Positions 1 through 64,000 of a stretch of 64,000 bases of DNA are shown in pieces. Location of the stretch: contig OZ021724.1 of the NCBI GenBank assembly GCA_963978545.1, forward strand, positions 31,080,433-31,144,432, given 5' to 3'. Made by a program: the position numbers and the translations under genes. Position 1 is the first letter of the stretch, and each line of letters starts with the position of its first letter. Under the pieces are notes generated by a model. It saw only the letters and a list, made by a program, of their open reading frames with translations, searched no databases and was not told the DNA's origin. The stretch comes from Linyphia triangularis (taxonomy: Eukaryota > Arthropoda > Arachnida > Araneae > Linyphiidae).

Positions 1-652
1 ATTCACCCATGTCCACCCACACCGACACACACACACTGCACACACAAAATCGAAGTTAATATAAAGGATTTAAAAATAAGACAATTGTTAAAAATGTATT
101 TTGCAATATGACTAGATTTTTCTAACTAAAAATCAGGACACGTCTCCGTCACTGGGAAATGGGTCATTTTTTTCCATCTTGTATTATATTTATGGGGTTC
201 GTGGAACACACTAATCTTCAATTCTTTCTGAAGATATATAATATACACTGTAATTCATACATTTATTTAACTTTTTTATTATCTTTCAGTCATATTTTAC
301 ATATACTTCTTATTTGAGGCAATTGAGAATTTTATTTGATTTTAGAAAATGCAGAACATATCTCTGCAAGAATATGAAAATTTAATTTTAGTTATTAACA
401 AAGATTTTAGTGTATCCACAGAAAGTTGTGTCTTCTCAGAATCAGAAGTCCAAACTTCATTAACAATAGAAAATGTCCTTTCAAACGCAAACTAAAGCCG
501 AATTCCATAATTTTCCGATTAATAGTGGCAATTTCAATTGAATGCTGGTGGAAGTGGGTATAAACAATATCCCGTACAAACCTCCATCAACGCGCTTTTC
601 ACCAGAAATTTTATCAGTTATCTACTCTGTTAGTTTTTTCTTGATTACAGTA
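1..652. other. No recognisable gene
   Basis: AT-rich sequence with a short CA-rich patch near positions 20-48. No exon, RNA gene or complete repeat is recognisable. It ends with GTA, the left target duplication of the element that follows. Confidence 0.6.
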
Positions 653-1180
653 TAGTCCAGGCAATTTGTGATTGAACATGCAAAAAATTGCAACAGAAGC
701 TTTTTTTAATTGATTTTTAATCAGTTATCATTGCTGAACAACATATCCAAAATCGGACAAAATTGATCCATGGGAACACCCCGAAAAACGGATTTCAAAA
801 TGGGCGGATACCATGCCATATGATGGGTATGCCTAAGCGCAGTTTTTCCTGCTCGGCACCCCCTCATCCATGATATTTTAATCACTGATGTTAGCTTTAA
901 CACAACAAAATGATAGGTTATTGTGCTTAGAATTGCATGGATTTTTTTAAAAAAGGAGGACATTACATTTCACAAGTAAGAAGGTATACAGGTACAGGTA
1001 TACATGATGTATTTTAAACAATATACATATCTTAAACAGTACATATCTTAACTTGTTGCTTCAAAGTTTGTTCAATGTCAGGAAAAGTTTCCGAAAAAAA
1101 TCCCCTTTAATCGTTTTCATCGCTTTCATTATATTCATAGCTGTTGTTGTTTTCGCGTCGATTGATTTGACACGTTCCAC
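653..1180. repeat. Left terminal inverted repeat of copy 1
   Basis: About 530 bases match the inverse of 3970-4495 with scattered differences, for example ATTGCAACAGAAGC near 690 and TTTAAACAATATACATATCT near 1013. The inner part overlaps the C-terminal end of the minus-strand coding remnant, so the coding end is duplicated at both termini. Confidence 0.85.
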
Positions 1181-2690
1181 AAGCTGTTGAACATGTCAGG
1201 CCATTACATTGCGTTTGCATCCATATAGTAATGTAGAGCAGTTTTTTGTGCAGGAACGTCGTATCATATTGAGTAAATAATTTGGAGCTGGTAGTAAGTC
1301 GCCGAGTATTGTGTAGTACGAGTTATTTTTTACATACCAACCCCATTCTTCTGGTTTGATTCTTTCTTTAGTATCTTTCCATATATTTATTTGTAAGTAT
1401 GTTCGATAGCTGTGATATTTTGTTGAAGAATGGGTCAGGAGAGCACGTTTCAGAGCAACAAATCATTTTGCTGTAGTTACCTTCGCTACTAACATTTGAA
1501 GGCGCAGTTGGTCTGTGCAATCTAAAAACCGCCAGACGTACAAAAGAAGCATTGCTTTTCTTCCAGTGACAATGATATCTGAATGTTGGCTTGAATCATA
1601 ACAAAATATTTTTGCAACAGAGCGAAACTCTGTCTCCTTCATTATTTTGGCAAATGCTGAGGATCTCCCAATTGAAAAATTCTAGATGTAGTATCGCAGC
1701 ATGTGAACGAATGCAGAAACAAAAACAAATTGCTGCTTTCACTACCTAATATAGATAGTATGGTGTGGATATCATATACTGGCTTTGGAGTTGATTCATG
1801 TCTTATATCACTTCGATATTATAGCTTGAATCCCTTATCCTTGGCGTAGTACAGAAGCAGAAGCAGCAGATCTATATCTTCTATTATCACAGTGATATGA
1901 TTGTGTTCTGAAGATGAAACTGCGGAACGAACAATGTCCACATCAGCATCCCTACCTGCGTTATCAACAGTACAACCTAGTTTCTTCAGCAAGTCACCAG
2001 TGAGAGCAATTATGGCTTGCTTGTTCTTTCCATTAGATATAAACTGTTCCTTTTTGCCAACTAATATCATGCATGGGTTAAAATTATCATCGCTACTGGT
2101 TTTTGCGTACCGTCGTCTGTGAGCCCCCATCCTTGATTGTGGGGTACCCAATGTCGCCATTCAAAACAACTACAGCCTTTCCATATGTTTTAAGAGTAAA
2201 TTCAACTTACGACATCGCAATGTTTTCGTAAGTGTCATTGTTGCACTTCGCGAAATTCGATGTAAGAGATATCCTCCATCCACTATCATTTCTGAGACGA
2301 TTTTAGCACCAAATAAGTGCAACTCGTCAATATTAACTTCTTCGGCTGCTACGCCTGTAACAATACTACGTAGAGAACAGTCAGAATTAAATGGGAATAT
2401 GGATTCTAGTACATTGACCATTTTTTTTATGTCCATGCTGTCCCTCTTTTGTGTGCTGATTTTCATTTCTTTGTATTTATCACTAGTTTGCATGGAAACC
2501 CCTGCATACTCTTGCATAGCTAAGTTGTAATTTGAACAAACGGGCATAGAAAAAAGTCATGTAGCCCTCTGATTTTGGGTAAGTCCACTCCCTCTCGTTA
2601 GTCCTCTTCTGCTTTTCAGGCAACGCATAAGCACTTGCTCTATTACAAGATCTGATCCAAGTCCACCTCATAATTTGTCCCTTCTTATCA
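1105..2690 (-). pseudogene. Degenerate transposon protein: PIN/XPG-like nuclease with CXC-like tail
   Basis: Several minus-strand open segments separated by stops and frameshifts read as the C-terminal half of one large protein. In order: a segment with KRDSMDIKKMVNVLES and PFNSDCSLRSIVTGVAAEE (about 2400-2310); VDGGYLLHRI near 2275; a PIN/XPG-like block with NKQAII, GRDADVDIVRSA and IIEDIDLLLLL (1819-2050), where the spaced acidic residues resemble the XPG-I metal-binding site; HSFTCCDTTSRIF near 1700, the family's GCDTTS block; PEEWGWYV near 1345; and a Cys-rich tail with CSTACGTCQ near 1165, like Tesmin/TSO1 CXC repeats. No intact frame remains. Such proteins are common and uncharacterised in arthropod and cnidarian genomes. 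The nuclease role is inference from the motif. Confidence 0.7.
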
Positions 2691-3125
2691 CAAATTTACC
2701 TTTCACAAACATTTTATAAACCTTTGCATTTTCAGATGGTAGTTGAAACATTTTCGGCAAGTATATAGGTAGAGTGACTTGAGATAATTTACATAACCCG
2801 CAGCTGCTATTCAAGGGATAATCTCAAGCATAGCATATAAGTGCAATTCCCAAGAATCTATCCTGCCAGCTGTTATCAATCTTCGTACACAATGATCATT
2901 CGCTGGATTCCAACCAGAGGTTACTTGTTCTCGAAGATTGCAAGGCCAAAGCAATCTCAATCTGAGCCGAGGCATCACACAGTTCTACAGCTTTTTTTTT
3001 TTTTTTTTTTTTGCTTTTTTTTTTCGGTTGATCGTAAATTCGTAGAGTAGGTTATAAGCTTCCTTAACATGGCCATTAAGAGACCTATGTTCATCATGAG
3101 AAAAAAAACTCTTAAACCATCAGGG

Positions 3126-3776
3126 TAGCATTTAAGCATACCTCACATTGATTCAAACCACTGAAGGGAATGAGAGTGCTCCATTGGCTGATCCATTGCT
3201 TTCATGGAAGCCGCTAAACACCTGACAATGTTTACTGTGTTGACACAGAGAATTAAACGCATGTTTTAAATCTTGAGTTTAGAAACTGATTTTAAAATTG
3301 CGAATGTTTTATAAATAATAATTTTATACCTGATTAATGTTTTACTCCAATTGGATCTAATTAACTGCTTTTAACAACAAAGTATAAATTTTGGATATTT
3401 ATCAAGGAAAATTATGTAGCTGAAGTATATTTTTGAAACCAAGTTTATTATTATTATTTATTTATTTATTTATTTTAAACATTTAGAAGTACAAAAAAAA
3501 TTCGGATGATTTTTGGTGATGATCCAGGATTTTTTTTTTTTTCATACAATGATTTGACGTTGCTTGTAATGAAAACAATATCTTCCTTTTTTATATAATC
3601 ATATTTTCAAAAACAAACTAAGAAAATACGAATTCTCTATCAACTTCCCCTTCAGCATGCAGCCGCCATTTTTTGTGGGAGTTACTTCTTCGCAGGCTGA
3701 CAGGAAAATTGACCAATGGACCAACTCTTATTCTTTTCTGTGGTTTGAATCAATGTGAGGAATGCTTAAATGCTGG
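3126..3776. mobile_element. Nested MITE-like inverted-repeat element
   Basis: AGCATTTAAGCATACCTCAC at the left is matched in inverse order by GTGAGGAATGCTTAAATGCT at the right, and the similarity continues for about 70 bases (CATTGATTCAAACCAC). There is no coding capacity. Flanking GGT on both sides may be a 3-base duplication. It lies inside the larger long-TIR element, so it inserted later or is an internal derivative. Confidence 0.65.
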
Positions 3777-3969
3777 TATCTTGAGCAATTCAGAGGAGTT
3801 CCAAATGTAATGCACATATAGGAAAATGAAAATTCAAGAAAATAACTAAAAACTATAACTTAATATTATATTGTGGTCCTTTATTGAGTTAGCATGTATG
3901 TTTAGCTCATTTTCAAATGTATTCGATGCTTCATTAATGTAACTTTGTCTTTAAACACCGATACTCTAA

Positions 3970-4495
3970 AAACGGAAGCAAACGGGATCAATGAATGTGA
4001 AAACCACAACAACTATGAATGTAATGAAAACGATTCTGGTTTTTTTTTTTCTTGAACATTTCTGACATTAAACGAACTTTTAAGCAACAATGTAAGATAT
4101 GCACTGTTAAAGATATGTATATTGTTTAAAATAATCCTATACCTGTGCATCTATACCTTCTTACCTGTGAAATGTTATGTCCTCCTTTCTTAAAAAGCTC
4201 CATGCAATTCTAAGCACAATAACCCACAATTTTGTTGTGTTAAAGCTAACATCTGGGATTAAAATATCAAGGCTGAGGAGGTGCTGAGCGGGAAAAACTG
4301 CCCTTAAGTATCCCCATCATATGGCATGGAATCAGTTATTTTGAAATCCGTTTTTCAAGGTGTTCTCATGCATCAATTTTGTCCGATTTTGGATATGTTG
4401 TTCAACAATGATAACTGATTAAAAATCAATTAAAAAAGCTTCTGTTGCAATTTTTTTCATGTTCACTGTATTTTTAATTTAGTTTGTCTGGACTA
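3970..4495. repeat. Right terminal inverted repeat of copy 1
   Basis: Inverse of 653-1180. It ends in CTGGACTA followed by the GTA duplication. It also carries an inverted copy of the coding tail (near 3970-4030), as expected if the inverted repeat reaches into the gene. Confidence 0.85.
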
Positions 4496-4498
4496 GTA

Positions 4499-4696
4499 GC
4501 TTTAAAGAAGAACACTTTTTTTTTAAGAAGGACTTTATCAGGACCCTCTACGGAAAAGCGGCGAGGCAATTTGGCGGAACATTCGGGCGGCGGGACAGCA
4601 AGAGGTGAAGCGGGACGTCTGGTCACAATAGTAATATGGTATAATTTTTATATTTTACTATCTTGTCAATATAACTTATTCCCTTATCAATAGTTG

Positions 4697-4727
<31 letters not shown>

Positions 4728-7700
4728 CAAAATAAAAGCCTACAGAAGAGATGGACTTTAAAAATGCATATAATATGTTTATTATTATTATTTTCAAAGA
4801 GAAAATTTATTCATAATTGTTAATTAACATTTCCCTTCATTGAGAAATGCAACAACATCCACTGATCTAAACCAATATAAAAATAGAACTAAAAAATTGC
4901 ATTTTGAGGGAATGAGACTGGGCGGTGAGGAAGCCGATGGTTTCCCTTCAACGTTACCAACACCAACACTTGCATCTATTATGTTGACTTTATGGAGGAT
5001 TTATCAGAATCTGAACCACAAAGAGATTTGTCCGAAATTCTTTTTAAATAAATTTTAAAGAAAAGTTATAGATTATTTTCTATTCAGGAAAAGAATATCT
5101 ATAAATGACAAATTATGCAAATCTCTTCATTCCAGAAAAAAATTCCTTCACATAAGTCCTTTATTGTGTCACGTTGGAGCGATCCGAGTGGCAAGTTATA
5201 AAACTAGTAATCTTGTCTGCAATTCAATTCTGATACGAAACTATCGGACAAGAACGATCTCTACAAAAATCAAATATTTCTGAAGATGGTTACTGTAAGT
5301 AATTATTTGAATTACTTCTTTTGGAACTACCTATTGTTTCTGGAACTTGTTAAGAATAAATCCCTTTATTGTAGGTTCTTTTCAAAAACTAATTATACTG
5401 TGTCGTATAAATTTCTCCTGGGTAGTTTCCAGCGTCATGATCATCCTCTATGACTCATCTTATTTGAGTACACGCGTTCAATAAAATGTTTAGATTTGTC
5501 CAAAAATGTGTTCTTATTTGTCGGGTGTTTCACCAATCAATGTGTATTATTATAAGAATTTACTTTTTTCTCACTCGCATGTTTACAAAATAAAATGCGT
5601 AAATTGATAGGGCGTTACCTGTATAAACTCCATCAATAAGCTCAGACTAACTAAAATTCACTATTTATTGTATCCTAAACCTTTTATTCACTTTAATTGG
5701 TAAGTCAGAAGCATTCTTGTTGTAAATTTAATATTGTACAAGAAGTTTGCCGATTGGAACTCTCTGTTTCACTTGGCGTCATTGACCGGTTTTGACAGGC
5801 TGTTAATTTTTTTTGCAATTTGTGGAATATCAAATGCAATCGATAAATTAAATTTTGTTGAATTATATTATAATTTTAGGATGGCTTGAAAATTGTGTAT
5901 TTTTTGTTTTATTATTTAGCTCACGAAACTCTAATTTCCATCCCAATTTCTGTCATATCCTAAATTCATAATAAAATTCGAATTCTTAATAAATATTCAA
6001 AATTTAGATTCCTTATAAATAAATTAAACTTAAAACATGAAATAAAAATATTGAAGCAATGGTAGTACAGATGTTGTATAGGGGACCTGGTGAGATTGGT
6101 TACTTTGCAACTCAAACAGGTGAACATTGTTGTAAAACTTTTTAGAAAATAAAGGGTAGCTAGTTGAAAATATTTATGTTTTAAATAGAAGAAAGTTACC
6201 AAAAATTGTCAGATCCCTAAAGTACATCTCTACCAGGAAACAAAGGTATCTTCTAAAATCACAATACATATGCTAAAATATTTTGTGGCCAATATGCTAC
6301 GTTCTTTGAGCTGTTTCTGAGAACATTGTGGAGAATAAAAGTGTTTGTTAAAAAGTTAAATTATATGCATTATTTATAAATAGAGCACCTATAAAACTGG
6401 ACTCTTTTAGTGCAGCTTTCTTTACAAAAAAACCAGTTAGATCTGATAAAACATAAATGTGATAGAACATCATCTACAATGTTCATGTAATTGCAGCAGC
6501 TTCCGCTAAATTGTGATCTGGTTATAGTTCTCGATCTTTCGATTCAACATCGTTATTGCATTTCTCCTTCACGGTATTCAACACACTTGTTTAAAAATGT
6601 AAAATTAACTTATAAATACAATATATAAAAATATCCTCAATCCAGTTTGGTATAAGTTAGGTGCCATAAAAGTTATATTTAAAAAAAGATTGTTTTGTAT
6701 TGCAGTTGTAAATTGAGGTATAAAATGTATGAAAAAGTGACTTAATGTACTTCAGAAAGTAAAACTTCCAAGTATGGTACAGATTCTATGCCAAGAATTA
6801 TTTACGTAAAACCACGCCAAATTATGACAACCATAGGCAGTTCTCTTGTTATTTAAAAAATGGTGGTGGCTGTTATTTGCTTGCAAAATTTGTACCGTAT
6901 TTAGAATTTCAACCCATCAGAAATCAACACAGTTAAAGTATTGGGTACTCTTCAGTTAGACGAGCACCAGATAAAAATCATCAAATTGCAGCGATAAGTC
7001 ATTCAAAGTAATGACCTTCTGATCATTTATACAACCCTATAAGAAACTGTGATGAATGTATTTAAATAATTTAATTTAAATGTAATAAAAATAAAACTCC
7101 TCAATGTTAAAATATTTTTTCTCGTGAACACTTCAATTTGACGATAATTATGCCAACTTTCAGACTTTGCGGCTTTTGGTGCCTGTCTAACAGAAGAAAA
7201 CCAAATATTGACATTACTCTTTCAATTAACCTTTATTTTTTTAAGTGATATTTTTATTTTCAAATTATTCCTCTCTTTATTGCAAGTGATGTTTTGATAT
7301 ACCCCTGTCATTGTCAAATAGGCGACTTAATTTAGAACCAACACGGTTTTGTTATGGTGATCACCTTAGTAATAGGAAAGTCGTAACAAACAAAATTTGT
7401 TGCGGATAAATTTGCGAGAACTGCATTTATTTTTTTTAAGGTTAATTATCTTTCTCCCATCTTACATTTTTCTGTCAACATCGTACTTTGCAGACCAGTT
7501 CAGGTGTAACTCAATGCCTGCTTCAAAAGGAATTAATAGATGGTTTCAAGAAGTGTTAAAGTATACAGCAGTTTTAAAGAATAACTCCATTTTGAATTTG
7601 TTTTTGAATTATTTACCATTAATAGTGTTCACAAATTTTACATCCCAAAATATTGCAGAATATTTTTCTGCTACTTGGATGGTTTAAAAAAAGTTGAAAT

Positions 7701-7844
7701 TTGGCAGGATTAAAAATCTTTAGTATGGAGATGTATTAGTAATTCCCTATCCTTTTTAATATTTCCAATTTTTTAAGATCTCACTGTTGTCCATTACTGA
7801 CTCTAAAGCTGCCTTTTGGCAATCGTTCCAGTTTTATTGAAATT
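4499..7844. other. Intergenic, nothing recognised
   Basis: AT-rich DNA with a poly-T run near 4700-4727 and low-complexity patches. The few short open frames lack splice sites, conserved motifs or codon structure that would support a gene. Confidence 0.5.
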
Positions 7845-8200
7845 GTCGACAGAATAACATGTACCATATTATGTATTGAAAAGATAATTCAAGTTAAATG
7901 ATGACACCTCAGCTCACTCAGAATATATTTGTTGAGAATGCATGTCTGATAACTGAAATTATTTATGTTTAAGTGTGATTGTTAGTCTGCCCCATGTACA
8001 TAATGAAATATTAATTGCATCAATCTATAAAAATATTGCTTCAAAATGTATGTAATTTTGTACCATATCCAAGAACAATTATAAAAGCATGTTAACCTAA
8101 TTTTATTTTCAAATTAAAAGTTTCAAAATTCCTGGATTTAAACTCTACCTGCTCCTTCTTTAATGCATGAACAATTTTTCAACGTATGTAGTAGTCTCTT
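7845..8200 (+). repeat. Direct duplication, copy A
   Basis: This segment is repeated about 0.9 kb downstream at 8738-9106. Shared stretches include GTCGACAGAATAACAT, ATGACACCTCAGCTCACTCA and ATTTATGTTTAAGTGTG, with moderate divergence. It has no coding signal, and is either a diverged segmental duplication or two copies of an unnamed repeat. Confidence 0.75.
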
Positions 8201-8737
8201 GATGTACAAACGGTACAAACAGTGATCAGATTTGAAGTTGTGTATTAGTAGCTTACTTTGTACTTGTTTTAGAGTTTACAATCTTTTAATTTGTTAAAAT
8301 ACTATCAACATTTTAATCTCATATTTTTCTTAATTTTGAAAATGAATTTTTTTTTTTTTTTTTTTTTTTTAATTTTGTGCAAGTTTTCAAATAGGTACCT
8401 GCTTTCTTTTTGAGGTTTAGGTCAAAAGTGGGAGTTCTGCAGCTAATTAATACTGAATTAGTATGAAACATCAGTTTCTACATTTTAAATTTTAATCTCT
8501 CTCAAGATGAAAAATTGCAGATTTTATTTCTAATTTTACGTCAATTGTTAAGAAGTCAAAAAGTATAATGCTACTATTTTGAGGGAACTTGGATCATCCC
8601 AATCATTGGGAAGATTGGAAAAACTACTGTTCCAAGAGTTCTGGATTAAAACCCCAACATTCAGCTCTTTAAATTTAATACTACAACGATTGCAAGATTA
8701 ACAGTTTTCAAAGCTATGATATTTTGTCAAAATTGGT

Positions 8738-8883
8738 CGACAGAATAACATACAAGTACCAAATTATGCATTGAAAAGATAATTCAAATTACATGATGAC
8801 ACCTCAGCTCACTCAGAATATGTTTGTTGAGAATCCATGTCTGATAATTAATATTATTTATGTTTAAGTGTGGGTGTTAGTCT

Positions 8884-8924
<41 letters not shown>

Positions 8925-9106
8925 ACCAGAGACATAATGAAATATTAATCGCATCAAAATTTGTTTTGTTATTTTATCCATTTCCGCAGCTGCACCTGTT
9001 GAACAAAAACGTTATCACTTCTTCGGTTTTATTTTCAAACAATCTGAATTTAAAACTCTGCTTGCCCCAAAAATTAAAAATTCCGTCTTTAATACAAGAC
9101 TTTTGA
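8738..9106 (+). repeat. Direct duplication, copy B
   Basis: Second copy of 7845-8200. It differs by an inserted poly-T tract of more than 30 bases at about 8886-8922, placed where copy A has only CTGCCCCATGTACA, which suggests expansion after the duplication. Confidence 0.75.
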
Positions 9107-9621
9107 CAACAGATAAGTACACTTGCTGTTTTGACTGTATAGCCGCAAAAAGCATTATTAATGTGTCAAATCGGTTTGTCTGTAGCTGTAAGACTTAGCT
9201 ACTCCAGGTAACCAACACATTCCCCATTCTTCAATTCCGTCTGTAAACCAAATGATTAAATTAAATCTCATCTAATCACCTTGTTTGAGAGTATCCAGAT
9301 TTAAAAGCAGCCTTATAGTGGCAGTGCCTAATTACAATTAGCGTTTAGTCGTATTAACTAATAATAACCATGAAAAATTTTTCATGGATGCCACTGTCAG
9401 CCAATCCGAAAGTTACATGCTAAATGTTGTACACAAGTGTACTCAAAGGTCCAGAACACCATGTATGTTGATATTCTCCCTTGACAGATTTCTTTTACTA
9501 TTATATCTTGGGCAGATATAGTTGAGTGACCGTATTTAGCTGCACAATTTATATTCAAAACATACAAAAAAATTATAAGGCATAATTATTATTAGACATA
9601 TCTAATGAGTTTTTGTTTCAG
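9107..9621 (+). other. MED21 upstream region and 5' intron end
   Basis: The stretch ends in a pyrimidine-rich 3' splice site (TTTTTGTTTCAG, AG at 9620-9621), so MED21 probably has an upstream non-coding exon. I could not place that exon or the promoter. No other gene is visible. Confidence 0.45.
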
Positions 9622-9628
9622 GAAACTG

Positions 9629-10045
9629 ATGGCTGATCGTCTTACACAATTACAAGATGCTGTAAATGCTCAAGCAGAAAATATCTGCAACAGTATTGGT
9701 GTCTTGCAAAGTAGTTCCCTTCCAAGCAGTTTCCCCGACTTTGAAAAGTCGCCTCGAAATACCCAGCCACTTAAAGAGGATATTTGCCAGACTTTTGCAA
9801 CTCTAATAGCTAACACAGCAAAAGAAATAGATGTTTTGATTGACTTTCTCCCTAGTGAAGACATCTCGCAAGATTCACAAGAGGACTTTAAACGCTTAGA
9901 CAAAGAAAATAAAGATGCTGCATTGAAATTAGAAAAAGTTGTTCATGCTGGTGAAATTCTTTTAGAACAAATCCGTAAAGCCTTGCGAGATATTGCACAA
10001 TCGCAAATAGAGATTCAAAAGCTTAGCAACATTAATAACGTTTAA
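9629..10045 (+). CDS. MED21: Mediator complex subunit 21
   Basis: MED21 (Srb7) is a small helical subunit of the Mediator middle module; it pairs with MED7 and links transcription factors to RNA polymerase II in the nucleus. The protein opens with MADRLTQLQDAVN, the near-invariant start of animal MED21, then TAKEIDVLIDFLPSED (residues about 68-83) and a helical C-terminal half ending in LRDIAQSQ. Length is 138 residues against about 144 in human. An in-frame ATG 24 bases upstream lies in the intron before the AG at 9620-9621, so 9629 is the start, 7 bases into the exon. The whole coding region is one exon. The stop is only 34 bases before the ARP1 start with no AATAAA between, suggesting a shared transcript. 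Confidence 0.96.
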   Translation: MADRLTQLQDAVNAQAENICNSIGVLQSSSLPSSFPDFEKSPRNTQPLKEDICQTFATLIANTAKEIDVLIDFLPSEDISQDSQEDFKRLDKENKDAALKLEKVVHAGEILLEQIRKALRDIAQSQIEIQKLSNINNV

Positions 10046-10079
10046 CTTTTTGTGATATATTTACCTTTAAACTCTAAAA

Positions 10080-11210
10080 ATGGAAGCTTACGATGTGATT
10101 ATCAACCAACCGGTTGTCATAGACAATGGTTCCGGCGTCATCAAGGCAGGTTTCGCCGGAGACCAAGTTCCGAAATGTCACTTTCCAAATTACATTGGTC
10201 GTCCTAAGCATGTCCGCGTCATGGCAGGTGCACTAGAAGGCGATGTGTTTGTGGGTCCAAAGGCTGAAGAACATAGGGGATTACTTACCATACGCTACCC
10301 CATGGAACATGGTATCGTCACAGACTGGAACGACATGGAAAGAATTTGGCAGTACATATATTCCAAAGAGCAACTTCAAACCTATCCAGAGGAACATCCT
10401 GTATTACTGACAGAAGCTCCCCTTAATCCACGACGAAACCGAGAGAAGGCAGCTGAAATATTCTTCGAAACCTTAAATGTTCCTGCACTTTTCATCTCCA
10501 TGCAAGCTGTCTTAAGTCTGTATGCTACGGGCCGTACCACAGGCGTAGTTCTAGACTCTGGCGATGGTGTTACTCACGCAGTCCCCATATATGAAGGGTT
10601 TGCTATGCCAAATAGCATTATGCGAGTAGATATTGCTGGTCGGGATGTAACGCGTCACTTGCGCACTCTGCTGCGAAAAGAAGGGTGGAATTTCCGAACC
10701 ACAGCAGAGTTTGAAATCGTAAAAACCATCAAGGAGCGGGCTTGCTACCTTGCTAGCAACCCTCAGCGAGAGGAAACAATGGAAACCGAGAAGGCACAGT
10801 ATACCTTGCCTGATGGAAGCACCTTAGACATAGGGCCTGCAAGATTCAGGGCACCTGAAATTCTCTTCAGACCTGACCACATCGGTGAAGAAGTTGAAGG
10901 TTTGCATGAAGTTTTAGTAGATTCGATACACAAGTCGGATTTGGATCTTAGAAAAGTGCTGTACCAAAACATTGTATTGTCAGGGGGTTCAACCTTGTTC
11001 AAGGGCTTTGGGGATCGACTTCTGAGTGAAGTTAAGAAAGTGGGACCCAAAGATATCAAAATAAGGATTTCAGCTCCACAAGAGAGGTTGTATTCGACGT
11101 GGATAGGGGGATCCATCTTGGCATCGCTAGATACCTTTAAGAAGATGTGGGTATCGAAAAAAGAATATGATGAGGAAAACATGCGCGCTATTCACAGGAA
11201 GACATTTTAA
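10080..11210 (+). CDS. ACTR1: Actin-related protein 1 (alpha-centractin), dynactin subunit
   Basis: ARP1 forms the short actin-like filament at the core of dynactin, the dynein cofactor for microtubule transport. It is an intact 376-residue protein, the same length as human ACTR1A. Actin-fold nucleotide motifs are visible: [15 protein letters not shown] (about residues 13-27), [18 protein letters not shown] (about 156-173) and [17 protein letters not shown] (about 297-313). The Arp1 hallmark [17 protein letters not shown] is present, and the C-terminus KTF resembles the actin KCF ending. The start context AAAAATGG is favourable. There are no introns, which is notable for an actin-family gene here and leaves open an old retrocopy origin, but no poly(A) tail or duplication is seen and the frame is clean. 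It probably shares a promoter or transcript with MED21. Confidence 0.98.
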
Positions 11211-11393
11211 TATAAGACTTATGCTAATTTTGGGTTTTTTTCAGGGCTCGTTTTGATAATGCTCTAATTATTTTTTACCTTGTAATTTATTTTGCTAATA
11301 GCTATGTGAAATTGCTTAATTTTAGCAATCGTTTCTATTAAAATTACTCGTTTTTGTAAATTAAAATGTAAAAATGTAGGTGAATTCAAAGGA

Positions 11394-11471
11394 AATAAAA
11401 TTGCAAAATGCCTTGAACTAATGTACCCTCACTCTGTGATGCAGTTTCTAAATTATGGGTTTGACAATAAA
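11394..11471 (+). terminator. Candidate poly(A) signals for ARP1
   Basis: AATAAA occurs at 11394-11399 and 11466-11471, 184 and 256 bases after the ARP1 stop. There is none in the 34 bases between MED21 and ARP1, so these may serve both reading frames. Confidence 0.5.
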
Positions 11472-11870
11472 CGTTTTCTTTGCCTTTTATGCACACTTCT
11501 CTTATTTCCATGAACTTATTTTAATTTCACTGCCGTCATTTGTTAAATGGCCCTAAATCCAAAAAAATTTAAACCCATATTTTGTCATTTTCTAATTAGT
11601 CTTTATAGAATTATCTTTTACTTTCATTGAATGGCTCAAGTTTTTAAGTCATACAAGCTTATACAATCCAAAAAAATGACATTTCATATAATGAAGCAAA
11701 AATTTCAAAATATGCATTTCAATTTTTTTTTTTAATTTTTTTTATGGATTTGGAGCTTTTTAACTTGTGATGGCAGTAGATATCTTCAACTTTGGAAACT
11801 TGTATGTAATCTTTTATGACAATTGTATTTAAATCCCTCAAGTCAGCAATTTGGTCTCGAATACTTTTTT
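11472..11870. other. Intergenic, nothing recognised
   Basis: AT-rich sequence downstream of ARP1 with T and A runs. No exon or repeat is identified. Confidence 0.5.
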
Positions 11871-11882
11871 AAAATTTCCCCT

Positions 11883-12047
11883 GCCAACGTGATGGCTGTG
11901 GGGTTAGTGCACTGGCCTCGCATGCCGGGTTCAAATCCCAGATTAGGCATAGATGTTCGTTGTGGTTCGGAATCCACGTTAAGCTGTAGATCCTGGCCTG
12001 ATTTACCTTTATTGTGTACAAAAATAGGTTGTTGAGTGTACAAACTA
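11883..12047 (+). mobile_element. tRNA-derived SINE with target duplication
   Basis: A 165-base insertion flanked by AAAATTTCCCCT at 11871-11882 and 12048-12059, a 12-base target duplication. Near the 5' end it has a tRNA-like pol III head: GATGGCTGTGGGGTTAGTG (A-box region) and GGGTTCAAATCCC (B box). The body carries GATGTTCGTTGTGGTTCGGA. Related copies lie at 34815-34950 (same body) and 31028-31062 (inverse of the head). Confidence 0.85.
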
Positions 12048-12059
12048 AAAATTTCCCCT

Positions 12060-13580
12060 ATGAAATATTCGAATAATTTCTATTGATATTAACTGATGTT
12101 AAGTTTTCAAGAGGTGACAATATTAATTCAGTCCAAGAGATAAATGTCTTCAAACTGCTTCCCCAAATTCACTTCCAACTGCCTTGAACTGTTTAATATT
12201 TCTCCTTGTACTTCAATTGTCTTTTATTTTTACTAATTTTATTCATTTGGAAATAATTTATATTTTAAACAATAGTGATTACATAGTTAAACGCAGAAAC
12301 ACTTTTTTCCAGAAAAAGAAAAACATTTTTTGATGGATTTGAAAAAAGTAAGATCATTTTTTAATTCATAAGGTGTATCCCTATCTTTTTGAATCTAGGG
12401 TGAATTTGAAGGTTTTTTTTAATCCTTTAAAATTCGCCTTTTTTTAACCTTGATAAAGAACAAGTTAGTAATATAATAAAATAGCAAATCTTGATATTGG
12501 CTTAAAAAAAATACTATTTTTTCCATCGTTGAATTAACTAATTAACTTCATAGATAGAAAAAAAGTGAGTGGAAACTTCTAACTCAAGTTTTGAAAATAG
12601 AATTCTGGAGATTGTGTTTATTACCTGGTATGCAATGATACCAAAAGAAGTAAATCATCCAAGAAAGAATTGTATTGCTAGCAATTAGACATCGATCAAA
12701 TTCTTACAAAATTGGGCTTTGTATAAACTAATTATGAATGAATAATAAATATAAAAATGGTTGCATTATGTATAATAAATATGAATACTAAATGATATTT
12801 TTAGATTATAACTTTTGAACTCAGAAGGTGGTAAACATACATCCAAAATAATTACCATGTGCCCAAAATAAATAATGCACTACAATTTTTTAAACAGGTT
12901 TATTGTTTAGGTTAGCTCTGTACCAATTTGGATATAACTATGAAAAGTATTTTAATATCTCGGCACATGATTATGCCTTACTAAACAATGATGCCTCCCA
13001 GGAAGTCAAGAATTTATTTTGTGGAATCTAACTTTAGCTATTATAGTATAAAACCTAATTTTAAAATTCATTCTTCTCAACTTCTTTAAGCACAAGTAAA
13101 AAATATGATTGAGGGAAATCTTCATCCAAAGATAATGCTCTCCCAATTCTATTAACTGAAGTTGTTTAAAATAAAAATGTATTGGAATTACATTACATAT
13201 CACCAAGGAACGTTTTCGATTATGTCTTTTACAGTGAACTTTTAATGAGAAATTCTGTTTCATTAAAAAGCCTGGCCAATTAAAGCAAGACCATCTACCA
13301 TAATTGCCATCGTACTGGGTCCCTCTCCAAAATAAGAAGAGCTGCTGTTCTCTGCTATCAAATATAGGTTGCAAAACACAGATAAGAATATTGTGGTTTT
13401 CAAATACAACATTGGTGTAATATAGCCTTTCAATGTGGGCAAAAAAATACCTCTGGAATAAATGGATTAACGGGAAAATTTAGTTTTTTTTTTTTTAAAT
13501 TAGCTTAGAAATTATGCAATAAATAATTTTCTTAAATACGAAATATATTTTCTTTCGTTAAATTTTATTTTTCAACTGGT
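12060..13580. other. Intergenic, nothing recognised
   Basis: AT-rich sequence. A 122-codon open frame on the minus strand (13006-13374) has no recognisable domain or splice context, and I do not call it a gene. Confidence 0.45.
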
Positions 13581-13593
13581 AATGGATATTGTA

Positions 13594-13788
13594 AATTAGC
13601 ACAGAAGAAGCAATAAGAACTAGAAGATGGCGTTTGACTGGTCACATACTCAGAATGAACCAAAACGATATTCCAAGCGTTGCGCTAACTTGGGCACCTG
13701 AGGAGTCGTCCCTATCTGACTTGGAGAAGAATGATGGAGATGCCGCCAGATGGTTGAGCGCCCCAGGGTACAACAACATATGATGATG
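13594..13788 (+). mobile_element. 5'-truncated LINE, 3' end of reverse transcriptase ORF
   Basis: Flanked by a perfect 13-base duplication AATGGATATTGTA (13581-13593 and 13789-13801). The plus-strand translation gives RRWRLTGHILRMNQNDIP and ALTWAPE; after a frameshift it gives RPYLTWRRMMEM, and back in the first frame LSAPGY before stops. This is the typical C-terminus of non-LTR retrotransposon polyproteins (GH..RM....P..A L.W.P...RGRP..TWRR..E). The tail is ATG repeats rather than poly(A), as in RTE-like elements. It is a dead, heavily 5'-truncated copy. Confidence 0.85.
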
Positions 13789-13801
13789 AATGGATATTGT
13801 A

Positions 13802-15523
13802 CAGAAGTATAGTAATTGGGAATTTCTAATCCATTCCTTCTGCAAACTGTTATCGTTTTATCACTTGTAGCATTAAACTCCATGGGACAACTCCATTAAT
13901 CTAGTAGTAATATAATTAAAAAAATTGAAATTCATATTGAATCTCTGTTTTAATAACATAAACTTAAAATTTTGGGAGGGGATGTATCCCTTTATCCCAG
14001 ATATCTGCCATTTAACATCATTATGCTTGCCTTGACAGTATTCATACGTGTTAAAATTAGACACTGCATGCACATCCTAAACTATTTCTGCAAAAGTTTT
14101 ATCACACAAGAAGAATATTTTAAAAGTAAAGAAAACCTGATTGTTGTTATATACAATTTTGTGGGTAAGAATCCTCAAGAAGAACACTGAAGCTGTGTGT
14201 TACAGACTAATCTTTCAAATTCCAATGGATCAATTAACTTAGTTACCAAACTTTTTCCATTAATATGTACATATTTCCATTTAGATCCTCTTTAATTAAC
14301 TTTTTCGGTACTATTTTATAATTATTAATCCTTATTGCACATGAAATATTAAAATGAGAAGCTATAGCATTTATGCAGTGGTAGTTCAAATTTCATATCA
14401 AAGGTTTTAACTTTTGTCCATTAGCTTAACTCCCCATGATTCATTTTCTTCACTTCCATTTTTTGAGTTTCAATGAATTAAAAAATATAAAATATTCAAC
14501 TTTATTCACTAGTTTATTTTACAAAATAATTCAAAAGTAATACACATTTCATGTGCTCCTTGTGTATAAACATCTATTGTTTTGTATACAATATTGATTA
14601 AATGTACTAATTAAAAGTGGAATCAAATTTGAATGCAACACTAGTAATAAGCATCTATGACTACCATACTATTTATTGATAACAAAGATAAATACTAGTA
14701 TAAAATTATTTTAAACTTCTTTTGCAACAAAAGATCAATTTCTAGAAAAAGGTTACAAAATGCTTTTTAATTCTAAAAATCTAATCAATTTTATGGAAAT
14801 AAAAAATTAATCCACTTAATAAAAGCTTTACTTTCTCAACATTTCCACTCATTAAAGTTGTGTATTTAAGCAAAGAAGGTTCAAGGCTATTAAAATAGGT
14901 TCTTTTCTTTTGTAGTTAGAATTGACAAAGCTTAAACCAAACCTTTAACTATATTTTAAATACATATTTTCATACATGATCACTAAAAAAACATGTCTTC
15001 AGAATGTTACAAGTGTAACATTACTAATGCACCAGTTACTATTGATATTGCATAAGTCAAATTTGAAATTATAACAAGCAAGTCTGCTTTGCATTACCTG
15101 ACCAGCAGGTATTTAGTCAGTTCTTTAGTCAGACAAGAAATCATAAATTCATGTTTAGCGTTGCAACAGCAGTTTCATTATCTCTTCTTTAAATGTATAA
15201 ATAACTATATGATATTTTCATAAACTTTGCATCAGTATTTTCAGTAACATATAATGATTTAATATATATGAACCTTTTGCATAGCATTATTAGGAATGGG
15301 CTTTTATTGTCTGCCAAAACTTGTTGACCAACCACAATACACTATTAAGAAATTATATTTTTCAGCCGATCAGAACTCTGTATTTTATTCACTCCTACCA
15401 GATATCTCACTATAATCGATTCAATTTAACATAAAACTTATAGACACTTAAATAACAATTTTAAGTACTTTTCAAACCAAATAACTGCAAACAAAAATGT
15501 TGAGCCAAAAAGCATTACAATAA
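13802..15523. other. Intergenic, nothing recognised
   Basis: Very AT-rich. Part could be a long 3' UTR of the minus-strand YIPF5 gene, but no exon, RNA gene or named repeat is visible. Confidence 0.4.
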
Positions 15524-16358
15524 CAGAGTTGCCACTCAAAATGCAAAACAAAATTCCCTGACTTTTCCAGACAATTTTTTTTAAATTTCCAGGTTTCATT
15601 TCAAGCCGAAGTAAACAAAAAATTTTACATACAATTGCAGTTAAAATTGTAATTTTAGAGAAGGATTATACAAAAAAAGTCAGTATTTTAATGTGCATTT
15701 TTATCAATTAATCAAAATGTTGTGGGAAAAAAGCGGAAATTCACTTTTTTGCGGAACTGTAAAATGTTTGCAATTTGTGTCATCAAACACTGATATACTT
15801 ACACACGAAGATAGATTGATTAAATGGTAGAAATAGCAAACTGTGCATCTCCCTTTATTTTTCCCAGAAGAGAAAACAGTCAAAATATAAAAAAGAGTTA
15901 TTTTAAACTACATAAATAGCTGAATAGAATATATTTGTGAACTAATGTGCGTACAGAATAGTACAAAATTTTTTCTGAGGGGTTTTAGGCAAGTTGAGTC
16001 TAATAAAACCCTACAAATTCCATTAAAAATAATAAAATTGTAGAAAAAGTAAAAATTCTCAACAAAAAAAAGCGGAAATCGGCATAAAGCGAAAGATTTT
16101 CCCCCGTTTTTCAGTAAATATGCTTCCAGTGGATACTTTTCCCACGTGGTAACAAGAAAATATCAAATGAAATATCAAATTTCTAGAAAACGTATAAGTG
16201 TTCAGAAAAAATTACTAATCTTCTAGGAAGAAAACTTGAATTTGAAAGAAATTCCCCCGATTTTTCCAGAAAATATCACATTTTTTAGTTTTCGACCTTT
16301 TTTAGGCATTTTCATTTTCCCTGACAATTCCATGTTTTCCAGGTGCGTGGCAACCCTG
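15524..16358. mobile_element. hAT-like non-autonomous element
   Basis: Starts CAGAGTTGCCAC and ends with the inverse GTGGCAACCCTG, about 835 bases, with AAATTCCCTGACTTTTCC just inside the left end and related TTTCCCTGACAATTCC near the right end. No coding capacity. The ends resemble those of the 26325-29727 element (CAGGGCTGCCAC). The target duplication is not clear. Confidence 0.7.
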
Positions 16359-17552
16359 TAACAAACACAGGAATAAGGAAATTATTATTTTGCAACAAAA
16401 TAGTCCTGGCAACTAGCAAAACAATCACTGGCTATATATGAATTTTTTACCTTCATTACTTTTGGTATTAAAATATAGTCTTCAGAAGTTTCCCAATATG
16501 TTACAAAATAACTTATTCATTTTAAAACTTTTGAAAATAACCTAAATTCCCTTAAACAAACATAAACATATTTTGTAGAGTATCACCATATAAACCATTT
16601 CTTAAAATTATAAAGTAATTCACAATAACTGTAGACAAATTAACTGCTTGGTACAAGGCTCTAATATGAAATCACACAAACAAAAATTAAATTTCCACAT
16701 TACACTAAATGTTAATGAAACAGGAAATCCAAAACGGTTTACAATACCTTAAACAATGCCATCCAGCAAATTTCTTTCCGTCTATATTTATTCAAAAGGA
16801 AAGACGTTAGCTTAACATAACAGCTTGCCAAAGAAATTACGATTTCGATTCAACGACAAAAAAAGATGCCATGTATTGCTCAAAATATTAATTTAAAATA
16901 AAACCATTTGATAACAAAGCATTAAAATAAAGTTATATTATGTTTAAAATTATAATTGCTTTGAAATCAAATTTCTCATGGAACATTGCTAAATTTTAAA
17001 AAAATTGTTCAATGCTTATATTAAGGTCATTTTCAAAGTATTAGCTCAAATTTTTGAAAGAATTTTTATAATTAATGTGATAGCTCCAATAATTGTTTGA
17101 TCAACAATCTTGAAAGCTGAAGAAACTAAGTTATTCAGTTTCTAATATAATGACTCGGAATAAAAAAATTTAAACTGTAGAAAAATTTGGCGATTTCGTT
17201 TCATCTTTCTTAAATCTCAAAATATTTTCACATTTCTTCAAACTTTTCAAAAGCTAAGAATTCCCAAAGTTAAAATAGCATAAGCCAAACAGTATGTTCC
17301 CAATAGCTAAACAAAAGTAAATTTCAATTATCTTAAACCCAATATACTTTCAATACAACAAAAAAAAAAAAGAGTGTAACACAAGACATCAAATTCACTC
17401 CACTTTATATTGCGATAAATTTATAGAACATGGCACACTGCCAACCAAATCCTCCACTTAAATTCCCACCAATACTTGACTTAGGTAACAAGCCATCAAT
17501 TCAAAAAATACAGATTTCTTTTACGTTAAAACAACAACTTAACACTCCTAAA
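16359..17552. other. Probable YIPF5 3' untranslated/intergenic region
   Basis: AT-rich sequence downstream of the YIPF5 stop on the minus strand. Several minus-strand AATAAA-type signals are possible but none can be assigned. No other gene is seen. Confidence 0.4.
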
Positions 17553-18347
17553 TCAGAATATAGTTAACAGCGCAAAGACACCATAAAGCAATGCACATGG
17601 GTAAGCAACAAGAGGCTGTTGATGATCCATAGCCAAAGCAGACGTGAACAATTTGGAAGCTGAAAAAGAACACCAAGATACTGCGATAAAAGTCAATGCA
17701 ATACCAATAGTTCCTTTCAGCGACAGTATAGACAGTCCAGAAAGCACAACCATCGGCAAAAGGCAATACCCCAGGACGCTGATTGTGCATCCAACAGACA
17801 CTCCAGACTCACTCATCAGATTCAGAAGCGAATACATAGACAGACATCCAAGCACTCCAATGCCATAGATATACCCAAAGTGGACTTTTCCACTCAGCAG
17901 TAGAAACCCACCAAAACACAAACAGAAGACCAAAGGTCCAGTAAGATCTGTTTCTTGCAAGATACTCGCATTCGGCTCTTTAAATGGGTTGAGGACAGCG
18001 ATTGTCTTCTGCAAGATGTGATCAAAGTTGATCCCTAGTTCTTCCAGGAGTGGAGGTTCACCTTCGAAGTTGTCTGGGGCGACTCCGAACGGGGCAGCGG
18101 TTTCTGGGGTGAGGATGCTTCCAGAGTAGGACCCTATGTGGGGATAGATGTTCGAGGATGGAACTGGAGGGGGCGGCATGCCCATACCTTGAGATGCGGC
18201 GGCATCGTAGTCGAATTGGCCGAACTGGGGCTGAGTTCCGAATTCCGGGGTGCCGAAATCGTACCTGTAGCCAGAGCCGTGTGGGTTCGCCTGCTCGTTT
18301 GCTTGGTTCCAGTCGTAGTAGCCGGAATTTTGGTTTGGATTTGACAT
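17553..18347 (-). CDS. YIPF5: YIPF5, Yip1-domain ER-Golgi membrane protein
   Basis: YIPF5 (Yip1A) is a multi-pass membrane protein of ER exit sites and the early Golgi that binds Yif1 and Rab GTPases in vesicle transport. The frame is 264 residues, close to the usual 257. The N-terminal 90 or so residues are cytosolic and rich in Gly, Asn, Pro and Tyr. [17 protein letters not shown] (95-111) is the Yip1 signature, followed by DLTGPLVF (134-141), where the first of five hydrophobic segments begins. GYCLLPMVV is the conserved GY..LP motif in the third segment. The protein ends in a hydrophobic helix ([12 protein letters not shown]). There are no introns in the coding region. Just upstream on the minus strand CCTAACATTAG could be a 3' splice site of a leader intron. 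Confidence 0.97.
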
Positions 18348-18536
18348 ATTTGTGCAGAGATTGGCTAATGTTAGGGGTTAATGTAAAGGAAAATCAATTA
18401 AAAAACACGAACATCTCATATGGTTTCAATTACAATAACAACGATGACATGACAATCGAAGGAAGTTGAGTTGCGCACTTCCTGCTGATGTATAAATGAG
18501 GTTTTTTGTGACAGTTTTACTTTCGCAATGGAAATA

Positions 18537-18544
18537 TGACGTCA
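18537..18544. promoter_or_regulatory. Palindromic CRE upstream of YIPF5
   Basis: TGACGTCA, the full CREB/ATF element, lies 190 bases upstream of the YIPF5 ATG. bZIP factors of the ATF6/XBP1/CREB3 group that act on secretory-pathway genes bind TGACGT cores, so control by secretory load is plausible. Function is inferred. Confidence 0.45.
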
Positions 18545-18600
18545 GATAAACGTGAATAAAGTTGTTTTTTATGCTGTAGCTTTGAGCGTAAACCTTGAAT

Positions 18601-20567
18601 GTAATGTAAACCTTGAGCAATGAAATACATATATTTTAAAGGGAATCTTGTGAAAAGGTACAAATGGAGTTACTAAAAATATAAACATGCCAATGGTATG
18701 CATCTGTATTGACGAAAAAGCTAGCATTTTTTTGTATAATATATTTTAAAAATCTAGTATCTGTGATGTAGAATGTCCATATTCGTTTCATTGGAATCTA
18801 ATATCATTGTGATGCAAAATACACTTTTTCAGAAATGGAAGCACTCATTTTTTTTAAATTTTCCAGTTAAAAATGGTAATTAACATTTTAATAAGGTATT
18901 TTTTATGTGAAGAAAACTAATGTTTTGTATTTCTTTAAGAAGCCATATAATTTGTTTTCGCACACAGAATTTAAATTTAAAAAAGGTTAGCCAGTAATTT
19001 CACTTTTATTTTATGTTTACAAATCTTAAGAGTTCAAGAAGGTCATTAACAAAGACCCATCAATTAACTCCACAGCTAACGTTCACAAGTTATAATAAAA
19101 AAATACTTAATTTAGATGTAATCATGTGTTTCAATAATATTTTGCATTTATTGCCAAACTATATGCTCCACTTGCATTTAACATTTTTTTTATATAATAA
19201 AGTAAAAATAAAAAACGATTTTTCTTAGTTTGCTGTTTGTTCATAAAAAAAATTAGCCAATTATTCAGTAAACATTTTTTTTTTAAAGTTGCACAAGTTA
19301 CTTTAATTATTAGTTGAATAATGAAAATATCATTATGAAAACCCCCAAAAACAATGTTAGGAAAACAGTCGTTTATAAAACAGTCAACAATTCATCTAAT
19401 TTTTTACAATTTAGGGAAAAGGGGTTATCGAATACAGTGTTTAAAAGTATAAGTAACAAAATAAACAAGACAAAATTATATAAATATATTTATTCTACAA
19501 AACTTATGATACAGAGATTCCAAAATATGTATTTACATAAATTTGAAGCACAATACTTTCAGTAATATATGAATGTGACTAAATAATACAAAATATAAAG
19601 TTCAATATTTCATGATAATTTTATTTAACCAGACACACAAATGCAAAATAATTTGATTCAGCATAAAAATTTCTAAAACATTTTCCAATTTGCAAATAAG
19701 GTTTTGCAGTATTATTGCAAATATTGTATCCTTGATTAAGACTAAAATACACAAAAGCAGTTATAAAAGAAAATCATCAACATTACATTATTACAAATGA
19801 CATAATTGAATCATGTAAATGATATTTAAAAATAAAGAAGTATTAAATTATGCAAACAATAGTTAATATTTAATCAAAAGAGTAAATTAAGCTCAAATGT
19901 AAAAATTATACCAGTTCAAAATACTTTCCAAGTACAGAAAATAAAAACCTGTCTAGAAAACCATAAAAACGTTAATAATTATAAAATAACATTAACAAAA
20001 ATATTAATTTAAAAATGCTAAAAACTACACAGATGCAAATACAAAATTAACATAAAAAAATGTATTTATTGTTCAATCTTCAACATTAAAATATGATTGA
20101 CTTTTGAAAAAAAAATTTGCTTTTTGCATTAATAAATAAATATACTTAGCATCAAGTATGTTAAGTCACGAATAAAAGAAATACACCAATAAAAATTCAT
20201 TACGAATATATAAATATCCAATTGTGTTGTAATGTACAACACAAATTTCATTTTAGTTTAATCAATAAGATTTTATGAATCTTAATTAATCCAGTCATAT
20301 TTAGCAAAAATAAAACTCTCCCTCGATACATTTTTGGATCTAGAGATAAATGCCACAACAAAGAAGATACATATTTGAAAACCATTTTAGAAAATAAATA
20401 TATTCAGAAAAAATAGAAGAGACACTTCGAAATTTTTTATTTTGAATAAATTGCATTACTTCAACCAGTAGCAGACTCCTAAACAGAAGTAGCTAATTCC
20501 AATCTTTTATTACAAGAAAATTAATTTTATTAAATTAAAATTAACTACACCTAAAATAACATGCAAT
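18601..20567. other. Intergenic, nothing recognised
   Basis: Extremely AT-rich sequence between YIPF5 and the SKAP 3' end. No supported exon, repeat unit or RNA gene. Confidence 0.45.
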
Positions 20568-20580
20568 GTCTGAAAGGAGG

Positions 20581-20764
20581 TTGGTTGTTGGTGGTTTTCA
20601 GATTATCTGGCGCTGTCAGCAACACGAGGGCTATAATGCGCCGAAACATTCGTCATTAGACAAAGCAACATACATTTACAAACACCCATGCCTAACACGG
20701 GACTCGAACCAGCAACCTCGCGGTCTAGAAGCTAGCAAGCTAACCACTTTACCGTTTGGTTGGC
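20581..20764 (-). mobile_element. tRNA-derived SINE with 13-base duplication
   Basis: Flanked by identical GTCTGAAAGGAGG at 20568-20580 and 20765-20777. On the minus strand it begins with a tRNA-like head: AAAGTGGTTAGCTTGCTAGC (A-box region) and GGTTCGAGTCCCG (B box), followed by a short body. The perfect duplication indicates a fairly recent insertion. Confidence 0.9.
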
Positions 20765-20777
20765 GTCTGAAAGGAGG

Positions 20778-21226
20778 AAATTGTTTTCAAAACATGTCCG
20801 ATTTCCAGAAAAACTAGCTATATTTTTGTTACACAAACTTAACCAGTTAATATGTCTAAAATTATGATTAACCTAGATATAAGCAAGAATATTTTCAGAC
20901 AAATATTCCCAAGACAATGTGTAAAATATGTTTATACTCAAAACACTTCATATTGGATATGAAAGAACTTTTTAGCACTCTTTTATCAAAAGATAAAGGC
21001 TAACTTCAATATATCAAAAATACATATTCAATTTCAAAGTAAAAATTAATGACAAGCAATCAGTAGGAAAATACATTATCAACATTCATATACATTTGTA
21101 AATCACTTCAAATACAAAGTAAAATACATTAGCTCTTGTGACAAATACAGTGTGTATACAAAAAAAAAATTTTAAGTGCGATATTACAAAATAAAAATAT
21201 GCTCAAATGCACTAATAGACTAATAT
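20778..21226 (-). other. Probable SKAP 3' untranslated region
   Basis: Sequence directly after the SKAP stop on the minus strand. AT-rich, no other feature. The poly(A) site is not assigned. Confidence 0.45.
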
Positions 21227-21633
21227 TTAACAACTTTCATATGCCTCCATAAGATAGGTTTTAGGGACATATCCCACTTTCCCGTTCAGTTCTCCAATCC
21301 ACCAAGAAAAAGTGTCAAAATCTTTATTAAGAATATGAATCAAATCTCCTCTGTAAAAGCTTAATTCAGTAAAATCATTGGCTGTGCAGTCCCACATTCC
21401 AACATACCAATCACTGTAGTTAAAGATGTCGTCTTGACTAGTTGATTCTTCCATGGCGGCAGATTCTTTTTTTGGAGGAATAGTATTCACAGGCTGCTCA
21501 TTGGCAGGCGCTTGGTCATTTTCTTCTTCGTCAACAGTTTCATATATATCTTCGACGTCGTCTGGAGTAATCTCGGGCATGTTGTTTTTGGGACAAGTTG
21601 GTAAAGATTGAGATTCACGACCGGATAAGCGTC
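21227..21633 (-). CDS. SKAP2: SKAP exon 6: tyrosine motif and SH3 domain
   Basis: Last coding exon. The acceptor is CTTCCTAG before GACGC; entry phase 1 completes Gly from the preceding exon. It encodes a linker, EDIYETV, and the whole SH3 domain, ending TYLMEAYESC and stop. Confidence 0.95.
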
Positions 21634-24267
21634 CTAGGAAGATAAATTATTTTAATGGTGGTTGGAATTTTAGTTTATCATGCTTTTGCAGAAATATACT
21701 TAAAAAGTCAACTTAATTTACAGTTATAGTATGCTTAAATTCTATGGAATGGGCTGAAGTTTTTATGAGTATTTTTACTAACTAAGGATCTGTGTATAGT
21801 TTGATATTGTTCAAGTAATTGATATTAATAAAACTTTTTCTTGGTTAAACCATAGTGAGGCAATTAAACAGATTGCCTTTTACAGTTATCTCAAACGTGA
21901 TAAAATAAAATAACCAAGATAAATGCTAAGATTACTTTAAATTTTACAGAAAATAAAAGTACATTCAATGATGTAATTGAACACATTCTTTGGCAAAGAT
22001 TGCCTTTTACAGCTATCTCAAACGTGATAAAATAAAACAACCAAGATAAACGCTAAGATTATTTTAAATTTTATAGAAAATAAAAGTACATTCAATAATG
22101 TAATTGAACACATTCTTTGGCAAAGAAAAATTATTTTTAATATTTGTTAAAATGAATGCCTAGTTCAAATTAGAATATTTAAAAAGAACTTAAAATATTT
22201 TTTTTTCCCTCTTTTTTTTTTTTTACTCCAAAACATATAATTTTTTTATTAAACTGTTATGATAAATTTACCATATCACACAAAAGGAAATTAAACAGTT
22301 AGCACCAGTGTATAAATTCATCTCAATCAAGTAAATAATTCTAGAGTGAACATAAAATCTTTTTTCAACTAATTTAATACTAAATTATTATTTTTTTATT
22401 AAAATACATTTATTTGCCTACTTATGTGTCAAGCTTTAAAATTCTGTAAAAAAAAAAAGGAAATTAAATTATCCCTAATCTATACCTATCAAAAAGCTTA
22501 TTGACTCCCTACTAATTTTAACACTTCCCACTAAGCCAGAATGCTAAAAATTAGCACAGAAGATCTTTATAATCTATTGAAAGTTAACATTTCATTCAGA
22601 AATTTTGTGATTAAATAGAAAATTCATAAATAATTTGAAGATGTAAATTAAATAAGATCTAATTAATTTCAGCATATCTAATTTCAGCAGATCTATTCAG
22701 CAGATCTAATTTCAGCAGATCTAATTTAAATCATTTTTATTTATACTATTCAGATAATTAGGAACCCAATTTCATTTCAAAGTTTTGTGACGAAGAAAAG
22801 TTTGTTAACGAAGGTATACTCACATACCTTCAAATCCACTGAACAATTATATTTATATATGTATCTTGACCCACCCAAATTATTATAAATAAACTTTCAT
22901 TCTAATATTGTCTAACAAAAAAAAAGTATGCAAGTATGTTTATAAATAAGTTCTTACTGATAAATAACTAAATACAGTTGACTGAAAAAGTATAAACTTT
23001 TGTTATTTATAAATGCTTATTATATGTAAGTTCCCTTCAAAATTAAATACTTTATTTGATAGCTTAAAAATATGTTATAATGGTGCAAAATAGTTGGTAC
23101 TTAAAAATGAATTTAACATATATATAACAAAATATTCAAGTCTATATTAATTTAAAACAGAAATATATATCTGTAAAACATTAAAAATATATATATTATA
23201 AATAGATAATACAGGACATCATCATAATCAGATAAAAGTTTTTTTTAAAAAAAAGGTATAGGAAAGGCATTATTTATTTTTACAAATTAAAGTAATTAAA
23301 GTTTTCATAAACTGATTTGAACAAAAGTCTTCAAATAAAATTACAAATGTTTACAAAATGTCAACAAAATAGTCGAATATTTAAATCAATAAAGTTTTAT
23401 AACTGAACAGCATATGTTCTTAACACAGCAGGGTAATAATTTTTTATTAAAATTATTTATTTAAGATTAAAACTTTTAAGTGAAATCAAGATGATTACAG
23501 GGATGATTCAGACACAGGTAAATCAACACAGAATTCCTTCCAAAACGACTCTAAATCTTAAACTAACTCAAAATTCCATTTCCAGGAGGCTTTTATATCC
23601 TTGCAAACTTTTCAGATAAATCCAGAGAAAATGATTGGGCTATCAGCACATGTAGTATAATTGCAAAATTTCTAGATTAACTCATACGATGCCAACTTTT
23701 TCAAGCCTATATTAATGATGTTAATCAAAAAATTTAAGAAAATATAACTTTAAAAAGAAATATGTACACTATTTACAATTACATAATTAAAAATTATATA
23801 ACAATATATATTTAGTTACCAGAGTTTGGGAGTCTGCTATACTTTTCAACCGCACTAATCCACTGCAGTAAGTCGTTTTCAGATGCCGCAGAAAACTAAT
23901 GAAAAATACATAAAACCAGGTTAGATCAAAATTATAACATACATCATGTGATTGGTCAAGCAAAAAATTAGCCGAAATTTTTTTTCGTCATTTTACAGTG
24001 TCATTCGCAAAAACATGTAGCGCACAAAATTCAAGATTGCTTTAATTATTAACTAAAGCAATTCTGTTTTGGAAGGAATTCTGTGCTGATTTAACTGTAC
24101 TTTAATTATCCTTGTAATCTTCTTGGTTTCACTTGAGAATATACAAGATTGCTTTTAATCATTAACTCTACAATACTCATGTCTTTTATGATTGACATGC
24201 ACACAATAATTAAATAAGGATAACTGAGTACATGAATTATTCACAACTGGAAAATTTAACCTGATTT

Positions 24268-24304
<37 letters not shown>

Positions 24305-27300
24305 ATGTTTTTTAAAATCATTTTGAATATATAATAATGGTTAAACACAGTAAAAGCTTGATTATCTGGCATTCAATCAAACGGAAAGCTCAATGATCCA
24401 GAATTTTTTGAAAATCAAGTTTGCCGTGAAATTGGCTCCATTTCGCCAAAAAAACGGAGATAAATCGGCAAATGTTTTGTTTGTTTTTTCATTTAATTTT
24501 ATTTGAAGTTAAGTGGGGTTTTTATTCTTTATTTTGATGATTTTTAATTAGAAATGGCAAAACAGCTGAATCTCCACTGAATAGAAATAAATATATTATT
24601 ATAAAAAGTTCCGGCATATTCAAAAAGCTGAAGTTCTTATTCAATCTACTGTTAATTCAAGCAAATTTAGTACGTAAAAATAAAAAACATATGGCAAAGA
24701 ATCAGAAAGTGAAAAATTAATAGAACTTACAAACAGTGAATTACAAAAAAAAATCAAACGTTGAATATGGAACTGGAGGTCCCGAAAACATATTCCAGCA
24801 GATAATTTTTCCGAAAAATCATGTTTATCCAGAATTTTAATCCAAAAGAAATGCACACATCTTGCATCTATTTACTCTTACTTTGTTTATTGCATACAAA
24901 AATCTATTTATTAATGGAATACATGTTACTTTTATTGTAATTATAGTCAAGAAAGATCATTTTTCACGTGAAATTTACATTCTCAACCACATCCAACAAA
25001 GAGTAATTAGGTAATTAAAAAAATTTTAATGTTTTAAACAGAACCCAGATAAAATCAATCATTAGGTTTATAGGCTAGTCCTACACATGAAACAGGCATT
25101 TCATAAAATTTAAAGACATGTATAACGGATATGTTTCATTCTACAACATCTCAGTAATTCACTTATACCTATGATTTAATTTGTACATTTTTAACCGCAT
25201 CCAGAAAATATGCACTTCTGCCGAATTCAACTAAAAATGTTATTATCTTATCATAAAATTTCAGTTTCTCATGAAGTAGAATAAAACCTAATTGCATCCG
25301 TTTAAAGGGATGCAGTGTGATTTCGAATTCCCTCCCTACTGCAAGACCATGTGACAAAGGCAACCCCAACGAAAACCGGTTTAGCTATTTTTCAACTACG
25401 TTAGTTCAGACTAGAGCAGTTCTGAACTATAGTGGGAAAAGTTAGGGCAGTGGGAAGCGCACTAGTCGACAAGCTTTTCATGAAAAAAGGCGGAATGAAT
25501 AACCTTGACACAGTTGGGGGAAAAAAACATTTTAGGGAATGAGAGATGAAAGACTTTTCAATACGATTTCCGAACAGAAATTTGGAAACTTACTGATGAA
25601 TCATTTTGATAAAAAAAAAACCTTGATGAATCATTTTGATAATTGGCAGAAAAACACATGTATGAATAAAAACCTTCTATTTCAGACCTACATGTCTACA
25701 TTTAGTTCAAAGTTATGTAAGAAGATGTACATATTGCAAATTTAATCCATACATTGACTAATTAAAAATAAGTAAAATACACGTCTCATTAAAATAGCTA
25801 ATGTTTTTTTTTAAAAATTCTTTACCTGGTAGGTACGTTTTCCTGGGCAAACAAGTTCAAAACAGTTATTGTACTTTTTACCCTCCTTGCTATCATCGGG
25901 AAGTGTCCTAGCTTCATAGCCAGATAGTAAAATACTTCCTTTCTGCTTTCGATCTGTGGTTTTTTCAAAATAATATAATACACCGTCCTTAACAGCACAC
26001 CAACGTCGCTGAAAAGGATTCAGCCAACCTTTTATGGATTCTGCAAGTACAAAACATTTTATAACAATTGCAATCTACATTGTAAGTATTATGACTATAT
26101 ACGAAATCCACAATCAATTTTATAAGCACTTCTACATTCACTATTAATTTTATTGCACAAAATCTATGCATTGGAATTTTTTCACTAATTGTAATCTAGA
26201 TTGTACCTCAAATTGTAATTTAATGCAAAATTATGCAATACAAAAAAACATAACACAGTACAATTAGGCATGCGATGACATACATATCACTGTATACACT
26301 ATCTTGAGATAAAATTGTTGATAACAGGGCTGCCACTGACTGTAAGCTTTGAAAATAGTTGCTTTAGTAGCCTCAGATGTCAAAAATAGTAGCCAAAATA
26401 GTAGTCTCACACATTAAAAATAGTAGTCTCAGACGTTGAAAATAGTAGCCTCACTTCTCATAAGATCGAAATAAAACTGTTGATTTACATAAAACACGAA
26501 AACCCAGAAACACTCTTCTTTTAATTCAAAATAGTGTCTAAAACATTACTCTCCATACGGTAAAAGGCATGTGTCTTGGGGGAGGCGTAACCATATTTAT
26601 ATACTGCGATGGAAGTTGGCAACTCAACCTTACTCCCAGACAGCACCAAAGCAAAAAAAAAAAAAAAAAAGCTAAACTTCATGCTAAAGCAAAGATAAAT
26701 ATCGATTGGAAAAACAAGATAACTTTTTTTTAACTTCCAAAGTCAAACAACTTTTTTCAGAAAAACAAGTATCATGTTTAAACAATTATATTATACATTG
26801 GCAATGGCAATCGAATTTCATTAAGGCCAGTTTTTAAATTTTTAACAGAATGGCTACAGAATTTGCAAAGCAAAATTCCCTGACTTTTCCCTGATTTCCA
26901 GAAAATTCCCTGATGTGCATCTCTGTCGAGGTTATGATTTAAAAAAAAATAAAGAAAATAATGGCCAATTTAAAAATATATACATTTGATTATATAGAAT
27001 TACATTTACTTATCAAAGTATAATTGCAACAAAATATAAGTTTAGGTTAAAAATCAAAACAAGCATCTTTAGAGCAAGAAAAAGAATGGAAAACACCAAG
27101 AAAAAAATAAAAAATTCGCATAAACCAATTTACAAACTACACCCATACTTGCTAACTTCAAGGAAAAGCAAAACTAGTACAATATTTTTCTTTTTAATTA
27201 AAAAAAAAAAAAAAGTTATTTTTTTTTAATATATGTCATAGGCTATATCCTGTTAATAACATAAATTTTAAACAATGTCCTAAATATTCACTAAACTTGG

Positions 27301-30300
27301 GCACGCATGAGCATGAAAATTAAATAATCAGCATTTTGCTACTCAGTCACAAATTTCACTAGGTACATATATTTCATGAAAAATTATGTGTTTTAGATTT
27401 TGAAGTTGAGAAAAGATAAATAACTCATAATGTATGAAAGAAAGTCTTGAAATTAACAGCTTCTTATAAAAAATTAATTACTCATAGATATACAGAAATA
27501 AAATTTTGTACAGCAAAAATACTTTCTTATACCACAAAAGTACATATTAAATAAGGCAAAAAATCGTTTTCATAAAACATGACAAGCACAGCATTTGACA
27601 GGGGGGGGGATGTAAGGACCTTTTTTTTAAATTCCATAACCAGGGTTCCCACTCAAATCACAGAATGAAAATCAATGACTTTTAAGGACCTAATTAATGT
27701 TTTTAAGGACCTATGAAAATTCGTTTTCAGGCATCATATCTGTATTTCAATTTTTAATAAAGTATATTCTACCAAAAAAGTTAAAGTTGGTGGATGCGCA
27801 ATACAAATACGTCGGAAAATTTTGATACGGTGCAGATAAGTGGCGGTCACGCGGGGATAGCAAGTCCGAGTTGTATTTTTATAAATTCTGCAGCTGGATA
27901 ACATCTGTAAAAATTAAGGACTTTTAAGGACCTCTAAGCATTTTCAAGGACTTTTAAGCACCTCTAAGCATTTTCAAGCACTTTCAAGGCCTTGAAAACA
28001 AGTTCAAAAATATTAAGCACTTTTAATGACTTTCAATGACCGTGGGAACCCTGATAACCCTTTGCCTGAATGTATGCAGTAAAGCATTCAGATTCTTTTT
28101 TTATTTTTTGGAGGGGAAGGAGGATACTTCAATTCTTTGTTTGATTTATATTAAACATATAAATCAAAATCACATATCACTTTCAGTTAATTATGTTAAA
28201 TAAAATGTCAAAATTAAAGTACAAAAAAAAAAATCAAGTACAGGATCTAACCCATTTTGCTTATGAATGCCTATAGATTTGTTGCACATCTATAACACAA
28301 AGCTGTAAAGGGTTAATAAAAACGAAAAAATATGATGGAATCAAATTAAAATATTAAGGAATTTAGTGTTCCAATATATTCTATTGACAAAAAACACAAG
28401 ACAAGAAGAAAAATAATCATGTCTGTAAAGGATGCAGTCAGATTTAAGTTGGAAGATTTTTTTAAACAATAAATCTACGGTCGCGCTTCTAAATAATAGG
28501 ATTACTAAAAATCTAACAGAAATAATACGTAAATAATTAGGTTTCTAATATATTCTGTTGAGAAAAAACGCAAGGCAAGAAGAAAAAAAAAATAATGTCT
28601 GTAAAGGATGCAGGCAGATTGAAGTTGGAAGATTTTCACCGGCGAAGAGACACCGGCGGACGCGAAGTTATAGGATAACCAAAAATCTAACAGAAATAAT
28701 GTGTAAATCATTGTTCCAAGCATAACAATGATTTTAGAAAGTAAAAAAAAAAAAAAGCAGAACATGAACATGTGGTTGTGGGCCGAGGAGAGGGGGATTG
28801 GCCGGCTTGGCTTAGCTGCTGCGAGTAGAAAAGTTCAGAAACTTCGTACACCCAAATCGATCGGCCAACTATTAAAACTATATATATGCTGTGTGACCAG
28901 AGTCGGGACAGATGTCCGCACCCACACGGGGTATGCAGATTAAGAGGATGTATGCATGTATTAAAGAGTAATTTTGCGAAATTCCTTGACATTTCCCTGA
29001 ATTCCCGGTTCTGTCGTCACCCTGTTTTTAGCTACATTCAAAGTAATTAAATAAATTGCTTAAAAATTTAAATTATTTTATTATTCATAAATTTAGCAAC
29101 AACAATGAAATTCTATTCATTCTGCATCGATTGACCAACACAGCGAAATTGTTCATCACACTGACACAAATCTCGGAAATAACGTCAAATAACATCAATA
29201 CTGTCCATACTATGGCACTTTCTTCCGGCGTTCGTGGCAAATTCCCCAATTTCATTTTTGTTTAGAGTAAATAAAACAAAATAATTTGATATTTGAGAAT
29301 ATAATTGTGTACGCTGTTGCCTTGCACAGAGAAAGATAAAACATTGAAACCTAACAGGTAGGCGAAAATGACTGTGGTTGCCGTCAAAAACAACAATCTT
29401 GCGTGAAGTTACTATTGTCGGACTAACAAAGTGGTCACTCTACCAGCGAATATGAATAACTATTTCGGTAGTGTTCGCTCTCCCGCCCCCCTTAAAAAAA
29501 ATCACCATTTCGATAAAATTGTTAGTACCTTAGTGCCGTTTTTTTTTCTGTCTTCTAACAGACAGTATCCAATTTTGTTCAAAATAGTCGCCTGAGCTCA
29601 AAAATAGTTGAAGATTTTGTTCAAAATAGTCGCTTTGGGCCCTTTTTTCATTGAAATAGTTGTCATAGTCGCCTGGCCACTAAAATAGTCGCTTTAGTAG
29701 CCTTTTTAGTCGCCTGTGGCAGCCCTGTGATAATGTCTTAACATTAGAGTAGCAAATCTAAATTAAACATAGCAATGAAAATATACCAGCTATCAAATAA
29801 GTATCATAGTGTCAATTCAAATATTGAACAATTTTAAATCAGTTTCTAAAAATATAAGACAATTAAAAACATATAAATAATCTTTCAAAATAAGCTAATG
29901 GCTTTCAAAATACTTTGAGTACTTATCAAAATAAGTGATAACAACACTAAAAAAAATAACATAAATAGCAAAACTTAAAAATAAAAAAGTAATTTACAAT
30001 AATATGACTATTTAAAGAATTAATCTTTTGTAATCTTGTTTATTTACCTAAAGTGGAAAATGCTTTTCCTTCGTTACCTTTCTACTATAAGCTTTGCATA
30101 TTTTTTTTTCTTCCAGTTGTGACATAGGTAAAAAAAAGTTCTGTAAATATACAGATTTATTCCGGTCTTAGTTAAATTTTGCAAGCTTTACTTTTAAAAG
30201 CTAGGGGTGTGGAACATTGCCCAACTTTCAATGAGGAACTTGCACATGTGGGGGAAATGAATTATTTTAGTATTTTCAGTATTATCAAACAAATAAATTA

Positions 30301-33300
30301 CATTGGTGTCATTATTTTTTGTCGATATATTTTCAATTAATTAAAAATCAAGTTTTAAAGTAGCTGAAATCAAAGCAAAAGTCACATGACCAAAAACGCA
30401 TAAAAAAACTGACGTTCTAGCGCAGATGCAGTCCAGTGTTTACATCTCACGCTAACCTGTGTCTTCCCGTTTCGTTATCCCCTTTTCTAAACGTATTATC
30501 ATAGTACTTCAATTTTTTGTTGTTGTTTAGTTATATTTCTTTAGCAATGCCTGTTTTGCTGGGGTTCGATAAAGGGCAATTGGACAATTTACCAAAAATT
30601 GATTCGATGACTATGTTTGACTTCTTAGGAAGCAATCCATATTTTATTAGAGCTGAAATTCGTGGAGTGAAAGCTACAAGGCACGTGTACAATTTACGAA
30701 CAGTTTTATTTATATTTGCCTTTAACTTTATAGAATATAGCATATTTTTAAATATTATATTCAATTATCATTCAATCCAGTTAAGCTGACTAACATTTGC
30801 AACGCAACTCAACAGATTTTTAACTATAGTTTCGGAGTGCAAATTGTTGCATACATTATGAACTATTCGAAATGAATCATTTATTCTCAGAAAATATATA
30901 TTAAACCAAAACTTAACTTTCAAGAATCTTCGTTTCATTTATGCAAAGTCATTTGATTCTTGTACAAGAATCAACCTCTTTTTAGTACTTTTTCATCCAT
31001 ATTTTTTTGTTCTAATGCTCGTATGGTACCTGACCAGCTAACCCCACAGCCATCAGGTTGGTTCTGACTTTTAGTAAACTTCCCTTTTTCAGTTTACAAT
31101 CTATGCCCTCATTCCATTACGTGCAGATATATATATATATATAAAAGCCTTTCATTTTGTTAAGTTATTAGGAATGTTATCTCATCCAGGTGTTTTATTA
31201 TCTGCACTCCAGATGAATATTGGTCAATAAATATTGTCAATTCAATCACTACTAGCATTTTTTATTATTCCAAAAGAAACTAAACACGTTCCACTTTGAT
31301 TCTTTTCAGAATTTTTTTTCCAGTTTTTGTTTATAGGGTGATACTTAACCCTTTCAATCCCATGGAGTCAGCGTTGTGGGTTTCACAAAACCCCGATGAC
31401 TTTCCATTCATAAAAACTGGAAATGAACTCGCCCGACTCGTTCTTCTGTCTGCCATTCCTGGGATTGCTGTGGGGGGTCACTGTCGACCATTAAAAGATC
31501 ATTACTATATGTCTACAACCTGCAATAGGGTTGTGCGTTGGGTCATCTGCTTGATATGTCGGAGAATTTAGTTGGCGTCTTATCAATGAAACAAACGCCA
31601 CCGCTAAGTACATGACAAGATTCGCATAAAAGAAAAGTCCCTGACTATCTTACTCCATGTTAAAAGGGTGGGGCAGTTTGACATTGAGTACTTTAAATCC
31701 ATGTCTCCCCTCTACATGCCCCACAATAGCCTATTGTTAAGGACCGTCAAGCTTTAAACAACTACTGCAGGCCAGATTCCCCTCACTTGGAAATATACGT
31801 TTACCCCTGCACCCGCCCAAAAGGCGACTAGCTGGGAATTTCTCTACAAGACGGTATAGGGCGGGTTGGGATTTAAAGTGTTAAATAATATCAAGGCTCT
31901 ACAAAATTATGAAAATTCATGCCATATTATAAAAAATTAAACTACTCGAACAAACGATCACCAAGAAAATTGTCCTCTCCCGTCAGTTACTCTAATGTTT
32001 TTAATACTGGGTGATTTAAAAGTCGTGTAGTCATTATATTACAGAATGCATTGTTTGGATGAGATGTGTCAAGAATTTCCAAAAGTTATTTTGTCTTAAA
32101 AAAGGTGATGACAAGTTATTTTTTTAATTAATTGCTTAGAACATTTAGTTGAAAATGGATTAAGTGCATTTTATCAGAAAAGATGGAAGTTCCCACAGAT
32201 AATAAAATAGACAAAAAATGTATGTCAAACAGTTGCTAAATATCAGTTAGGGGTATCGGCAGAACCGAATCATTCTTTTTTATTTTAGGCGTGGCAAAAT
32301 GTAATGTTGTTTTAAAAGTTTCCTCGTGTTTATCCTTTATTTTACAAATACGTTCCAGTCACTTTTTGCACCCAATCTCCGCTTTTGGAAAATAAAACAT
32401 TCTTAATATTTTAACCCATTTTATAATATTTTTACTAAATCACAATTTTAAATTCCATATTGGAGGGAAAAATAACTCTATCAAGCAAGCACCTTGATAA
32501 CCTGACATTTTTGTATTTTTTCTGGGTTCTATTTAATAAAGATTGTACTAGAAGAGAGGATTTTTATCGGACTTTTTAACAGTCTTAAATTTTTCTTAAA
32601 ATGCCTTGATCAAAGCCGAAATAAACACAACCAACCGTCGAAATTCCATAAATGGAACCTCGCTCCAGCCTCGTCTAGCAGACTCATTGACTTCCTGCTC
32701 TGTGACGTCACAAGCAAAAGTAGTGTTTTCCCGCCAAATCGCAAAGTGAAAAACTAAATATTTTTTTTAACTATCTATCCGAGCTCAAATTTTTGAAAGA
32801 ATGGTATTGTTTTTCATGATTTTTTTCTTTACTTTTTTTAGAAAAATAAAACAGAAAACGTGAAAGTTCCTCATTACATTATATTGCCGATGAAGATTTG
32901 TATAATTTATAAATTTTTTTATTTTCATCAGTCGCTTAGAAAAAATTGCCAGTTTGGCGTTATTTTTGTGATAATTCTTATATGGGTCTTTTAAAAAAAA
33001 AAATCCAAAAAGTGGGAATTTCGGCAATATGCTTATCAGTAATTATATTATCCTTTCTTGCAAGTGAAACTCAGCAGAGACGGAAAAAAAAACAATCTTT
33101 GATGGGTTAGGCTCAAGGAAAGAGAACTCTGTGTTAAAAACATTCGTTTTTCAACTTTTTACGCCTATAAAGCATTGTTACCGGAATTTCGATGGTGGAG
33201 ATGTTTAGAACACTTTAAGAGGCATTACCACAGAAATTTGAATATCGTAGATCAATTTGTTCGGGAGTTATGCTGACCACATACACACAGACAGACATTT

Positions 33301-36300
33301 TTTCTAGATCACTTTTTTGAAATCAGGATGTTCCAAAATATGAAGAAATGCAAAAAAATCAACAAAAATTTTACCTAATGCTATACTTTTATTGCCCTGT
33401 GTATACATATGAGTAATTAAAAGTAAAAAACGTTACTGTTTATATGAGATTTTAAAAATCACTCTTTTTACCATCCCTAAATGAGTATGATCATAACTTG
33501 ATATTTACAATTAATTTGGAGAGGTTTTTTATTTTCTTTATATAAGCACCTTGACTAATTCAGATTACCAAAAACATTGATTTGGTGAGTAAGATGGCAA
33601 AATCAAAAGGGGGGAGGGAAGGGGGACATGCAAAAAAAAATACAATCGACTGTATCAATTTCAACTGACCCACAGCCATTTGAACTGGGCAATGCTGGAT
33701 GCTTCAACTAGTTACAGATAACAGCAATCAATATCAAAAATGCATTTCAAAATATTATTTTATGACAATTTACTTAAAGACGTAAACAAAAGAGAGAAAG
33801 CGAAGTTTTATTGTAAAAGTAAAACCATTCCATTGTTTATATATACATTTTCAATACTATTTATTTTAACTCCACATTGTTATATATATATTTATATATT
33901 ATTACAGTCTACCTACCTCTTTTCTTTTTATCCAAATATCCAGACTTTTCACATGAATACAATTCACATGCAGCTACTTCCGGAAGAAATTTTGCTAAAA
34001 AAATAATGCAATTTTACAATCAACAAATACTTTGATCTTAAACTATAATAGATTTAAGCAATGTTATTATTTATAATTCCTAAGAAAAGCACTATTTAAA
34101 AGTTGATCTACGGATTAAAAAAGAAGATATATTAACAAACATTTCTTTAAAAATTTAATCCTTAACGTTACATTACGCCATTGAGTTTGTAGAGTTGAAC
34201 TTATAAATTACGTTAACATTTTACTGTCAATGCACTTTAACTTCATATTATACTAAGCATTAAAAAATAAAAATATGTACCTACATGAAACAACTGAACA
34301 CAATTTATAGGTTTTACCTTCATCAGATGCATAGTCTTCCGACCCTGTATTGGATTGATTTTCTAAAGAGTCACATCTTTCATTAGGAATACAAACATCA
34401 TAATTTTCTTTGTCTGCTAAAAAAAGATTTTTATTTACATATTATGCAATGAACAGTGATTTGCACTCATTTCCCCAGATATTTAACAGTTTAATGATTA
34501 GTTGTACATAATAAACAAAATGAGAATTTCGCAAGTGATGCACAAAATCTACATTTTACAATAGAGAGAAAAAAAAGACGATAGATTGGTAAAGAAAAAT
34601 CAATGTAAATTCACATGACATGGATGGGATTGTTAAACTAGACCAGTGGTCAGCAAACTCATTGGTCAAAAGAACCAAAGCTTAGCAGTAGTAGGTACAA
34701 AGATTAAAATTTCATTTGAGAGCCAAATGTATTAAGAACACTGTTATAGTGGTCGATCTAAACTAGATCCAAACATTGAAAAAACATATATCATTATAAT
34801 AATGCCCATCTGATGTTTGTGTAGGCCTTGCATGCGAAAGGTGCCAGATAAGAGTCCTAGGTTAAATATGGATGTTCGTTATGGTTCAGAATTTGCGTCA
34901 AACTGCAAGTCCCTAGTTGATTAGTTATTTGGTTCAAATGTGTTACATGGTGGCAAAGATAATTCGCCAATCCTAGGAAACTGGCAAGATTTGTTGTTTC
35001 GATGTTGTCAGCGGTATTTCGGAGTCGTGATTGGTTAGAGTTACTGCTGCTTTGGATTAACACCAAAAACATCCTCTTTTCGCCAAAAACGCTTAATTTC
35101 GTCTGGTGCCGATTGATATAGTTACAAATATGGTAAACTGCGTGATTTATGTTTCTCTCTTCATTTCAGTGTTTATTTTTTGTTGGAAGCTGACCTGTTG
35201 GAAATATATTGTCTTTATTCTTGTTACATCATGAATTTGAGTTACGTTTGTGGGTTTAAATATTTCAAGTTAAATCCTTTGAACTGCGATCATGGAGGCT
35301 ATTTTGGGAGATTTAACCAATAGTGAATATTTGGATTAAAACAATTGTTTTATTGAATATATGAAATTGAATAATAGTTTGCTCTTTTACGATTTTGCCT
35401 GTCAACCTTATTAACCGTAGAACTTTGAAAATATTAAATTTTGTATTTTTGGTCTAGTTAGAATTGTTTTGTTAAGAGTTTGTTACGTATGAAAATTCGT
35501 TTTTTTCTGCACTCCACTGCTTTTTTTTAGTTTGCCGAGCACCAATTTGTGAATAACGATAGCTAATTTTGAGCTAAGTAAGATAGGAAGTGTGTATGGA
35601 ATGTATGAGTCAGTAGTTGATTTAAACTTTTTTATGCGATAGAAGATTGAGGTACTTATATTGCATTAAACATAAACTTTTAATTTACAGCGATTTAACC
35701 TTAGATTTAAAACGGGTATGGTATGACTATATTTTGATGGCCGTCAGGTCACCAAAGTAAAGTTTATGAAATATAAGGCGTTAAAATGGATTTTGATTAT
35801 GTTCTTTTGTATTATAAGTTTCAATTAGTTTCATAACAGCAAAGTAATTAAAATATCATTTTTGGAATGTTGAACTCTTTTCCTTTTAGAGCACGAAGCG
35901 AGCACACCTTACTTTTTAGAGGGTTTTACAAAACCAAGTAACTAATAAAAAAGTGATTTTGGGGTGAGATGCCACAAATGACTGCCCTAAATAGGTAGGG
36001 TTTTTTTTTAGGTTTAATTAGCCGTAAGGCTAACGAAATAGGTTGCAATTTTTCCTTTTCGGGAGTGAAGCGCGCGCACACCTTACTTTTTAGACATTTT
36101 TACAGTACCAAGTAATTAAAAAAAAAAGTGATTTTGAGGGTGAGATGCCACAAACGACTGCCCGAATTAGGTAGGGGTATTTTTTTTAGGTTCAATTGGC
36201 CATAAAGCCAACGAAATAGGTGCAAGTTTTACTTTTTAGAGCGCAAAGCGCGCACGCACCTTAATTTTAGTAAGAGATTAAAAATTTAAGTATTCTGGAA

Positions 36301-38432
36301 GGGGTTAAATATTTGTCATTAATGTAAAAATTTAAGGAAATTTTACACCTTATAAATTATTTGAAATTAAATTTTAAATGCTTAAACTATTTTTCAATTA
36401 TCGTTTAAATTTAAATTCCTTAACCTTTTTTTTTTCCTTCAATCATCGTTTGCAACTTCATTGCCTTCGAATTTTCTCCGATTTCGAATAAACTTACGCA
36501 AATCATTTGAATTTCTTCCCTGGATGTGCGTTTTTAATATAAATGTAATTGAAATGAAAAGTGAAAACACTTAATCTTGCTACAACTTGCATCGCAACCA
36601 TAGCTTAACGGCTTTGGCATTGGACTTGAACCTTCCTATACCACCCACAAATCATGGAGCAAGTTCGATTCTCAATTTTTCATTTTCCGCTGTTGTTTTG
36701 GGTTTGCCAGTTCATTTGGAATCTTCGTGTTTTTCGCCGTTTTGGGTTTGCTTTAGTGTCGGAGTTCGCCATTGTTTACGTTTTGCGGAGACGTTCAAAA
36801 AACGCCAAGTGCCACCATATAGCACATTTTAACCAATATTTGTTACATTGAAATAAAAATAAGACAAAACATATATTTAATGTGAACAATGACCTTGCAC
36901 CTCCTAGGAAAATTTCAATAAATCAGGTTTGTATATCGTTCATTTTAATTTCAAGCAAGTTTAAAGTTTCTCCTTAATAAAAGAATTTCTCAATTTTGAT
37001 AAGGTTCTTGCTTGAAAAGGATTATTCGCATGAATATGTAGAGCCAAAAAGTAAAAGAACAGCAATGCTGGCTTTTTAACTGATCATATAAGTCAGTAAT
37101 ACTATTCCAAATATTGAAAATTATCATATTTTCCTTTTCCAAATTTTAAATTAACTGTGTGCTAACCTATAATTGATGCAACTGAATCATAATCACCAGA
37201 CTTGGAAGTACTCATTCACCTGATTTACAAATTAATTTTGAACCATAAATATTGATATGATTTTTAATGCACAAAGTAGCAATATAACTTTAATTATTAT
37301 TAAACATTAACATTGTTTAGTACAGAGGCACTATAGGGATTTGGCAATTTTTGTTAACTTTATTTACAGCTAAAATAAAACAGAACACTGTTAGGGTACC
37401 TATAAAAGTGTAGAGGGGGATATTGAGGAGTTAATAATACAAAAGAAATTTAAGGACCTAGCAATTTTTGGAAATTCAATTGGGAGAGCCAAGACGAAGC
37501 AACAATAAATATCTATCCAGGGTTGCTATAAAACTGTCTGAAGAATGTGGCGAAGAGGTTACAATTTGAAAATACGGTTAAGATTTACTGTATGGTCCCC
37601 TTTGGCGATTTTTCAAAAAAATCGCCAAATTGAAAATGACATTAAAAGACTGCTGCTAAATTCAAAATGGAGTTAAAACACGCCACGTTGCAAAGTTCAA
37701 ACGGTCACTAAGGTTATCGGAAAAATTTGCCAACAGGTTGTCACATTCTGCGCCGAATCACCAACTTTCAAAAAGTCGCCAAGTTGGATCATACAGTAAA
37801 TTTTAACTGAAAATACTATATTTCTTTTCAATAAACTCAAGGAAAGTTTTTAAAAACCATCAGTTTTTTAAATATTCCTGTAGCAGAGTAACAATTTAGA
37901 AATAAGTATCTTTGAAAGAGAGCCCAGAAAATTTGAGATCCTATTCCAGATCCTATTCCAACTGCACCAATTGAGTTAATATAATATATTTTAAAACTAT
38001 ATACTAACAACTTGCCACATACTTATGAAAAGTCACTCATTTTATGAAACGAAATTTTACGTTCAACATACCATTTGAAGGAAGGGATGGTATTCTGAAA
38101 GGACTTCCACCATTCATATCCACATAAGAAAGAGGACTTGAAGTAGAGCATCTCTTTGAATCCGATTTCACTTCAACCTCATTTAACTGCAACAAAAGCT
38201 GAGGATATTCATCTTGTAGATTTTTAAGGCGAGAAAGTATCCGTTCTTTGTGAGTTAAACTGGCAATGGAAAGAACTTCATTTTGTATCGATCTTGTTAA
38301 GAAGACGTGGACATCTAAAAGCAAATTGTAAAATTATTAACTGAAATACTATTGACATAATTTAGCAGACAGTAGATGATGGTATTACTGACCTTCAAGT
38401 AAGTCACGAATGGTTGCATGAAATTGAGACAT
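21227..38432 (-). CDS. SKAP2: SKAP-type adaptor (PH and SH3), six coding exons
   Basis: A Src-kinase-associated phosphoprotein: a cytosolic adaptor whose PH domain binds membranes and whose SH3 domain binds ADAP/PRAM-type partners in integrin and actin signalling (known for vertebrate SKAP1/2). Exons on the minus strand, 5' to 3': 38432-38393, 38314-38072, 34416-34318, 26040-25826, 23895-23820, 21633-21227. All junctions have GT-AG signals and matching phase, and the total is 1080 bases, 359 residues, equal to human SKAP2. N-terminal helical dimer region with IRDLLEDVHVFLTRSI (residues 8-23); acidic linker; PH from about residue 130 (KGWL, FQRRWCAVKDGVLYYFE) to about 218 (LLQWISAVEKY); Tyr site EDIYETVDEEE (Y255); SH3 at about 299-355 (ELSFYRGD, WWIGELNGKVGYVP). 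The SKAP1 versus SKAP2 choice is not meaningful in an invertebrate. Confidence 0.95.
21871..22125. repeat. Tandem duplication, two units of about 127 bases
   Basis: Units 21871-21997 and 21998-22125 are nearly identical (GATTGCCTTTTACAG, CTCAAACGTGATAAAATAAA, AACACATTCTTTGGCAAAG), differing by a few substitutions. Within a SKAP intron. Confidence 0.9.
22660..22728. repeat. Short tandem repeat, TTCAGCAGATCTAA units
   Basis: About four imperfect copies of a 13-16 base unit (ATTTCAGCAGATCTA) in the SKAP intron. Confidence 0.75.
23820..23895 (-). CDS. SKAP2: SKAP exon 5: end of PH domain
   Basis: 76 bases, starting FSAASENDLLQWISAVEKYS, the C-terminal PH helix with its conserved Trp. Acceptor TTCATTAG, donor GTAACTAA, exit phase 1. 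Confidence 0.93.
24348..24430. mobile_element. pogo/Tigger-like transposon end
   Basis: Begins CAGTAAAAGCTTGATTATCT, the characteristic terminus of pogo-clade elements. The matching opposite end is not found nearby, so only a fragment is called. Lies in a SKAP intron. Confidence 0.55.
25826..26040 (-). CDS. SKAP2: SKAP exon 4: PH domain core
   Basis: 215 bases encoding KGWLNPFQRRWCAVKDG, LYYFEKTTDRKQKGSILLSG and CFELVCPGKRTYQ, which is most of the PH beta barrel. Acceptor TACTTGCAG, donor CAG/GTAAAGA. The loop between strands 1 and 2 is unusually short (GWL followed at once by NPFQRRW). Confidence 0.95.
27641..28053 (-). mobile_element. MITE, CAGGGTTCCCAC family, copy 1
   Basis: 413 bases with ends CAGGGTTCCCAC and GTGGGAACCCTG and flanking ATAAC duplication (27636-27640, 28054-28058). 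Internal repeats of CTTTTAAGGACCT type. Opposite orientation to copies at 54273, 56470 and 59282. Inserted inside the 26325-29727 element. Confidence 0.9.
28371..28715. repeat. Tandem duplication, two units of about 172 bases
   Basis: Units start near 28371 and 28545 and share ATGTCTGTAAAGGATGCAG, AAGTTGGAAGATTTT and AAAAATCTAACAGAAATAAT. The second unit has a GC-rich change (ACCGGCGAAGAGACACCGGC). Confidence 0.85.
30547..30684 (+). pseudogene. Isolated exon resembling N-terminus of SWIM/YqaJ-type transposon proteins
   Basis: The translation from ATG at 30547 includes LPKIDSMTMFDFLGSNPYF and AEIRGVKATR, a pattern I associate with the start of SWIM-finger/YqaJ-type proteins carried by transposons in arthropods. 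No continuation is found downstream, so this is a fragment on the strand opposite SKAP, inside its intron. Identification is tentative. Confidence 0.4.
31028..31062 (-). repeat. SINE head fragment
   Basis: The inverse of 31038-31054 is GATGGCTGTGGGGTTAG, identical to the head of the 11883-12047 SINE. Only this short part is recognisable. Confidence 0.5.
31345..31884. mobile_element. piggyBac-like MITE with TTAA duplication
   Basis: Flanked by TTAA at 31345-31348 and 31881-31884. Inverted ends CCCTTTCAATCCCA and CACTTTAAATCCCA (right end inverted). The interior is GC-richer than its surroundings and non-coding. In a SKAP intron. Confidence 0.8.
32703..32738. promoter_or_regulatory. CRE next to E2F-type site
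   Basis: TGACGTCA at 32703-32710 is followed 15 bases later by TTTTCCCGCCAAA at 32726-32738, a textbook E2F site. They lie in a CpG-bearing patch inside a SKAP intron. They could be an alternative promoter, an enhancer, or the relic of an old promoter or mobile element. Confidence 0.4.
34318..34416 (-). CDS. SKAP2: SKAP exon 3: acidic linker
   Basis: 99 bases encoding DKENYDVCIPNERCDSLENQ and a tail EDYASDE. Acceptor TTTTTTTAG, donor GTAAAACC; phase 1 on both sides, and the last G plus AA of the next exon gives Glu. Confidence 0.9.
34644..34735. mobile_element. hAT-like terminal fragment
   Basis: Begins CAGTGGTCAGCAAACTCATT, a common terminus of Charlie-like hAT elements. The other end is not identified. 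Confidence 0.45.
34815..34950 (+). mobile_element. Old SINE copy (same family as 11883)
   Basis: Shares with the 11883-12047 SINE the order CTTGCATGC, GATGTTCGTTATGGTTC, GTCAAACTGCAAGTCC, with many changes and no clear duplication. Confidence 0.65.
35878..36262. repeat. Tandem repeat, about 2.2 units of ~175 bases
   Basis: Each unit carries GCGAGCACACC or GCGCGCACACC, then AAAAAAGTGATTTT, GTGAGATGCCACAAA, GACTGCCC and TAGGTAGGG. Units begin near 35878, 36052 and 36226 (partial). In a SKAP intron. Confidence 0.85.
36590..36860 (+). mobile_element. tRNA-derived SINE, second family
   Basis: Head TAGCTTAACGGCTTTGGCAT (A-box region) and GCAAGTTCGATTCTCAA (B box), body, and tail TTGTTACATTGAAATAAAAA. 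The tail matches that of the copy at 40640-40830 (TTGTTAAATTGAAATAAATA). Confidence 0.7.
37578..37806. mobile_element. Short TTAA-flanked MITE
   Basis: 229 bases with TTAA at each end and inverted ends GATTTACTGTATGGTCC / AATTTACTGTATGATCC. Inside each end lies a GGCGA-centred segment (TTGGCGATTTTT / AAAAAGTCGCCAA). No coding. Confidence 0.7.
38072..38314 (-). CDS. SKAP2: SKAP exon 2: N-terminal helical region
   Basis: 243 bases encoding VHVFLTRSIQNEVLSIASL, a charged helix (KERILSRLKNLQDEYPQLL) and a Ser-rich linker. Acceptor TTGCTTTTAG, donor GTATGTTG. Confidence 0.95.
38393..38432 (-). CDS. SKAP2: SKAP exon 1 with start codon
   Basis: 40 bases: MSQFHATIRDLLE plus one base. Donor GAAG/GTCAGTAAT. 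The residues align with EEIRNLLADVETFV at the start of vertebrate SKAP2, which supports this start. Confidence 0.9.
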
Positions 38433-38893
38433 TTTTTAAGTTTACTTATAAAACATTCCGTAAACACTGCAACAAATGGAATGAAAATATACAAGCAAAT
38501 TAAATTTTTAAAAGTTTATAAAACACACACACTTTCTTGACATAATCAATGAATCAATCCAAAACTGAAATTGTGACGTTGCCAAAGAATAAAAAGATTA
38601 TTCCGAATTGATATATGACGTCACATACATGATTTTAGGTTAGTGAATTTAATGCTGATATTTTGTTTTTGTTTTTTAGGACTGTAAACTATATAAAAAA
38701 ATTTACTCAATTTTTCATCGAATTTTCGATAAATAAAAATTAACATCCAGTTTGAACTTTTGCTGTCATGGGAACATAAACTGAAACTGGCATCAAAAGA
38801 AATAACAAATAAAGCATTTAAAAAGAGCGCCATAGGCCATGAAACATTGAAAGATTTATTTAAAAATAAAAGTGTTTCTTGTTATATAAAAAG
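38433..38893. promoter_or_regulatory. Bidirectional promoter between SKAP and coiled-coil gene
   Basis: The two start codons face away from each other across 461 bases. The gap contains a palindromic CRE TGACGTCA at 38616-38623 and a half site TGACGT at 38574-38579. Leader exons or introns within it are not resolved. Confidence 0.65.
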
Positions 38894-38918
38894 ATGAATC
38901 GTAGAAGCTTAGGCACAG
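38894..38918 (+). CDS. Coiled-coil gene exon 1
   Basis: ATG plus seven codons (MNRRSLGT) and one base, donor ACAG/GTAAAC. Confidence 0.75.
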
Positions 38919-41900
38919 GTAAACTCCTAAACTTTTAATTCTTGTGCAAGAAATGTTATTGTTTCAAAAACACTTTGTAAATACTAACGGTCGTCAAGTA
39001 GTACATACGTTTAGGCTTTTTAAAATAGAATTATTTAATGATCAAATTATTTTAATTCTAATGCTTGATAATGAAGATTTGGAATTTAATCTGTCACATA
39101 TGTTTTTATAATCACGTAGCCGGCCTTCACGTGCGCTTTACAGTCTTTTTAATTAAAATAAGGAACTTGATGTTGTTAGAAACCTATGTTATTAAACCTG
39201 GTTTTTATAAAACAAATTGCTACAAGAAATTTTAATTCTGTAAGATGACAAAAATTGCGGGATTTTCTTTTGAATGCCAACAAAGAAATTTTTTTAGCTA
39301 GTTTTAAAATTAAAATTCTGTTTCAGATATATATTCTCCAATTCGTTTTGACGCATCATTCAATGACAGCTCTCTGAATCCAGATGGAAGTATTTCTGAA
39401 TTTTGCAATAGTGGTACTGGCTCCAAAGTAGACAATGAAGTAAATAGACTTTTTTTGATCCTCCCAAAACCAGGTATAGGTGTAATATTGTAACTAAATA
39501 TGAAATGCAGAAAGTTTGGGCTTCACTTTTTTTTCTTACTTTGTGTTTTAATTCATGCTACTGTCTATCACAAGAATGGATCCTGACAGGTTCTTAATTA
39601 TTGTCATTTGGCAACAAGACTATACTATTTTCCATGAGGAATTTCGGGAGAAAGACATCTATGTTTGCTGAATTATAAACTTTTTAGACGCCAAATTCCT
39701 GCATGCATGACACCTGTTCTATTTCAACGAGTCATATGTATAGGCACCATTCAGACTATCTGCGAGAGCTATTGTCTTGATAATGTATTTTTCTCGGAAA
39801 GCGTAAATTTGCCTAGAACCTATATATATCACAAAAGTTTTTTTCATTTATTAACTATAATAAACGTATGTTGCATGCCTATTACTTTTAATATAGTTGC
39901 ATCTTATTTTTTTGAAATATTAGTAACAACATTCCTGGAGAAATATTGCAACAGTTTTCAAAACAATCCACAGCTTTCCATGGGACGGCCACTATTGATT
40001 AGGTTAACCTAACTAGATGCTAAGTTCCTGGATGAAAACACATCGCATGAAAATCTTTTTTAATTTTTAAGAAAAATTGTTTTTATTGTTAAATTTGAAG
40101 CCTTTGCAGCTGTTTTATTCAATATTTTTAAAATCTAGTCTAACTTTTTAAACAAAGTTTTCGCACAGTATCGCCCTCATGCTACCTTTGCGTCATAAAA
40201 CCTAAAAACAACCAACCAACCTGGATGAAAACACTATTTGAACGCTTTAAGGAGAGTCTGAATTTAAGAAAATCAAAAAATCCGCTGTGAGATTATTATT
40301 ATAAAAAACCTATAAGGGGGAATTTTCAATCCGATGGTGCAAAAAATTTTAATCTCCCTAAATTAGAAGGGTTTTTTTTTAATGTTGCACATCAATTTGT
40401 ATTATCGTTTACAACTTTAATGGCCCATATCTCCAAATGTAACTTTGAAAACGTCAGGAACATTTACTCAAAAACTATTAAAGATAATTGCCTAAAATTT
40501 TTAACATATTTTCTTATCAATATATTACACAATTTGAGCATAGCATTTTTTAATTCTATAGAATGTCAGACCTTTTATTTATTTGTTTATTTTTTTTTTT
40601 TGAAAAACAAAATATTTGAAAAGGCTACACTCAAATTGTGTGTGGCGGTTTGGTTAACCTGGCAACAGTTCGAGCTGGGAACCTGGGAGTAAAACTGTAA
40701 CCGCACGGTATAGAAAAGTTGTGCTAATTTATATCTGTGTGCATTACTACTATGGTCGACCTTCACCATTTGATGTTCAGTATTTACGTAAGCTTGTTAA
40801 ATTGAAATAAATATACTTATTGACTAAATCCTCTCTGAAGTTATTTGGAGTTAGTAATAAGTTGAGTGTATTTCCAGGACAATATCTTTAATCTTTTACA
40901 CCAAATGTGTAATATATTGGTAAGAATATTTGTTAAAATCTTAGGCATTTATCTTTAATAGTTTTTGAGTAAGTGTTCCATATGTCTCCAATATTGGCCG
41001 TTTAAGTTGAAAACGATAATACAAATTGATGTACATTACTTTTTTAAAAATGTATATAAAAAGATACTTCTAATTTAGCAAGATTAAAACTTTTTGTACC
41101 ATCAGATTTAAAATTATTCATAGTTTTTTTTTTTTTACAATATTCATCTCAAATTTTATTTTTTTATGTTTTTAAACTCCGACTCCCCTTAATTGGCTGC
41201 AAATTCTTTGCGGCCAATCGGAGCCTTTACTAAGAGTATTTTCATCCGTGTACCTGTACCAAATTAGGTTGATCTGAACTATTGATGACTTCCCTGACTT
41301 AATTGTCCCTTGCTTCCAAATAGGGAAAAAAATATGCAAGGTGAGCAGGAAATGTCATTTGATCTGCAGAGGAAACATGACATAGATACATCAGTGAATA
41401 TTGATTTGATGCAAGAAAATGTTCTGTTTTCTCTAGATCTTATAAAACTTAAGAACTTGGCCCTTTGTCAAATTGGCAATTAAACATTCCATTTGATGTG
41501 CTGCAATTTTGAGGAAAACTCAAGTTTAAAAAAAAATTTATTAGTTTAACATTTTTAAGTGTTTGACTGAAACCCAAAACACTTTCGTGTGCCAATATAT
41601 TCTGACTAAAATAATTGGCTTAAAATGTTCGATTATGAGGGAAATATAATTATTCTAGCATATCTGGAATACTGTGACCACCTAAATACATTAATGTATA
41701 TAATTGTGATGTCACGATGCAGACTCCATTTCATTACGAATTGAATGATATAACTTTTCTAGGGTGTGGCAACATGAAAATCTATTTGGACAGTTTCAGA
41801 TAGGTTTTTTTTTTTTTGTTTTTTTTTTTTGTGAAGTAAAGTAGAGCCGTTAAGTTTACGTCTGAGTTAGCTCTATTATTTATTATATAAATATTTTAGA

Positions 41901-44900
41901 ACTAGGTGAGCCTTGTGTTCTAGTTGAGAAGATAAATTAATCAGTGTCAAAATAGACGTGTTTCTGCATTGTAGAAAGTTTGTAGCTATTTTATAGAAGA
42001 GCAATTCTTCACAATAATAAAATCTTGCTCTTTTTAATGAATTTCCTATGTTTCAAATTTATTACCACTTGATATGGTTTTAACCAAATAGTAGGTATTG
42101 ATATTTTAAATTCCTAAAGATAAAAGGCTTGTGTATATTTCGTTCTGGAAGAAATTTTTAAAGCTGCAACTGGAATAAAACATTATGACTAAACTACTAG
42201 ATTTTGCGTTAAACTGTAAGGTTACCTTTTTGCTAATAGATACCTGTTAGAATTTTGGTACAACCATGATCTCCCTATTTATATATCCTTAAATCTGTGG
42301 TGACTTGCATTTCACAAGTTCATCGAACTTTCTACAAGTGCCCAACTACAAAGTTTTGGTTCGCAAAACCACTTATTTTAGGTTTGACTTCTGAAACTTT
42401 TAGTTTGTAAAATGTCACTCAAGACCCGCACCAATAGAGTCCCTGAACTGGAAAATCAGATGGTTAAGGGGAGGAGTTAACGAAAATACGAAACGAACTT
42501 TGGAGAAAAAGGACACTTCTCTCCCTATCACGTTCTAGCCCAGAACTCGCACATTTTTATCCTTCAAATTCTAAGTTAATCTTTTAAGTAGTTTTAAATA
42601 AATAATCTAATTTTTATAGTAAGGTTTGGTTTTTGAAGTTAAATACCAAATCCACACCCATAAATCATTGGCTAGATTCAACTTCAATTTGAGTCGGATT
42701 TAAATCAGATAAAAATTTTCATTTGCAAATATTTTCATTGGTAATTCATTGGATTTTTTAAACTTATTGAGGTACTTCAATACTATTTTTTTAATTTAAA
42801 AAATATTGTTTTTGAACATTGAAAGATACGGGAAAATGTTGATAATAAAAGGAATGTTAAAAAATGACGAACTTGCAATTTTGGTATTGCATATCATGAG
42901 TGCATTATCCATTTCTCCCTTATGTTGTGTCTTTTTAATACAGTGTCAAGTAAGAATGCATTTCTGTTATGCAATTTATATTATATTTAGAAATTGCTGA
43001 AACTTGTGAGTGATGAAGATTCTTGTGAATTTCAAAAGGAAAAAGCTGTTGGATTGTCTAAGACAGCTGATAAAAAAAATAGTAAGTATTTAATTGAGAA
43101 AATTTTAGTTCATTTAAGTAAATAATTGTGTCTACTTATTGTCTTTTTATTATTTAAAAAAAAAACTTAATTTCTTTTTCCAAGTTGTGTTACAATTTAA
43201 TGACAGGGTGTCCACAGATCGGGAATATCGGGAAAAGTCAGGGAATTCGGTATTTCGGGAATTGTCACGGATTTTGTCAAAAAGTTTAAAGGAATTTTCC
43301 GAAATTAAAATGAAACTTTTAATTTTGACAATTAAAGATACACTGCTACCAAAAATATAAAAATCAATTTGAAAAAAAAATTAGAAAAAGTTAAGAAAAA
43401 AAAACGTCAAAAATTCGGACCACAAGACCGACCACGCAACTTTTCGCATTAAAATTTCCCGACAATCACTGAACCTGCTTGCGTTCAGATTTGCCTCAAA
43501 TCGCCGATGGAATGACTACATTTCTTCCTCATTTTTCTCTTATATTATAGTAGTCTATCGGCATTATTTACGTTGGTATTTGATGGTCATTTTTCTGAAC
43601 GTTACGATGGTAAATTGGCCGATATTTTCGTGATTATAGAGTGCAAGAAACACGTTCTTGCATGCTGCTCATTTTCGTGATGTGTCACTGACGCTATTTC
43701 AGAGATTGCACCTGTCAGCCATGGTACAGTTCTGCTGAAACACGGATTTCAGCATTTTTTGTTGTTGAAATTTCCATCATTCCTGAGAAGGATTCAAAAC
43801 TGCATTACAATTTTATTGGGTTTACTTGCTTGTCTGACCCAAGGAACCTACATATTTTCAGACTTCCCCAAACTTGTGATGTAATGACCACTTTTCTTGC
43901 TGATTGCCAGCATCTATCGCTGTTATTTATGCTGGTGTGTGGTGGTTAGTTTCGCCGAACGTTACTCTGATGTTAAGCTTGTTATTGCCGAGATTTTCGC
44001 TGCTAAGAAGAGAGCTATCACCGAGATTTACATTCTTGTGATGTTCATTTTAGACCCTATTAATCACTATTCCAAGGTTTGTGCCTCAATAGTTGTCTAT
44101 ATCGCTGAGATTTACGCTTGTGATTGTCAATTTTGTAGATTGTGAAGTCGATAGAATCGCGTCTATTTCAGCGGTTTCCATCGATATATTGGATGCTAAC
44201 GTTGATATTTACGTTGGTGTGATGGTCATTTTTGCCGATTGTTGCCTTAATGTAGGGATGTGATTGCTTCCGCCGATCTTTCCGCTTTCGTGAATTTTTC
44301 TTATTTTTCCACTTGTCAAAGTTTTTCCACAATTTTCTCATTGATCTCGGAGATTAAAATTTCCTGACAATCATGGAACCTGCATGCGTTCAGTCTTCCC
44401 CAAACCACCGATGGAATTATTATCTCCTTCCCCCTTATTTTTCTGTAATGTTAGACTCTATCGGAATTATTTACATTGGTATGTTACAGCCATTTTGCAG
44501 AACGTTACGCTGATGAAATGGCAGTTATTCCTGTAATTATGGCGAGCGTTATCGCCGCTATTACGTTGCTGTGTGATACTCATTTTCGTCGAGTCTTACT
44601 CCAAAATAATAGTTACTGACGTTATTGCAGAGGTTTGCATTTGTCGGACATAGTACAGTTAAGCTAAAACGCGAATTTCGACTTTTTCTTTTAATTGAAA
44701 TTTTGATCATTCCTGATATCGATACAAATCTGTATTACAATTTTGTTGGACTTAAAAGTCTGACAATCACGGAACCTTCTTACCGGGCATTTCGCCTGCA
44801 CCGGTACGGGCATTTCTGCCGATTGTTGGTTTGATATAATTGCCGAGATTTGCGCCCGTACGGCGGCCGCTATCACCGATATTTACGTTGAAGTAGCTGT

Positions 44901-47900
44901 AATTTTCCCTTAGATTTAAGCCGTTTTAACTGAAGCTATTGGCGAGATTCGCGACGTCGTTTTGGTGTCATTCGCCTAGACTTCCGCTGATGTGAAAGAC
45001 GCTATGTACGTTATTAGTGTGTATGTGAGGATCGTTTTCACCGTTTTGTTTGAATTAATGATGAATGATTAGAATTTTAATTTAATTTTGCACAAGAAAT
45101 TAATCCAAATCGTCCCAGTTTTTATTATGTATCCTTATTTAAAATTGTCATTTTAACTGCTATTGAATGTAAAATTGTTTATTTTAACTTGAAAAACAAT
45201 TTTGCATTTTAATTATAGATGTAAGCAATAGTTTAAAGTTAAAGCAATTTTTTTATGTATAATTGTTTAAAATTAATTGTGTGGGGAAAATGTGTTTATT
45301 TTGTAAAAATTTTGCTTGGGTATTGTACTTAAACAGCGGCTACAGCTGATCTTAAACAAAAAAGAAAAATTTCAAATAATGAAATTGAACAATTTGGACA
45401 ACGAAATTATGCAAACTAAAAAGCCAATGAAAATAGTGTAACTCCCCCAATCCAACTACATTTGAAGGTTTTTTTTTTTTGTTTTTTTTTTTTTTAAATG
45501 CACAAATTAAATTGATATATAATTCATAAAATATAAAAATTTTACTTTACGAAAATATTTTAAATTAATTATTGATTTTTGAAATTTGATTACAATTTCA
45601 AGTATTCAGAAAACAAAAATAGTTAATATAATATACAGAGTATTTGTTAAATGTGTGTGTGTTTGATCCATTTTGACATGATTTATGGTTTGTTTTTATT
45701 TTTAAAATTTTACTTAAGAAAACAGCTTATTAAATCTAAAATTTAATACTAGAGTCCTCTTTTCTTGAGATTAAATTATAATGAAAAAAAAAGTCTGATT
45801 TTAAAGTATAATTGCACATGCACAGTACAGGTACACTATACATACACTACACTAAATGAAGCTTTGGTATTTGTGTCATAAATGTGTAAAGATAAACAGT
45901 ACATGCAACGTAATTTTCTTTATGATGGTGAATTTGAATGTTCTTTTACTTGAAAGTTTATTATTTATATATATTTTGTCGATAAGTTATAATCAGGGAA
46001 AAAATTGGGTGTTACAGGGAAATATCAGGGAATTTTAAAATAACTTTTCTGTGGACACCCTGAATGATTAAATTTAAAAAGTTTTGAATTATTGTAGAAT
46101 GTAGCTAATAACATAATGTCTAAAAAATGTGTATCAAATGAACAAATACTCATTAATATTAAATAAGAGTGTGCTGCTAATTACTTATATTTATTCTATT
46201 TAGCAACCATTTAATAAACCACTGTTAATGTGTGTTTGTATGCAATCTAATTCTATTTTTGTTTATGACATTTAATGTATTATAAATTGGATTTCATGGC
46301 CGTTCCAATTTTAATATAGGTATAACTAAATTTTAGAAAGCAAAAATTTTCTTTGGAATTATAATTTTCTTCTACATTAGACAGTTGATTACTTGCATCT
46401 AGATATTTATAACATACATGCTAAAATATTTATATGTGTGGTTGGGCATAGTGATTACTACCTTTCAAAAGTTCACAAGCAATCAAAGATTATTATATCT
46501 CATCCAATCTATCAAATTATTATATTAAAAAAGAGACTTTAAAAATTGATATTGTATAAAAATGTATTGATTAAGTTTATAATGAAATACATGGGTGCCT
46601 CATAGATCATAACACATTCATAAAGTCATTTTTAAAAAAAAACAAGTTTATTAACTTATTAATTATACTCATTTTTTGTTTAAGTATGTATTAAAGCCTT
46701 TACTTCTTTGCAAAGGATAATGTGTCTTTTATACATCTCCGTTTAACAAAGGGGTCTTGTGTGGAACTGCATCGAAATATAAACTGTTTTAGTTGTTGCA
46801 TTCATCAGTGTTAATGGCTTTGTTAAGGATTTATCTTTTGATGAATTTGTTAGAATCTATTTGAGACTACTGTTAAAAGCTTGTTTTTTTAACCTTCAAA
46901 ACATAATCATTGCCACATTATTTAAATGTCTTAAGCTTGCTGACTGATATGGAAATATATTATTTCTATGCTGTTTAAGTTATACAGTCATTAATGAAGA
47001 ATTCAAAATATTAAATTTTGGATGGTTAAAAATATGCACCTGTGTTTATGTTCCATACATTAAAATTCTTTGACTGATTTACAATTAAAGCTTTATAAAC
47101 ACTTTTTTTTTTTTTTTTTTCAGAAAGTGGCAACATGGGTTTATTTTTGTTAAGAAATGGCTCGTCCCCTACCTCCAGTTACAAGGACAGTGCATCTTCC
47201 TCTAAACTTGATGACAACGTATTTGTCCCTTTGCCTGTGGAGAACGAGTTGCCTGAGAATGATCGAATTACTGTCAGAAAATCTTTGCGAAAAAAGGAAA
47301 AAGAATATGCTGAAAAGCAATCCAAAGAAACATCCGTCACAAAAAAGAAGCCTACAAAATGTCTTTTCCCTCCCAAGTTCGTTACTGTAAGAAAGGATTC
47401 ACGCATATCTAGTGAGCACAAGAGGTCAAGCTGTAAAAGCAATGTTGATATTTTGCCCACTTACTCTGAAATATTAGAAGATTTTAAAACGGAAGTGCCC
47501 GCAGCATCTTCGAACAACTTTCTGTCGGATAACAGCAATGCGAGTAGCAATTCTTCCGATGATTCTTCTAGACTTTTAAGAAAGAACAATAGCATCAGTG
47601 TGGATTGCTCGACACAAACAGTTCTAACTCTAACTGAGTTGCAGACTATTATTAAAAAAGGCCTTGAATGTAGTGAAAAAATAGAAGTGCCTTTGTCTTC
47701 CTTGACTGTGAAAAATGAATGTATTAACAATACATTGAAGAAGTCCTCTGATATTGAAGCTCCAATCAGTCAACCAGCACAGGTATGTGGTATATTTCTA
47801 TCCCATGTTATAAAGGAATCAATGTCAGCCTTTGATACATGAGTACTCACTGAATTATTTGCAGGGGGGGGTGCAAGGTGATTAAAGTTTTTACACATGT

Positions 47901-49593
47901 CTTAATCTCTTTAACCTTTTAGCTGTTCAGTTATTTAAATGATTTGGGTACCTAAATTGTTCACTTTTTTTATTGCAAAAAACAAATGTTTAATACAAAA
48001 TAAAATATACTTAGCAGTTAAAAATTAATATTTTTAATTATATACATAAAAATTTTAAGGTTTTGTGGCGGCTGCCACTCAGCGTGGCAGTGGTAAAGTT
48101 CGCATCCAGTGGAGCATTATTTTCTAAAAATTAAAAAAAAAAAAAATCAATTTAATTATTTTCTAAATAAATAAATAAATAAAAATGAATACCTATTAGT
48201 AGTTCAGTTTTGTATATAACTATAATATCTATATATAATTTTGTAATATCTATATAACGTTTACGGGATGCCATTTTGCAACAAAAAAATGCCGCGCACT
48301 TTGACTTTGACCTCAACCCTTTGGCATCTAACCTTTGAAACTTGCAGTATAGTGCTGCCATCTATTGCATTGAGCGCAAATAAATTCCTCCCGAGATATA
48401 TTCGGGTATAACAACACGAAGCAATCAAAAAAAAATTACCCCGAGTAATACTCGGGCGTGACATTTTGGAACACCAGTGCTGTGCCCGAGATTACCTCGG
48501 GCAGAACAGTTAAAAGGTTAAAAAATAGATATTGAATTTCTTAATAAAATGTTAATAGTTGTATATTAATTTTCTGTTCAAATGTATTTTATACAACTCT
48601 AGAAATCTTTTTTTTTTCTGTAAACTTTACTCTTTTTCTTTTCAATTTTTAAAAGCCAAGAAGATACTAGTACACCTTCCTGGTGATATCCATATTTTGA
48701 TATGACATTGAATTATAAAATGTTCGAAGTTATTTGCAATCAAAAGCTATAAAATTAATCCTTCTCTTGTCTCAACAGAATTTCATCTTAAATTACTAAC
48801 TTTTCAAAGTATGCATTAGGATCTTGTTCATGTTCTGTCTTCGGAGTACATATATTTTTGGTTTGTCAACACATTTCCTTTTAAAATTTATTTTATTTCT
48901 CGATCAAATTTTTTTCCATAGGATAAACTACAATAATGGTTACATTAAATTTACTTTCTATTGTATTCATTATAAGCCTATTAAAAAAAATTAACCCACT
49001 CTTTCAATTAAAAAATCAAACCTTTAAATTTTGTATAATGGATTTTTTTTTGTGATTTTATATATATTTATATTCTATAGATCCAAGCCAATATAATGCA
49101 GAAATTGTTAAGAGAAATTGTTGACCCTGAATGCTGTGAAATTCGCCAAATATTATACCTTCATCACTTATCAAACAGCAAGCTTCTATTTAAAATATTG
49201 GTTTGTATCTTTGTTTCAATATCAAATTTTGTTAAATTAATGTAATGCAATAGCTAGGCGAAGGAAATCCCATGAGAAAATAATTCATAGTAAAAATTTT
49301 AATACTTATATATTTTTATACTTTATAAAACTAAATAACTGCAAGATGCAAAGTTAACATAAAACCTCAGGATCACAGCAAGGATAATGTAGTTATTTCT
49401 CTCTGTTCCTCTGTAGCTTGTTTTTTCCCTCTTTTTAATTTCATTCAAATGCATTGTGTAATTCTGTTTATATACTACATTTATTAATTCTAAGTAATAT
49501 TTGCATATTTTTAAATATAGGGCATTTCAGTAGTGTGCTGGGAGAGCAATAATAAACACTGGTTGAAAACAATTTAGATATTAAAATATTTAT

Positions 49594-49636
<43 letters not shown>

Positions 49637-52600
49637 AAATCTATTATCTTCAACTGATGAGAAAGCTAAAGCTATTATAATTGTTTCTACATAAAAAAAT
49701 ATATATATACTGAACGAAATGTGTTATTTAAAACTGAAATATGCTCAATTAAGAACAATTTGTTGAAGATTGATTTACATATTGTGTTGTTAAAAGGAAA
49801 CATCAGTTGCATGTAAATTGCAGGGATAGTATAGGCAAATTAGATCCAAAATTGGGTCTAGACGGAAATAATTATTAGAAAGCTGAATTCTTCTGAAATA
49901 GGTTCCTTAGGCCCTCCTGGACTCCTCTAGAAAAGTCCCAAAAAATCCTCCTTGGGCAACATTCTTAAATTTTGAATTTAAGTCCGCCATCTTGGATTTT
50001 TTTTTTTTTTTTAAATGCTATAACTCAGCAACGCACAATCATAAACTGGTTCTGTTGGTGTCAAACGTTTCTTTTTAGCAAGAAGAACTTGTTACTGCAA
50101 TAAAAAATCTAAAATAAAGAGTTGATATAATTTTATTAATATAAAACAAGCCAAAAACCTGCAAAAACAGATTTTTCCACTAAAGGTTTGTAAAATTTAA
50201 AATTTATTCGATTAAAATCTTTCGTTTTCAAAAAAAATAGGTATCACCACTGTTTCTATTAGTTTTTTTATAACTGTTATTGATCGTTTACAGGTTTTGG
50301 AAAGCTGAATAAAACTGGAAGAAAATTGCATTTTCTGCGGTGAAGGCGGAATGATAGACAACAACAGTGTCAATATAACAAGAGGTTTGAAGAATTCAAG
50401 GAATATCAGTATAAATAGAAAAGATGGGATTGTGAAAAAAATCGAAGGCGTTAATCATGTATGAGCGCATGTACAGTGCAGAAAAAATTATACCAGACAT
50501 GGGAGTTACATTTCAGCAGCTCTACCTGGAGGAGTAAATACAACAAAACCCCTTCCCAGAAGTAATCTATATCTCTTCAACTTTAAAACATGTTGCCTTT
50601 TTTGCGGGGAGACAGTTTATAAGGGAGCTTACAAAAAGAACCCACATCGTTACCCAAACTTTTGGTGTCCCAAAAATTTCAAGTATTTGGAGTATGTGTG
50701 AAAATTGGAGGAAATTAGTTCTATATTGCATTGACAGTGAATGTGATCTAATAGCGGTTGAAGCTCAATATCATAAAAACTGTGATGCGTGGTTTTCAAT
50801 TGTTGGCTCAAGCATGTTAAGCGAGCCATCTGAAAGTATGGTCTGAAGACCTGTTGGTGAGTCGAAGTTAGATGCTTTCAATAAATTATGCAAATTTCTG
50901 GATGCCAACAACGGCTGCCAGTATTAACTATCCGAACTTATGGAGATGCACTCAAATTTTATTACTGAATGTGTCAAGTTATACAGCAAAAAGCTTCCGA
51001 TGTATCTTTTAATAGCTTTCTACGGCAGTACCGTTCTTATTTCAGCTAGCATGAAGTGTTTCGGGACAGTTGTTTCTTTTAGGCCAGTTGCATCGAAGAT
51101 TTTGACGGAAAATTGGTACGCTGACCGAAAAAAAGACATCTTTGATGAAAAGAAAAAGATCATAGATGCGACTATTAGCAACCTATACATTTTCAAGTTA
51201 GAAAGAAGAGATAAGATCTCAAGTTTATGATTGCACAGCATCTCCAACCTGCGAAATATATCGGGGGGAAGGGGGGGGAGTCGGTGAGATGCTTATTCAT
51301 ATGCTTTCTGATATAATAAAACCAATAAAGGGTTGCCTTGCAATCGGAAGGTGTTGAGTGTTGTGCACTCTAGTGTTTCTTCAGTGCGTCCACAATCATT
51401 TGTGTCAGCTGTGCAGGTTGGAATTGGAGTGCTTCTTGGCGTTTCCGATTAAGACGTCTAATTAACCTTCGAGACAATTTCGGCTGGTCTGTTTCCTACA
51501 GTGAGATTTGTAAGTATGAAACTTCCGTAACAGTGAACACTTCAAGAGAAGTTCAGGATAACGGATTTATGCAGTATGTCTTTGATAATGCCAATCACAC
51601 ACTCAAACTGTGGATGGACATGGGACTTTCCACGTGATGGGAGGAGTACAGTGTGTGACGCCTTCTTCAGCTGTTCAGACGAATTCACATATTCCACGAC
51701 CAAAGAATCTACCAACGTCAACTGTTGTTAGAAAGTTTAGATTAATCCCGATCATTACTTACGACCGTCTTAAGAACCATGGATTAAAGCGCCTAGTTGG
51801 AAGACGTCCTTTCCCTGAAATTGAGACCCATGAATGCTAAAATCGGAGACGTATACCACTGGATTTGGATGGTAGGTCCCAAGTAAGCTAAAGAACCCAT
51901 ACAGGATGGAGTTGTTTGAAGGAGATTGCCGCAGGAAAAAAAATGCTACGAAAAGTTAGCAGTAATAACCTTACCCTTCGTCAATCTTCAACCTTCTAAC
52001 CCCACCTCAATTTACACCTGTCTTCGTTTTACGGCTGAAGAATGTAGGAAGCAATAACAAAAGTGTATTGTAGCATTTGATCAGCCGCTTTTTATTGAAG
52101 CTATAGGTTTAGTCTTTCAGGCTGATGAAACTAATGAGCTATCCAAAGTAATTGTAAGACTAGGTGGATTTCATCTGCTTATCAGTTACAAGGGGGAAGT
52201 GGGAAAAATCATAGCTGGCAGTGGTATTAAAGAAATGAGGGGTGAGATATTTGCTAAGAATGCCGTTGTCCACATGTTAATGGGAATGCTTGTTCAAGAG
52301 CTTTACGAGCTCATTCGCTTTCTCAGGCAGCTATAGCTCATCTGATTTGGGGAGTTGTGAGGAAGACACATTTTTAATCGCTTCTGAGGTCGAATCTCTC
52401 TGGGAAATTCATAACGAGGTGATAAACTTATCTTCTTCTGAATAATATTTTCTATCCAAAGTCCAACCATAACTGAGGATTGTATCCGACGCGACGAATG
52501 CGCTGGAAAAAAAAGGCTGTGCAGCAAAATTATGGCTGCAGTACTTCAAGCAAGTTTCTATAATACATGATTTCGTGAAAGCAGAAAGAAGAGGTGACTG

Positions 52601-53937
52601 GGATCTTCATCTCTTCTTTGTCCAACTCATGTTAGTTTACCTCCATGCAGCTGGACATATTCATCACGCTAAATCAGCCCACCTCTATCTCTAGAATATG
52701 GCTAAAATCAAGACTACTTTGTCGGATTAAGAGTTAGTATGTTTCGTCAGTCAAGGTTATTTTACAATTCGGCAATCGGATATGTTTTGGAGCGGCATTT
52801 GGACGGACGTGATTATTGAAAACGGGTACTAATGCGATCTATGAAGGTTAGCGGTGGCTTGACACAAGGGCGAAGTATGTTTGATAGTGTCGTAGCGCGT
52901 TGGATTTGCTTAATGTCAGGAAGTCTCCATGCGACGAAAGCAGTAGAAGCTTTCGCAGGAGTGACAGGTGAATCCTCCGACCAACACATTTCTTTATCAA
53001 GATCGTGGCGGACTCTAGATACCATTGATTTGAAGAAATTTTTTATTTCGTACCCGCGTTTCAACCAGAGAAATTAGTGCAAAGCGTACACGATATTAAT
53101 GAAAGACAAAATCTTTTAAACGAAAAACAACTTTTTTTGTAAAATAATGTCTAAAAATTGCTGTTTTTAATGTTTTCAAACCAATTTTAAGTTAATAAAA
53201 TTATATTAACTCTCTATTTTAGACTTTTTATTGCAGTAACAAGTTCTTCTTGATAAAAAGAAACGTTTGACACCAACAGAACCAGTTTATGATTGGGCAT
53301 TACTGAGTTATAGCGTTTTTAAAATAATCCAAGATGGCGGAGTTAAATTCAAAATTTAAGAATGTTGACAAAGGAGGATTTTTTGGGACTTTCCTGGAGA
53401 AGTTCAGGGAGGCCTAAAGAAACTATTTCAGCAGGAATCAGCTTTCTAATAATTATTTCCATCTCCAACCCTAATTTGCCTATACTAGGATAGATTGGCT
53501 AATGAGAGTATGAAATCTGTTAAATTAAAAAAAAAGTGAACAAAACGGCAAGTAAAACAGGCTGGGCGCTTAACATGTTGGCAGGTGTTTTAGACTAACT
53601 GCAGTGATTTTTTTCTTTTTTGTCCTACGAGGCATGCAATCTTAACTGTCCATTTCAATCTCTTACCTACTGTGTCATTAAAGAAAAAATATTGATATCC
53701 TTAATTTTACAAACTATAAATCTAAAATTATTCACCTTAATTTATGCAACCAGTTTTTATTTTCATTATTCTTTATTTTTGCAGGATGAATTAGAGGTAG
53801 GACGAAGCAAAGAGCTCTTAAAAGAAAATCGGCAATTGCGGAATGAAAATCAACAACTGAGGATTGAAAATCTACAATTCAGGAATGAAAATATCCAGTT
53901 GAGGAATACTCACATTGCTCGTCAATACAAATATTGA
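38894..53937 (+). CDS. Unrecognised coiled-coil protein, seven coding exons
   Basis: I do not recognise this family. Exons: 38894-38918, 39327-39473, 41324-41340 (17-base microexon, or alternatively 41341-41393), 42991-43081, 47124-47782, 49081-49200, 53785-53937. Phases agree across all GT-AG junctions and the total is 1212 bases, 403 residues. The N-terminus is polar (MNRRSLGTDIYSPIRFD). The large fifth exon is Ser/Lys-rich and basic, with LRKKEKEYAEKQ, a Ser run and DCSTQTVLTL, whose TQT core resembles dynein light chain LC8 docking sites. The C-terminus ends in a helix (IQANIMQKLLREIV) and a regular coiled coil, ELLKENRQLRNENQQLR then RIENLQFRNENIQLR, ending RQYKY. Likely nuclear or centrosomal scaffold by composition only. 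Introns hold large transposons. AATAAA at 54051. Confidence 0.8.
39327..39473 (+). CDS. Coiled-coil gene exon 2
   Basis: 147 bases encoding YSPIRFDASFNDSSLNPDGS and NEVNRLFLILPKP. Acceptor CTGTTTCAG, donor CCAG/GTATAG, phase 1 in and out. Confidence 0.85.
40247..41192. mobile_element. Foldback element with ~300-base inverted arms and TTAA ends
   Basis: TTAA at 40247-40250 and 41189-41192; the inverted ends GGAGAGTCTGAATTTAA and GGGGAGTCGGAGTTTAA are alike. Strong pairing continues inward: CAATTTGTATTATCGTTT, TACTCAAAAACTATTAAAGA and AATATATTACACA occur in both arms. A SINE sits in the loop. Kolobok or piggyBac type by its TTAA; no transposase. Confidence 0.85.
40640..40830 (+). mobile_element. 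SINE-like insertion in the foldback loop
   Basis: GTGGCGGTTTGGTTAACCTGG, with a B-box-like CAGTTCGAGCTGG, then a tail TTGTTAAATTGAAATAAATA that matches the SINE at 36590-36860. Boundaries approximate; the A-box core given is GGTTTGGTTAACCTGG. Confidence 0.55.
41324..41340 (+). CDS. Coiled-coil gene candidate microexon 3
   Basis: 17 bases between CCAAATAG and a strong donor CAAG/GTGAGC, with entry phase 1 and exit phase 0 exactly as its neighbours need (GKKICK). The alternative is that the same CAAG is used as an acceptor and the exon is 41341-41393 (53 bases, also phase 1 to 0, containing QEMSFDLQRKHDIDTS), with donor TCA/GTGAAT. Confidence 0.45.
42991..43081 (+). CDS. Coiled-coil gene exon 4
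   Basis: 91 bases encoding KLLKLVSDEDSCEFQKEKAV and LSKTADKKN. Acceptor ATATTTAG, donor AATA/GTAAGT. Confidence 0.85.
43204..46062. mobile_element. 2.9 kb hAT-like element with 5-base duplication
   Basis: Ends CAGGGTGTCCACAGA and TCTGTGGACACCCTG, flanked by AATGA (43199-43203 and 46063-46067). Subterminal GGGAATATCGGG and GGGAAATATCAGGG repeats on both sides. No transposase found; the interior holds a degenerate repeat block (43480-45010). In an intron of the coiled-coil gene. Confidence 0.87.
43480..45010. repeat. Degenerate repeat block rich in CCGATATT / CCGAGATTTACG
   Basis: GC-richer than all surroundings. Phrases such as GCCGAGATTTTCGCTG, TCACCGAGATTTACATT, TCGCTGAGATTTACGCT, ACCGATATTTACGTTG and GTGTGATGGTCATTTT recur irregularly every 50-100 bases. 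Looks like an old array within the 43204-46062 element. No coding frame persists. Confidence 0.65.
47124..47782 (+). CDS. Coiled-coil gene exon 5 (large)
   Basis: 659 bases, acceptor poly-T followed by CAG, donor CACAG/GTATGTGG. Ser/Lys-rich with basic LRKKEKEYAEKQSK and KCLFPPKFVTVRK, a Ser-rich acidic patch, and DCSTQTVLTLTELQTIIKK. Confidence 0.9.
47911..48521. mobile_element. piggyBac-like MITE with three internal palindromes
   Basis: TTAA at 47911-47914 and 48518-48521. Inverted ends CCTTTTAGCTGTTC and CCTTTTAACTGTTC. Near the right end there are three palindromes in a row: CCCGAGATATATTCGGG, CCCGAGTAATACTCGGG and GCCCGAGATTACCTCGGGC. A tRNA-like patch (GTGGCAGTGGTAAAGTTCGC) lies near 48080. 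In an intron of the coiled-coil gene. Confidence 0.85.
49081..49200 (+). CDS. Coiled-coil gene exon 6
   Basis: 120 bases, phase 0 both sides: IQANIMQKLLREIVDPECCE and LHHLSNSKLLFKIL. Acceptor TTCTATAG, donor TTG/GTTTGT. Confidence 0.88.
49599..49635. repeat. Long poly-T tract
   Basis: An uninterrupted run of about 36 T. Similar long T runs on the + strand occur near 2991, 4700, 8349, 8887 and 24271. Confidence 0.9.
49827..50150. repeat. Left terminal inverted repeat of copy 2
   Basis: About 325 bases, inverse of 53165-53487 at high identity, with a T-run expansion near 50000. Confidence 0.9.
50540..53080 (+). pseudogene. Degenerate transposon protein, N-terminal and central parts
   Basis: Plus-strand pieces separated by stops and frameshifts, in family order. 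Near 50595: CCLFCGETVYKGAY (Cys pair). Near 50745: DLIAVEAQYHKNCDAWF, the family's YH..C block. Near 51575: FDNANHT, then after a frameshift VDGHGTFHVMGG (51610). Near 52560: IHDFVKAERRGDWDLHLF and LHAAGHIHHAKSAHLYL. Near 52755: FTIRQSDMFWSGIWTDVIIE and RSMKVSGGLTQGRSMFD. It ends near 53075, before the PIN/XPG-like part that copy 1 retains. No intact frame. Catalytic role inferred. Confidence 0.72.
53165..53487. repeat. Right terminal inverted repeat of copy 2
   Basis: Inverse of 49827-50150, ending CTAATTTGCCTATACTA and the GGA duplication. Confidence 0.9.
53785..53937 (+). CDS. Coiled-coil gene exon 7: C-terminal coiled coil
   Basis: 153 bases with stop. Acceptor TATTTTTGCAG. Heptads QLRNENQ, QLRIENL, QFRNENI, QLRNTHI follow one another without a break, each with Leu or Phe at the core and Asn-Glu at fixed positions. 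Confidence 0.9.
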   Translation, partial: DELEVGRSKELLKENRQLRNENQQLRIENLQFRNENIQLRNTHIARQYKY

Positions 53938-54050
53938 TTTGTTAGCCTTTCTATAATTTCATATGAATGCTTTTTTTAATTCAAAATTTTTTTATTAATA
54001 GTTATATATTCTTATATTTATACATATATTCTTATATTTATACAAAACTT

Positions 54051-54056
54051 AATAAA
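54051..54056 (+). terminator. Poly(A) signal of the coiled-coil gene
   Basis: AATAAA 114 bases after the stop codon. Confidence 0.6.
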
Positions 54057-54272
54057 GTATTAACTTAAATCATTTGTTTACGTTTTGAGTGTTTTTCTTT
54101 TCTTTTTGTTTGGCATTTCTAAACTATTCAAAAAATTTCATTGTAAATTCTATTGTAAAGCTTGACAATAATTTTACCTTGTGATTTATACCACCTCTTT
54201 TCTTTTTTGCATTATTTTCTGATTTAAATCTGTACAAGACCTATCAGATGTTAATTAAGTAAAATGTGTATA

Positions 54273-54863
54273 CAGAATTCCTACCGTCATTTAAAGTGCT
54301 TAATATTTTTTAGCTTGTTTTGCAGGCCTTAAAAGTACTTAAAAATGCCCGGAAGTCCTTAATTTTTATCTCTTATCTAGGCAGCATAAAAATTTGTTTG
54401 GTATATTTATATTATGCATGCATCAACTTGTACATCATTTGGTTGGTACAGTCTAACCCCGTTTTTGCGAAATCGCTTAACATGAAATCCCGTTTAACTC
54501 GAAGTAATAGGTAACTTAAAACTTAACATTAGTTCATACATTTAACACTAAATTTTGATTAACTTGAACAATTTTGGTGGCCTCATCAATTTCGTATTAA
54601 CAGGGTTTGACTGTATTTGCTGATTGGTGGAGCAGAAATCTAAACTGTACTCTGCGAGACTAACATGCGAGATTAGTATTTACGTTTTGCGAGCCAAATG
54701 ATCAAAGTCTGTTTGTATGGAAAATTGTGCATGAAAGATTTTGATATTAATGCTCTGGGCAAAGCAGCTGTAAAGTCGCACGTTGTTTATGATGAATGAA
54801 AAAAAAATCTTGAAGGTCCTTAAAAGTCATTGATTTTCATTCTGTGATTTCAGTAGAAACCTG
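54273..54863 (+). mobile_element. MITE, CAGGGTTCCCAC family, old interrupted copy
   Basis: The left part (CAGAATTCCTACCGTCATTT onward) and the right part (GATTTTCATTCTGTGATTT, GTAGAAACCTG) match the 56470 and 59282 copies, with the ends mutated. A pogo-like MITE (54449-54613) and further unrelated sequence separate the halves. Confidence 0.7.
54449..54613. mobile_element. pogo/Tigger-like MITE with TA duplication
   Basis: 165 bases flanked by TA; ends CAGTCTAACCCCGTTTTTGC and the inverse of CAGTCAAACCCTGTTAATAC. Inserted into the older MITE around it. Confidence 0.8.
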
Positions 54864-56469
54864 GGTATGTAACACAGAAACCTTTGTAAACATATTTTTC
54901 TCAAAACTCACTGTTTCAAAGTTGAAATTTTTCTTGGAATCTATCAAAAATATCACTCAAAAGAACTCGTCAACTACTAGAAAAAAAGCTTTCCCTGCAT
55001 ATTACTAATGTATGTCAATTATATATGCATGTTTTTATTTCTTAACATTATCTCCATGACTTTCCTCTTTTATTGAAACAGTACAGTTCGTGTTCAAGCA
55101 TGTAATTTAAATACAGAGAGTATCAGAACTGAAAACAAGTATTTTTCAGTAATTTTTTTTTTATTTTTGGAATTAAAAGTGAGGTTTCAAAATCCAAGAA
55201 AAAAGAATTTGTGTACATGAACTTTTTTATTGCTGAATTTACTGTTTTGTCATTTACAAAGTTTTTAGCCAAGGCAAGACTTTTTTTATTTTAAAAAATT
55301 ATAAATCACATTAACACAATTATAACCTTTTCTTATCCTTTTTATTTTGGGGGATAAAATAATCATATAATCAGGGCCGTCTCGAACTCGTTTCACCCCT
55401 GTTGTTTACCCGGGCCTGCTTCTGCTGCTAAAATTGACGGTGTGACGGAATTATCTGCAGTACTAAATATTTTTAACTTGAGCTTTGCTAAGCAACAACT
55501 CTTACATGGAGATCTATAGATTTACAACTTGGACAACATTTGTGGAAAATAAACAAGATACTTTTTTTTTTTTAATTATTGGGGTAATGAGTAGTTTTAA
55601 AGCAAACTGTATATAGAGATTTAGTCGATTTTGAATGAGTTAATTTATCTCTTGTGTCAACCGTAATGATGTGCCCTGATAAAAATATTCTAACTTTCTT
55701 GTTCAGAAATTAGGATGCCAAAATACCAATTGGATGTATACAGTTTCTGACTCATAAACTATTCAACAGAATGACTTAAAAAGTATTCTATAGCTAATGC
55801 AGATGACGACACAAAAGTAAGAGTTGACAGCTTTCAATAGTCTTTTTAACTGTCTATATTTAGTAAAAGAGAAGTCAAGTGGAAGTACTTGACTTCTCTT
55901 TTATGTATACTATTTTTTTTTAGGGGGGGGGGGGAGTTAAAAATAATTAGTCACTATAAGCAGACATCTTGCAGTTTAGTGGAAACATTGACTTCAGCTT
56001 TTTTGACTGAAATTTCAGTACTTTGAATATAGCTTTCAAAAAATAGAAAATTAGTTTCATCTGTTTGTTAATGTAGTAAAGTTGTTTAACTTCTGAATTT
56101 TTTAATTTTTTTTTTTCTGGCTTTGTGTGAAGTCGTTTTTTTTTTCCCCCTCTCTTTTGCTTGGGAGAAATACCATGTCTGTATAAGATGTTTCAAAATA
56201 ATTTTTTTCAAAGCCTATTAAACCATGTTTTAACATGGTTACAGAATTAAATGGCAAATCATAGCTCTTTAGCCACTTGTGAGTGCTGCTCTGCCACAAA
56301 TCGATTTGGACTATGTGCGGAGTGTCAGTCGTATTGATGTAGTGCTGACTCCTAAAAACAGGGTACTTGGGGAAAAAATTGACTCTCATAAGAATCTTAA
56401 ACGCTGATCTATTGATTAATGAGTTTGTCTACCACTGGTTTAAGCAACTATAAAAATATATTTCATAAA
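54864..56469. other. Intergenic, little recognised
   Basis: AT-rich DNA with a perfect hairpin at 55865-55902. A minus-strand open frame at 56102-56389 has no known domain and is not called a gene. Confidence 0.45.
55865..55902. repeat. Perfect 16-base hairpin
   Basis: AAAAGAGAAGTCAAGT and its exact inverse, separated by the 6-base loop GGAAGT. Could be a tiny foldback element or form an RNA stem. Confidence 0.85.
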
Positions 56470-56867
56470 CAGGGTTCCCACGGTCATTAAAAGTGATTAA
56501 TATTTTTTAACTTGTTTTCAAGGCCTTGAAAGTGCTTGAAAATTCTTGGAGGTGCTTGAAAATGCTTAGATGTCCTTAATTTTTGCGGATGTTGTGTGCC
56601 CAACTGAAAAATTTATAGAATACAACTTGGACTTTCTATCCCCGTGTGACCGCCACTTATCTGCACCGTATCGAAATTATCTGACATATTTGTATTATGC
56701 ATCCACCAACTTGTAACTTTTTTCGTAGAATATACTTTATTAAAAATTTATATATAGACATGATGCATGAAAACAAATTTTCAAAAGTCCTTAAAAACAT
56801 TATTTAGGTCCTTAAAAGTCATTAAAAATTCATTGACTTTCATTCTGTGATTTAAGTGGGAACCCTG
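56470..56867 (+). mobile_element. MITE, CAGGGTTCCCAC family, copy 2
   Basis: 398 bases with intact inverted ends and CATAAA duplications (56464-56469 and 56868-56873). Internal CTTGAAAGTGCTTGAAAAT repeats. Confidence 0.92.
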
Positions 56868-58099
56868 CATAAAGAATCCAGATCTAGTAAAAAATTAACT
56901 AATAGTTAGCCTCTTTTATCCTGGTAAAATTGTCATTGAAAGAATACAACAAGCTTTTATCATTCTTTAGAATATTTATAAAAAATTTTACCATTGAGTG
57001 ATGTTAACAGAAAATAATGTAACTATTTTAATAATGCAACATACAACAAATTTCGTTTCGAATTTCCCAAAATTAATTAGAACTGCATCTGTTTTTAGTA
57101 AGTCTTGCAAAACAAGTAACTGTTTTCACCATTCAGATGCATTAATTCGATAAACCTTGGTGGTATGAGAGGGTTTAATTTGTGTAGTTACATTTCGTGC
57201 TCTTAGCATTTTCTATGTTATAGAAGGTTCTGAATCCAAGAAAAAAAAGGAGGATGGGTTGATAAATGTTTAGTATACATTAGGGATGGAACGGATATCC
57301 GGCAAATATCCGGCTGATTTTTCAATATCCGAAACCCCGTCGGATATCCGATTTGAAATACCGGACATCCGATAATTTCATTCGGATATCCGGCTGTATA
57401 TCCGACCACCAGGTATCCACAAGAAATAATTTTTTGAAAAAAATAATTATCTTTTTCGGACAAAGGGAACACCGCATCCTACACTTTTTTTTTCTAATTT
57501 TTTTTTTCTTGGACATAAATTGCAGTCAAATTAGAAAACGAAAACAGAAAGAGGCGCCGTATTATTGACGCCGAGTTGATAAGCATAAACCATTCCTCCA
57601 ATCTTTTTCCATACACATCCTTCATACGTGTTTTGCAATATGTTCTTTTCATTCCAAGTTTATGATCTGATTAATTCCAGATGTTATATTTGAATGCTTC
57701 TCCGTAAAACTCGAACCGAAATACTAATAAATAGTACTTTTTTTCCATAACATAAGTGACTTAAGAGTATTAGTTATTCTCACTTGCTCCTTTTTTTCTG
57801 ACATGTGCTAGCGAGTAAAAAGCAATAAATAGCCAATGCGCAATCCTCAATGCTTTTTTTTTTTTTTGTTCTATCGATGATAATACCCTACCCCTTTATG
57901 CTGTGAATGGTATGGTCTAATTTCTGATTTTTCATTGGCAGAAGTTGAAAGCTGGTATATTTTTTCTGACGTAAAATGAAGTATTGTAATTTTTAGGTAT
58001 TAAAGCAGCGCCACAATGTGGAATTATATTTAGCTCTCTAGAATGTCTTGAATTTAAGTTTTCTCCAATTACAATCCAATTTATAATTTTTAATAATGG

Positions 58100-58250
58100 G
58101 TCATTTAAAATCACCCATTTGGAAGTATTTTAAAATTAATGGGAAATGACGAAAGCAAAGCCCTATGTGTTACTTGCTCCACAGAATCGTTTAAAAAATG
58201 TGCGCGGCAAAAGCCCAAAATCCTTTTCCACAAAACCCTTATCGAACCAT
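58100..58250 (+). pseudogene. BED zinc-finger remnant of hAT transposase
   Basis: SPIWKYFKIN and, after a one-base frameshift, SKALCVTCS fit the W..F ... C..C pattern of BED fingers at the start of hAT transposases. Stops follow. Confidence 0.6.
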
Positions 58251-58800
58251 TTAATGAGTGTGCATAAGGAAATTCACCGAAGCTTTAAAGACTCACTAAA
58301 TGCATCAAATATTGATTAACAAGAAAAAACAATTCATCAAAACAAAAAATGCACGCAGACAACATTGGAATCGAAATTATTTGTACCAAAATTGTGGAGT
58401 TTTAGATGATCCTAAAGCAAAGGCCTTAACCACAAAAATATGTAAGTACTAATTTTGTTTGTTTATATTAAATATATATTTTAAATATGGTATAACATAA
58501 TTTTGATGAATTTTGGGTTCGAAATTTTTTAAGTTTATATTTAAAGACGGAATATTCCGATAGATCCAATTTAAGTTTTCTACGAGATTTCTTTAAATCC
58601 GTAATGTTTTAGGTGCATTACAAAAAAAAAAAATAGACTTCAATTTCATAAAATATTTAAAATAAATCTTTTGTTATTAACAAATGCCTCCGGTATAATT
58701 TTGTAATCATTTATCAATTATAAACAATGCATGAAGTAAATTGAAAGTAGCTATATTTTGCACTTCAACATTGTAAAAAAAATTTTTAATATAATTTTAG

Positions 58801-59021
58801 GTGAGTTAATGGCTCTTGATGCTGAACCATTCTCCATTGTAAATAGAGAAGGATTTGGTCAGTTAATAAAATGCCTAGCTCCTCGTTATCCGCTTCCAAA
58901 TAGAAATTATTTTCGTGATAAAGCCCTTCCAGAACTATATGAAAAACTAAAAGTATCAATATTACAAGATATAAAATCAGCAACAAAGATCTCTTTCACT
59001 CATCAACTAAAGTTTAAATAA
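58801..59021 (+). pseudogene. hAT transposase fragment
   Basis: After a TTTTAG splice-like site: MALDAEPFSIVNREGFGQLI, LAPRYPLPNRNYFRDKALP and LYEKLKVSI. This is the conserved block of ZBED-type hAT transposases (DxQPFS....GF..L......Y..PS...). It stops after 70 more residues, so the catalytic region is lost. Confidence 0.8.
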
Positions 59022-59036
59022 AAAAAAATTAACTCA

Positions 59037-59145
59037 CCCTAATAGAACACATCCTCCCAGGGAGGTCCCTAGGAAGTCCCCAGTCATCCCCGGGACTACG
59101 AATGACTTCCCAGGGACCTCCCTGGGAGGATGTGTGCTATTAGGG
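59037..59145. repeat. 109-base near-perfect palindrome
   Basis: Arms of about 42 bases: CCCTAATAG, ACACATCCTCCCAGGGAGGT, CCCTAGGAAGTC and their inverse, with a short GC-rich loop. GC-rich against AT-rich surroundings. A snap-back MITE inserted between the hAT transposase relic and the SINE. Confidence 0.85.
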
Positions 59146-59812
59146 CAGTGGCGCGACAGCCCGTGTGGACTAAGGCCTGCTGGGCCCAGCTCAGCTTTCT
59201 CGACTGTGGCATTTGTGTGTCACATAGCAGATGTTTCAGTCAGATGGTCATTCTGACCCCAAACCCCAGTGTTTAGTTCCCCAGGGTTCCCACGATCATT
59301 GAAAGTCATTAAAAGTGCTTAATATTTTTAAACTTGTTTTCAAGGCCTTGAAAGTGCTTGAAAATGCTTTGAGGTGCTTAAAAGTCCTTGAAAATGCTTA
59401 TAGGTCCTTAAAAGTCCTTAATTTTTGCAGAATATAAAAATACAATTCGGACTTGCTATCCCCGCGTGACCGCAACGTATCTGCACCGCTTCAGAATTTT
59501 TCGACATATTTGTATTACGCATCCACCAATTTGTAACTTTTTTGGCAGAATATACTTAATTAAAAATTTATATATAGACATGATGCCTGAAAACAAATTT
59601 TCAAAGGTCCTTAAAAACATTGATAGGTCCTTAAAAATCATTGAAAAGTCATTGATTTTCATTCTGTGATTTGAGTGGGAACCCTGTTCCCAAGCATGCA
59701 GGGTCCTCCTCAGTTTATTTCTTTCAGGTATAAACAGCTAAGTCAACCTTGCCCAGTCCGCGAATCAAACCATGGACCTGTGGCATGCAGTGCGGTGCGC
59801 TAACCACTAATT
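59146..59812 (-). mobile_element. tRNA-derived SINE interrupted by a MITE
   Basis: On the minus strand it starts with TAGTGGTTAGCGCACCGCAC (A-box region) and GGTTTGATTCGCGGACTGG (B box) near 59750-59808, and ends at about 59146 in GGCTGTCGCGCCACTG. The 59282-59686 MITE splits it; the sequence resumes on both sides of the TTCCC duplication. Confidence 0.75.
59282..59686 (+). mobile_element. MITE, CAGGGTTCCCAC family, copy 3
   Basis: 405 bases, intact ends, TTCCC duplications at 59277-59281 and 59687-59691. The innermost layer of the nest. Confidence 0.92.
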
Positions 59813-60001
59813 ATAATTTACTTAATACTTCATGTCATGACCATTTTTTTCGTATAGCATATCGTATAACTATCGTTTTTAGTATATAGACCGAATATCC
59901 GGCCGGATATTCGGATATCCGTATCCGGTAGACATGGTACCCCGGATATCCGAAATCCGGTATCCGGCAAAACTCACATCCGTTCCATCCCTAGTATACA
60001 T

Positions 60002-60358
60002 GCATCAGAGCAAAACAATGATTAAATTTTGTAGACAAATCAGAAGTATCTAACAATATGAAAATAAGGTTTTCATCAAAATCCTGCCTGTAGAAGATTT
60101 GAAAAATTTAGGTTTTCCCCCAAGGAATTTGGAGGCGAAATCTCGATTTTGCGATTTTTTTTTTCTTTGTATACATGTTAAAGCTTACAAGTATACCAAA
60201 TTTCATACTTCTAGCTCTACTAGAACCCAGGTAGCACAGCAGTATTGGCCAATGTCGGAAACCGGAGCTCTGGAAGATTGGCCAATCCTGGGTAATGTCG
60301 GAACGGCCAGCACCGAACGGCTAACATTTTTGCAATATTGGCCAATATCGCAGTGCGG
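60002..60358. other. Intergenic, leading into minisatellite
   Basis: AT-rich, then from about 60228 (CCCAGGTAGCACAGCAGTATT) a GC-richer segment with TTGGCCAAT motifs that seems to belong to the same repeat as the array that follows. Confidence 0.5.
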
Positions 60359-60473
60359 TTTTGGCCGATATCGATGCGTAGTTTTGGCCGATATCGATGC
60401 GTAGTTTTGGCCGATCTCGAGGAGTAGTTTTGGCCAGTATTGATGTGCAATCTTGGGCAATATCGATGAGCAT
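60359..60473. repeat. Minisatellite, five 23-base units
   Basis: Unit TTTTGGCCGATATCGATG plus CGTAG, repeated at 60359, 60382, 60405, 60428 and 60451 with growing divergence to the right. Part of a larger TTGGCCAATAT-rich repeat from about 60228. Confidence 0.9.
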
Positions 60474-62800
60474 TGGTTTAAACCAAATGTTTTTCTTTTC
60501 CCTCAGAAAAACGAAATATTTTTTTTTAAAGAATAATTTAAAATTGTATTTTTATTTATAATTAGATTTTTTAAATTATTTGATGTTGTAGATGACTTCT
60601 ATTTTTAGCTGAAATACAATATGTTCTAATGTATTTTAAAATAAATCTTCCAATTAAAAACTATTGAAGTTTTTATAAGTATCAAATGAATCGAAGAGCA
60701 ATATTCTATGTATTATGTAGTAAACAATTACTATTGTATATATTGAATTTAAAAAATAGTACCTCTAAATAAAATATTAAAATTTAATATGATTTGAATG
60801 TCCCCATAAATAGCAACAATTGTTTATTTACTTAGTTCAAATTACTTTCAAAAGGAATATTCATTGTTTATAAAACATAAATTATTCTTGTTTATGCTAA
60901 ATTTTATTTATAAATATGTATACATGTAATTAGAAAAGGATAAAAAAAAGACCTCTGTTTAAACCAAAAAAACATGTTTTTTTCCAACCCTGAAAGAGCA
61001 ATTTTAGCTACTATTTTTTTATTATATCACAGAGCAGTTTAGGGTAGATTTGCCACTCAACATATCTGAACTTTCTTTTTAGTGGAAGAAGTGGTTGCAA
61101 ATGATAATTCTTATATGCGTTTAGATTCAATTTTGAGCTGTTCAATGTTTAGTAACACATTGTTGCCCAAAAACCCTTAATAATTTGTTAAGTTATACTT
61201 AAACATTTGTAAAATAATGTTTTCAACTCCCCTACCAAAAAAACAACATTTAGATAACAAAATGTCTGACATTCAAGGATTTAGAAAGATACATGCAATT
61301 TTAAACTAGAAAACTAACAGTAGAATTTAAAATCCCTATTGGTCAATCAATACTCATTGAACTTTTTATGCTAAGGTTTCATAAAAATAGAAGGTTGAAT
61401 TTTAAACTTGTGAAGTATATTTTTTCTGCACCGATCAACTTCATTTATGAAGTCCCTTTTCATTTTTAAAACATAATTTTTCTCTATGCATTAAGAATCA
61501 AATAGATAGTAAATAAATCTCATTTTAATGCTTTAGTTCATTCACTTCAATCATAATATTGTAAAAGCAATAAAGTGAATTAAATTGCAGACCCCCCCCC
61601 CCCCATTGAAAAAGTTTTCATCCAAAAATTATTTGACAAAAACATCTATTATTTTAAAAAATCCACAATAATATTTACATGAATACCTCGTATAATGAAT
61701 AATTTTTCATACTTTCATTCCTATTTTAATTGCTTTTTAATGACCGATAATTGAAACCCAATATAATTTAATTGATATTTTATGGCTTAAAAACCATGCA
61801 CTCTTAAATTAATTGTCACTTTCTGCAGTGCATATTTATAATAAAAACATAAATTTAATACAAGCTGTTTATTATAATACATATTTTATTTTACATATTT
61901 TATCTTCCTTTGAAGTTTCTACCTCGGCGAAGAAAACGAACCTGAAATATAAAATTATTCATTTCTGTTTTCATTAAGATTACATTAAAATTTAAAAATC
62001 AAATTATTGCATCAAACTTTTTCTAGTCTTTAGCTCTTTTTATTTTATCCAAACTCTTTTTGTTAAGGAACTGGAATTTGTTATCAATAAAAGAAATCAT
62101 GCAGTGCAGCATTTACTGCCCATTAAAAAATAAAAAAAATTGCAAAATGAAAAACACAATTTTGCACAAAAGCATAAGATTATTAACATTTTGTTAAATT
62201 GTTATATCAGAAAACATTTTCTACTAACATTTAAGAAAATAATTTTAAACTGGTATTTAAATTTCAATCGTATATACTGAGCTTGTATGAATTTAATTTA
62301 TATAAAGTTCTCTGCAAATACGTTTGCACCAACCTCAACCAAGCACACAAAAAACTATCAATCACGAAATAAATGCTAATTCTGTTTGTTTTTTTATAAA
62401 CTCGTTCATTTTTCTTTAGCCGTTTAAAATTGTAATAAATAATTTATAAGAGAGAAAAATCTCTTTTGAACTGTTAAATTAACCACCAAATAAAATCAAA
62501 ATAAATAGTAAAAAGTGTTGTTGAAAAGTCTGTGATAAAATACACTGTTGCACTTGAAAAGTTATAGGAACTAATTTAGAACATAGTGTTTTTGTTGTTT
62601 TTTCTACTGAACTAATTTTTCAATTATAAGCATATGACAAAGGTGATTTGTTCAAAATTGTTTAAAGAAACAGATAATTTTTTTTTTATTTGAAAGACCA
62701 GAGATTCTCCATTGCTTATTATATTTTAAAATATAAATTATTGTAACATCAAATTGAAATTGCTTGGATCGTTACCTAATTGATTATCATATATTCTTAC
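60474..62800. other. Intergenic, nothing firm
   Basis: AT-rich, with a C run near 61591. On the minus strand CAG followed by GTTCGTTTTCTTCGCC near 61942 could be the acceptor of a last exon, but the frame does not settle. Confidence 0.4.
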
Positions 62801-62990
62801 CTGGTAGAGGAAGTTTTCACGCTTTTTGGTTCACAAACAAGTTTTTGCTCGTTTTTTTGTGGGATTCCAAAGAAGGGGGATCGTCTTTGAAACGGGCTGG
62901 AATATTAGTTCGGCTTTTCTTGGTTAATAAATTTTCATCTTCTGAAGAATCACTCCCAATTGAACGAGCAAGCTCAGCTTTATCTTATGC
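62801..62990 (-). pseudogene. Exon-like remnant, DUF4806-type protein
   Basis: Bounded by TTTTAACAG and a perfect donor CAG/GTAAGAAT. The best frame reads DKAELARSIGSDSSEDENLL and KKSRTNIPARFKDDPPSLES, the KAxLA...SEDE pattern that follows the first domain in DUF4806-type proteins. A TAA stands just after the acceptor, and the frame breaks near a 7-A run before the donor. Either a pseudogene or a sequence error. Confidence 0.35.
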
Positions 62991-63423
62991 CTGTTAAAAT
63001 GAATCTAAATAGGAAAATTATGGATATATGCTATCTCAAACTAGTTGCAAAACTTTATATACAATTTATTTATACAATTAAATATCTTATTTAAAGCACT
63101 TTTAATATAACTCACTAAAAAACCAATCTTCAGTTTGAGAAATTAAAATAGAATATTATTTAAATCTGTTAATAAATATCTGTTATTCATTTCCACCATT
63201 TCAAAAATCTACACCATCAAAACTTGAACTGATAAGTAGATCAATGACTTATGAAACATTATTTGTGATACCTTGAATTATTTGTATATACCCTATACAA
63301 AAATTGTAATTTAATTACTGTATGTACAATAGATTTTAAAATTAAATGTTTGCCATGTTATACTTGAGGGCATATATTCTTTAATCATGTTCATTCCCCC
63401 CTTCCCCATTTGTTGCAAACTAC

Positions 63424-63498
63424 CAAAGACAACTTTTGTCTGAGATGAACCAAGATGAAGGAATTACTTCTACGGGTTCTCCATTTCCATCAATGACC
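63424..63498 (-). pseudogene. Exon-like remnant with VEVIPSSW motif
   Basis: Between CTGTTGTAG and GTAGTTTG the frame reads VIDGNGEPVEVIPSSWFI and DKSCLW, matching the VEVVPxxW ... C.WP start of DUF4806-type proteins. 75 bases, phase 2 in and out. Probably upstream part of the same gene as 62801-62990. Confidence 0.35.
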
Positions 63499-63878
63499 CT
63501 ACAACAGTATATTTCTTTATTTTAAACTGAACAGAATAACAAATTAACTATTGAAAGGCCATACTGGCATTTTACTGCCAAGGGAAGGAAGGCTACAACT
63601 ATTACACTTTTCATTCCAAGACAGAAAATAGCACTAACAATAATACTTGATTACAATATTTGATGTTTACTTTTCAAATGGAGTCTTTTCTTTAAATGAA
63701 CAAAACATTTTTATTTTATAAAAACAACATCTTTGCATAGTGTGTTTAAATTAACACAAATAAAGTTAGGCATTAAAAATATATTTTTGTAGATATTTCA
63801 AAAATTTCCATTCATTGCTCTTTTCTGAGAAATCAATAATTGCACAAGACAGACCTTTTAAATAGGAGAATGTACATA
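63499..63878. other. Nothing recognised
   Basis: AT-rich sequence up to the pogo-like element. No feature supported. Confidence 0.45.
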
Positions 63879-63880
63879 TA

Positions 63881-64000
63881 CAGTAAAACCCTGTTAACGC
63901 TAAGTCGATCTGGCCACTGAAATTGTTCGCTTTAACCGAATTTTGTGTTAAATAAATTAACGTTAAGTTTTAAGTACGGAGAACTGCTTTTCCTTCGCAT
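63881..64000. mobile_element. pogo/Tigger-like element, cut by window edge
   Basis: Begins after TA with CAGTAAAACCCTGTTAACGC, close to the 54449-54613 MITE ends. The right end lies beyond the window. Confidence 0.7.

Follow-up and report, generated by a model that had tools for sequence, protein, structure and literature searches.

Two internally deleted DNA transposons of Linyphia triangularis, most likely AcademX, with remnants of a transposase that appears to join a DDE core to a 5'-nuclease

The present study examined a window of 64,000 nucleotides from the spider Linyphia triangularis, which is AT-rich (31% GC) and contains many repeats. Two stretches of this window are bounded by long terminal inverted repeats (TIRs) and enclose remnants of a large protein, which raises the questions of what these elements are and whether the protein is their transposase. 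We consider it very probable that both copies are dead, internally deleted members of a single superfamily of cut-and-paste DNA transposons, most likely AcademX. The elements are probably of an already known kind, and their protein is usually filed as uncharacterized. The initial annotation placed two elements with TAGT ends, 3-base target-site duplications (TSDs), and inverted repeats of several hundred bases in this window. Both were confirmed, with TIRs of 457 and 320 bp, as follows.

653 to 4495 (3843 bp), no strand: transposon copy A, internally deleted; ends and TIRs, pieces with 82-91% DNA identity to the near-full-length L032 copy
650 to 652, no strand: left 3-bp target duplication of copy A, GTA
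4496 to 4498, no strand: right 3-bp target duplication of copy A, GTA
653 to 1129, plus strand: left TIR of copy A; 673-1129 pairs with 4015-4465 (457 columns, 87%)
4015 to 4495, minus strand: right TIR of copy A; pairing with the left arm and terminal bases
49827 to 53487 (3661 bp), no strand: transposon copy B, internally deleted; 86% DNA identity to the longer L047 copy over B 1-3222
49824 to 49826, no strand: left 3-bp target duplication of copy B, GGA
53488 to 53490, no strand: right 3-bp target duplication of copy B, GGA
49827 to 50146, plus strand: left TIR of copy B; pairs with 53185-53487 (320 columns, 85%)
53185 to 53487, minus strand: right TIR of copy B; pairing with the left arm

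Copy A terminates in TAGTCCAGGCAA on the left and, as the reverse complement, in TAGTCCAGACAA on the right, while TAGTATAGGCAA is present at the left and right ends of copy B. A 62-bp inverted repeat (89%, 3127-3187/3713-3774) was noted in the interior of copy A. It sits in a stretch (approximately 3128-3801) without a match in two other family-A copies, L034 and L032, and this stretch is possibly a nested insertion. Outside the two copies, two adjacent open frames on the plus strand (9596-11210) resemble, by eye, Mediator subunit 21 and centractin/Arp1, and another plus-strand frame (58740-59021) resembles a BED/hAT-type transposase fragment, again by eye.

The claim that both copies enclose remnants of one large protein family was borne out by tblastn with intact relatives, including P0001 and P0002. 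The matched pieces are listed below.

2284 to 2988, minus strand: copy A, transposase piece, P0001 717-959 (end of the helical insertion, E840/GGLT block); tblastn 52%, E 1e-61
1666 to 2286, minus strand: copy A, PIN/XPG-like 5'-nuclease piece, P0001 1069-1274; tblastn 50%, E 3e-109, and family fold
1208 to 1678, minus strand: copy A, post-nuclease region, P0001 1271-1427 (EWGW block, start of the CXC tail); tblastn 64%
1110 to 1205, minus strand: copy A, end of the CXC tail, P0001 1427-1461; tblastn 51%
50327 to 51437, plus strand: copy B, N-terminal part (Cys pairs/YH..C block, winged-helix region), P0001 11-383, broken frames; tblastn
51395 to 52347, plus strand: copy B, first half of the DDE core (DNxD, TFHVMG, FDQPL, LGGFH), P0001 371-680, broken frames; tblastn with P0001 and P0002
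52497 to 53035, plus strand: copy B, second half of the DDE core (glutamate, GGLT block), P0001 735-911, broken frames; tblastn

Copy A covers P0001 717-959 and 1069-1461 on the minus strand, and copy B covers 11-911 with gaps on the plus strand; they overlap only at approximately 735-911, in the GGLT stretch. The pieces of A are 49-74% identical to P0001/P0015 and those of B 32-52% identical to P0002. The N-terminal part of B, in which the winged helix was assigned only from the fold of a relative, is 24-26% identical to P0001 and approximately 32% identical to P0002. Judging from these matches, A and B represent fragments of one family of approximately 1460-aa proteins with broken frames. 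The domain order was previously combined from both copies; neither window copy alone spans the protein, the PIN/XPG part and CXC tail being confined to A and the Cys pairs and TFHVMG block to B. The two copies share TAGT ends, 3-bp TSDs, and the protein as proposed. As elements, they belong to different families, and their pieces did not match each other by blastn against the window (E <= 1e-3). Their deletions are complementary: copy A retains the C-terminal side and copy B the N-terminal side.

A query was assembled from the broken frames, with B supplying the N-terminal side and A the C-terminal side; of 7990 candidates scored, 63 proteins reached E <= 1e-3. Thirty-four of the 63 are at least 1400 aa long, and many lie on contigs of approximately 5 kb. 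Named hosts were whitefly, aphid, butterfly, moth, thrips, mayfly, stick insect, pearl oyster, and sponge; the proteins from named organisms were labeled uncharacterized, unnamed, or hypothetical, one also as a "Tesmin/TSO1-like CXC domain-containing" protein. A profile search found at least 265 relatives among 7995 scored, in agreement with the view that the family is widespread and filed as hypothetical or Tesmin-like. The best 120 of the 265 include Porites corals and the bivalves Mytilus, Mercenaria, and Mya, and four of these 120 bear the JGI name "5'-3' exonuclease". Among the matches listed, all relatives with a named organism are from animals (insects, molluscs, corals, and a sponge). 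When viral contigs were scanned with the alignment described below, 59 pattern matches and no confirmed relatives were obtained. A literature search, which covered passages from part of the literature, did not find a description of this group's protein.

Thirty-seven of the 63 proteins, mostly near full length, were aligned. D437, D594, and E840 and the nuclease acidic residues 1071, 1110, 1180, 1182, 1204, 1206, and 1265 (P0001 numbering) are invariant (37/37), and nine cysteines of the CXC tail align in 34/37, with gaps in the remainder. In a wider set of 177 proteins common to both searches, 145 are at least 1300 aa long. Of these, 144 have an intact DDE triad, 141 retain all seven nuclease positions, and 140 have both sites intact. 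Pairwise distances in the DDE and nuclease parts correlate (r 0.90 over 140 proteins, reached by 0/500 permutations), and, thus, the fusion looks old and the two parts appear to have traveled together.

The protein appears to join a DDE transposase core with a P-element/Hermes fold, an Exo1/FEN1/XPG-type 5'-nuclease, and a CXC tail. A DDE/RNase H-type fold of the core is well supported by the predicted model, in which D437, D594, and E840 are located on the expected strands and helix. The model matches P element and Hermes structures, with a helical insertion preceding the glutamate helix; the rmsd of the P-element match is 6.9, and largely helical models may reach a middling Z by chance. Plain Foldseek gave no matches for the DDE model at E <= 0.001, and a longer model matched RAG1 and HzTransib only at E 0.3-0.8. 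P element and hAT (Hermes) transposases have an RNase H/DDE-type core and helical insertion in common with the present family; however, their TSD is 8 bp, not 3 bp, and the same-chain 5'-nuclease and CXC tail are extra here. The PIN/XPG-type nuclease noted initially was recovered as an Exo1/FEN1/XPG-type fold with seven acidic active-site positions. By fold and active-site residues, this part is assigned to the FEN/Exo1/XPG 5'-nucleases, and 5'-flap activity is predicted. It differs from Exo1, FEN1, XPG, and GEN1 in its fusion to a transposase and in having DAD where FEN1 has the motif EAE. Pfam did not match any of the ten raw window fragments. Among 32 intact relatives, the sole repeated family was DUF6589 (12/32, best 5.8e-6) and XPG_N was found in 1/32 (E 0.18); therefore, Pfam would have missed both enzymes. 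The 25 Pfam families listed for these 32 proteins at E <= 1 included no CXC model and no credible helicase, only one chance-level DUF87/HerA match (1/32, E 0.041).

The full-length element is approximately 5.6-6.0 kb, with TIRs of approximately 300-460 bp starting with TAGT, a 3-bp TSD, and one protein of approximately 1460 aa. The N-terminal Cys/His pairs and winged-helix-like part may bind the TIR ends. The fold and invariant triad suggest that the DDE core acts on the 3' ends, cutting and joining them at a stagger of 3 bp. The 5'-nuclease would most likely cut or trim the non-transferred 5' strand, or tidy 5' flaps and gaps after joining. CXC domains have a DNA-binding role, and the tail may also bind DNA. 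The 5'-nuclease presumably acts in the same reaction as the DDE core, and a division of labor analogous to that in Tn7 is possible. In Tn7, the DDE enzyme TnsB processes the 3' ends and TnsA, a separate, restriction-type nuclease, the 5' strand; however, TnsA is prokaryotic, whereas the nuclease considered here is fused, eukaryotic, and of the FEN1/Exo1 type. One tentative reading, which we regard as possible but rather doubtful, is a one-chain eukaryotic counterpart of TnsA-TnsB, in which the transferred 3' ends would be handled by a P/hAT-like DDE core and the non-transferred strand by a nuclease of the FEN1/Exo1 type.

It is plausible, short of probable, that the nuclease of the same element works outside the cut, in accessory repair (flaps, or fill-in after integration) or at replication forks, where it would raise the copy number. 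The substrates of FEN1, Exo1, and XPG enzymes include 5' flaps, nicks, and bubbles, and the nearest DDE folds, the P element and hAT transposases, are not known to use a second nuclease for excision. However, the retention of both active sites in 140/145 fused proteins and the co-divergence of the domains suggest that the nuclease is needed in every cycle, a pattern that does not indicate the step.

The Academ superfamily and AcademX lineage reportedly go back to Kapitonov and Jurka in 2010 and Kojima in 2020, and the AcademX nuclease is of the XPG type. We assign the elements probably to Academ, AcademX lineage, a match to published descriptions rather than to Academ sequences. According to passages of PMC10045372, the TSD is 3 or 4 bp in AcademX and 9 or 10 bp in AcademH, a difference tied to the encoded nuclease or helicase. 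The present elements resemble AcademX in TSD length (perfect 3 bp in 13/15 copies, a one-base mismatch in two) and in having a nuclease in place of a helicase (PMC10045372), which supports the Academ-like identity initially suggested. AcademH, a member of the same superfamily if this assignment is right, differs by its helicase and 9-10 bp TSD from the nuclease and 3-bp TSD found here (same passages). Excerpts from other studies give an Academ TSD of 3 bp (PMC5199201), a DDD/E class (PMC9587614), to which D437/D594/E840 correspond here, 1097 Academ copies in Bemisia (PMC9143410), and, in molluscs, an occurrence almost only in bivalves, treatment as DDE/D, and a bivalve mean length of 5565 bp, similar to full-length elements here (PMC10294476). 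This comparison of descriptions did not reveal a difference from AcademX. The elements may instead form a superfamily separate from Academ, in which a DDE core and an XPG-like nuclease were combined independently; no direct sequence link to Academ was obtained, and DUF6589 was the only repeated Pfam family. We consider this improbable because TSD length and nuclease content fit the AcademX description, as far as the passages of PMC10045372 extend.

A further reading is that the family is a Tesmin-like host gene with pieces captured by unrelated TIR elements, as the public names "Tesmin/TSO1-like CXC domain-containing protein" and "uncharacterized" would allow. In the genome (1.35 Gb, 369 contigs), P0001 had 3314 first-look candidates; 32 of them were scored, at least 52 matches were obtained, and 15 loci from this search were examined. 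Eleven have both ends, four have one (L035, L037, L040, and L046), and none lacks ends. End probes were from A, B, L032, and L033; for the latter two, the probe is the copy's own sequence, and their ends were first recognized by pattern and by TIR. L032 is a family-A element of 5965 bp with the TSD TTG/TTG that matches P0001 25-1461 with frameshifts and stops. L033 represents a third family (ends TAGTCCGGTCAA, TIRs of 342 bp at 94%, TSD AAT/AAT, 5608 bp, P0001 11-1445). The P0002 search (3466 first-look candidates, 32 scored, two places examined) gave at least 49 matches, including further lineages, some without stops inside the match. L032 and L047 are longer relatives with both protein sides and broken frames; none of the loci read combined both ends with an uninterrupted frame, and the right end of L047 was not found in the examined stretch. 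A perfect 3-bp TSD flanks 12 of 14 two-ended copies, including the window copies and L009; L036 (AAA/TAA) and L041 (ATA/ATT) have a one-base mismatch, and L048, read by eye with mutated ends, adds CTT/CTT. Random pairing of the same flanks matches at 3.8% (binomial P 9e-16 with all 14 copies and 4e-13 with the 12 that remain once the window copies are set aside). A host gene is, therefore, very unlikely: the protein was accompanied by at least one end at 15/15 loci, TAGT ends and the protein are common to three diverged families, with 3-bp TSDs at two-ended copies of each, and one genome has thousands of first-look candidates, of which 32 per search were scored. The co-occurrence of ends, TSDs, and protein, together with the DDE triad, supports the proposal that this protein is the transposase of a DNA-transposon group. 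Chance inverted repeats and 3-base matches, which an AT-rich, repeat-filled window may favor, are a negligible prospect and are refuted by the same-genome copies: the TIRs of A, B, L009, L032, L033, and L034 measure 310-457 bp and are 84-94% identical, and TSD matches lie far above the random rate.

The bare end pattern TAGTNNAGGCAA was less informative than the protein. It gave 3004 matches versus 1297 for the reversed control; however, this count is inflated by a tandem array (contig C1 of G000, approximately 16.67-16.76 Mb) that carries TAGTTAAGGCAA at spacings of mostly approximately 690 bp, and the count alone is not evidence. Seventeen loci from this list (L009-L025) were mostly non-members, with L009 as the only complete element; L011 and L013, copies of each other including the flank, have one A-like end and a short protein match, and L014 has a short P0032 match. 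Therefore, the bare 12-mer is a poor marker and the protein-led search the better test. L023 (531-5431) is a long-TIR element with arms of 289 and 164 bp (77-80%); it has no family protein match, and its right end does not match.

In family A, nine further copies of 3.36-3.59 kb keep approximately P0001 633-1461 and are 88-99% alike. These copies (L034, L036, L038, L039, and L041-L045) represent a multiplied, uniform 3.4-3.6 kb derivative that retains the nuclease half and ends and has lost both aspartates of the DDE triad. Compared with L032, L034 is missing 2128 bp (906-3033); on the 5' side, window copy A reaches 28 bp further, and its deletion thus looks separate. Private substitutions in the ten deleted copies, including window A, are spread evenly over codon positions 1, 2, and 3 (503, 510, and 451), as in neutral decay, and the copies presumably moved in trans. 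A selected nuclease-only protein is unsupported by this even spread, a rough test without dN/dS; differences fixed against L032 (42, 39, and 54) are too few to decide. The 3' deletion of B is common to L009 and L048. The idea that B is nuclease-less by nature was rejected because L047, whose DNA is 86% identical to that of B, includes the nuclease and extends as far as residue 1413 of P0002. L009 also contains approximately 2.75 kb of extra sequence (1286-4034) near B position 577.

At least 265 database proteins, called uncharacterized, "Tesmin/TSO1-like CXC", or "5'-3' exonuclease" if named, are very likely copies of this transposase, and this link would clean up the annotation of their animal members. 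If true, the one-chain, two-nuclease reading would explain the short 3-bp TSD and the contrast with the helicase-bearing AcademH (9-10 bp). The permanent fusion of a DDE core and a flap-type nuclease, both with conserved active sites, leads to a testable question: whether, in eukaryotic transposition, half of the cutting is performed by a DNA-repair-type nuclease.
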